From NCBI GenBank assembly GCA_013433145.1, contig CM024178.1:9781260-9845259 (forward strand): 64,000 bases of DNA, read 5' to 3'. The notes under the pieces are model-generated. The model did not search any database, was not told where the DNA came from, and saw only the letters and a list, made by a program, of their open reading frames with translations. This document shows, one piece after another, positions 1 through 64,000 of this stretch. Within the stretch, counting starts at the first letter, position 1; each line of letters starts with the position of its first letter. The position numbers and the translations under genes were made by a program. Source of the DNA: Ascaris suum. Lineage: Eukaryota; Nematoda; Chromadorea; Rhabditida; Ascarididae.

Positions 1-2
1 AC

Positions 3-1875
3 CTTATGTATTCGTGCCACTGTTGTACATTCCATACTGCCGACACACACGGAGTTTCTGATGGCATGAAATAATTCAAAATGCTATCAGGACAATGATC
101 GTTTCATTTTATGTACATATACCTAAAAAGAATGAAAAACTTCACCTGGACAAGACGAGCCACATACTTGAAAGTTTTTCAGTGGATCGCTGCACTGAAT
201 TACATGTGGATGTACAGACGATGAGCTATCGTAGGGATCGATATAGCGAACATTGCCAGATGGCGCATATTCAATGGTTCTTGTTGATGGCTGAACGACT
301 GCCGGATCGAAAGGTTGAATGAAGCTAACGCGTTCGAATCCGCCCGGAATTTGTGAAAAACGCGAATGCATATTTCTTTGTGCTATACGAGGGCATTGCG
401 CTGGTAAAATACATCTGCAAATGGAAACGTTTTTCTATACTTTTAAATTATTGTGTTTATCTGTAGGCTACAAAATTAAAATAATAATTAAGTTCTGTAC
501 AATTATTAGACCACTGCCAATAGAAATCCACCGAATATTTATTCGATGAATCGGGCAGTATTTGAGGTTGCAAAACTATTAGTAAATGTTTCAGATAAAC
601 TTATGTGAAATGAGCTTATTGCATCGGAAACCGATATGGGGTATAAATATCCAGCTGAAAGTAATAGAATATCTAAACTGACTGTCTGACTTTATTTCCT
701 TTAAGGAGCTGAAAAGTCCTTGCAAATAATTTAATATTATCTTTAATCTTTAACCAATAAAAATTCTTTTATTCCTTTAGTTTTGATTAAACAAACAATT
801 AATATCAATAAATTGATGCAAAAAAGATCAAACTACTAATATTTAATTTAATCGCCAACGCTACATGCAATCATTTTTAGCTGTTTTCAAAATGTGAACA
901 TAAATATAATGAATATTGCCAGTAGTGGATAAAAGGAGTACAACTGAGGCATTTCCGCTCTCATCTTCTACCTTTGTCTCCTTTACTTTCATTGCATTTT
1001 TCGAGAGATTCAGGTTTATGATTTTCTTAATAACTCGAAGCAAATCTGTAAAGGTAATAGAATTGGAAATTGAAATTGCATTCACCTTGAGTTTGCTGGA
1101 TCGGCATCGTTTTCGATAATATATGGTATTTTACAAAAGCAACCAGATATGCATTTTTCATTGCAAAGTTCACGTGGAATGTTTCGATTGCCACATGATA
1201 TAGGACATGCAGATCCACATGCTTTATACTCACGAAGACTGTCTGTGCAATGTTCCGTTACATCAACATTTTCTAAGGTACACTGCGATTGGAGTATACA
1301 TGGAGAATGCAGATCGGTGTTACGACGAATGAAACCTGAATTTGTATATCTAATCAAAACTTGTGCTAAGAACAATAAAACAGCACTAGTATGTATTATT
1401 TAACTATTTAATAACTTAATTTACATATTACTCTAATAGTTGTTAAAACATCGACATAACGGCATCAGCAAATTTTTTCAAATGTTCAAAAAACTTGCAG
1501 TTTCGGCACTAAGCTAGACCGTATTCCAATCTTTTAAAGTTAGATAGAAGACAATCGATGCGTGGGCGAGGGTTAGTCACAACGTAGCTTTCTTGGCTCG
1601 TCGACTAATTTCTTCCTCAGTTGCTTTCGTCGCTGGAGACCATTTAGGTATTTCAAATATTACATCTATCTAATGATAGCGGAATGAGAGAAAGAAAGAG
1701 AGATGGGGGAGAAGAAGCGGAAATAACGAACCATCACGACAATGACATCCTCCACGACATTCACCATGTGGGCATGAGGTCGATGAGTTGGATACGCATG
1801 TCGGTTGACACGGATCAAAGCATTTCACGTATCGCTCATTTGGACCACACGTTGCCAGATTTGTCGATGGTGCGT
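3..1875 (-). CDS. Partial multi-domain TIL (trypsin-inhibitor-like) secreted protein
   Basis: Likely a secreted serine-protease inhibitor of the TIL family, known in nematodes (family knowledge). Exons in protein order are 1732-1875, 1086-1335, 146-414 and tentatively 3-57. The first domain has CGPNERYVKCFDPC, then CRGGCHCRDG split by an intron, finishing in the next exon as CILQSQC. The second runs from CTDSLREYKACGSACPISC through CISGCFC and finishes across an intron as CILPAQC. The third starts with CSDPLKNFQVCGSSC and continues off the left end. Junction phases agree (1, 2, 1). Acceptors are TTCAG at 1336, TTTGCAG at 415 and the weaker TTGAAG at 1876. Donors are GTTCGT, GTGAAT and GTGAAG. 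A Ser/Pro/Tyr-rich linker of about 60 residues separates domains 2 and 3. No start exon or signal peptide was found upstream, and the 3' end lies outside the window. The introns at 415-1085 and 1336-1731 hold nothing recognised. Confidence 0.78.
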
Positions 1876-2539
1876 CTTCAAGTGAGCGATGATAAATTAA
1901 AGAAACAAACGACTATGAATTTCTATGCACTCAGTTGAATTTAGAACGGCTTTTGGAAGGCTGATAAGGGTGATCTGATAAACTTAGAAGGGAATCTGAA
2001 CAACTGAAAAGAGTGATCTGATACCTAACAGAAGAGACCGGCATTTGGAAATACACTTCAGGCGTTCGCCTTCATATTCACTGTTTATGAACAGGTACCT
2101 TTCACTCCAAACAGTACTTCGTAACAAAAAGTGTGAACATTTTTCAGTCAGGATAAACTCTCAGTGAGCTACTCAGCAGATATGGAAAAGCAATAAGGTC
2201 GAGAGCGATACTTCCATCACAGCAAATCTAGGCAGCTTGCATCTACCACGTTGGTGATAGTACCGAAAAGTGATATAAATCTTTAAGGTATAAATGAATC
2301 CAGGTCCTGGCCCGTCTCTTTCAACATGGTGTGTGACATCCAGGTGGCTAGTCCCGTCGCTTTTTTAACGGACTTTTGGATTAGTGCTAAAAGATGTATA
2401 AAGTCTTGTTAACATGGCGCACCTGGCATTTACAGCGAATAAAGCACATGGCGGATGCTGGTAGGTGTGCTTGCACAAGCTATGATTAGATGATAAGCAA
2501 AAGGATATTAGCGTGCACCAACAAAAGCGGCAGCTATTT
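1876..2539. other. Gap between the TIL gene and the thyroglobulin/WAP gene
   Basis: About 660 bases. It should hold the missing 5' exon of the TIL gene. The minus strand has a few ATGs, one of them near 2,213 followed by a short hydrophobic stretch, but that frame stops without a donor. No convincing start exon was identified. The short spacing would also allow the two genes to be co-transcribed in a nematode operon, but no direct evidence for this was seen. Confidence 0.4.
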
Positions 2540-2561
2540 TTTATTGAAACAAATATTTATT
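2540..2561 (-). terminator. Poly(A) signals of the thyroglobulin/WAP gene
   Basis: Two AATAAA hexamers on the minus strand, at 2556-2561 and 2540-2545, lie about 70-90 bases after the TAG stop at 2633. Either could direct 3' end formation. Confidence 0.6.
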
Positions 2562-2632
2562 TTTTTAAAGAGATGTGAAATTATAGTTTTTTTCTTTCTC
2601 TACACTTCCCTGTAAGTTACATAATTTTCTTT

Positions 2633-6503
<3,871 letters not shown>

Positions 6504-6537
6504 CTTCCTCTTGAGATTAGTGTTGGCCGCTGTAAAT
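6504..6537 (-). promoter_or_regulatory. Probable trans-splice acceptor and 26-base leader
   Basis: TTTACAG on the minus strand (6530-6536) directly precedes a 26-base untranslated stretch and the ATG at 6503. Nematode mRNAs commonly receive a spliced leader at such a site (established). A cis-spliced non-coding exon upstream is the alternative. Confidence 0.5.
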
Positions 6538-9500
6538 ATGCGTACAAAAATTAAGGCATAAATATATGGCTCATTAAAGGCGCACTATTCTGCAATAAGA
6601 TATGATCAAGCAACTTCATAATTCAGACTACTTCATGCCAATGATAACTCGACTTGTTAGTTATGTATGAATAACGTTTAATGTGCATGTAATCCCGAAT
6701 ATTTTGTAGTGCAAAGATCATTGTTTAATGAATAATGAGAGAGTTGTCCGCATAGAGATCGAAACCGAGACCTTCGGACGGTTATGTGAATGGTTTACTA
6801 ATGAGCTAATGAGCTGAAGCATTCAGCCAACACTGGTAAAATGTGAATTTCGTTAAAAGATGGGTTATTTTAATGGGGTGATAAGCAATAAGCAATATCT
6901 GAACAAACAAACATTATTTTTGATCGTGAGCTCGCAAAATGCTATTAAATGGAAACTTATGAAAATTTTTGAAGAATACAAACGTTCACGAAATATACTT
7001 CATTCCTTCTATCTCCAGTAAATACATAGTCGAATTGATCTGAAACTTCCTTCGAAGAAAGAAATGAAATAATGACATAATTTGCACATAAAAACACAAG
7101 AACGGTTGTGTAGCTATTAGAGTTGTCAACAACAAGGAGAGCAAAAAATAGCCAAAATTCCGGGAAAGGGTAAACAGACTATGCGGGCAACTTAATATGA
7201 TAAAAGCACACTAAAATACATCATAACTATCTTCACTCATCCATTTCGCTATAATCCAAAACGTGACAAGGACGGGTCACATTTTCTTTCCTGAATGCCA
7301 CTGATCGCAAGAACTATGAAAATAGTCAAAGAGTTTGCAAGAGCAATACGTTAAATTGAGCACAACATTGGGATATTTGTTGAATGGAGGTTCGATAAGG
7401 CCGGATGCATGAATTATACGTTTGTGGCAATGAGTTCTACTCGATGATGAATGTGCAATGAATTGGCATTGAGGGTAAGCATCATGACCGCCAATCAACG
7501 AGACGCCCCATACAATAGAGTACCTCCTCTCGAGTGCCATCACCACCTTCATACACAACGCATTTCCCGCATTCATCAAAACCCATGCGCAATCGGTGAG
7601 CCATGTTGTAATTTTGGTTAAAATGCTGCTAAGATCCCCCTTATTAAATCTAAGCACCCCTTTACCTGAATGTGAACCCTGCAAAAAGCTCGTGAATTAC
7701 ATTAACTCTGAGGATTATGCATTTTCAGAGATCTTTTTACGCCACATTTTGCATATTGGTAACTGGGAGCAGAAAATATATTTCACCTCAGAAAATTTCG
7801 AAGAAAGAGGAGTATATGCTAGAATTTGGCAAAAAAAAAAAAATGAAATTTTGGTAGCTATTATTTACGAAAATTTTAATTTCATAAATTCTTAAGAAAT
7901 TTTTGCAGTACTCGCGACTGTTCAACAGTAGTTGCAAATCAATGCGCCTATTGCTAGTAACAAGTGAAGGCCTAATTCAGGACCTACAAAAATGTGGAAA
8001 AAGTAAAATTTGGGTGAAATCATAATAGTGCTCAAGTGGGCAAAGTGTTTAGTTCTTTGGTAGCGCTGCAACAATATTGGAATTCCTTGGATATTTTCTA
8101 GAGTTATGAGTCGTTTTGGTAATTCAAAGCGTCGATTCGGAGATAGAGTTATAGAAATACTGACATATTTCAGTTCAGTCATCTAGAAATATTGATAGTC
8201 TACAGATAATATTCTTAGGTAATCAACATCACTTAGCATTTGTAAGCTGTAAACTCAAACAGCAATAGAAAGATACAATTTTCAAAAAAAACTGGATGAT
8301 ACTTAAAATTGTTTACACGGTGCTAATGAAGTTAAAATATTGTCAAAGAAGAAATTCAGTTCATTTATTGTATAAACGCAATCTCCAAAGATTTGTTTAC
8401 TCGTAAATTGCGGTGACTAAAAAAATTAAAATTTTCCCAATTCATAACGTACTTAAATCCCCTATACGGTACCACTGTCCTATTGCAACAAAGTCGAAAG
8501 AAATTCGAAAACTTTCACCGATGAAATGGAACTAAGGATGTCGAATACCGATAGTAATAGCAAACGACTGATGATCATGTTGAATGAAGATTTAGAATCA
8601 TAAGAGCGTACAATAGGGACGAGCAATTTCAGGAAATTGCTCAATTATTGAAAAATTCCAGTTTTTAAATCCTTTGACGAAAAAAAACTTAACTATTCGC
8701 GCAAAAGAGATAACTATTATATCGACTAGTTTCGTAACAAAATGCTAAAATTATCGAACTTACAGCACAATAATTACACAAGCGATGCTCATCGGGTAGA
8801 TCATTGCATCCTCAAGGTCAATAATGCATCGATTAGAAAACTAAGCAAAGGAAATGATGAAACAAGAACAAACAAGACTCGCCGTTTAATTTATACGTGA
8901 ATTTATGCGAGATGAAGAAACCGTTTAGACGAAAACATTCAACTAGGTAAATATTACCGATAATTCCACATTTGAATACAAAATATTTGCATCAACTTTT
9001 AGTCGACTGTTTAAGGAGATTATTTTCTGTCCATTTTCACTTAGTTTCCTATATTTTCATTAGATATTTGTGATGAAAAGATGGCTGACATCGATTAAAT
9101 GTGACTATTATGACCATTCCATTTTTATGCCGCCATGACCTTCAGCCTTTATTTAGGCTTATGTTCAGCTCTACGTAGATTCTCACTAATGCAATTTTTA
9201 GATCAATCGACTATCGGTCAACCATACAATCGACAAGTAGAAAATGAAAAACAATAATAGTGGACCCTCTTTGAGTGTTGAAAGAAATGCTCAATAAATG
9301 CGAGCATGCTTGCAAATTTCATCTTTTTTTTTAAAAGAAATCTGTTGAAAGGTGTTACGAACAAACTGTAAGCTTTAATAATCACTCTATAAATTACTAG
9401 ATGGATTACTCTATGAATTACTCTATGAACCAACCTATGAACTTTGTAATTATTCCGTAAATTTATTTATTCGCAACATTTTTTATTGGCCAGTGTTAAT

Positions 9501-10494
9501 ACTTCTGAAATCTCTGTAAGCAAGATGTTCATATGCAGAGGTTCGCGTTTGGCGTTGTTGAGATGTTAACAGTTGTGCTTCATGCTTAAGAGAACAGAGG
9601 GCGAGACATATCTTATAACAGTGAAGAAAAGATGGGGGGAGGGGGGAGGGGGGAAAGGTGAAAATCAAAAAATACAAGGATTGGAACCCCCTTCATAAAG
9701 AAGAAAGAATGAATGAAGTTGCTACAAACACCGTTGACCCGATCTGATAATCCGTTTGGTTTCTATCGATTCATTTGATTGCATCCTTTGAGCTAATTTG
9801 GCTATGCTTTCCTATGTATGAAAGCTATCCATTCTCTTCGAATGTGGCCCAACCATATTTTTCTCCCCTCTCTTTTCCTCCTTGCGCTGTTATTCCATCT
9901 CCTATAGTTGCTTCCTTTTCCTTTCGCCCTCCCCTCCTTTTCTCATGATAAACGCGATTCCGATTTGCAATTGGAAGCACTTGCTTAAGCCAATCCTTGA
10001 CGACGTAAGTTCCCATAATATCACTTTTACATTAACGCTTAGAAAGTCAATGCCCACCTCAGTTAATCGACGATAATGCGCGCATGTTAGACAGCATCAA
10101 GTTCCCATTCAAGACTTGAGTTTCAAACATTTTCTTTACAGCACTAAGACCGTCATTCATTTTAAATGAGGCAATAATCATTCAGAATCGCTTGTTATCT
10201 GCCAGATGCAAGGAAGTTTGACTTGTCGATAGAAGCAGTTAGTAAGTGATGTCTTAGGAGCTGTGAAGGAAGGACGATAAGCCATCAAAATAGAGTGCAT
10301 GGATTTCGAAAACTTTTGCGAAGATTATAACGACGGTAACTAAGAGATGCGCACACATATGAGGAGAGGCAATGGGGAGAGTGGAGATTACAGCCTGACC
10401 TCTTTAGCTCAGTTTCACTCTATCCGAGTATTCTCCGACAAAGTTCCTAGCATGTAAGCAGGATAACCATGTGGATTTGCGCCTACAAATCGTT

Positions 10495-10514
10495 GGGGGG
10501 GGGGGGTGGGGGGG
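10495..10514. repeat. Poly-G tract
   Basis: Twelve G, one T, seven G, in intergenic DNA. Confidence 0.9.
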
Positions 10515-11471
10515 ACTAGGGCAAAAATGGTTTTGCATGGTTCCGGATTTGCATAGTCGGTTCCTTGAGGCTGCATTACTCAGCGTTTTATCGCTGTTTC
10601 TGGATATTTCGTTACTATGATAGAGGCGTAATTGAAAGAGGTGATAAAACAATGAAGTAAAAAAAGACCATGCAAGAAGCTTATTATTTAGGTAGGCGAA
10701 GATTAATGATGTAGAGATTACTTTCATGCAAATCGCTCCAAATTGTAAAGTAATTGTTTGCAACTTTTCTGTGAAGCGATTAAATATTATCGATGGGAAC
10801 ATTGGGATTAATCACTTCTAAGAGTTTTGAATTGCAACTAAGGAGTTCTTAAAGAAAATGAAATATTCATGACTCAATTACTCCTTCAGTCCTTCAGTAT
10901 TTCTTATTATCATATTCGAGTAGTGACTTTTGCAACTGTCATATCAGGAACAAAACGACTGTCCATTGTGCTCACATTTTTGTTTACTCGATATCAAACC
11001 GCAGAAAAAGCTATGCTTTACCACAAAAAAAAAGGATTCTCAAGAATTTTTTTTTGTTCTTCTTACGTGTTCATGAGTTCAAGCATATACCGAAGATAGC
11101 TCATCTCCCTCGTTTTTGACAGTTCCTTCGTCTCCTCGGCCACATCCTTGTCTTAAATTGAGCGTTCTGAAATCTTTCCATCCATTTAACAAGACATGCG
11201 CTTTTTCTGTTGCATTAGCACTACCTCCATGGGGAAAGCATTTCAGCGAAGAGTACTGCCTAAACAAAGATCCTGAATCTTCGATGAAGGCCATCCTCAA
11301 ATAAAGACCATCCTTTGTAAGGATCGTGATACAATCAAAAAATTGTTTTTTGAGTATTATGTACATATTTGCCTAGAACTAACTGTGTCGGTTTTAAATA
11401 TGCAAAGTAATAGGAGTTGAACAAATCAATGAAAGTTGAACTATGCGGCTAACAAAAACGGTGATTGATAT

Positions 11472-11708
11472 TTAGACGTGCGGAGAATCATGGCTACCAT
11501 AAGCAAGTTGTCGCGAACAACATTTGCGAAACAGAACGAACGTCAAAACGAAATCAGAACTAACGTCAAGGCGAAGGTAGAAGTGACTGTAAACGAAGAG
11601 CACAACTGACCAGAAGGCGCAGATCGAATTGAATTGCCAATGAGCGTCAAAGCACTGTCCAAATGTAAGGGAGAGAGCGAGGCAGAAGCCAACTAGCCCC
11701 GTCCTCAT
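11472..11708 (-). CDS. Candidate small ORF with signal-peptide-like start, unrecognised
   Basis: An ATG-led frame of 78 codons starts MRTGLVGFCLALSLTFGQCF, a good match to a signal peptide with cleavage near GQC. The rest is hydrophobic and aromatic with no recognised motif, and runs to a TAA at 11,472. No clear intron or neighbouring exon was identified. It may be a real small secreted protein, the first exon of a gene whose other exons were not found, or chance. The opposite strand also has a 39-codon ATG frame here, so codon evidence is weak. Confidence 0.25.
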   Translation of the reverse strand: MRTGLVGFCLALSLTFGQCFDAHWQFNSICAFWSVVLFVYSHFYLRLDVSSDFVLTFVLFRKCCSRQLAYGSHDSPHV

Positions 11709-12566
11709 CAACCCGACGAATCCGATCGAAGCAGTGGATCGAAGGAACGAAGCGAAGTGAACACAAGTACAGGCGTTCCACCAGTAATTGAGCTTAACGA
11801 AAAGCTTCTTGTAGGCTTACGCTCGTCCCAGCTTTAACCATTACATAGAATTTCTCATTTTCGAATATTCCTGACTACCCACACTTCGCTTCCGCGATGT
11901 CAAGAAGTCGTTCCGTTTTCGAACGGACTCGAGTTTGGAAATACACCAACTGGAGGTGATAAATTAGTGCCATGAATACCTGATGTTCCACAACTAGGTG
12001 TAACTGTATGTTAATTGCTGATTCGCAAGTTTCGACCAAAATATTCATAAAAGAAATGTTCTCGAAAATTTGATGCGAAGATGCGATGCCCGTACATAAT
12101 TTCAATGCTCCGGAACTTGATAGCTTCGAAAAATTCCCTTCGTAGCTTTAGTTTACCTGCTGCACATTGAAGTTTCTAAACCCGACGAGTCGATTTGACA
12201 CCCAAAATTCCCTGCAATTCTATTATACGACATTTATAAGCCAATGGTGGTTAAGCCCTGAAGTGACCCTGTAAGGTGGTTTCACAAATGCGGCTTCTCT
12301 AAGGTTTATTTATTTCCAAATGAAGAAGTTTTCACAGAGCATATACTAATTATCATAGCATATAATCATACATATATGTACACCGTTTATATTTAAATCA
12401 AGCAAGGATTGATATCGAATTCTCGATCAGAGCATTGATAATCGGATTAAAGTATCATATTAAATTTCATTTCGAAGGCGAGGCATTCGGGTTTTTTTCT
12501 TCCAAAAACAGAAAATTACAACTTCAAGCAAATACAAGCAATCATTTGAGAAGTCAAATAAAACCA

Positions 12567-12572
12567 TTTATT
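12567..12572 (-). terminator. Poly(A) signal overlapping the stop codon of the giant gene
   Basis: AATAAA on the minus strand overlaps the TAA stop at 12,571-12,573. A second AATAAA lies about 15 bases further on. This supports the C-terminus and implies a very short 3' untranslated region. Confidence 0.65.
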
Positions 12573-15500
12573 AATGCATGGATTCGTCAAATTCGGCTGT
12601 TTTACTGAGATCACATATAATGCCCCAAATTGGTTTTGTCCCTCGTAGACTACATGCCATTTCTGCGAGTGCTTTTTCGTTCTCGATTTCATTCACTCTT
12701 TCTTCTTTTCTTGTACTCAGTGCGCTCGATGGATATGCTAAAACTGTCGCTGTGGTTATGCGATCCGCAAATACGGTCGATGAAATCGTTGTCGTAAGGC
12801 CGTTTTGATATGCAGATAATCCTGTGGCAGACATGGTAGACGTCGACAGTATTGCCTCTGATCGTGCAGACGTCTTCTCCGTAGACTTTGGGAGTTTCGA
12901 TATCCCTTCTGAAGGAAGCGTCGCGATATGATCTTTGTCTTCCACGTCACGAGTAGTACTTTCTAAGGGTTGACCTGTTTTAGCACTAGACTGAAAGAAC
13001 ATCGTTCGTTGGTGTGTAGTCGAAGACTGAGCAAAGTCGATTAGAGACGACGAGGTCGTCGACCTTTCAAAGGTTGATGACGTGATATCGCGAGTTTTAT
13101 CGGAAGGTCGTTGTGCGCCGGCAACAGATGATTGTGCTGAGGAACTGGAGGTGAGCATTTCGTCCGGATTCGTTACATAAGGCGGTGTTCCTGATGATCT
13201 GAACGTACCTTCTCTAGAAGTTGGGAGAGCTCCTGAGGTGGATGAGGCAGTTAGGTCTAACGAAATGCCTTCAGAAGATGTAGACCTTGGCGTCGAAGTC
13301 ATTAAGGAGGGATGATGACCCTCGTGCGACGGAAGCAGCCAACTGTGGGAGTATGCAGATTTTGTTGACGGACTTGTCACACTCTGCAACGCACCATCCG
13401 GAGAAATTAAATATACTGGTGTCGTGCTCATCAGAAGTGGGAATTCAGTAGCTAAGGGCTCTTTGGTCTCTAGATTTTCATCAAGGGGTTGTGTGTATAT
13501 GGGCACAGCTGCCTCAGATACTATTATCGGCCCATGGTAGGTTTCTGTAACGGCTACAGCTGAAGTTGTCTTTGGCTGCTCTCCAAAATCCACGGTTGTT
13601 TTATTCGTTGTTTGCGATTTTCTCGTAACTGTTGTGAAAGCTGTGCTTGAAACAATTGGCTTTCCCACTGCGTTCTGCTCACCTTGTGCCCAATTTGACA
13701 GATGGTCTTCATTCGGTACTGATATCTTCTTCGCCGATGTAGTCGACTGACTAAAACTTTTCGTTAACTCGGATATGGTGGATATATCACTTTCACTGGC
13801 TGTCTTCATTTCTATTTGCGAAGTCTCACTGGTTTCTGCTGATTCTACATTAGGCCTTGAGCTTATTGTTGAAGAGGATGATTCCAAAGTTGAGCCTTCG
13901 GCAAGTCCAACGTTCGGCGGTCCAACCTTCGTAATGGTGACCGCTACATTTGTACCTCCGCTAGATGTAGAAGTATGCTTCAAAGTTGTCACGCCTTCAG
14001 TAAATGATGCAGCAGTACTTCTACTGGGTATTAAAATTTCCCCGCCGGTCGCACTAGATAATGTTACTTGAATGGAGGAATTGCTTTGATCGGTAGTATT
14101 CTGCCTGCCCTCAGTATTGGTCACTGCAGGCTCCGCTATTGTAATTATTTCCTTAGGTGTTGTTACTGGAAGAAGCATGTCGTCTGGACCTGTCGTGTAG
14201 ATGACAGTCATCTGTCGCGATGAATCAGCTGAAAAAAAAATTATTGATTTGTTTGTTTAAAAAATCTTGGGGACAAATGGATATGAAATAATTACTGTTT
14301 CAGCAAATGTGTAATGGCTCTCAGATTCGACACCTTCAGCATCATAGTCGTCAAACGTTTTCAAAGCCGAAATTCGACAGGATCGATGAAATTCAATTTT
14401 CGAATAAATTGAGCCATAGATATAGCGATTACTTTCCCTTGCATATAAAATTGAAAGGTTATTTAGGCTTTCCGGAACAAAGGATGACGAGGTACTACTT
14501 CAGAGAGTACTTTTGTTGATGAACATTTCAGAGAGTAACTCTATGGATGAAAGCAGCGTACTTCTCTGATGTGAAGTTGCAGCTGATGATTGAGAAATTC
14601 TTTGTGAAGATGATGATATAGCAGAAAGATCTGATGAGGTTTTGGCGAGTATTCCATTGATGTATTCGTTTGACCTCATAGCGTGCACGGCTGTGGATGC
14701 CAGTGATGAAAGCGTGAAAGCGGTGCGTGTAGGATTTTGAGTCTGGGAATGGAACGTGGAAGAAGTATCTGATATTAAATGGGATGAATTGAAGGGCGCC
14801 GCACCCAAGTGTTGACTATTTACCTGTGGGATTATTGCAGCTTTTGGCGTTGAGGTTGTCAAGGGTAAAGGAAAATAGGGAAATGAAGTTTCGTTATGTC
14901 TCGGATTTGCAACTGTGGAGAGTTTTTGATGGAGCTCATTGAAAGTGGGGAAGACGAGAAGGCTTTCCAATGTAACTGATAACGCATCTGAAGGTTCTTT
15001 GCTCGAGAATCTTGCCCTTAAGTTCGGGAAAGCAGTAGCAGCTAAAAAAGTGCTCTCGTGATCGGACGACTCTTTTGGTATCGGCAGAATCCGTGCATTA
15101 TTTGAACTTTCATCCGACCGTAAAATCGTTGGCTGAAGAGAAACGATAGTAGATTTGTGCACCAGTGAAACAGTAGCCGAATGTTCAGTGGGGATAGGGA
15201 AGTAGAGTGCAGAAGGCGTGGGAATCTCAGCTTTCGTTGGCTGAACCGCTGACGGTGACCTTAATGCGGAATCGAAAGTAGCATCAAGGGTCTTCCGTCG
15301 ATCGAAACTTGCTTTAGTGGGAAACCATGCGGAAGGTGCAGTGACAGTTGCTTCATATGGTTGTGGTTGCATTTGTTGCAAAATATTCGTCGGAGATGAC
15401 AGATGTGTGGATGAATGTGAAACCTCGGAAGTGTGCCAAATGGCTGGTAACGTATTGAAAGGCCCATCTTCGATGCCGATTTGGCTTTCTGTACTATCTG

Positions 15501-16670
15501 TGATAGGCCATGCATAAACTGTGGCCAAGGTCGCAGTACTAGGCACGATATCCGCGGCCGCTAATTGTTCTTTTGTGAAGCATGGCGAAGTTTCATTTAC
15601 AGGAACAACATTTATCGGTGATAAGGGTGGAAACATTAACGACGTTTTAGACGAAGTTGTTGACTTTCCTGAAAGAAGAAGGATGCACTCTTTTTGAGTA
15701 TTTATGGGAATTTTTTGCCCTAAAAATTACAGCATTCGCAAATGAGCTGAAGTTACTCAAGACCACTGTAACTTGAAATGTTTTGACAAAAAAAAAGAAC
15801 AGATGGAAGGAGGAGAACGCTGATGGCATCCCTCATAACTGTAATTTCGTGTTTGATTATCATATCACTGGAAGTGCTAAACATTGTGCATGATTCATGC
15901 CAAAGTGGAGCGCAAGCAGCAGTGTAAACCTTTAAAAAAATGTAAATTTTGGAAATACAGCTTCATAGTGGGGGATAATAGCAGCACAAACGCGTATTAC
16001 TTACCTCCCAAATCCATCGTCGACAGCATATCAGGAGGTGACGATACGTTAGGTGTCGAACTTTTCGAACTATTATCAGGTTCTTCAGTCATATGCGAAG
16101 CGCTAGCCTGCTCCGTCAGACTTGATCCGCCTTCTGCATCAGGTATCAGAATCGACGTTGCCAACGTTTCATTAGTGTTATTCGACGATAGACTGCTGAA
16201 TGCAGTGACTGAGGTGGAAGTTGGATTTGTGTTCGATGAGTGGCCTTGCGAATTGCTCACTGAAGAAGAATATGATCGGGTAGGCGAATTTGAGATTGTT
16301 TGTGTCGTTGTTGGTGAGGAAGAAAATGATGAGGAGGTCAAATTCTTCGCAGTAACTGTTTGAATCAGTGTCGGTTTTGACGAAGACTCTTCAGAATTGA
16401 CACTCCCGCGTGGGGTTATGAGAGCAGGTGTTGATGAGTTCTCAGGTGGGCGGCTTGTAGATCCGAGAAGTCCTTCGGTTGTCGACCCAAAGGTAAGCAC
16501 CAATGGCTGGAGATTTTCGAAATCTTCGATTTTTTCACATTCGTGTTTATCACCATCAGAAAGAACAGCAACAGCGATCGTTGAATTGCGCCCCTTCTTA
16601 TCTGTAGCAACCGCCGTTACACAAAAAAATGCTCCCTCGTGTGGTAGTTCCTTTTTCACGATTATCTCCC
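12571..16670 (-). CDS. Giant gene, part 11: mucin-like Ser/Thr-rich C-terminal tail
   Basis: The last three coding exons, 16005-16670, 14511-15668 and 12571-14228, are far longer than all the others. After a short cadherin-like end (to about 16,490) they encode more than 1,100 residues dominated by Ser, Thr, Pro and Ala. Runs such as TSSSFSSSPTTTQTISNSPT and SSSQRISQSSAATSHQRST are typical of heavily O-glycosylated mucin stems. All three joining introns are phase 1, with acceptors TTTTTAG, TTTCAG and TTTTCAG and donors GTAAGT and GTACTC. The final 40 residues become less repetitive (ALAEMACSLRGTKPIWGIIC) and end at TAA. No transmembrane segment or GPI signal was seen, so the tail is probably secreted. 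The introns at 14,229-14,510 and 15,669-16,004 hold nothing recognised. Confidence 0.85.
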
Positions 16671-17566
16671 CTAAAAAAGGTAACATTTTACGCACATTTC
16701 ACATCATGCGTATATGATCATGGACTGTGTACCTTATGCATTTTAAAACTTGACCAACTAGTTACCGATGCAGGATGAAGAGTGTTGTTCAGTGACAATA
16801 AGCCACAATAGCTGCAAGAGACTTCTGGTTCAATTCTTTCTAGTTTTACCTAGTTTTCAGATAACACTTCAACGACAACTCAAAGTGACGAAAACTGTCT
16901 AGAAAGGCGTTTATGGAAGACGCGTTTCAGAAGTGGATGGAAAGGAAGCCTTGAATATGTTGCATTCACTATAGGTCTCGATCTACGATTAATAAAACTT
17001 GAGGGAAGGCAATCTCCGGACAATCTTAAGTGTAACTTCCATTAATAAATTCATCATAAGTGGCTGATCCTGAGGTGCTCTCATAAACTATTCCTGTGTG
17101 CGACTAATACTGTCTCACAGTGAGGAATGGCGGCAATCCTCCTTACAAAACTTCAAGGTCGGGAATGTGAACATTTAAACTGGACGCTTAAAACATGTTG
17201 GTACGAGGACTCAGACTCAGAACATTCAGAACAGTAACAGGTGATCACTTTATTAAAAATTACTCGACAACTTCTAAAGAAACGTTCGAATTCCTCGATA
17301 CCTGATTCAGGATGTATCGAAAAATACTCTGCAGCTTCGTCGTTTGCGTAGAGATTGTAGGTTAACTTCGAATTCGTTGGCGATAGAGCAGAAATTTTTG
17401 CAATAACCGTGCCAATATTTGGCCAATTTTGTCGTACCAAAGGTACTCGATAGAGAGGAAACTCAAATACTGGTGCCAAAAAGTGCTCTGGATTTCCATA
17501 GATCACTTCATACATCAAGTTGTTTTTCGTATCCGATGGGTAGACGTCGACGAAGTGTAATAGCTT
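16491..17566 (-). CDS. Giant gene, part 10: cadherin-like repeat
   Basis: Exon 17302-17566 joins in phase 1 to the start of exon 16005-16670. The joined frame reads PVFEFPLYRVPLVRQNWPNI, then GTVIAKISALSP, LTYNLYANDEAAEYFSIHPE, the exon junction, GEIIVKKELPHEG, FFCVTAVATDKKGRNST. This matches the order of strands in a cadherin repeat: a YxV-type opening, G-T-V-I-A-K, Y-x-L, F-S-I-x-P-E-S-G, and a final A-x-D-K-x-G-R. The acidic calcium-binding motifs are incomplete, so adhesion by calcium cannot be assumed. The repeat links the unnamed extracellular region to the mucin tail. The intron 16,671-17,301 holds nothing recognised. Confidence 0.75.
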
Positions 17567-18368
17567 CTTCAAAAAAAAGCAGTGATATAAGGAGTGAATT
17601 AGTTTTCATTCACCTGCTTCACAGTAAAGCCATTTGGCCAATAGCAGTATCAATATTTCGCCAGTTTTGTCATGCCAAAGGTCTTCGATTGACAACAAAT
17701 TCAGATGTTGCTACCAAATATTAGTGCCTTTTATTTATTTAAGCTTATTACTTACCACTATCACCAGGGCAACAAACATGAACTGCATATTACACAACTC
17801 ATCTTATTATCGAAATCTTAAGCTAAATAATCAGGGGTTAACAGTTAAAGTTGTAGTACTTAGAAGGCTATGAATGATTGCCTGACAGCTCTTTTTGCAA
17901 GCTTTTCTTCGATTTTTATATTTCACGGGACCAGAAAACCTCTGTTCTGCTTCAGTTTCTCTTTGCAACTGTTCCGCTCCCAATTTATTTTCTGATAGAC
18001 TACTGGTGACAGCGGTAAAACGTGCTGAATACTCAGAACTAGTAACAATAGTATTTAAGCTCCGTTTTCTCTCTCTGTAAAAAAGAAATATGTGAAATAC
18101 GTTGGAAACTCATAGGTGACCTTTCACAGATGTATCAATTAATAAAGACTCGCACTAATTTGTGGTACTTTCTGACCCGGCATGAAATATCTTGCAGAAA
18201 CACTAATTATTTATTATTGAAGAAAAAAAACACTTTAAAATATTACCTTTTAATAATCAAATATAGAAAGGACAAGTTTCGCGGAAATTAAATGTGATTT
18301 CATGCGGAAGGCGTTAATTACTTTTCAAACTGACAATAAACTGAAATGTAAGGATTTTTTCTTCTTAC

Positions 18369-18759
18369 CTTTCCATTGTTCGTCATCCAAACGTTATTAG
18401 CATCGATAAGTCTTTGCCTGGTCGTGCCATCGATCACAATTTCATTCACTCGTAGCACATCAAAGTCATCCGGAACGTCACTTGGATATTCGACAGTTCC
18501 ATAAAACGATGCCTCACTTGCACTGGATATGGGTGGTCGAAAGGAGACGATCTGACGTCGAAACGGCTTTCCGTCACTTGAGCCATTCACCTCGTTCATC
18601 TATTTAGCAGAAAGTGATTGCTTCATGTATATGGAAACAACGGACAGTAGAACAAGCGTCTTTTTTGTCCATTCGTAAATGCTAATAGATGCTTCGCTGC
18701 CACATTATATCATGTGATGCATCGGCACTATTCGTAAACTATGCACTTAGATGAAAATC

Positions 18760-18857
<98 letters not shown>

Positions 18858-19727
18858 AACGAGCACTTAGAAAATCGCAGCATTTTTTCTTCATTTAACG
18901 GCAACCACTCTACATGGACCCATTCATAACTCCTTAAATTTGAAGACCGAAAATATCAATAAGCGTATCAAAGGTGATGCAAAAGAAACAGGGAACCTGC
19001 ACAAAAGTTAGTGGAACGGCAGTATGCACAGCAGATGCCTTTACGTCAAAATAATATAAAGAGTTAGGCGATGAGGATAGTGTTACAAGTAATGCATCAG
19101 ATGAAATATGTTGCTGCACAAGAAATATACGCGAGTCTTCCAACGAAGTCAATTTACCGTCCACCGATACGGTAATCATCATATCACGCAGGTACCCATT
19201 CTGAAAGCTTTTGTAATATTCTTGAGGACTACGAATGACTCGTAGGATATGTATGTCGTTTGAACAGTGAGTACGGTACACGCAAAAAAACGAATAGTTG
19301 TAGAAATCGAAAACCTCAACAACGTTTTTGCCGAATTCCATTGTGTTTTATCTCAATAGTTGAATTTTTTCCATCACATCATCTCCGATAAACGAAAAAC
19401 TATGAACGCACATAATTCAGCGACCGTTCTCAAAAATTTTCACTTATCATTTGCTTAGAAAAGAAAATTTCGACGAAATTAACAAATATGTCTGAGAAGA
19501 ATATTTTAGGAACACAACACAACCCCTATAGAAATCGACCAAACACCGTAAAGAAAGTCAACAATTCCTTAGAAACCATTTCCAACATTTGACTAATAGA
19601 CTGAAAAAAATGAATTCCAATAGTTTCAGACTAACATTAGCATTACAAAAGAAATAATAAATTCAATATCCTGTAATGCATATGAGGCTTTTGATACAAA
19701 AACGTCCTTAATATGGGAAATATTGCG

Positions 19728-19813
<86 letters not shown>

Positions 19814-22465
19814 GAGAATTCTCTTAACGGTCATGATTTCTTTCCTGCAAATGAACTAGTTGCAAAGAGAAATTACATAACTAAGACTATCATCGGTAAA
19901 AGATAGCAAATCGGAGAAAGAGGGGGAGGGAGAAAGAACCAGAAACTGATCATTTAATTAGGCAAAGATAAACAAATACATATATGTATACAGTTCACTA
20001 TGATCTCCTCAGCAAAACATCGTTCGATTTTCAGAGGCTGCATGAAATTCTTCCAATATCAAGAGATTTCAAGTGACGTTCAAAAAACTTACTCACGTGA
20101 ATTTTAAGGTAGCAATGAAACAAACCCCTTCTGTCGTTGAAATATTATAGTAAATATTTGTCGTCGTTCCTGATTCAATGCTCTCCAATCGTATTCGTGG
20201 ATCAAATGGAGTTGTATTTCCATTCACCGATATTCCCTCAATCACGTATGATAACGCAACGCCAATATTTTCATTAGAAGATATAAGAAGTCTTGTCTCT
20301 TCAATTTTTATATTTCGTAATTTTGAATACCTGAAACACACAATAATAGAATATAAAAAACATTCATATCATTTACAAATAGTATAAAATGAAATGCCCT
20401 TTCAAAAAATTCATTTCCGACTAATCTTTCCCATTAGATCACTACTTTGAATCATTCCATATCCATCTCCTCTTCTCGATGCCTATGCGATGCCACTTCC
20501 CTTAGCTTTTGCCACTGCTTAGATTTTATTTCATCCCATTATTGCTGCTGGACTGAATGGGGATTGAATGAAATATATTTTAGTACGAACTGCTATCCAA
20601 TATCGTTTGTAATTAATTAAAATGTCGAATGGAAGTAATGTTCAAGAAGTTCTGGAGCCTAACGAAGCCAACACAGCAGGTCACTTACTGCCCATCACAT
20701 ACTCGGTAAAAAGCAAAAGTCATTGAGGAGTCTAAAAACGCATGAAGTTTAAAATGACGCAATATGTTGTACTGCCTTAGATCTAGATCTCTAATCCGAA
20801 AGAATACCTCCAAACGTATGACCTGTAAGCCCTTTTGGAGGAGGCCGTATATAAAGCGACGTCAGAGGTTTAGACGCTTTGAGAAGTGCTAGAGCGCTCT
20901 TAGGTCATCATATGCAGTGCTTTAGAGCAGTACATATGCTAGAAGGGCCGTAGACTATTGGCGTCGTTTTGAATACAATATCTTTATGAAAAAAAAAAAC
21001 TTCAATTAGGATTGGAAGGGTTAGTTTTCTAAAATCGAACATTTGTAAAAATTTCCTACTTACCCGGTATTCATGAGTGCAACCATTGCACTGAAAGGTT
21101 TTTCCGATATATCATAGTTGGTGAAATTCATTTTTGGCGAAATAAAATAATAAATTTTAAGAGATGGTCGAGGTTGAATAGGTACCGAACGAGTTTCGAT
21201 CCGTTGAACGTTTGGTCGATCGTCAACGAAAAATTTCACAATTACTATCGCCTATAAAATGTAAGATGATTTTAAAAAAAGTAACATACGGTAAACTACT
21301 CTTCAAGAATAAGACAATAACATATGATGAACTGTTGCAAATAGTACTTGCTTACGGTAAACTTAATAAAAAATATAGCTGTAAAAATTGCTCCATAAGA
21401 CATATAATCTGTTTGTTATATTCTTTATTAAGTGTTGTCCATTTAGAGTACTGCCGTGCTTCAAGTTTATATGCACACAATAGATCGAATGAAAATAAAT
21501 GAAATTTTTTACTAAAAAAATTGTGGTTATATATGCATTTTGCATTTCCGCTCGATGAGATTTTGTAGCAATCAAACTGGACGATAAGATAAGTTGCACT
21601 CTCTCAAGAAGTATCAGCTAGATGTAGGCTTTTTAATCACAAATAAACCGAGCACCGAACATAGCTTACGTTGTCGTTTTTGTCGTTAATTGCTTGATGC
21701 TTAGATTAATAACCTCGTTTGCAATCGGTCAAGACTTATTAATCGGTCAAGAAATGAACCTGATAGCGTGCAATATTCATGAGGCGAGAACTATGTACTG
21801 GTCGAATCAACCATTGAGCTGTAAACGATGAATTGGCCGGTAAATGTGCATCACCGTCAAGTGAGCGAATTCCCTCAAACGTTAATGGACCAATACGAAA
21901 TTGAATCGGCGTCGTATCTGGTCGCTCCCGAAGCATTTCAAGTGAAACACGAATGTTCAACAAAGGACCCCTCTTAAACGAAAAAATAATTAATATGAGA
22001 TTGAAAGGCCCATTTAAATAAATACAACACCTAAGGAAACAATTTTCTTCCACAATATGAACACAAAAATGGAACTTGTTCAACCTGAATTCCCCTAACA
22101 TTTGATACAAGGAAAAAACTGTGTGTTCCTTCACAAGTAAATCTCCTGGGCCTATAATGACGTGATGATTATGGTGAAATTCGTTAGTGGAATTACGGTG
22201 AAACGTGAAAATTCAACTGGTGAAAACAAGAAAAATTATCAGACAAGAGAGGACAAGCGATCACCTTTTTGTTGTCAATTCGAAGTTTAACAACAATCTC
22301 GTCATTTTCACTTGGTTTTGAAGGTGATATCAGAGTATAACCAATCGCGCAAATGTCCTCGTTATCGTTTGCGGAAGAAAAAGGATACGGTGGAGGAGTG
22401 TTATCGACTGACAACAATCGACCAATGTGATCATGGAGAAGTGCGAATGGATTATCCGCTCCGTA
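18369..22465 (-). CDS. Giant gene, part 9: beta-rich extracellular region
   Basis: Exons are 22265-22465, 21760-21972, 21064-21251, 20097-20330, about 18997-19314 and 18369-18599. The first four junctions are in phase (0, 0, 2). The frame shows YGADNPFALLHDHIG, SANDNEDICAIGYTLISPSK, then a segment with NSSFTAQWLIRPVHSSR and, next exon, FSAMVALMNTGYSKLRN. This looks like consecutive beta-sandwich modules of a surface protein, but I cannot name the family. Exon 18997-19314 contains CSNDIHILRVIRSPQEYY and does not join in phase to exon 20097-20330 (see findings). Exon 18369-18599 ends with a good GTAAGA donor and joins the cadherin repeat in phase 0. The introns hold two long TA repeats. Confidence 0.75.
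18762..18853. repeat. (TA)n microsatellite, about 92 bp
   Basis: Near-perfect TA run in an intron of the giant gene. Confidence 0.97.
19730..19810. repeat. (TA)n microsatellite, about 81 bp
   Basis: Near-perfect TA run in an intron of the giant gene, less than 1 kb from the previous one. Confidence 0.97.
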
Positions 22466-24503
22466 CTGGAAATTGCATGAGATTAACACAACGTTGCATT
22501 CAAAAGTGTGAAAGAGTTTCACTCAAATGACTGGGATAAATAAAACAGTGGAGCGAAAAATTGCGTTGGGGAACTGAGTTTTTCATATTTGAATTGATCC
22601 TAATGAGTGCTTGGGCGTACTCATGCTTCAGAAAAATCAATGCTCAACTATGATCTTAACGCCCTGCATTCGCTGGACAATAAAAAAACGTTTGCTTGGG
22701 TTTGATTCGAGAGTTCGAGATGTTAGAAATAAACAGAATAAGTATAGCAGACCAAATGAAAAAAACAGACAAATAAGTTACAAATACAGACCAAGGACCA
22801 AAAATAACAAATAAGTTAGGGCACAGATCAAGTGTATATACAGCAGATGATACCAAATGAATAAATACAGTTAGGATAGATAAAGCTAATGGATGCCAAA
22901 TGAAATACAATTAGAAATAAATGAAAACACCAAAAAATATCAATAATACAGACCAAAAATACAACAAATAAATACAGCAGACCAAATAAAACCAAAAGTC
23001 GACCACAGATAAACCAGGAGCGTTACATGGGATGAGAGATGGACTACAGAAATGCCATTCATCCTTATAAGCTACATTTCAAAAGAATAAACATGGTCAT
23101 CTGCAGTTTAGTGCATGGAAGGAAATCCTCTCTCTGTATTGTGATGAATCATACCTTCGGCAGGGGCGGCAGGGGAGGTTTTCACGCCCGCAGATCCTCC
23201 CGCGCGGGGGTTCTGCGCTTTAGAAATCCCCCACTGAGACAGAAGATTTTTGAAGAGCGGCTCTCGCGGGGTCTATACGAGGGACCAAAGTTTGGAAGAT
23301 GCCTGCTTTTATTATGAGGCCATCTTCACACTGTCCATGCAACTGTGTCGTACTATTTTTATGCAAAGCTGCAACAGAAGCAATTTTTGATAAATTGCGG
23401 TCTTGGCATAACCATTCGCAATTCATCTGATGTTGATGTTGACACGAAAGTTCAAAAGGTGTGCTTGCGTCTATGTTGGCGTGCATGAGTCGATGTAACC
23501 GCTATTAAGCTTTTTAAAAATTGGTTGTAAACAAAGAAAATTTGCTTTAGGGATGATGCAATAACGACTATTGATAATGTTGCATTTTTTCTGAGTAAGT
23601 ATGCTGCCCTCATGTGGAACAGAGGTGCTGAGGACGTGGGACATTAGCTGAGCGCACTTTTTTTGCCAGGAAAATGATGAAAATTGAAAGCAATACCGAA
23701 TACGAAATTGCCGCCGAAACGCAGAACATTGGAAGTGATAGCTAGAGATGGTACATCGCAACTTAACCTCACTTTTATCACTGTGAAGGATAGTATTGTT
23801 TATTAACTTTTCATGGTGGCAAAACATGATATAGACAGAAATTACACTCGATTACATTTTACGGTCGGAGAAATTCTTCCGACGATAAAGTGTAACCAAC
23901 TCAAATTACGAAAGTTTTGATCCGACAAACTATGATAGATTATGGTGATTTTTATGACTTAGTGTATAGTATAATATTGCTTAAGAAACTTCCGAGGTGT
24001 GGAAGTAGAATGTTATAGAATTTTCGAAATACGGACGAAGCGAAGCAAATCTCAATAGTCTAAAAACACAATCTGATTCCAACACGTACTGATAAGATCG
24101 CGCTTTTAGAAAGCATCTCTCAACGTGATTTTTTCTCAGCATCATTTCTCTCAATTTTTGTACGATTTGATTTCTCTCAATCTCTGCATTTTATTTGTAA
24201 CTTTGTCAAACTCCGATCATTCGTTTGACTGTATCTGGGTGAATATCTTTATGAAATATCGACGCTAAGTCTTCTAGCTTCAACCTCTCTCACTTTCCGC
24301 CGTTTTCTAATTGCGCCCACCATGCTTGGGTATCCACTTCTGCAGTAAATTGGTTCTCTACGAACACTGGATGACGTCCCCTTGCGCCGTACATTGTTTG
24401 AAAACAATGCTGAGCTTCTTCGTGTTCCTCCGACTCTATGGAGAAACTTTTTAAGCCCATGAAAGAGCCGCTTTCTTAACAACCCTCACAGAGATGACGA
24501 AAC
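22466..24503. other. 2.0 kb intron with degenerate repeats and a GC-rich patch
   Basis: The flanking exons join in phase 0, with WAPQ running into YGADNPFALLH, so this is an intron of the giant gene. At 22,720-23,010 it holds a degenerate A-rich repeat built around AAATACAGACCAAA-like units. At 23,155-23,300 it holds a GC-rich patch. Minus-strand open frames at 23,220-23,827 show no recognised motif. Confidence 0.6.
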
Positions 24504-27500
24504 CTGAGGAGCCCACGCGGCGGGTTCTAGGAAATCATCCACAGAGGGATTTTTGGACGAGAGGCCCTGTGACATGAAATTTATGAGTCTTCTCAATGCG
24601 GGATCGTTACGAAGAGCATTTCGCTTCCGCGAGTGGACGATGGTGAACTGCGAACACTACTGCAGTTTCAGTACTTGAAGAAAATAGCATACCTGCCTAC
24701 TAAGTGATTTCAATCGATCCGATCGTACAATTAGCTTGCGCACGTCTGCAAATGAGATTCCAGGACCATTCTGCTCCACAAGGGGGTCGATTTGTCCAGA
24801 TGTCCACAGTACTACGGTTGCATTCCAAACTTTGATGAAGCGTTCACTCACATCTTTATCTGCAAAATATTGATGTGATTTGTAAAAAATAAGACCGACT
24901 TGAATAAAAATTTTGGGGCTGTAAGTGAGCCACACAACAGCACCGTCTTTCAGCAGAGGTTTTCATGCAAATAGCAGTTTCTTTCGAAGGAGGCAAAATT
25001 TCATGGTAAAGGACAGGGGCACTGAAACTACGGCGAATAGACCGTACCCAGAATGACAGTTGTTTCAGGACGACTACAAGTAAAATCGACAAGTGAATTT
25101 CTGCGAAACACCGGGGAAAAAGTTGGAGCGGTTCCTGTCGAATGGGAGCAATAAGGTGGATAAATAGGCTTCATATAGCTGTTATACTTGAAGAACTATC
25201 ATTTCAGGATCACATTTTATAAAAGACGGCGCTAGGCGCGTCACCGACGCGAAGGACTGAAGATAACGCAAATTGCTACAGGTGTACATCGATCTGACTC
25301 GTGAAATGAATACAGCTATAAAACAGCTGTGCGTCTAAAACATCCTTGTGATCAGCCATATGAACGTGAAGATTATAATGCATATGGACCTCGAAAGCCA
25401 TTCAACTCCACGGTGGTGATAAGGCGCCCTCCATCAGATGAATCCGCAATCGCCTTGAAGAAGTCATCAAACCACTGTCTTGATGTGATTCCCGTGAAGT
25501 ACTGAGACGGCAAAACAACCTATAAATAACACAATGAAAAGCATGGCGAGCCGATATTAGCCTGTATTTGAGAAATGAGATTCGGGCATTGCCGGGTATC
25601 GCCATGTTATGTGGGAGAAATCATTTCCAACTAATGAAATGCCCCTTCTCTAAGGTAACTGACATTTATGGCCACCTTTCGATTCCTATAATGCAAATGA
25701 AGACAGGTAAAATTGATCTGTACTGTTCAGATTATAGCCTTACATGAATCTAGCTTATTCGGATACCACCAACGTTAAAACCAACATATGCTTTGGTAAC
25801 AAAATTATATCGGATTGATCAGTGGATCTCTCCTCAGCGAGTTTAAAAACTTATTCAGTTCAAGCTGAAGTACCTGTAGCTGTTCAAAAAAATCGAAATA
25901 GAGTGACGCCATATTGACGGCTTGTATTTCCAGCGCATTGAATGCTGGGAAATATTGCTGCAGAATACCATCCACTTGTTCACTTACCGCTGCTAACTGA
26001 AACAAAGATTCTCGGCACGATTTTCTTCAAGAAAGGGAAGTAGAACAGTGAAGGTATAATAAGATTTCTCTCACAGTCTGATACGAATAATGTAGCTGAG
26101 ATAAAAACATGACATGAAATCGGAAGTAAAATATGTCAGTAACATAAATGCCAGATGAAAATTTTATTAGGAAAGAAAATAGAAGCTTCCTTTCTGCAGC
26201 GGAAGGGGCTAGTATATTCCTCCACGATTCCAGTATACTTTCTCAAGTATTTTCTCCTTGAATTATTGTATAGTCTTTATTTTCTTTATTTCGAGCTAAA
26301 ACAAAGCCGTGACCTCTGTTCGCAGTCTCTCTCTTTTTTTTAAAATCAAGCACAGCCTTGTTATATCGATTAAGCAGGTTTCCGAAAGTGCATGACAAAA
26401 ATCTGGTATATTTCATATGCTGAATTCTCGACTAAAGTTACGAATCATTTCAGTATACTGCAATATTTCCGCCACCTCTTATGAATCCATTTTAAAGCTT
26501 CATAATTGAGAAACTATAATGAACGAACATGAGCGAAAAATTGAGTTGGTCGGTCGTTTAAACGTATCGAATCGTTACGAATTGTGCGAAAATTCGAAGC
26601 AGAACGCCGACGCCGTAACATTGGACAACGGCTATCCAATGCAGATGCGCATCTAAATCGCCATAGTGGTAATAAAACGTGAAAACTGCCAACGACCAAG
26701 TCTACAATCGGAGAATAGAGTATAAAAATATGCAGCAAATCGAAAAATGAACAAAAATATACATATTCTTTCTGAACTTATTCCTCCGCCCTCGTTATCC
26801 CAAATAACTCCTACCGACCCGCCCTATTCTCTTCCCCACCTTGCTCTTTCTTCATCCTTCTTCTTTACCTGCCGTTCCACCGCTGAGAACATTAGAAGAG
26901 AACACTACTGATGTTTCCCATTTAAAATTTGCACCCTTGAAAAATTTGACTTACGCGATTGACTTCTGCAGTTTATCGAAATTAACACCGACGGCGTTGC
27001 AGTTTGAGATGAGTAGGACAAACATAGCAATTGAATCCAATGAAACCGTATCGTCAGGAATGAACTTCCATGCCGATCCACACAATGTTGCCGATACATA
27101 TTGCTTACGACAACGTTCACGTGCGTTCATCGCGCAATTACACTGTATAGCTGTCTTAGTCCAAATTGCCGACTGCTGCAGTGTTCGATCTGCGCCAGCT
27201 GAAGATGAATAAATATTTAAAATTATAAATATATCCCTGCTATTAATAATAGAGAATGTTCTTCATAATCATTTCCTTTTAATGGAATAAACACAGCACC
27301 TGAAAATCAATGAGGAAAAACCTTTTATCATCATTTGGCAGTGGTTTCATGAGCTAGCTCCATAGTGAAGAAAAAAGGCTGAAAATTTGAACAGCTGCAG
27401 ATTTCTTTCGTACCGTGGAAAATTTTAGTGATGCTGTACTGAAGAAAACCCTCATGTGAGCATCCCTAGCAGTGAACAGAATACCTTATACAATATACAC

Positions 27501-29302
27501 ACCTATCTGTTGACAGAAGCAAAACTACTTCATAAAGCAGTTGAAGTCCGAAATCACATTCATATCATTTTTCCACGCTTTTGTTATAGTTTTACACCGA
27601 TTCACACTCTGAAATTCTTCGACCAAGAATGGATTTCAAGTATAGAAATGTGTTACTTAGTTTACATAAATCACTGGTAATGACACCTTCGCAAATGTTG
27701 ACATCCTTTCCCGATTGTTTGCTAATGTCTCTATTATCGATAAGCATTAATGCATGTCGCATATAATTGGAGAATGATCTCGGTATAGTGTAATAATAGG
27801 GAATTCTCAGCGCATATACATTACATCGTTCACTATCATCGCCATCATTGAGCCGTGTAAGTTCTATGGATGTTCGATAGCCATCATTAAGACCGATACC
27901 ATTTCTTATACCGTTCTGGAAAACTAGCGATGATGTACTCGTTTAGCTTATTTCGAATAAATTTTTTAAAGAAGAAAATCAGAAAAATTTATTAGATATA
28001 ACCAAACAAATGCAGCAGTTTTTTAATCTCCTACAGCGTTCGCTTCAACCACTCATAGAAAATAGAAAAAAAAGCTCTAAGAAAGAGAACTCTGCAATGA
28101 GTAATGGAAATTTTGGAAAAGAAATTCAAGAAGCAATTCTTACTTTACAACCAATAATAGTTTAAAGAAAGAACTATCAGAATTTATGGATGCTTTGCTA
28201 ATATATATTTAAATTATGATGAATTTCGATCATGACCCAACGAATCCATCTAAATGAAGATTCGAATAAAACAGCTGTGGAGAGGGGGGGGGGGGGTGGG
28301 AGGGTTAGCCCCAAAAGTGGAGGTGAGGATAAGCCAGCGAACGGAAATCACTACAAAAATTGCGCGATAACCATGAAATGAACAGATAAGTGGAGTCACA
28401 CCATTAAAAGACGGAAAGGAAGTGAATGTTCGTCAAAAATGATCGGTGGCAACGCAACTGAGGATTCCGGAGAACCACCAATGTTCTCGGCAACGAAAGA
28501 GTAATTCATACTATCCGCTTTAGGAATCCTCAACGATGGTGGAGTAAGCCGTAATACGGGAAGAGGCACCTATAAAATGCATAGAAAATAAAGCGCACAG
28601 AAAATTACTGGGTATGTTTCATGTCGTATCATGAATTTTATGTTAAGAAATGGCCTGAAACATTTAGACACTGCTTATTCCTAATAGCTGAAAAAGTTTG
28701 CTTACCCATGAACGACAGAAGCTTGCTGCGAATAAGCCAATAATCGAATGGTGTGGATTTATCAGATTTTTAGAGGAGAATTTGATAACATTGAATGAAT
28801 GTGGAAATCAATAAGAAACATTTCAAATGCTCTGATTATCCGGGAAAGTGATCAACAGACTATCTTGTTTATAGCAAAAACGTACTGTTAAATTTTTCAG
28901 CCCGAATCTGACAAAAATATCTAAGTTAATTAAAAGAAAAAAGATGTCCGTTCGTCATAAATCGTGACAAAATGTCGCATATTTTTTCCACTATATAATT
29001 ATGTTCCGAATAAAACATGAAGAATAACACAACCAATCAACAAGGAAAAAAAATGATAAATTCGCGTAACGACACCTGAATTAGCAATATCCACAAAACC
29101 ATGAATTAATTTCAAGCAACAGCACATTTCGGCCGCAATCGAGCAAATTCCGCATAGCTTTATGAAACCTATTGATTATAGTATCACTTACTGCGGTCTG
29201 TTTATCGAATTCTTCTAAAATCAGCTCATCTTCGTCAAGCATAGGAACGAATGGAAATGCAATTGGTAGAAACACCGTTAGTGAAGAGTTTGCTGATGAT
29301 GC
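24504..29302 (-). CDS. Giant gene, part 8: unnamed region with probable alpha-helical segment
   Basis: Exons are 29192-29302, 28402-28569, 27687-27915, 26955-27198, then 25874-25996, 25390-25519, 24693-24859 and 24504-24656. All junctions agree in phase except across 25,997-26,954. The first exons continue a beta-rich pattern (VPLPVLRLTPPSLRIPKADS). Exon 26955-27198 has a four-Cys cluster (CNCAMNARERCRKQ and TLCGSAW). From 25,996 down the sequence looks helical: LAAVSEQVDGILQQYFPAFN, SLYFDFFEQLQ, RQWFDDFFKAIADSSDGGR, DVSERFIKVWNATVVLW. I do not recognise a named domain. A further exon near 26,520-26,730 is likely but its frame is undecided. Acceptors include TTTCAG, TTTATAG and TTTGCAG. Confidence 0.75.
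28284..28300. repeat. Poly-G tract
   Basis: Thirteen G, one T, three G, in the intron between exons 28402-28569 and 27687-27915. Confidence 0.9.
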
Positions 29303-30264
29303 CTAAAATACACACAAACTAAATGCAGCGTTATAGTACCCACTCGTTAATCTAGGACTTAATGGATGAACGAGCCAATGAGGGTAAGGATAGTTTATGA
29401 ATGCTCATCAGAACTTTCGTCATATCTAAAGTTCCTTCCGAAGTCACCTGTGGATGAGCCTCTCATAATGGAAATACCTCTTGCCTACGACCGACTTCGA
29501 TGATAAATGAATTCATGTAATCAAGCCTTACTCCATCATTCAATTTTTTTATTCAAAAAATACGTTCAAAGTTTCTAACATAAGTTTTCGACCATAGCAT
29601 TATTTAAGCTGTTTGGATTACAGTAGTGAGTAATCAATGTTTTAAACTTTATTTTATTCTAATTACGTTGAGTATTTATTATAATTAGGTTGAATATTAT
29701 TGAATGAAATTCGCAAGTAGTAAAAAAATTCGCGTACGTATGAAAAGATCAAAGGTTTCTCGAATATAATTATAGCGTTTTTCAAAAAAAAATGCATTTA
29801 ACATAGCAATATTTCATCATCTCACATAGTAAGAATGAACCGTAAAATGGTGGTGGGAAATTTCAACTGATATCTTTTTAGTACTTATCGTCGCCATCAT
29901 TGCGTTTCACCTACAACTAGTATGGCAACAACCTAATTTTCTTTTTGTTTTTCAATTTGTGCATATTGCGTCTTCATGTCTTCTTTCTTTGGGTGCCTGT
30001 AAAAGTGAGTAGGATCTATATGGTTGCCATATTAGAAGCGACTGACTTTAGCAGTCATAATTCTAGTAAAAAAAAATATTCTAGTGAAAAAATAGGGTTC
30101 TGATTTATGAAGTAAGGTCTATTCTGGTGCAAAATAAACGAAAAGATATGTGAAATAAAAGGATCGGCTTGCATTGCATCGTTGCATCGTTGGCCAAATG
30201 CCTTTCATTTACGAAGAAAATAAATTTATAAAGCAACGCAGATAAAAGAGCAAAATTATTTAAC

Positions 30265-33200
30265 CTGAACAATCATCGAAACAGTTTGATGAATTGGTGA
30301 CGAAACAGTTAGTTCATAAGCTCCCTCGGTAATTGAAAAGAAGACAGTAGCTTCTGAAAAAAAATGTCGCGATATTAGATGCAACGATAGGTACGAAGAC
30401 AGTGAGTTGGGAGGGAGGCCTGGGTGGGGGGAGGAGGATGAGGGTAAGGATAAAATGAGCACTAAGTAGAAAGGTAGCTTCGATTTTTACGAAAAATTTC
30501 GTGATAAGCGCAGAGGAATAATGCTTTCGGACGCCTAAACTTTATATAGCTTCCAAGTTGCTACGACAGAAATTTGAATAGAGCCTAACAAGCACTGTTT
30601 TCATGATAATATACAAAGGCAATCAACAAAAACTACTTAGAGCTTATTTATAAATAGTATGGAGCATAAAATCACAGCCTTTTGGTGCTCTTCCTCATCC
30701 ATCTATCAATGTCAGAATCGATCGGTTTCAACGGATTCGATAATACCACTAAAAGTTGTCATCTAAATCAATGAAATAATTGATAAAATAAAACGTTAGA
30801 ATTGAATTAAATATTGATATCGACGAAAGAAAACGAAGTTGCAACAGTGCTATGGGTTAAATTAATTAATTATTCAAGCACTGATAGCTCTCAATAATCA
30901 ATATATCTTAGCTAGTCTCCAATGCTGCATAGTTCTCCTCTAAAAAGGAACTTATCCGAAGAAATTTCAACTCTAAAGACGCGTTACGCGACAGTTGTGT
31001 TACTTCTCTAAAAAGTAAGAAACCGTCGCCACGTGTTTGACGTTGATCATCAAATCCGATAGCGTTATTGCGTAGATGAACTAGTGCGCCTGGAACTTTA
31101 GCCGATGCATCGACTGCTGTAAGTTCATCTCGTATAGTCACGAAAAAGTTGAAGAAGGTGCTCCCGACAACGAATCGATAAGGAATTGACAACACTGACT
31201 GTAATTAAACTGACCATTTTTTCATAGAATTCGGTGGAAATGGAAGTAGAAATATATATGAATGCATTTGGCCATATGTTATGAGGAAGAACAGAAAATT
31301 GGTGTTTTTTTACTCGAAAAACTTGTTTTTTTCCGGAAAACTCAGATTTCCTAGAAAATAACAGAAAATTCCCGCAAATGTGCAAGATTTAGTAATTTCA
31401 GCATATTTAAATGTTTATATACAAGTATTTTTCCTCAAGAATATTTAAACAATATAAAATTCATGAATTCATAAAAAAGAGAAATCATTTATATAATTTT
31501 TATTTCATTACTATTTAAATCATACTTGATACTCATAATATTAGTTGTTTATAGAAGAATATAAAGCCATCTGACATACAGGCAAAGGAACAAGTATCGT
31601 TAAACAGTGTTATTTCTGGAATAGCTTTTTGATATAGCTGAAAGACGATCCATCGACGCATAGATAGAAACGAAAAACAATAAGGTGATGCTTAGTCGAT
31701 CAGAATAAGAGCTGCCCACAACTTCTAAAAAGTTCCCCAGCCTCATCATAAGAGATCCACAACAAACTGACCTCATTATGATATGCGATAGAGATGTTAC
31801 CAGGAAGAGATTCATTCAATGTATAGTTCATAGGACTTCGAAGCCCTAAAAATAACGAGATGGTTGTGCCATTCATGTTATACTCTCTGAAATCGGATAA
31901 GACCGGATTGGTTGCCGCGACAAAGACTGGGCTGTTGTTTGGTGAGACAATAATCGAAAGTGGAGCCTTCAGGTCGATTCCTTCATTGATCAAATCAATC
32001 TAAATGAAGAAATCCATCAGGATATTTTCGAATGAAACATGTCTATCTATTAGCTAAGGCAACAGATATTACTTTATGAAACATTTATATGCAGTATTTA
32101 GCATCATAATTTAAATCAAACTCCTTGGAAAATGGCATGCGTTTTACCTAAATTTTGCCCCAACATCTACATTAATCAAAAAAAATTTTTTTTATGTCTA
32201 ATGAATGAAAAATATTTGCTAAAAATTTAGTCATAAAGAACAGGCAGCGCAAACGTTTTTCAAATTAAGGCGTGTCTGGTAACGAAACGAACTTTGGAAA
32301 AAAAGGCTGCATTGATGATCATACGCCCTTAATAAAGTCATAGTGACGATTATAGGCATTGCAAAAAGATCGTAGATTGTTAGAACTGTAGTTTGCATAT
32401 TAAAACGTAAAAGTATACTAGTATATAAAATGATATTATTGACGTAAGTGTAGAAAAAGGATGCTAGATTAGAACAGATAAACCCATTTTACTATGTGCT
32501 TTTTTGTATGCATTTCTGTTCTCCCGAATTGCATTTGGATGCGAATGTGTATAGAAAATGCATACAAAAAGGCTGCAACGGTTATAAAGCGCATACCTCA
32601 ATTATAGGTGCTAATGTTTGAGGTGCAAATGAAAGAAGAAGCTCGCTAGGATATGGCCTTAAGCGCGGTCGTGTCCCTTCGATCACAAAGCTTTGCCTTA
32701 AATATGCAAATATTATATTCTACATATATTCCACAATAGAGAACCATTGTTCCTGTACACTCTGTGGATCAGTGTAATCATGTGGGTGGGTCGACATCAC
32801 TACCAGCAAATACAACGATACGAAAACTAAAAATTACATCAATTATGGACTATGTAAATACATTTGTAAATCGACTAAAGCATTTTTCTATACCCCTAAC
32901 GAACATTTTTATATATGTAGACAATATTTTTTACTTGGCATTTGTTGTGAGAGACAAAAGTTGTCAAGTGTTAGGTGTTCGTTAAATTATAATTCGATTT
33001 AAACGCTACTTTTTATCATAATTTGAATGCGAATTATCATAGAAGTTTTTATGCCTTATGTCTTATGCCTTAAGTATTCCTAAATATTTGCTGTACGCTA
33101 TAATTTACTGGAAAAATAACGGAGACATTGTATAATTAAACAGCTCAGTAAAACAGCGGGCAGCCGCAGCTATTATATGGCTATCGTATAATATGTTAGA

Positions 33201-36200
33201 GCGTTCACAGCATATAAAGGATATTAATCACACAAATCCTTTCCCCCCTCCCCTCCTCCCACCTCGTTGAAAGGGAACCATGTCCAAATGTGGTTTTGCT
33301 TGAAGTGATAATGCTATGGTGTTAAAGCGCTTATAGTATGATATAATAGAGACGAACTTTGGTTAAATTCCGCCCAATTTTTTCGTATAAAATTTAGATG
33401 AAATTTGTTATTTCCGATAAACTAACCTAATAAGACGTTTAACAGAATTAACGCATGAGAACTGAAGTGTAGCGATAACATTGTCGAGTGTACTCGAAAT
33501 TGCAAACATCACTCGCATATCTTTCGATTCATTAACACCAATCGATTCGAAACCCTTAAAATGACTTCACCCGACTATACTTATCGGATCAGGTAAAACC
33601 ACGGCATATGCCTATAAACTATTACCGGATGATTCATTGCTCAGGTCTATAAAGTACCAGCGTAAATATGAGGTGAGAAGGAGGTGTGTAAGAGAATTAT
33701 ATCCTCCTGGGAAGGAAATTTTCGAAGCATGGTGTTTCTCTTTAAATCAGTAGTTTTTCACGCGAAATGCAGAAAACTTCTTGATGCACAATCTTATCCA
33801 TTCATAAGCAAAAAGTTTTTTTTTCTTCAAACATCACCAATAAAACTTTTCTCAATATTCTATAAAGTTTCAAGATTTGCAGTCTCACTGAATCGCATTT
33901 TCAGTGATATCGGCAATAATCCTGTCAATTCAACAATAATTTGGTCAATGGTAGTGGATTTCATTATGGGTCTCTATATTCTATTCCACTTAAGCGTCCT
34001 AAATTTTATGGCGATTACATCGAAACAGTTCAATAAAATCAACGGTCAGAAATTTTGTGCATTCATCAGATATGCATGAATCGTATTTCCCAGCAGATTT
34101 CGACAAAATAACTAGCGGTAATGCAAACGTACACTTGAAAAATTCACTACTTAAAAAATAAATTATTGAAGAACACGACTAAAAATGGATTACTTCTGAA
34201 TCAATAATAAATGTAAACTAGTAATAGTTCAGGGGGAATTGAGATGTACTCAAGGATATGGATCTCTGAAAACAAAACGATCATAAAACCCCTGAAAGTG
34301 ATGATGCTTTTTGGCCACAATATGGGTACATCGCTGGCGACTCACTTGAACTCTTTTATTGCTCATGATAATTGAAATGAAATAAAATGGGTTTAATTGA
34401 TATTCCTTACAATTCAAAGAGCAAATTTCTGAGGCAATAAAATTTCTGGAATAAGAAAATGATACATGCTATAGAAACGAGTACATAGGATGCTGACTAG
34501 TTAATGGTGGATATGCTTAAGACTTTGTTACTTGTAAAATGAATTTTCTCTAGGAATGCCACACTCTCCAGGAATTGACTAGTTTGCTCAGACACAGGAT
34601 AATTTTTTGACTTAACAATTCGACATTGGTTTTGATTTATTAGTTCGATCGTAATCACACGCTTACATATAATCTGCAGTGAAACATTGTAACCTCATCA
34701 TCAACTTTAGTGGGCTTTTCGGTCAGCGATTTTAAGTCGACAAATTTCTTCAAGTGAAATAAGAATTTCACATACTTGCACACTAAAAGATAAGAACGAT
34801 TTAAGATGCCGTGGTTAACTAACGTATATTTTATTTCGAGAGATAGGTGGAGTTTTTTGCACAAAACGGAAAGGCCAAGAGGTATCATATGATAGTCGCC
34901 AACTACGCAAGCAACAACTAAGACAATATCCTTCTTACCTGTTCAACTTTATCAATATAAATTTTATCACGAGGTGTGATAATTTGAATCCAGCACGCAG
35001 CAAGTGGAACATCACCATTATTGCGAAGGTGATATACCGTATTAGAGCTAGCGCCAGGCGTTACCTCAAGTAGCTGGTCATAGTCAACTTCAAAACCCAC
35101 ATCTGACCAGCTTGCAAATCGATATGCATCATTACTTGAGTTGTATACTGCTTCGCCCGGGTGAATGGCCATCTAGAAAAAAAAACTGAATTCAAGATTT
35201 TCAGCCACTTTCTAACCAATGAGAAACGGCTGATAATTAGCAACGTGATTTAATAACATCAAAAAAAAAATGCAACTTCTGCGCCAATCTCGGATTTTGG
35301 GGGCTCGTTATTTTAGCCGTGATCACCCGGATCACTAGCGCAACAGCTGGTATTGCAGATTCCACTCTTGCAGCATTGAGAACAGGGGGAGATGGAGGCG
35401 AAACGAGCGCTTAGCAAGACGGAGCATTCTTTCGCTCAATTCCGCTCATACGCAAAGCGGAGAACAAATTTAGCGAGCTCCGCTAGCCCCACTCGACAAA
35501 AAAAAGGTATAAAACTTTTTATGGAAGCTGCAAAAGGCTGCGAGGAAATGATTTTCCAAGTTGTGATGAGGAAGAGGGATCTGATTCCCCTTCAGAAAAT
35601 TTGCTGCCTAATTTCATCGTAAGGGGAACGGAAGAGGAACAGTGGTCAAGCAACTAACAGGTATATTTAAACCGCCTGGCTGGCTAGCAGTATAGGTAAA
35701 GGTTTGATATTTGAAAGGAGAAATTGTGGACAGCACTGCTTATCAATAAAGCATCCATTACAGCCTCATACAAACTTTCCAAGTGGGCGCAACGAGTAAG
35801 TCAATACTATGCTCGGCGCTTCCAATTCTCGCTCTCAACGTTTGCCGCGCGCTTCTTCAGAGTCTATTGTATGTGTGATAGCGGGGATAGCCGGATTTTT
35901 ATCGTGTATACACAGATGTTTTCAAATTATGCAACATTTGATTGTATCGTTACAGTTATTGTTTTATTCATATTTTTGTTCCCTTCATTCCCGATCTTTT
36001 TTATCCGAATGGAAATTACTTCAGTTATTTACTTATGGAAGCAAAATATGCTACTCCATCGCTTTCAAGGGTGGGAATTAGTGGTTGAATGGGGAATCTG
36101 CTTACGCATAAATGTGATCTGAATTCATTCCGCTGACCGAGGCTGCATAATTATATGTAACAGTGCCAATGTATTGGAAATATTGCGATGAAGAATTGAA

Positions 36201-36612
36201 ATGAATCGGAATTTGAGGACAGAGATCTTGAAGGAAAAGGAAAAAAAGGAATAAAAACGATAAATGGACTATGACTTCTGCGGAATTTTCTGGTTTATTT
36301 ACAGCTAAGGAAGCAAAATTTAAAAGCAAAAAATCGAAGCGAATTGATGGAAATTTTATGGTTCCGTCAGAATCAATTATTGCCGTTTTTAACTGCTTTT
36401 GGTTAAGAATTTCGATAAATTTAAGTTCAACTATTATCCTTTAAATCAGATTATAGCCAATTTAAGAGGCATACCGCCATATACGAGGAAGCTTCATCGC
36501 TTGGTATATGAATGTACTCGAAACGACCACTTTTATCGCTTTTTACGGTAATATCTTCAGAGAGAATTTTATTTCGAAAAATTTGAAGTCGAACAGGCAC
36601 TTGACCAAAACT
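30265..36612 (-). CDS. Giant gene, part 7: unnamed beta-sandwich-like region
   Basis: Exons are 36475-36612, 34939-35172, 34667-34747, 32597-32719, 31772-31999, 30988-31198 and 30265-30353. All but the last junction are phase 0 and the last is phase 1. Recognisable stretches are VRLQIFRNKILSEDITVKSD, HPGEAVYNSSNDAYRFASWS, NTVYHLRNNGDVPL, ELLLSFAPQTLAPIIE, SIIVSPNNSPVFVAATNP and VTIRDELTAVDASAKVPG. Near 30,300 comes TEGAYELTVSSPIHQTV. The alternation of short strands and NG/DG turns suggests several Ig-like or fibronectin-like modules, but none matches a family I can name. Donors include GTAAGA, GTAAGC, GTATGC and GTCAGT. The 2 kb intron 32,720-34,666 carries an opposite-strand open frame (33,684-34,079). 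Confidence 0.72.
33684..34079 (+). CDS. Candidate opposite-strand ORF inside an intron, unrecognised
   Basis: A 131-codon plus-strand frame sits inside a 2 kb intron of the giant gene, and the minus strand is not coding here. The second half is hydrophobic (SMVVDFIMGLYILFHLSVLN) and could be a membrane helix. A TTTTCAG acceptor at about 33,897-33,903 would allow the latter part to be an exon of a nested gene. AT-rich DNA can also produce such frames by chance. No family assigned. Confidence 0.2.
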   Translation: MCKRIISSWEGNFRSMVFLFKSVVFHAKCRKLLDAQSYPFISKKFFFLQTSPIKLFSIFYKVSRFAVSLNRIFSDIGNNPVNSTIIWSMVVDFIMGLYILFHLSVLNFMAITSKQFNKINGQKFCAFIRYA

Positions 36613-37198
36613 CTGAAATTTGAACGCGTTTAAAGTAAAGGTTGCGCAAAGAACTTCGAGAATTTTTGCATTTCTTCAAGATATAAAATATATTCGCTGA
36701 CTAGATTTTAATCTCGGAAATGAGGTAAAGTTTCAGTTGTGCCGGTCATGAATAACGCAGTTGTTTGATTTCTTATATCGCTACACATTATCTGTTTTGC
36801 AACGTCGGCAACCTATGAGATCTGGACTTCATCCTCTAAATGTTCATATATTTGCTACTTTCATCTGCGCTTTTCTATCATTTAAACAATGTGAGCATAT
36901 TTCTTTTGCCAAGGCGTAACCGTTTATGTTGATTGCTGTATGAAAAATCGAAATGCCTCATCTTAATTCGATAATTTTGTGAACCGATGCACTGAGAAAT
37001 AAGGATAAAAATGAAAATATTAGAATGAATGCACGCTATTATCTTGTATGCAATATGTTGCATTAATATGCAATATGCTAATATGCTATATGCAATATGC
37101 AATATATGAACACCGCTCATTATAAGCAGTCGAAAGAGCTAAATGAATTATGCCTTTAAAAGAGAAATTTTGTTTTTTCGCTAGCAGATAACAAGAAC

Positions 37199-38351
37199 CT
37201 TCTGGTCGATGAACTGAACAATTCCTTGAATAGCTCGTTTATTTGTTTCGCCAACATTTGTGATACGAGTTATTATTGGTGAATAGGTTGGTATCACTGT
37301 GAGATTCCAACTGATCATTGATTCTCCGGCTTGAGAGTCGAGCGTGAGATTAATTTTATAAGGTTGCCCGCGTCCAATTGGTTGTGTCCATGTAACAATT
37401 CCATTGGATGTCACATGCATACCTTCGGCATCCGATTGTAAATTGAAGATCACATTCCTCTGCTGAAAAAATTTTAAAATCTAAAAAAAGTAAAACGTCA
37501 AAAACAACAATCGCAAGAATGCCGCCTTGAATGCCCTTTCAAATAACACTGATTCAGAGAATAGAATTGCGTCAAGTGGTGAATAACTGCGCCAGAAACC
37601 TAGCCAGATTGCTTAAGGTGGTGCTCCTTTGGATTCCATTGCTTTAGATTCAAGAATCTCGATAAACCCGACCGAATAATCTCGATAACCTTCTCCTCTC
37701 TCTTTCCCCAAATTTATCCTCTCTACCTTAATGAATAACCTCGATACCCACCTCTCTCTTCCCAAAACACGTCTCCTTTTCTCCAAATAAATTAGCTTCA
37801 AATTTTGAGGAAAACTCAAACAGAGAATTCATAGTAGAATTCATTTCAAGCCAGTAATTTGGTATTTCAATGAATACAGGAAAGTTTGTTGCGAAACTTT
37901 TTGGTCACTAGGAAGTAATATATTTGTAGGAAAAGTGTCTAAATCATCTTTACACTTTGTCTTTGTCTCACCTTTTCCGCCTCAGAGTTGCAATAATATG
38001 GAGAATTCGTAGTTTTATGATCTAAAATCATCTTCCTTGATCCAAAATCACCTCTGTTGATCCAGCATCGTATCTACTGCTTCAGAATCATCTGTATTGG
38101 TCCACTACCTAATCCATAATAAGCAAACCAAACTATGAAAGCACAACGAACATATTCTCCAGTACGATTTTTTGGAAGTTCAAAACTTACGCATCGTTTT
38201 GCACATATTAAGCATAAAATTATGCATAGAAATTAGTTCAGCATAAGCTAACCTGGAGCGGTATTTTGATATTATAGGGTTGGCCTTCGATCGCTTTCGT
38301 TAGTTTATCGTTGTTGATGATTTCGCGATCAATGTTCGGAGGAAATTTCGT
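37199..38351 (-). CDS. Giant gene, part 6: cadherin-like / putative Ig fold
   Basis: Exons 38253-38351 and 37199-37462 are both phase 0 at each end, with TTTTTCAG and TTTTCAG acceptors and GTTAGC and GTTCTT donors. The joined frame reads AIEGQPYNIKIPLQ, junction, QRNVIFNLQSDAEGMHVTSN, GIVTWTQPIGRGQPYKI, SWNLTVIP. The pattern (EGQPYxIxIxL, then G-M-x-V-x-x-N-G-x-V-x-W-x-P, then a final W-x-L-x-V) matches the putative-Ig / dystroglycan-type cadherin-like fold. It follows an EGF module and leads into the unnamed beta-rich region. The intron 37,463-38,252 holds a 4 x 20 bp minisatellite. Confidence 0.7.
38019..38098. repeat. Minisatellite, four 20-bp units
   Basis: Four successive units beginning GATCTAAAATCATC, GATCCAAAATCACC, GATCCAGCATCGTA and GCTTCAGAATCATC, each exactly 20 bases, in an intron of the giant gene. 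Confidence 0.85.
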
Positions 38352-39076
38352 CTGAAAAAGAAGGATTATTAACTCACACCAAAGTCCAGCAGAACATGAC
38401 TTTAAAAGCCCTTGGTAATTTTTGCTACTAAATACGTAAATAAATCATCCTAAGCGGATTTTCAATTAACTTATTAACTTGAATACGTAAATTTCACTAT
38501 AAGAAGCAACTTAGAAGGACTTAAAACCTTCTAATAGCACTGAAAGAACGCCTTGCTATGATGAGATTCGCTGCACATTTTGTGACCAATGGCCTCTTTC
38601 TAAGCAAGACTGGAAGTACAAAAATATGAGCGATTAACTTTCTATTTTTTGATGGTTCTATTGATTCGTTATGGTCTTGAAGTGACTGAGTTAGAAAACC
38701 ATGCAAACTTTCCATTGGATTTAATCAGCTTCATCATACGACATCAGCAACTGTTCTATCGAAACAGTGGTGGAAAATAACAGACACTACGTTACCATAT
38801 CGCAGAATTATTATCACGCATATTTTGTTTTGGTGGTTCCATTGAGATATTTGGATTTCAACAGCCATTGCACGCTGCAGAGAAGACGAAGTCTGCAGAT
38901 ATGCTAGACCTGGACTTACAAAATGGATAAGAATGATGGAAATGAGAACAAAGGAAATGATAGTATTGGTGCGAAAATTCCACAGTGTTTATTCTGTGTT
39001 GTTTTTTACCCCGGCAATCACTATAGAAAAAAATGTATAAATAAGTACAAACAACACAAATGGCTTCTTACGCTAC

Positions 39077-40406
39077 CTGTTCACAGAGTATTCCAGTACG
39101 ATCTAATGGACAAACGCAAGTCGGACCAATACAGAATCCAGCACATCGTGACGGATCACACTCGATATAAAATGTGAAATGTGTCTGAAAGTGCAAAGAA
39201 ATTTGTATAACTTCTACGTTTTGCACAACTTCTTCCGATAACATACGTCTGCTATAGATGGGGAACATGGAAAATATGAAAGAAGAAGAGTCTTGAAACG
39301 TGAAACCAAAAAGTAGAAAATTTTTGCCGATTTATTTCTTTTTTTGGTTCTTTGTGGCCAATTTCAGTAAGCAACAGTTATAATGATCGGTGCTTTTCTG
39401 TATGGCAAGATGTTGAGGTCAGTATTTTTGAGGATGAAACGAAGCGTTTTACCTGAATAGCAGACAAATAAGCAATGCCCTACGCATTTCCTCCACTTCC
39501 CTGAACATCAGAACCATCCCCACTTCTGTCTTCTCCCACCTGTTTTTTACCCTCATTGCGCCTGTCCTTAGGACAAAAAAGCCCAATAGATGACTACTAC
39601 CTGCAGACTAAAATAATACACCATGGAACGCAGTTAGTTTAATAAGCATACTGTTCTTTTGTCGACAAAGGGAAGTGCCCTCTCTGAACCATAAGGAATC
39701 ACGTTGAAAAGATATCGCCCAGGTAACATTGAATGCGGTATTTCGCACTGAATTCTCGTTGAGGTTATATAACGTCCAGATGTCGCTGTACTCCCATATA
39801 GACAAATATAACGATCTGATTGTGCCCTTAAACAACTTTTATAATTGTGAAATTGTTGAGCATTGTATTGAAATTTGCTTCGGAATCCACAAGATGTTTA
39901 TGCCCACTTAATGGAAACGTTATCATTAGCGATCACTTAGTGTAAAAACATTAAAATATGAAAGAACGTGAAATATGACTGATGACTACTTCAGCCATAT
40001 GATCAAAAGAATCCTGCAAAAGACAACAATAAATATTCAATGTCGCGCTTCACTAGCTGCCTATCTAATACAGCTGGAGATTATTTTTTTATGATACGCT
40101 ATATTCAAAGATAGATCCCAGAATGCAATAAATAAATCAAATTTCATGACTTAATGAGCAATAAAATGATGGGTTGTATATTGAAACAGCAGCATTCGTT
40201 TAAATTCAAATTCGAATAAAATTTAATCTGATACAGAAACGAACGTTGGAAAATCATTGCCATAAACGGTGACCACTGTTCCATCCTCTCGATGCACTCC
40301 GACCGCCGGCGGCAAAATGAACAACGCCACCGAAAGAGCGTCGCATTTATCTCTTGCACAAATGTCGCACGCTGCACCTATCCAGTCGCCACGACAAACA
40401 CATACC
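39077..40406 (-). CDS. Giant gene, part 5: EGF end, IPT/TIG-like domain, further EGF
   Basis: Exons are 40235-40406, 39980-40013, 39652-39815 and 39077-39184. The first completes an EGF (VCVCRGDWIGAACDIC) and starts an IPT/TIG-type fold (LPPAVGVHREDGTVVTVYGN, DFPTF). A 34-base exon gives DSFDHMAEVVI. The next gives RYICLYGSTATSGRYITS, then CEIPHSMLPGRYLFNVIPYG. This fits the IPT order: P-x-x-G, G-T-x-V-T-V-x-G-x-x-F, C-x-F/Y-G, C-x-x-P, PG-x-Y-x-x-x-V. Exon 39077-39184 adds the last strand and a short EGF-like module (CDPSRCAGFCIGPTCVC). Phases are 2, 0, 1, 0, 0. The first exon's donor could be GTATCA (40,234) or GTTTCT (40,240), both in frame. The 34-base exon has a weak donor and is the least certain part. 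Confidence 0.78.
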
Positions 40407-41184
40407 CTAAAATAATGGCCGAATAACCGTAATTGCTAATGACATTTTAATTAGAAACATCTGGAAGGGCAATGCCTTACAACATTCTTCACTTGTTCAG
40501 GAAGGCGCTGACGAATGGTTACAGAGATGTAGTGAAAGCCAAAAGTACATCATGGTTGACTGCATTATTCATTCTTCAAGAATCTTCGTTCGCCTTCGCC
40601 AGTGATGACCGTCGTCGTCGTCGTCGCCGTCGTCAGGAAGTTGGAAAACACTAAAATACAGGAAGAATTGCGTTGGGCTCTGTGCCCATATTCGACGGTG
40701 CTGCCCTGTGAAGCGTCCAGGCTGTCAACAATTCGCTCGCTGACAGTCGCATATAATGCCAGAGCGGAGGTGCTCGGAGTTCGTCGATATAAGTACCACG
40801 CTCCGTCGTAGCTACATGCATTCGTATTTCGCTGCATCGTATCCGACAATACAGTCCATTGGACACACTTCGACAATTCGCGAACTTTTGCTCGCTGTTG
40901 AAAAAGCACATAATTTTTTGGAGAGGCAAGAAAGTTCGCCAGCCTACAATGCACACTGTCGATCGGCCTGCGATCTACCTCTGTGCCCTGAATCATCTCA
41001 ACTCTCCGAAAATTCGCAAGAGGAAGGGTAACTGAGCTGCCACGCTCTCTCTTTCCATATGCATGATCATCGAAAAATCCAGTTTGCTCATCGTTGTTCC
41101 ACACCAACACTACCTCCAGGGAACTGTACCATGCTAACAAAATTAGCTTAAGGTCTCAGAAACATCTCTACAACTCTTACTAAC
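40407..41184. other. Intron with a CpG-rich open island
   Basis: The flanking EGF exons join cleanly in phase 2, so this 778-base stretch is intronic. Between 40,565 and 41,140 it is unusually GC- and CpG-rich, with a (CGT)n run at 40,611-40,635. Long open frames occur on both strands: minus 191 codons, minus 101 codons, plus 91 codons. No domain was recognised in any of them. Confidence 0.55.
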
Positions 41185-43287
41185 CTGGAATTGGGATCAC
41201 AAGCTCCATGAACGCATCTAAACTCGCACTGAGAGCATGCCGAGCCTTCGCACACTGAACAGTCATCGCCCGAATAGCCGGGGGCACACTCGCATAGGTT
41301 CGGTTTAACACAAGTTCCAGAATTCGAGCAATTGTTCGTCCGATCACATACAGCGCGTGAGCAAAATGGTGCCGTCCAACCGCTTTCACATATGCATTCA
41401 CCGCTCACACATGAACCATGATTGTTACACCCAGTTATCGAGCAATTTGTTGTCGGTTCACTGCAACTTGCACCTGGAATAGAAGCTAGTTAGGATGTGT
41501 AACCCATGTTGGGCAAAAAAATTTTTTTCGAGAACTAGTTCAGCAGGTATTTCGGGATGATTACACAACTTTTATGGACGCTTCTGTTGTGATGTTTTCA
41601 CGTCTACAAGAAGTTCTCGTATCACAGTATTAAGCAAAACTTTCACGCATTGGCGGTTATTTCAGTTTTTGGCATAATGCCAAGGAAAAATTTAAACCGT
41701 TTAACTTTTATTTGAACTAATAGTTTTGATGATCGACCAAGAGCAGATATAATCGCCAATGGGAGAAAATTTTACTTTCGGTAGTCTGATATAAGCATTG
41801 TCCTAGAGTTCTAAAAGCATCAGAATACAGAAATATTCGTAAATTTTCATGGGCATCCTAAAATGCCTGCTGGATCGGTTTCCTCAAGGAATTTTCTTCC
41901 GGAATTAGGAGCAACCTCGAAGCGCATGGGATCTGGCCAACATGCTTTAGAATATTAATCTAGTGCCTTTTTTACAATCGCGCATGTGCATTCAACTTGT
42001 AAACGTTAATACTTTTGCTCTTCTACATGTTATCATTTGGTTCGAGGCTATGCGTAGAGAGAGGCCAAGAGATCCGCCGCTTCATCACCTCCCCTTCACA
42101 ACCCTCTATCTCTTCCTCTCCATCCTCCCACACCAATAGGATATTCCTCGCTCACAGATTCCTATAGATGAACTATTTGAGAATGACTGCGAAATTCCTT
42201 GGCGGAAACTGCGGGACGCGTCGAAAACTTCTCAAGGATATCATCAAAATCATAATACATAAGCTTAATTAAAATATGTGTATTACGCTACACTGGACTC
42301 GTTTCGTTTTTTTTTTGGAATTGAAAACTTTCAAATTCAATTTATCTGCTCAATAATTGAGTATGTAAAAACAATGTGGAAAGAGAAGTTACGTAGCATA
42401 CCTTGATACATGGGATCACAGAGACACTCATTAAGTGAGACACATTCACCATGTCCACTACAATTGGCGACTAATTCACATGATGGCCTTGAGCAATCAA
42501 TCTCTAGCCATCCATCATTGCACTGACACAAATTCGGTGCGACACAATAGCCATTCGTTGAGCAGTTGTTTAATGATAGGCAAGATATTCGTGAACAATC
42601 CTCACCAGCAAAACCCGACTCACATAAGCATTGATTGTGACCTGATTTTAAAGTCGATCTCTTAGAAATAAGTAGCAAAAATTTTTCAATAATCAAGTAA
42701 TTTGAAGAGTATGTGCAAAGATAAATCTAGCAGTCAGATCTAGCTGCGAAAAATAACATGTGGATTCTATGAAATCGGCACCCGTTTCACTTACGAAAGT
42801 TTTGCAAATAAAATAATGACATCGAATGCCTCTTCACTGATACGATCGAGATATCATAGTCGGATAAAGTTTCCTTCATCGCACTAAAGTTGGAAACGAT
42901 GGGAGAATTCTTGCATGCGTGTATGCATGTAAATGCCGCAGTAAACGATCGAAATGATGCCCACGAGGGCACTGTAGCCGTGGCGTTTTACTAGTTCCTT
43001 TCGACACTCGTGTTCACTCTAAATGTCTATGTCATTTTCTACACTTGACATCGCTTGAAAAAAGAAATATTTCTTTTTTGAAAAACAAGTAATCACTTAC
43101 TTTTATAAATATTAATAAAAGTGCTTTCCAACCATTGCATTTAAATCCTTAAATTTCTATGTGAACTGCCAAACTTTAACACCCTTACCAATGCACTGTC
43201 CGTTCATTGAACAGTTTGAGACCGCTACGCAATCGTCAGGAATCGCGGCTGCCCGCTTCAAATTGATTGGGCGAATTTTCGCTATTC
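41185..43287 (-). CDS. Giant gene, part 4: tenascin-type EGF module array
   Basis: Exons are 43189-43287, 42402-42641 and 41185-41473, with phase 1 introns between them and phase 2 at the end. About six EGF-like modules follow one another with regular spacing. Examples are DDCVAVSNCSMNGQC joined to HNQCLCESGFAGEDC, then CSTNGYCVAPNLCQC, CSGHGECVSLNECLC, CNNHGSCVSGECICESGW, CSNSGTCVKPNLCEC and CEFRCVHGACDPNSR. The C-x-x-H/N-G-x-C-x-x-x-x-x-C-x-C core is that of tenascin/teneurin-type EGFs. None shows the D-x-D/E consensus of calcium-binding EGFs. Acceptors are GCTTTCAG, AAAATCAG and TATTCCAG. Donors are GTAAGG, GTATGC and GTTAGT. The intron 42,642-43,188 carries a phase-compatible candidate cassette (see findings). 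Confidence 0.92.
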
Positions 43288-43860
43288 CTGAAAGCTTCCT
43301 GGGCTCAAAAATTAGAAATTCTCGATTTTTGGCACTTTATTCGTCGTTGTCTCACTATTTGTATAAACAATGCAACTTGCTGAATTTTATAGCACATCTA
43401 CGACTTTGCGTATTGAAGTAGAATACAGGTGACGAAAGTTTGATGAAGTAAATCATAGACCACAAAGTCGCAGCAAAAAGCAGCGCTGATTGTAAAAAAA
43501 ACTGCTCGATTATGTTATCGATAATGACATTCTACGAAAGGAATTCAGGTTAAAGTGTATTTCATGCCAGTGCTTCCTTTTTATTATATTTAACGATGAG
43601 AATTCAACAGATGCAAATTCCTTTCTTTCAAAGTTCTGATTTGATGAAGAAATATGAGTGGAAAATACTGATTTTCTATTTTCATGTTTTCTCAGTATGC
43701 AAAACTGAAATATTTTTCAGTATTGAGGTTTCCATTTGTTTTGTACTCAGCATGTAATTTTTATGTTTTCTTCTTTATTGTCCCAATCTAAACATTCTTT
43801 TCACCTTTCATTTATTCATTCCATCAAAATAAATGCTTTATTATTATTAATGAGGAATAC

Positions 43861-46800
43861 CTCTCGAATGATCGGTCCTTCCATCGAGAACCCTCTTTTC
43901 TATCGATTCGTCATCTTCATACCCCCAATAGTTATTCGCTGCATCCAACAACTAAATAAACAACACTTCGCCATTGTGATCGTTTATTCAATAACAATAA
44001 GGAATGACATTCAAATAAATTCAATAACAAATTTTCTTCACAAATCTCTTTCTTTCTTTTTTTTTTTTTTTCTCTGTCTTTCTTCATCTATGGAATGGGA
44101 TTGCGTGAAATAACTACACCGAGAAATTTCCGTCAGTATAAAATACTACTTCACAGCTGAAAAATCTTTGGTAACTTTCAAAAAAAAGGACTACGAATGT
44201 CGCGACTCGGGCATCGCATCATGGCGCCTCGCTGGAGCCGTCGCACGGCAAGAAGAGGACAGCCGCCTCAGCGGCGCCAGCGAGGAATGGAAATCGAGAT
44301 GCACCAAGCGGAAGGGCAACGTAAAACGAGACGGAAGTTGCCCGAACCCAACTTCGCCATTACTCTGCTCAATCGGACCAGGGAGTAGCCCTGTTCAAAA
44401 GGTCAAGGGATCTCCCTTTCGTCGAAGTAACTGACCGTAACTGCGATTCTTTCATCTACACTAGTGCTTTTCCCTCCTTGTTCACTATATTGTGTGTATT
44501 CTGTCAGTCATTACATATCGCCTAATCTCATCACTAATATTGCCTGCAATTTCTGGCTGCATCGACCGCACGACGAAATTGAGTTACTGAACGTAAGTCT
44601 CTTATACTCTTAACTTGACAGAAAACTCATTGTTCAGTCTTTTAAACGATTTCCAGAAGTGCAGAAATTCTATAGATATTTTTCATGGAAGGCTTGCATA
44701 TTGCTTTAAATAATACCGCCCCGGCTTTTTTCGAAGTGGTTTTCGCATTTTTCTCGCGCTGACGATGTATAAAATAACTGAAAAATTTTAAACTTTCATA
44801 TTGTTCAGCAAGGAAAAATTTTAATACTGGTATATAACTTGAAAGTTTATTATTATTTATAAAACTAAGCAATAAGGTGGAATGGGATTACCTGCATATA
44901 CAAGACAAATTCGCCACCGTTAAAACAGATGAAAAAAACTTAGCGAAGCACGATCTTAGAAATATATGCTATGTTGATAGGTAAACAAATGTACTGCCGA
45001 ATAAAATGGATTTTTTTGAGTTTTGTCTTACATCGTTCTGAAGGAAATCCACTTCAAGGTCGAACTTTTCGAGATGATTATTAAATTCGTTCTCATTTAT
45101 CCTGAAGAATGATGAGCCAACGATTAACGATCCTCGAATATTCTCGTTGCGTTCGAATTTATTGCCATGAACACTACCATTGAAAGGATTTTGATTATTC
45201 GCTATTATATATAAACACCATGCACCCTTGTTGTTTGCCCATAGATTATTTGAGATTTCCACTTGGAATTGCTTTGAATGCTGCAAAATTTCTTTTGGTT
45301 TAAAAAACAATTAAATAGACATTACGGTTTGTTTTGTCGATACATTGTTTTGAACTGGCTTAATTACAATTCTTAACAAATTTGTTGAGTCCAGGTTGGC
45401 AGTTAATTGAAGAGATAAACAGTGGTACGTATATAAGAAAATAAAAGTTCATAGCATAGAAAAGTTGCTAGCCGCCGTATTCATAATGCATACTTTCAAC
45501 CCGCTAAACGATTATTATTTCGAAATAAACAGCGATAACAAGCATGAGCATATTTCATAATTTCTTATCTTCATTGGTATATTTAGCAACAATTCTAGAC
45601 TATTATTCCATTAATAAAATTCAATCATATAGCTGAATTATTATCAATGCAATAGTATAAATTTACCTCATCTGGTGCTATTTCAACAATTGCCGTACCA
45701 CTTTTCGAACGTTCATTATTACCAACGAAATTATTGTTATGAATTCTTGTAATAACAGACGATTCCATTCGAGCATGTACAACGAAATTATTATTCGAAT
45801 CAAAACGATTCCCAGTTAACATAAACGATGGGGTTTTCGCATTCGATTTATCCACATCGTCTTGATTGTACTGTAAAGATTGAGTCAATAAGTTATTTTC
45901 CCCTCATACTTGCTGCCCTTTATCTTTTGAATATTTGCAACAACGAATGTCTATTCTATTAAAGAAAAAAAAACATCAGCTGAACGAATTGATTCTAGGT
46001 GAATAAGGATGAATTCATTCAAGAAGATTACAGAAACCGCCATTCTGAAGCGAATATCAAAATATTTCACTTTTAATGCCGCATTTAAACTTCCGTAGTT
46101 GGCAAGCCAACAGTTGGTCTTCATTCGGCCATGGCTAAATAATTGTATTATGAACATAATAAGTAATCAGCAACATTAATTTTGGAAATTAGTTACTTTT
46201 TAGTATTTTTCTCATCCAACGTTACTGGTGGAAGGGCAGAACAATATCTATAGGTTGAGAGACTTTTCTTTAAATACAGTAGTCTGCAAATTTCCGCATA
46301 TTTGAAGCCAGTATCTATTAGCGGGAAGCTATTTTATAAACGATACCTTCAAAATGATAGTAGCACTGGGAACGGTATTGGCAAAGAAGAGCGATGAACC
46401 AACGAAGACCGACTTGTAGGAGGTAAGATCAATGAGGAGTCCTCCTCGACCCCTTTCCTGTCTGCATATGGTGATATTCTCAATATGAATAGCATTAATC
46501 GAATATCGCGGATTTTGTTCAATATGTATAGAAAATGAACCGCCGTTTTCAATCTGAAGTGTAGTTTAAGAACAATTAATTACATAATAATATAAGAACA
46601 ACAATCAGTTACAAGAACAATTACATAGATCGTACGGTTTCCCTTATAGTTAGGAACTGTGCACTTGAAAAAGTAATAGACCTTTATCCAGTGGAGTGTA
46701 ATGATCCTCATACATTAGTCCACACTCAGCTCCTTAAATTTTAGAAAGCCGGAGTACAATTTATGAATGCGATTTTAATGGAACTAACAAAAAACAATGA

Positions 46801-48788
46801 AAACAATTGACAGAAACATTGGCATTAGCAATCTTTGATGAAGACTCACCGTTATATTTCGAATAGTTATGTTACCGGAGGGATCTTCGAAATCAAGACC
46901 CATCTCAGCATTCTCTTTTATGGCAGCATTCCTGAAAATCAGGCATAAAATTTTCATATCTTCATATGAATTTAACGACGACCTGTTACTTAAGAGGCTT
47001 TTACCTATTTAAATCTTGACAAGGAAGATTCGATTTTTCCTTTATGATCTCTGTTTACATAGTTGAGCATTACGGGTGATCTCATATTCTTTGAACAATT
47101 TTGAGAACGCTAATATAGCGAGGTTCGCAAATAAATAAAAGGCAGAAGGGCTCTAATGAATAGTCCTGGTGCCTGAGGTAAAGTACACTGATGTGACAGA
47201 AATTTAGGAATCGAGGTGAAATGATGGAAATTTCGTTAAGTCGGTTGTTTAACGATAGCGCACTTCGAGGTTTGCCGATGATTTAAATTTGTTAGTGGAA
47301 GTCGGCGAACGAATCAGCGAAACAACGTTCACAGTACTCACCTTACAGCGATTGGTGTATCGCGTCGAGCGATTCGAATAGCGCTGCCTAACGACGAAAT
47401 AATGCTGCTATATCCAAGATCAATGTCCTCTGAAGATTCGCGAGTAATTTCGATACCCATTCGAAGTGGACGAATAATTTGTAATGCGTTAAGATGAACG
47501 AATGCAGAGTCGATCACCAACGCCGAAAGTGCACCTTCCAATATGCAGTGGTTCACCACTAGCGTCCCTCCTATAAATTAAAGCCAAGATAATTATGAGG
47601 TGAATTTAACATCATTTTATCTATAAATTTATACTATCCGTTTTTTCATTACAGTAAAATCACACATAACGGTCATTGTTCACTAATATAGCAAGTCGCA
47701 ATATTAAACAGCTTTTGATACATTGTTAAAAAATCGTCGTATGGTTCAGTAAACATTTAATTTAGTATTCCGCAGTAAATATTTTCCTCTGCTTGCGGCA
47801 GTAGTTGCTTAAAAACGCATGGTGAAGAGAACTTATACTTTACAAGTATTATTAATGTAGGCGATTTGAATTACGTTGGGATCACAAAATGAAAAAGAAA
47901 ACATCAAGTCTGTAAGCCTTTCACCTAACTGTTTTTCCATAAAAAAGAATAGCGATTTCCTAATTTATTTCAATTTGGTGCTAATGCCCTTTAGGCATGT
48001 CATCAATCGGCTATACTAACGTTAATGCATCATACTTGCCAACTATAGCGATTGAAGAGAGAAGCTAGCAACGAAGGATTGACAAGTAATTCAGTACCTA
48101 CAAGATTCAAAAACTACAGATATTTAATAAATCGCAAGGTGATATATCGCCTTTAGAATTACAGTGTTACTTACTTGGTTTAACGACGATTCCGGACCAA
48201 GGTTCTCCGCCTGTGCTTCTGATTATAATTGGATTATTCTCTTGTCCACTAAGATGTAATGTTCCTGCAATAGTAAACCCAAAAATAGATGAATATGTGC
48301 AGTTTATATGAATGTATGCAACTGCACGTTGTCTGACACAATGAAGGGAGATAATGTCATGATGTGAAATTTGGCTAGTTTTTTGGAGGGTATTAAACGT
48401 GCGAATGTTTTTCTGAGTTTGATTTTGAAAGCAGTGATCACTTTGGCAACAAAAAGATCATAGAATGACAGAAAAATGGGCACATACGTCGAATAATTGA
48501 GGATACTGCTGCTGTCGACTCAATGAATATGGCTATACAAAAGAGCACTTGTAATGTTTTTTTGAAAATATGAAGAAAAGCTTTTATATTTAAAAAAAAA
48601 TATTTCACTATAGATAGTCTTAAGGGAAAATTTACTAAAAATTTTCAAAAATTAAAAACACAGAAGAAAATGTATACGGTAAAGGGCAACCTGAAATTAC
48701 TATTCCTTTTCCGGGCTTAAACAATAACATAGCTCCTTCCTCGAAGACAGACGTCTCTCCTTCCTCAATAAAGAGAGTTTCGTTCATT
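43861..48788 (-). CDS. Giant gene, part 3: right-handed beta-helix unit 2
   Basis: Exons are 48691-48788, 48175-48264, 47342-47570, 46850-46931, 46347-46553, 45667-45870, 45032-45280 and 43861-43951, with every internal junction in phase. The unit opens MNETLFIEEGETSVFEEGAM, then LLFKPGKGIVISG, GTLHLSGQENNPIIIRSTGG, EPWSGIVVKP. It then runs through PbH1-like coils (NGGSFSIHIEQNPRYSINAI, LTGNRFDSNNNFVVHARMES, HNNNFVGNNERSKSGTAIVE, HGNKFERNENIRGSLIVGSS). It closes with AANNYWGYEDDESIEKRVLD. The rung pattern of small/aliphatic/Asn residues is that of parallel beta-helix proteins. The opening resembles that of animal bark beetle/anakonda-type proteins (resemblance recalled, not tested). Enzymatic residues of pectinases were not seen, so a structural or adhesive role is inferred. 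Confidence 0.88.
44168..44434. other. GC-rich open island in an intron
   Basis: A locally GC-rich stretch in the intron between 45032-45280 and 43861-43951. Two plus-strand frames (88 and 63 codons, the latter starting in good context at MAPRWSRRTARRGQ) and one minus-strand frame of about 60 codons are open. The plus frame is rich in Arg and Gln. No domain recognised, and it may be a nested gene or a compositional island. Confidence 0.35.
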
Positions 48789-49231
48789 CTGCAAATGAAA
48801 TATATTTCAAAACGCTTGGTTATATCATTATTATAACAAGCATTCACACTTGATTGATTTCAATGCTGTAATTTCTTTATTTACATGAATAAAAAATGGT
48901 CATTTAGCATTGCGTAATTATAAAAATTCCTCTTCGAGTTTCTCATCCAATATGTTTATGAACCTCTTTTTCTAAGAAGTGCTCCGGTTAGGAAGTGCAA
49001 TTTAGCTACCGGTTTGTACTGTTAAAATTAGCCACACACACGTTTTTAATTCCTTTTATGCAGCGTTGTAGCATCTCATGCACCTCTCTAACTACAAAAT
49101 AGCTCTTTGGAATCCTTTATATTTATTCACAAAAAGTGGCAGAAGAAAATTTCAAAAAAGAGAACAAACATTTGTGAGAAAGACGGACGAACGTAATTTG
49201 TAGATGCCACTAGAAGGAAGTGATCGACTAC

Positions 49232-52200
49232 TGGAGGAGGCTTTGAAAGGATAGGCGTAATTAATGCAGGCATTAGAGAATCATCCCAACGAGAATCACA
49301 AATACGCTCCGAGACCTTCAAATTTTATTTTGACTCGTCAATTAATTTCATTAGAGACCCAATAAGATGAGCCCGTTGGCAACCTAGGAATTTTTTTCTG
49401 ACCTTATAGCTATTCAGATGCAAAATTTTTGAGCATAGCAGAACAATTTCTAACTCTTGTATATCGTTGTTTTCGCATGGAAACAATGAACAGAAAAGCA
49501 CAAAACGTGGAAAAATCTAAGTGTGTCAGTTTGTAAAAACTAAACACTGAATTATGCGATGTGGAAGCGCGCTTATGTTCATCTGATATTTTCTTCTCTA
49601 CACTGAACAAATGAAACGTGGTGAGGAGGGGGGGGGGGGGGGGGGGGCGGGGAACTCGGCTATGTTTTATGATTCAATGCTTATGCATCTGAGCTTTTTA
49701 ACGAACTCACCATACACTACCCTCAATGACGCCTTAAAAAATGACCGTTTTGCTTTAGAACGAATTAGCACCTAGTCGAAACAATAATATTTTTTACTTC
49801 ATTGGCCTCTACTCATAACTGACAGAAATCGGCTGATTTGAGGCTCAAATCAGAGAAATATCGAGCGCTACTTGCTTATTAATCAACTAACCTCTATCTC
49901 TTTATCAGTGCCCCAAAAGTTGTTCGTTGCCAATACCAACGCATTACCGCTTCGTATACCCGTTCTTAACTCACATTGTGCTTGAACATTCTCGAATCGA
50001 TTCAACGTTACATTAGCGTTTGAAATAGCCAATGCGACCACATCGATGGCTAGATTCGAGAGTAAAACATTCGATGAGAACGACAGTCGTGCTATACTAG
50101 GTATTGCTTGTCGTTCAGCACTTCCAACTTGCACAATGTTCTCCATCGTATTGCGTAGAAATGTATTGCCATTTATTTGCAAACGACTCCATGAAGCTGT
50201 AATCTAACAAAATAATTTCGTTCCTTTAGCCTCTAAGATTGGCCATAATCAAAAATGAAGGAAGATTAAGGCGGCATAAATTGATTAAACATAAATTAAC
50301 AAAGGTAGTCAAAAGTAGAACAGGACCAATCCGGAGAAATATGAATATAGGCTTAATCAATGAGATCTCCATTGGAAACAAGAGGCACGAAGTGATCCAT
50401 ATGTGCAAACGCATTCCTCACGTTATCTGCTCAAACGTGAATGAAGGGTCACTTCACCACATTAATTTCTCCCTTAACTTTCTTACTTATAAACTGATTT
50501 GCTAGCGAAACTGATATGTTGCCTTTTCCAAATATTAGTTACAAGAATTATAACTTACACTCGGATTTATTTAAATATTGTATTTTGATAGACATACATG
50601 CTGTTTATAGAGTATTTTTGCTTTCTTAAAGGTATAGGATAGCGTAATATTTTGGCATTCTTTGAAGGGCCACGTAAAAGCACAATGTTTATTAATAACC
50701 CACTCCAGTATGATAATGTATACATACCATAATCCATAACGATATAATATGGTATTTAATTCAAAGTGGGATTCGAAGAAGTAAATGGTGTCGTGGTGAA
50801 ATATAATTGTTGGCTTGTTTTTTATTTCAAGGGCATGGCGTGAATTTGAAGAAGATTTTGGTGAATTTCACATTTTCTTCAAAAAAAAGACGATAAAATA
50901 TATTTAAACTAAAGTATATTCAAACAAACTTTTATTGTCTTCAAGCGTTTCCACTTCTAGCACCGAGCTTGGAATACTTGTTTTCAATAGTTGATTGTAC
51001 CAGAATCGATTGTCTTTTATCTGAACATTGCTGCCAGCTGCTAGTCGTGTTATTGACAGCGTTGTGCCTTTATTTCTTGTGAAATTCCCTCGCAGCACAT
51101 GCAAATCACTCTGTGAAATGTCGCGCAATTTCATAGCGCCCGCGTTATTACTCCACAGACGGCATGTATCGAAGATAAAGTTAAGTCTCGTTTGCTTTGT
51201 TGCCACAATTGCTGCTCTAAAAGCTCATCTTAAATAACTAAATGGATAAATAAGTTTGAACTAAATTACTCGTACTAAACAAGAGAGAACGAGAACCATA
51301 ATAGTGGTTACCTTAAAATGAGATTCACATTTACGAGTGGAAACTTCTTTGTTTTCTTCACTATAGTCTTCTTTGTTTTCTGCTTCACTATAGTCTTCTT
51401 TGTTTTCTTCTATGAATAAGAATTTCTTACAACAAATTCAAGAAGTTTAAATCACAGCTAAAATCTTTTAAATCGAAATCATCGAAAATAAGCAAAGATC
51501 AGAACTTAATGATCCACTAAATGCCAATATTTTGCCCAGTCTTTCTTAAGCGAAACCTTTAGTGTTTTTTTAAAAATAATTGCTTTTTTTGAAATACATG
51601 CTTTCTTTTTCACCTTTCTGAAACCTCTGCTTCAAGACAACAAATCTTTTGCGGCGATGATGATTCTTTAAATGCGTTGATCGCATTACATCCCTACCTG
51701 TATATAATTTTCTATACGGTTTCTTCGTGCTCTACTTTTATAGCTAACAAATACATACCCATAATAATGAGCTGTGAAATTCGAATGCGATATCTTGACA
51801 CGAATTCCTTCTGAAGGGAAAACACACAATCCAACATTTCCGTTAGCACCAATAAAAGAAGTGCTAATTTCAAGCGAAGATCCAGCATTAAGACTGATTG
51901 CAACACCATCGTTATTATTGGAGAAGAATTGACCGGATATGATTTTGACGTTGGCGGATCCGTTCAATTCTAGACCGTTTCGATAATTCGATGCGGAGAC
52001 TAGTCCATCGAGGAAAACTTCACCCTTCAATGGAAATGTTAACATTAAAAGTGCGCTCTCTCAACGGATTTTTATACGATGGTCAACCTTTTCCAATAAT
52101 CTGATATAGTGCCAAAATAGTAATCGATTATCCCGTCTTGTTTATTGAAGTTCCCCAAAAGTCGAGAGGGGGGGGGGCATACATACTTAGAAAGAGAGAG

Positions 52201-54260
52201 AGAGAGCTTGCAAGATTCTTGCAACGAACCTCTACTAAAAATTTTTGGAAGGATTTCAGGAGATATGACTTTTCTGAACGTTTTTGAATATTATAAAGCA
52301 TATACTCCTAAATCCTTAGCAGTTTTTCATCACCAATTGTTGTCTAAAATCCTGGACGACACGTTTTTCATCGATATGTAGAACTTCCATTTTTCACCTC
52401 AGAAACGTCTTATACAATTAAGTGCTATTTCCTTTATAGAAATGATGCCACATACATCATCCGAATTCCCCCAACGCGAATCCCGTCTTGAGCCTCTTTG
52501 TTACATAATAAGACCAGATTCCTTCGCCGACCATTCTTGATTTCCCAAACTAGCGAACCGAAAATGTACAATTTAAAATACATCCAACGTTGATGGCAGC
52601 GATTGTTAAACGTCTGTTATGCTATAGTGAGTGCTAAAGAAAGCAATTAAACAAAACCGAGCAAACAACATCTAATCATCTCGACATAAATGCATGCACA
52701 TAATTGGGCCGATGATTGTGCAGCGTCGATAGAAAATTGCAAACTTTTAGTAGTATTTGTATCGAGGAGATAGAATCGCTGACATTTTTAGGTCTCTTAA
52801 TCTCGATGTTTCATCAGTTATACTGGAGTTCATCACTGTTTTATTTTAGTGAAAATAATAAAAGGGGAAAAGCGGAAGGAAAGAATAGCCTTTTTCCGCA
52901 GAATTTTATCCTTTTCTCATATCAGCAATTAAAAAACGTTTGCTAGCTAGACAAGTGATAAGTTCGGCAGTGATTCGTCTCCGCCCATCCTCATCGGCTA
53001 GCAAAACAATTCCAGTACAATGTAATATAGAAACGTTGGTGCAAATATTTTCATTTTGCGTACATATGCTTTCAAACCACCTTGAACATTATGGATCCTT
53101 TTCCAATGCAATTGGAATCCAACATGATTTTATGTACATAAATAAGTAGAACTGAAATCTCTTCCTCCTCCTCTCAATTTCCCCTTCAGTGAATCGAGAT
53201 GCTTCAATACCGTGAAAACGCACCAGCGATTTTTAGTGTTCGAATACTGCTCGACTTATCTTAAGTGTTCTTGATCCTATAATCCTTTCATCGTAGTTCA
53301 CTTCCTTCTCAAACTGTTTGCTATTTCAGAATGCCTCCAGCTTTAAAATCAAAGTTCTAATGTAAAAAACATCCTCCCGAAAGGTGATTGTTTTGTTGCG
53401 ATATTCTGTAATAAAAGTTCATAGCGTCCAATTAACGTCGCAAAAATTCAGTTGTTTCACAAACACATCCCATGGATATACACTCTCTGTACTCCTATTG
53501 CGCAATAGAAAGTTGTGCGAGCAATAAATGGTAACAGGTAACTGACAGCCATTTAAGAGGGTTCCGATTAAGCGACAACCGTTATAGTGAGTAGGACAAA
53601 TCATAGCTCTCGTACGAACTACTTCTGCGCTGTAGGTGGCTAGGATAGTTACTACTTAGGTTTTGAGCAATCAGTCAAGCTGTCCTCGAAGCAAGGTGCA
53701 TTCAGCCGTTCTCGCTATTCCAAACAATCATTTTTTCGTTACCCCGTCTCTTTAATTATCACCGACGTTCGTTATTTTAAGCTGCAGAGAGCGAACGACA
53801 GCAGACTCGAAGCTATCTTTGCTGAACAGACAAACTTATGACCGAAATGCAACCTCGTGACCGGAATACAGCCTCACGACAGCAATGCAGTATCACGACC
53901 AAAATACAACATTATGATTAGAATACAACCTTAGAGCGGATTATTCTGCTCTCTCTCCCTCCACTTTTCTGTCCTTTCACATGTTTGCACTTCAAAATAA
54001 ACCATCATTCATGATTGTAGGACTCATTACTAATCCCAACAATTGAAGCAATAAAAAAATTACAAAAACCTCGTTTCAATGATTATGCCCTTTTGCATTT
54101 TATCGTTTCGTACAATGTGACTGATGTTGTAGATCACAAAAATATGCCGACTGGAGATATTATTTCAAAAGAATCCGTTATATAAAATGCAACGAAAGTC
54201 TAAATCAATAATTCCCAAAAAACTTTATATAAATAACAGAGAACATGATCATCAGAGAAC

Positions 54261-54349
<89 letters not shown>

Positions 54350-57300
54350 TAAGGAACATCGATGAACAAAGGCAATAGATCAGTAAATGAGGAGTATAGA
54401 TGCATGACAACGACTTCTATAGTGCGAGGAAATGAAGAAATTGTAATGCGTGTATTGGTGCTTGTTCGAGAAAGCAGTGAAGCTCGTGAGTATCTTTGTA
54501 TATATACATTCGATACAACTCTGCAGATTAAGAATGTGATTAATTAGTGGGGTGCCAATCATGCGTAGTATTTATTTTCAGCAAAAAAATACCTGCGCTC
54601 GATTTTCACTGTATAGCGTTAAACCGTTTTCTTTGTTGTTTATAGTAGTCAGCTTTCTAGCATGGTATTTGAATTTTTCCTGTAAAGCATAAAAAATTTC
54701 AGTCATTCAGACCAAAGCCGAGGAAAAAAAATGCAAATTCCGCACTGCTTGACAGTTATGACGCCTACTAGACCGTCAGCTGTCCAGAAGAGACTCGAGC
54801 GAGGAAGTGAAAGTAAAAGGGGAGAGAGGGGAGAGGAGGTAAAAGTGACTTTGCTGGTGTATCCTGATATTTTTTATTCATTTTGATATCGACATACTTT
54901 GAAAATATGAGATAGTAGTGCCCTCTCAACAGTATTTTCATTAATTAATTCGTTCGACTTGAAGTAACGCTTATGCTGGAAACACAACAAAGATATAACA
55001 AATAAACAAATTTATCCTTCTACACAATTGTATTTGAGCAGTACTAATATTCTCTGAGTAAATTTGGAAAGGAATAAAATGAAATGAATCACTGTGAATG
55101 GATCTTCTTCAACATCTCAGTTTTTTGAAAGTGCTATCTTTTGAACACACAGTATTTAAGCCCTTAAATTAATTAAAATCGTTGCCTTTTGTTTTATGAA
55201 AGTACACTATTGTTTTGCTGACAGTTTTATTTACATAGACTACAAAGATGTCTCATTTTATATAGTCTTCAAAAACAACTGCGAATTATCTGTTAACTTT
55301 ACGGAATTGAACTGAAAATATGCTAATAATTGTAAATTCTTGGATGTAAATGCTTGTTGAACTGAAGATATGCTAATCGTAAATAAATGTAAATGCGAAC
55401 ATAAATGTAGATAAACTGAAAAATAAATATAAATGCAAACTGAAAATCTGTAAGTAGATATAAATGTAAATAAGTAAAATTAGATGCCAATATGTAAATG
55501 AAAAACATTTAGACGCGATCCACTTTCCGCAATCAATGCGAACGAGAGCTCTTTTTTTTGTAGAAAGTAGAAAGTTCTCTTGGAGAATTTCTTCAAAGAT
55601 TTTATTAAGCTGGACATAATTTTCAAAAATGCTGAAATTTAATTTAATTTCTATCCGACGTTAAGTTGAAAACTATTCGCCTAAATTATAAACATTAGCT
55701 CCTTATTTATTTGAGACATATTACTAAGTGTATTATTAAAAGTATGACTTATGACGAAATTATATAGGTATACCACAGGTATATTAGCAACAATTATATT
55801 AACATTGTGCCTATAATTTGTGATCAATAACATAAGGCCACACTGTCGGAAACTTATATTGCTAAATAAATGCAATAGAATATCTAGAAATTGGTGTCCT
55901 ACTTTAAATAAAAAGAAAAAAATTAATGAGAAGGGATTATTTGTATAGCTAGACCAACTGTGTAAATTTGACTTTTTAAATAAAACGCCCGGATAGACCA
56001 TCCTAAGAGTCCACAAGCCTTTTCATCTAAAATATTCATAAGGCAGCACGCACATTCAAATACTGATTTTGACATACTATTTTTCCTTCTCTGTCTTTTC
56101 CCCTTCTCCCCCCCCCCCCCCTCCCCACCTCTTAATAACATTTCAAAGGAAAAATTCAATTTCGTGTAACAATTCCCTCGGCTATTTATTATTTTAAAAA
56201 TTATTCTGTTCAACGTGGCTTGTGAATGCTACGTCCCAGAAGAAATTTATCAACATAATAAACGATACTTCTTTTGAAACAAAACATTCATTTTTGCAGC
56301 AGCAGCAGAAGATCCAGTAGCATGATGTACGGAATGCCCATCACTTAACAGCATTTTATATTCAGTTCCCTATTCCTCTGCTTCCAATCTCCTTTCATCT
56401 CTCTCCTCCCCTCCCCACCCTCCCTCAACCTTCTTTTCTTTTTCCTCATCCCTTCCGCTTCCATTCTTCCTTTCTCCCTCCCTTTCCCTTCCCTTCTTCT
56501 TTGGCAAAAATATTTCGTGACCTAGCAAACAGGTTGCGAATGAATCCAATGACTTTAAGAAATGAATGCATCATAATATTCCATGGAAATTTGTATGTCC
56601 ACTTGGAAACATTTAGAATTGATTTAATGCGTTTGAAAAAAACTGGGATTGCACGACAAAAAATAATGAACAAATACGTGCGTGAATTTGAAAAAGTTCA
56701 ATTGATTTTTGCATCACATGAAAACGAATTATTATTGGGATTGGCAGCTCCAGTAGAGGTTCACAGTCAGAAATGCGATAGTAAAAATGAAAACTGATGG
56801 TCAAAATGCAAATAAGGAAATGAAAAATGGGTGGATTTTATTGACTGCCATCAATAGAAACTATGAGCTAAATAACAATATCATACTACTTGATTTCAGA
56901 GAATATTTCTAACTGGTGGTGATTTTTTTTTGGCAAAACGCCGTTATTGGTGGCCTAAAAATTATAATGTTAGATATCAATCATAAAATCCCTACGTTGA
57001 AGAGTACTTTTTAAAGTAATCCTCTTCTCATAAGAAAAAAAACGTTGAGTTCCTTCTATTATTATTATTGATGAAAATATTATGCATATTGCGGAAAAAA
57101 GTTTTCACTTTTATTTAAAGGTATCTATAGAGTATTGCTTGATGAGTGCGACATGAATTGTGTTGTGTTGACCTTTGAATCATAAATTCGTAACGTAATT
57201 CCTCTTGAGTTCGCCTCGCTAACTACGTGATCCATATGTGGAAACGGTGGACCTTCAATGAGAATACCCTCCTCGCTGCCGGATATATTCACATAGGTTA

Positions 57301-58721
57301 GTTGTGACTGTATCGCTGATGCACTTACTGCAACAAAAAAAAATCTTTAATGCTAAGTTTTAGTTAAACAATTGATCACATATGAGATGTATAAAATGGA
57401 AGCTCTCAGGTGTCATTTGTTCTTTTTGCGCACTTTTCATAACGCTATTATTGTCAACTTGATGGCATTTACAGCCCCCTCCCCCGTTGATTGCGCGAAA
57501 TCTATCAATCGTTCATTACAGCGAAAGCGCATGCAATAAGCTTTCAACCTGGTGCTACTTATGTTTGAATCATTGAACGCTAATAAAAAACACTCATCCT
57601 ACCAAAAAAAAACTGTGACATTAATTCATCTGAAATCCGTTTTGTAGCACTAACATATATGGATGAAATATTTTCAACAGGACAACCGGGTGGCATTTGT
57701 TTCACTGGCCTATTCGACACGATTTTCGTTATTATATATTATGCTGGGAAAAACGTGAACATGATGGCTAATAACTGTGACTTTTTTAATACATACGATA
57801 AAATACTATGAATGCAGGAGGAAATTATATTCTTGCATCCAGTTTTCCCATCACGTAGCCTTCTTTCATTTTTTATTTATCCAGAAACGTATCGAAGAAA
57901 AGTTACAGTGCCTAAAAGAACATAAACATCTGAATTAGGCTTTCAATATTAGTATGATTGAAGGGAAAAAAGTTAAAATAAACGCACCATTATTTAGACG
58001 GAAAATAACACCCTTCCATGTGCCATCATCCAATGCCGATAAAAGAACTGGTTCACCTTTAGTCCCTCCTATATATAGCGAGCCTGAACATAATTCAGAA
58101 AATGTCTTCTATCACATTAAAATACAAGAACAAAATTCTCTTGAAGCTGAATATATGTGGGAGTCTCACATGTGTCATTTGCTCGCAGTATTATATGCCT
58201 ACATTTCTTACAACAAAGAAAGGCATAAGCAATATATTTGTGGGATTCTCGTTGGGAAAAGAAGAGGCCTTCAGTATGGAATTCGTTATAATCAGTCATA
58301 TACTAAGTAAGGAGACTGATGGAAGGGCAAGGAACAGTAAGGGCACTACCCATCAAATCATTTATTTCGTCAACAACAAACCAATCGAGGAATGACGGGA
58401 TGGAGGACTAAGCTCTATATCAATTAAAAATCAGCAGTATATATCAACTTACCAAAAACAATAATCCCAGTATCATTAGTGAATTGTATACTCACTCCAG
58501 GTTCAATAATTACGGAATGACCAATTTCGATGGTAATATTTTCAGTTATACGATATGGTGATCCACTTTTGCTAAAGTGTTGCCGATTCGTCTCTATGAT
58601 ATCACGTTTCCTCCTTCTAGTAACATCCTCAACGACGCTGATCCTCTCAGGACGATGTTTACGATGCTTATGAGCAATAAAATTTGCTCGAGTGATATTC
58701 TTATCATGACATTTTGCCTTA
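49232..58721 (-). CDS. Giant gene, part 2: right-handed beta-helix unit 1
   Basis: Exons are 58453-58721, 57988-58083, 57173-57327, 51698-52024, 51312-51409, 50930-51216, 49892-50196 and 49232-49315, all in phase. After a basic stretch with a furin-type site (TRRRKRD) the unit opens [37 protein letters not shown], then [29 protein letters not shown]. It continues [83 protein letters not shown]. It closes [33 protein letters not shown]. It is organised like unit 2. Exon 51312-51409 inserts a Lys-rich repeat. The last exon end (donor GTAGTC at 49,231) is uncertain because unit 2 starts in phase 2, so a short exon between 49,231 and 48,789 is probably missing. The intron 52,025-57,172 is the longest in the gene. 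Confidence 0.87.
49628..49650. repeat. Poly-G tract, about 20 G
   Basis: Uninterrupted run of about 20 G, one C, then more G, in the intron between exons 49892-50196 and 49232-49315. Confidence 0.92.
53838..53932. repeat. Minisatellite, five 19-bp units
   Basis: Five successive 19-base units, starting ATGACCGAAATGCAACCTC and GTGACCGGAATACAGCCTC and followed by three more diverged copies, with no spacing between them. Confidence 0.88.
54263..54347. repeat. (TA)n microsatellite, about 85 bp
   Basis: Near-perfect TA run in the 5.1 kb intron. Confidence 0.97.
56108..56121. repeat. Poly-C tract
   Basis: Fourteen C in the 5.1 kb intron. Confidence 0.9.
56501..56797 (+). CDS. Candidate intronic ORF on the opposite strand, unrecognised
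   Basis: A 98-codon frame, [20 protein letters not shown] onward, ending [10 protein letters not shown]. It is predicted to be mostly helical and fairly basic, with no recognised motif. It follows a long pyrimidine-rich tract. It may be a nested single-exon gene or chance. The minus strand of the same stretch is also partly open. Confidence 0.2.
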   Translation: MAKIFRDLANRLRMNPMTLRNECIIIFHGNLYVHLETFRIDLMRLKKTGIARQKIMNKYVREFEKVQLIFASHENELLLGLAAPVEVHSQKCDSKNEN

Positions 58722-59683
58722 CTGCAAAATAGATAGACATTAGAGCATAAACGAACAAAACTAGCCAAGAATATATAAATAAATAAATAGAGATTCTAAC
58801 TATACTAGATCCTATCTACCTGATGAATCAGTGATGGAAGCATCTTGAAGCCAAAGATATGAGCAACTTGAACTCGATTTGCGGCCACTATGGTCCAATT
58901 AAAAATTAGCAGAACAAATCTAATGTTGTTAGTATGTGATACATCAATCAAAATAGTATTCGTTTAGAGAAAATAGAGATTAAAGTTTCAACCACAATTC
59001 TGTAAATTGCAATCGGTTGTGTTCCTATAAAACACTCAAGTGAATTTCTATAAAAGATTCAAATGAATTTCCATGTGAGCTCATAGTTTTTAGATTCCAG
59101 CAAGAATCTGCATGTACTTCATTTAATCGCTTTCTTACTTATAAAATCTCTAGCTATATCTATGTTTTTCTTGTTTTCGGCTATGTTGCATTCTATGTTT
59201 CAAAACTGCATCGCTAAAGCAAGTCAAATGGAGCATAGAGCAATGCGAATAGCGTAAAGAAATATATGCATGTTTCCCTTGAGACCAATCGGACGATGCA
59301 CCACTAGTGCATACACTCCATGCCCATGTTCACTTTCCGAACATTGCAATCGATCTCCAGTATTTCTTAGCACTTTTCCAGTATATTTAACTAACCGCAG
59401 AAAATAATTTCATTTGAACATTAAAAGCGATTATGACTTGTTGAGTCATGACTACCTAGATGTGATTTGAAAAATGATCAGATCTGAACCGGAAAACACG
59501 AAAAAGACGAATAAAATTTTTTCAAAAATAATGCGGAAAAATCCTTTACACTATCAAGAGCTTTCAGAGGAATTTATGAAATGAGAATAATTTCAGCTCT
59601 AGTGGTGAGCTATTGAACGGAAAACGAGATGAGAGGTGAATAGAGCTTGGTGAGGAAATAAATTCGGCGACTAGACAACATAC

Positions 59684-62427
59684 CTGAATGGATGTGCGGT
59701 ACGGTTTGGAAAATTACACGGTTGTACACTTACATCGACAACGGTTAGTGGTTGCCGACTTACAACCGATATCCTTCGCGCCCATATGGGTGTTCGCAGA
59801 ACAAAACTGCCACCACTATTACTGTAGTGGGCCAAACGCCAAATCGAATCATTTAAACATGGTGAATAGACGATTTCTCTGTAAAATCTCAGTTTTCACC
59901 TTATAATGCATCAATCAATAGAGAAAAAAAAGCAACTGAACTTCCCAGGCTATTGAATAAAAGAAAAATGAATGATGTAATCAATGGATAGAGAACATCC
60001 AGCTGTAAATATAAGAGATCCATTACTATATTATTTAGAAGTAGTTTCTGAATCCAACCACTATTATCGTAAAGATTTGCTCCTTTTTCTTTCTCCACCT
60101 TGACGGAATATAGGAATCAAATGTATCATAATTCACCAAAATAACCTCCGGAATTACACTATACCATAGTAAAAATAATAATAGTAAAAATTCAATAGTT
60201 AATTTTAATACTTTCGGTAAATTTGTATGTTTCAAATTTTGTCTCAAGGAAATAGCAATAAATGCTAGCAAGTGCATCTGAAAAAAATGCGTCCTTGATA
60301 AAAATTTCTCTTGCTACGAGCAACGTCAGCCACTGAACCGGAAGCGCAATATTCCTCCTCCTTAATTCAACAAAAAAAGATCCCCTTCGCTGTAATCTAT
60401 GACACAGTATCAATACGTCTGACTAGTGTTACCCTTCTTTTTGACCAGTTCAATGGCGGATTATATCTAACAGTGGGAAAGGCCTCGTTACTTACTGTTT
60501 CGGAATCACGAATCTGGACAAAAGCGCCATTTCGATGCTATGCGGTGTAGATTAAAAAGTGAGTAATTTTCCATCAATGAGAATAGAGATTACTTCAAAT
60601 GTCACCCTTCAATTAGCATCGATTTCTTTCATTCCCAAACATTCTTTTCTATTTTCACGCTTAACTATTAATGTAACCTTCAACGCAGTTAACAATTATT
60701 CCTTCAAATAAGCAAATTTACAGACATAAATATTTCACTCATAAACAACGTCGCTTCATAATCTTTAAATTGCACCGCTAACATTACGGTTGCATCAGGG
60801 ATTCAGACTGCTGAATCTCAGGATTCTGTTGTCTTTTCGAAGTTCCAGCTTTAGGAAAAGAAAATCTCCTGCTAATGCGGCTTTAATATGCACTATGTTC
60901 ACCATTTTAGACGCATGTGCTTCGAAATCATCGGTAGAACTGAGAGGAAGAAAGAAGAAAATTTTCGCCAAAAAAACCTCTCTATTGAATTATATGATCT
61001 TTCTATGTTGATTCTCGCTCTCCCCTCTCACCCCTTTAATCATTGACGAATATAACCTCTAGCGATTTATGTTTCTCAAAATTGCTGAAAAAAACTCATT
61101 GAAAAGTTAGACTGAGGTGGTATCAAGTTAAGCAGTGTTACATAGATCAATTACTAACACATCTTCCGCCCCAGTAAGAGGTACTAAGCAGTCGACGTTC
61201 AACGACTGAATACATCGAGGTCGCGAGAAGGTCAATCGAGTATAGTGTCCTTCGTAAGGTTCTCCTGAAGCAATGATGAGCTTTTAAGTTTTCACATGCT
61301 AAGAAACATGAGTATCCAATGATTCGAGAGGGAGATATCTGTTTAGTTGCTTACCTAGTTTACATGACCAGATATTATACGTTTATTAAAGCTCAAGTGC
61401 ATTCAGCCCTTCCCACATCGCACCTCTTCCCACTAACAATCTCCGTGTGTTTTCAACATGCATTTCGCATAGTTTCTTCAAAAAAATTTTAAAAAAAAAC
61501 CCTTAAATACCAATTCATTAGGCTGCACCTCACTTTGTTCGGAGTTTCTTTTTTTTTTGCCCATTCTACAAACAATGCGTCAAAATTTACAAATATGGGC
61601 AATTAAATTATGCATTCAAAAATCATGATCCTATTATTTTTAACATTCGTTACAGTGCAGAATGTATTAAAAATTTTGTCTTCATAGCTCTATAGTTTTT
61701 ATTTCTCGAAGCATAGTAAATTAAAATATTCAAAGAGATTTTAAAGATGAAACAAAAACTGATCGTAAATGAAATATTTAGCAATAATTCGATCGTAATG
61801 AATCACAAAAGAAGAAATATCGCATATAAAAGTGAAACTAATTTAAGCCTTTGAATAGACTGTATTTCTTACTCATTTTCTTTGTTCAATGATGGAAAGA
61901 CTCAACAATTTTCTCGAATTTTGCTGTCTCATTTCAGCAAACGACTCTCATTTGATTCCCAATTTGGAGATTCTCCAAAGAGTCAAGTGAATCGTAATTA
62001 TTTTTTCACTCAAAAATCTCGAATACATCACTATTTTCATTATTTAATTTTTCATTGTCTTTCACTATTTTTCACTATTAACCTTTTAGCATTCTTATTT
62101 AATAATCAACCCCTCATACTGCCTATTTCCCCACTCACTACGCCTTTAGCCGTGCAATTTTCTTCTTTCTGCAAAAATCTACTGCTGCAAATCAAACGGT
62201 ACTGAAAAATGTTGAGAAAAACTCATCTACGTAGACGGACAAATTACTATTACACTTAAATATTTCAAAAAGTTTTGCTCCCTACCGAGTGAAACCCTTC
62301 TGCCAAATGAACCGAGCAGTTTTATCAACGCGTTTAGACTTCAAGCTCATTGGAAAGTTTTCCGGAATGAATATATGAGCCGGAATGAAATAGATGAGAA
62401 CGATCAAAAAAAAAATGTTGATAACAT
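59684..62427 (-). CDS. Giant gene, part 1: N-terminal exons (signal peptide and Cys-containing domain)
   Basis: Exon 59684-59878 is well supported: TTTTACAG acceptor, 195 bases open, donor CAG/GTATGT. It reads IVYSPCLNDSIWRLAHYSNS, GGSFVLRTPIWARRISVVSR, then VQPCNFPNRTAHPF, and joins exon 58453-58721 in phase 2. Upstream, exon 60809-60939 (CTCTCAG acceptor) reads FEAHASKMVNIVHIKAALAG, DFLFLKLELRKDNRIL. Exon 62286-62427 reads as a signal-peptide-like segment (FFLIVLIYFIPAHIFIPENF) ending in donor GTAGGG. A 28-base exon at 60510-60537 would connect them so that all phases agree (2, 1, 2, 2), but its splice sites are weak. The candidate start ATG at 62,425-62,427 is out of frame with the signal segment by one base in a run of ten T. 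The domain might be CUB-like, but this is not certain. Confidence 0.55.
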
Positions 62428-64000
62428 AGTATAGTGTTAGTCCCAATAATTATATATATAATAATTAAATGTATTATATTTCTTATATCACGTTGTTACG
62501 TGCTATCTGCTGTTTAGTGGAAACATAATGAAACAGTTGTGGGGAAAAATTTAGCGCTGTTTGGCTCTTTCGAAACTTTTTTTCTTTCAAAAATCGCTAA
62601 TCGAAATGTCACATTAAAGCGCTCTTTACTTCAAAATAATAAATGACTTCATTTAAATGTCGAAAAAGAAATCAAGAGTATTAGAAACGGCTTTATGAAA
62701 GGATTCGTTTTTTGTTGCTTTTTAAAATGAATTGCACTAACGTTCTTCGACGAAGATTATTTGATGACCCGATTCGACTCGAACTAACGCTTTACTCTTC
62801 GTTAGCACTAAAATAGATTCAGCGTCAATTCATGCATATTATGATTAATCAATAAAAAGAGGAATAGCTCTTGAATTAATCCCCTTTATCAAAGGATAAG
62901 TATGTTTTACTTTTAGCTAAAAAAAAATGCGCTAAGATTCAATCAAGAAAAAGGAAAATATTGATAGCTAACTTGATTAGTATTAAATTAAGGTTTAAAA
63001 AAATTCGGAAAATTACAAATTTACCCCCGAAACTCAGAACTCTTCCCGAAAAAACTTAATAAGCATAATCTTAAAGTTGGCATTATGATTATATAGCATT
63101 ATGAGAATTCAATAATAAAAATTCAAATTGGCAATGAGACAAAAAAACCGAACATTAGAATAATTTAGGCAACGAATTAATTCATTATATAACTGAAGAC
63201 AATTAATTTATGCAGTACCATAAGAAGGAAATGCCTTAACTAATAATTATAAGCCATTGCATGCCTCCAATTGCTCTGTATAAACCCCTAAAGAGTTCGT
63301 AAAACTTTAGAAATTTAAAAGGAATTTTCCAAAAAAAATTCTAACGACCGCCTATCGGCGAATGATCCTAAATTGTTCTCGAAACGATGTAACTCAAATG
63401 ATTTTTAATATCCCTCTATGAATTCTACAGGAATCTTTCAAAAAGGTGCTCAATCACCTATCCAAAATGCTTTCTGTAAAATATTTTCTGCGTAAAGAAA
63501 ACATAAAAATGGAGTTGGTAAATGTATCGTCTAATTTATGTCAACTAATAAATGAAATGCATTATTGCATTAACGCATGAATATAATACAGTTTAAAATA
63601 TGAAAAATAATAGTCAATTTGTTTGAAAATTACTTCTTCGAAGCAATTTCCTTTTTGCAAACCGGGTTCGAGACTTTATAATGGTCAGCAAACGAGTTCG
63701 ATACTCAGTTGATTCATTTATTTATCGCTTTCAAGGCGTCTCCGAAAATGACTTTCAGCGCAAGTGTAAGGTAACTAAGTAAAATAGTGCTTGAAGAATG
63801 CTGCAATTTGTAATAATACTAGAGCTCACCCGAATACCGGCAAGCAAAACAATTTTTTTTGGAAGCTCACCTTACTTCGCATATTACGTTTTCGAAACTT
63901 CCTGTTCCCTCCAGTTGCACAATTTTCTTGGTTTGTGGACTAGGAGTGAATAGAAGATTTAATCGAAAAAATTAGTAAATTAATAAAAATAAACAAATGG
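62428..64000. other. Upstream flank of the giant gene
   Basis: AT-rich DNA with no recognised exon on either strand. A 107-codon plus-strand frame at 61,882-62,205 (in the first intron region) and short frames near 63,650-63,780 show no domain. The promoter of the giant gene presumably lies here, but no element was identified. Confidence 0.4.

What the first reader, a model, noticed from the sequence alone, without database searches (positions are those of the whole stretch)
12571..62427. One giant secreted protein joining beta-helix units, tenascin EGFs, an IPT fold, a cadherin-like repeat and a mucin tail
About 50 minus-strand exons over 50 kb can be joined with matching phases into a frame of about 4,030 codons plus an N-terminus. 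Two right-handed beta-helix units followed by EGF, IPT/TIG, putative-Ig, cadherin-like and mucin regions is an unusual architecture. It looks like a large matrix or epithelial-surface protein, and roughly 1,300 residues in the middle (36.6-18.4 kb) have no family I can name.
Basis: partly seen in the sequence, partly recalled or inferred. Interest (0 to 1): 0.78.

Follow-up and report, generated by a model that had tools for sequence, protein, structure and literature searches.

The report
Giant worm protein with bacterial-type core
A roundworm gene encodes a protein of about 4,000 amino acids, probably secreted, whose unexplained middle third turns out to match, in order and over more than 1,100 positions, a structural stalk found in giant proteins of bacteria.

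Summary
The window lies in an unnamed 278-Mb genome, nematode by its Loa loa relative. Fifty-one minus-strand exons (59,878-12,571) join through 50 GT-AG introns into one open frame of 3,958 codons. Start codon, signal peptide and some exon ends are unresolved.

A Loa loa protein misnamed 'tenascin' (2,233 aa) is collinear with the window from the second EGF to the conserved C-terminal tail, so EGF-to-tail is one predicted gene there too. The two beta-helix units join upstream through an exon that seems to carry both the end of the helix cap and the first EGF; no second species confirms that junction.

The main result is what the '1,300 residues without a family' are. They match, as one collinear 1,136-column alignment, a module of giant proteins in Verrucomicrobia, Planctomycetes and Cyanobacteria: beta-sandwiches, a Cys-rich helical block, more beta-sandwiches. 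Shuffled, reversed and FN3-rich tenascin controls do not match. Twenty-two exons carry the nematode copy, so it is old in the animal.

Best reading: a very long secreted matrix or surface fibre with binding beta-helices, a bacterial-type stalk and a mucin brush. Function is inferred. It fails tests for tenascin, teneurin and Bark/Anakonda, but resembles teneurin in joining EGFs to a bacterial-type scaffold.

The parts
60099..60277 (-). weak candidate first exon (ATG, long hydrophobic stretch, donor phase 2 that fits the next exon); not a typical signal peptide
   Evidence: not supported by homology
59684..59878 (-). first exon kept in the model, Cys-containing, no family
   Evidence: Pfam none at E<=1
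58453..58721 (-). exon with a furin-like site (RRRKR, aa 100-104) and the start cap of beta-helix unit 1
49892..58579 (-). beta-helix unit 1 (aa 118-575; exons 58721-58453, 58083-57988, 57327-57173, 52024-51698, 51425-51329 (doubtful), 51211-50930, 50196-49892), ending NNFWG
   Evidence: Pfam Beta_helix 29.6 bits, cut-off 25.9, scanned without the doubtful exon; model
49010..49732 (-). linker between the two beta-helix units, two small doubtful exons
   Evidence: phase-consistent only
43861..48788 (-). beta-helix unit 2 (aa 611-1026), start cap like unit 1, ending with NNYWG cap
   Evidence: Pfam Beta_helix 26.8 bits; unit 1 versus unit 2 BLASTP E 9e-8 over the start cap
43189..43287 (-). bridging exon: sequence after the helix cap and first half of EGF 1
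   Evidence: sequence reading; not confirmed by a second species
40371..43237 (-). five EGF repeats plus a further Cys-rich EGF-like stretch (aa 1044-1248)
39170..40370 (-). IPT/TIG domain (aa 1249-1354)
   Evidence: Pfam TIG 29.4 bits, cut-off 20.9; below cut-off in Loa loa (16.3)
39077..39169 (-). last EGF (aa 1355-1384)
   Evidence: six Cys
37283..38351 (-). putative-Ig (He_PIG-like) domain (aa 1385-1477)
   Evidence: matches five stretches of bacterial L065, which carries Pfam He_PIG there (45.7 bits in sum; 1 of 126 ORFs); no Pfam He_PIG line in the window itself
17495..36612 (-). bacterial-type module (aa 1506-2752), 22 exons including the start of exon 17566-17302
   Evidence: hhalign one alignment of 1,136 columns, Prob 99.8, E 1.1e-27; HMM 124.8 bits against at most 3.7 in controls
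16544..17494 (-). cadherin-like repeat (aa 2753-2858)
   Evidence: Pfam Cadherin 26.1 bits here, cut-off 28.8; 31.3 in Loa loa
12664..16543 (-). mucin-like tail (aa 2859-3928), 33% Ser+Thr
12571..12663 (-). conserved C-terminal tail with two Cys, then stop
   Evidence: 17 of 30 identical to Loa loa (56.7%), E 2.7e-7; a polyadenylation-like hexamer near 12,314

Best explanation
It is one intact nematode gene for a giant extracellular protein, read from about 60 kb to 12,571. Shown by sequence: order beta-helix unit 1, beta-helix unit 2, five EGFs, IPT/TIG, EGF, He_PIG-like domain, bacterial-type module of about 1,250 residues, cadherin-like repeat, mucin tail, conserved two-Cys tail. Inferred: the protein is secreted, its short front part is cut off at a furin-like RRRKR site, and it works as a very long fibre of an extracellular matrix or outer surface. 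The beta-helices and EGFs would bind glycans or partner proteins at one end, the module would be a stalk of beta-sandwiches broken by a helical Cys-rich block, and the O-glycosylated mucin with its two-Cys tail would form the hydrated, anchored end. The stalk is a module shared with giant bacterial proteins; it was already in the common ancestor of this worm and Loa loa.
For: One open frame through 51 exons, all 50 introns GT-AG. Loa loa protein collinear from EGF 2 to the C-terminal tail, 925 of 2,188 aligned positions identical. Pfam Beta_helix twice, TIG and EGF_TEN above cut-off, Cadherin above cut-off in Loa loa. Bacterial module: of 126 ORFs of at least 600 aa in the fetched bacterial loci 84 were listed with the bait by phmmer at its default threshold, and all 84 match the real L005 module at E<=1e-10. 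Direct phmmer of the window's protein against these 84: best E 6.4e-23 (small database). HMM from 56 of the 84: window 124.8 bits, Loa loa 89.4; best of 1,002 controls (1,000 shuffles, 2 reversed; 595 reported) 3.7. Of 20 vertebrate tenascins 12 were listed, the best at -11.3 bits, and 8 not at all. hhalign: one alignment of 1,136 columns, 16% identity. Unjoined exons alone: 4 of 22 match at E<0.001, in the right order. Models of the Loa loa and bacterial modules show the same order beta, helical, beta. The six most hydrophobic 19-residue windows (mean at most 1.69) are not near the C-terminus.
Against: No transcript. No second species for the beta-helix part: the search with it scored 7,991 candidates and found none at E<=0.01. 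Loa loa's annotated protein starts at the last Cys of EGF 1, which allows that the helix part is a separate gene. The gene programme, run with higher penalties, splits the stretch. No convincing signal peptide. The Loa loa module model has low confidence (mean pLDDT 57.9). 18 of 22 module exons do not match the bacterial profile at E<0.001 on their own, one of them (36,612-36,475) with a best stretch out of order at E 0.15. Nothing tested function, glycosylation or location.
Confidence: 0.68

Rival explanations
1. Two neighbouring genes: a beta-helix gene (about 60-43.9 kb) and an EGF-to-mucin gene (43.3-12.6 kb).
For: Loa loa's annotated protein begins at the last Cys of EGF 1; no relative of the helix part was found.
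Against: EGF 1 starts in an exon whose upstream half continues from the second helix cap in phase. The Loa loa start (a Met just before GPDC, inside a domain) looks like a truncated model (inference). In all three runs, which favoured exons I trusted, unit 2 and the EGFs stayed in one predicted gene; at the highest penalty unit 1 came off in two pieces.
Confidence: 0.2
2. The module was acquired from bacteria by horizontal transfer early in animal or nematode history, as proposed for teneurins, and fused to EGFs.
For: The 80 loci kept carry bacterial titles (the collection holds only bacteria and archaea); bacterial copies lie in long open frames, up to 4,849 aa in the list, many of them running off the fetched stretch; He_PIG precedes the module in one bacterial protein as in the window. 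Teneurin precedent: PMC6425310 (passages).
Against: Other animals could not be searched, so direction and date are open; old shared ancestry, or transfer from eukaryote to bacteria, is not excluded.
Confidence: 0.35
3. The match of the middle part is only generic similarity of tandem Ig-like domains.
For: Foldseek and VIA-align matches of the models are generic beta-sandwich arrays; identity is 16%.
Against: One collinear alignment through 1,136 columns that includes the helical and Cys-rich middle; tenascins and shuffles do not score; 33 columns invariant in Loa loa and 41 bacterial sequences.
Confidence: 0.04
4. A parasite surface or secreted protein used against the host rather than a structural matrix part.
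For: A 'tenascin-like' protein is mentioned among Haemonchus secretions bound to goat blood cells (PMC4965049, one passage); its identity with this gene is unknown.
Against: Pfam names only structural domains.
Confidence: 0.1

Closest known systems
Loa loa 'tenascin' (P0001, A0A1S0UMU7_LOALO)
   Same: Apparent ortholog: same order from EGF 2 to the C-terminal tail, 42% identity over aligned positions
   Different: Annotated protein lacks the beta-helix part; mucin shorter and not matched by tblastn; the name is a misnomer
Giant bacterial proteins carrying the module (e.g. L005 Opitutales, L065 Sedimentisphaerales, L046 Calothrix)
   Same: The whole module in the same order; in L065 also He_PIG in front
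   Different: The five bacterial proteins scanned carry CARDB and CarboxypepD_reg, two of them Calx-beta, subtilase and RTX repeats, no EGF, TIG or Beta_helix line; long open frames without introns
Teneurins
   Same: Teneurin-type EGFs followed by a scaffold of bacterial type (PMC6425310, passages)
   Different: No YD, NHL or Tox-GHH line in Loa loa; different scaffold
Tenascins
   Same: EGF repeats near tenascin EGFs
   Different: No FN3 or fibrinogen line, EGF spacing differs
Bark beetle/Anakonda (Drosophila)
   Same: Large epithelial protein with parallel beta-helix (table passage in PMC8006247); similar cap motifs, from memory only
   Different: Bark has SRCR (same table) and, recalled, a transmembrane segment; neither found here
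Fibrocystin/PKHD1 (recalled, no call)
   Same: Combines IPT/TIG with beta-helix repeats in a giant extracellular protein
   Different: Fibrocystin has many TIG and G8 domains; here one TIG and no G8 line in the pieces scanned

Membership tests
Tenascin | tenascin-type EGF spacing C-x3-C-x5-C-x4-6-C-x-C-x5-G-x2-C | tested here: not met
   0 strict matches, 5 looser ones in aa 1035-1390 (pattern from PMC11401434, passage)
Tenascin | FN3 domains and C-terminal fibrinogen-related domain | tested here: not met
   no such Pfam line in Loa loa at E<=10 or in the window pieces scanned; Loa loa ends in the conserved tail
Teneurin | teneurin-type EGF repeats | tested here: met
Teneurin | NHL propeller, YD repeats, Tox-GHH | tested here: not met
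   no Pfam line in P0001 at E<=10
Bark beetle/Anakonda | parallel beta-helix units | tested here: met
   Pfam Beta_helix 29.6 and 26.8 bits, cut-off 25.9
Bark beetle/Anakonda | SRCR domains | tested here: not met
   none in Pfam scans of the units, the preceding exons and Loa loa; exons upstream of 59.9 kb not seen
Bark beetle/Anakonda | transmembrane anchor near the C-terminus (recalled) | tested here: not met
   none of the six most hydrophobic windows lies near the C-terminus; C-terminus fixed by Loa loa
Bacterial giant-protein module (named here) | collinear homology over the whole module | tested here: met
   hhalign 1,136 columns, E 1.1e-27; HMM 124.8 bits with controls
Nematode apical matrix protein | secretion to, and location in, an apical matrix | not testable with these tools
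   signal peptide unresolved; no expression data
Mucin | long Ser/Thr-rich O-glycosylated domain | tested here: inconclusive
   1,070 aa, 18.3% Ser and 14.4% Thr, only 7.4% Pro; glycosylation not testable

The most novel reading that the evidence does not exclude
A second teneurin-like case: an animal adhesion or matrix protein built by fusing EGFs and beta-helices to a complete stalk taken from a giant bacterial protein, kept with its He_PIG domain in front, then cut by some twenty introns and used by nematodes as the core of a giant surface fibre.
Probability: 0.35. Interest if true: 0.82.

Novelty: new variant of a known kind. Interest (0 to 1): 0.62.

Why it matters
It turns about 1,250 unexplained residues into a defined, searchable module shared by animals and bacteria, corrects a database name (tenascin) that hides the gene, and gives a second candidate, besides teneurin, for animal extracellular scaffolds of bacterial type. 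It also makes a concrete question testable: where nematodes put a fibre of this size and whether free-living species need it.

Tried and rejected
C. elegans B0393.5 was considered as ortholog from memory and dropped: the review calls it a DEX-1 paralog under nidogen proteins (PMC11304992, passage; the other paper lists it as 'unknown function', PMC3597506, passage). Literature on nematode 'tenascin' gave only a passing 'tenascin-like' among Haemonchus secretions (PMC4965049, passage); the main text of the Brugia N-glycoproteome has no 'tenascin' (PMC10187950). The mention in PMC7601233 is a Giardia reference.

Homolog searches: helix part, none of 7,991 candidates at E<=0.01. A search with the conserved Cys block had 21 candidates and none at E<=1, although Loa loa P0001 matches that block well, so these negatives are weak. 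PDB sequence search with unit 2: one chance-level line. PDB search with P0001: 52 lines, teneurins first, nearly all in the EGF stretch, one weak cadherin line. Foldseek and VIA-align hits of the module models are generic Ig-like arrays; VIA-align covers mainly model residues 61-369 and names no family. Pfam on aa 1385-1713 gave only sub-threshold, chance-like CtaG_Cox11 and Peptidase_M42 lines. Rfam at gathering thresholds and a bacterial-code tRNA scan of the window: none.

Signal peptide search in 59.9-64 kb: two hydrophobic ATG candidates, neither convincing. Upstream genome sequence and paralogs in the own genome could not be read: the machine was busy each time.

Dropped before counts: 28 of the 84 bacterial ORFs (not covering the module within my length limits) before the HMM; 15 of those 56 before the structure alignments. 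In the gene model, programme exons such as 40797-41123, 39484-39566, 34532-34673, 34346-34428 and 24294-24433 were dropped because Loa loa has no counterpart, and 56419-56552, 55524-55631, 54593-54608 in the helix part because they scored poorly.
Full report
Source. The best relative of the gene is from Loa loa, which points to a nematode; an ascarid is only a guess from genome size.

Gene model. A splice/coding programme, trained on 17 window ORFs, reads almost the whole minus strand as coding and does not stop at gene ends. Run with higher penalties it splits the stretch into 2, 3 or 6 pieces. From its exons and the Loa loa matches I put together 51 exons from 59,878 to 12,571 that keep one frame of 3,958 codons with a single stop at the end. 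All 50 introns are GT-AG. Without homology the programme scores 401.6 on this strand of the whole window, 18.7 on the other and at most 2.8 on 10 random strands; since it was trained here, this is a check of coherence only.

Relative. A search with 2,920 joined residues returned 21 proteins: one nematode protein, Loa loa P0001, and 20 vertebrate tenascins covering 6-7% of the query at 35-39% identity. P0001 matches window exons one after another from 42,606 to 12,595; three links are weak (E 0.25, 3.7, 6.6) and the mucin is not matched. The global alignment has 925 identical of 2,188 aligned positions; there the mucin is aligned only loosely and the tail not at all, but tblastn aligns the last 30 residues, 17 identical, E 2.7e-7. 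So EGF, TIG, He_PIG-like, module, cadherin-like, mucin and tail are one predicted protein in a second nematode, and the stop at 12,571 is most likely the true end.

Beta-helix part. Cut out as spliced units, aa 118-575 and 611-1034 each pass Pfam's cut-off for Beta_helix (29.6 and 26.8 bits; unit 1 without its doubtful exon). The exon 43,287-43,189 carries the sequence after the second cap and the first half of EGF 1, in phase with its neighbours. This is the argument for one gene. It lacks a second species: P0001 starts at the last Cys of EGF 1, and the search with this part found nothing. The tool also missed P0001, so its negatives weigh little.

The middle. Pfam gives nothing above cut-off in aa 1478-2752 of the window; Loa loa gives a weak CARDB line (18.2 bits, cut-off 22.7). 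I recalled a bacterial family of similar look and used a typed bait to fetch members: 115 stretches, 95 relatives, 80 loci kept, titles mostly Verrucomicrobia, with Planctomycetes, Cyanobacteria and one Bacteroidetes record. From these loci 126 plus-strand ORFs of at least 600 aa were read; phmmer listed 84 with the bait, and all 84 match the real L005 module at E<=1e-10. Compared directly, the window's protein matches the Opitutales protein L005 in two stretches, aa 1508-1934 to 132-546 and 2228-2552 to 829-1155, at nearly the same spacing (whole E 6.4e-23 in this small set). An HMM of 56 modules scores 124.8 bits on the window and 89.4 on Loa loa; the best of 1,002 shuffled or reversed controls scores 3.7. 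Of 20 tenascins, rich in FN3 sandwiches, 12 were listed at -11.3 bits or lower and 8 not at all. hhalign of Loa loa plus window against the bacterial alignment gives one alignment of 1,136 columns, probability 99.8, E 1.1e-27, 16% identity. Four of 22 exons match on their own at E<0.001, in order; the other 18 do not.

Neighbours of the module. In L065 (Sedimentisphaerales), He_PIG-type stretches stand directly before the module and match the window's He_PIG-like domain in five places (45.7 bits in sum), so the order He_PIG then module occurs on both sides; L065 was the only one of 126 ORFs to match that piece. The five bacterial proteins scanned carry CARDB (below cut-off in L065) and CarboxypepD_reg; the two cyanobacterial ones also Calx-beta, subtilase and RTX repeats. 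None of the 126 ORFs matched the window's helix units, EGF/TIG or cadherin pieces at E<=10.

Age. The nematode module is spread over 22 exons and shared with Loa loa, so it predates their split. Direction of any transfer is open, since no other animals could be searched for it. Teneurin is the published precedent for an animal EGF protein with a bacterial-type scaffold (PMC6425310, passages).

Names. The 2024 study of tenascins searched chordates, echinoderms, a hemichordate and a xenacoelomorph, places tenascin's debut in early chordates, and its main text has no 'nematode', 'elegans' or 'Ecdysozoa' (PMC11401434, 12 of 21 passages). The strict tenascin EGF spacing fails here, and no FN3 or fibrinogen line appears. 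I met no paper on this gene in the listings; these show only the top rows (for example 25 of 386 and 25 of 1,080), so this is a limited negative.

Function. Inference only: a furin-like site at aa 100-104, no hydrophobic C-terminal anchor, 54 N-glycosylation motifs in the regions counted and a mucin tail fit a secreted fibre of a surface matrix. The nematode apical matrix review shows that mucin, EGF and ZP proteins build such layers (PMC11304992, passages), but no data place this gene there.

Noticed in passing
123-5073 (minus strand): A separate downstream gene: thyroglobulin type-1 repeat (45.3 bits), TIL domains (40.7 bits, two stretches) and a WAP line below cut-off in a single-exon scan; protease-inhibitor-like.
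   Followed up: partly
4633-4754, 18762-18853, 19730-19810, 54263-54347: Four perfect TA/AT dinucleotide arrays of 40.5 to 61 copies.
   Followed up: no
G000 contig 3, 12,618,076-12,618,165 (L003): The only place outside the window matching the EGF query at E<=0.001 among 9 scored candidates (63% identity); teneurin is a guess.
   Followed up: no
51344-51408: A tandem repeat (period 27) reads in frame as an acidic repeat and was taken as an exon by the model; doubtful.
   Followed up: partly
L005 408-3986 and 40 aligned bacterial loci: Pfam names only the front sandwiches of the bacterial module; its helical Cys-rich block and final sandwiches got no family in L005, L065 and L004, although 76 columns are invariant in 41 sequences.
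   Followed up: partly
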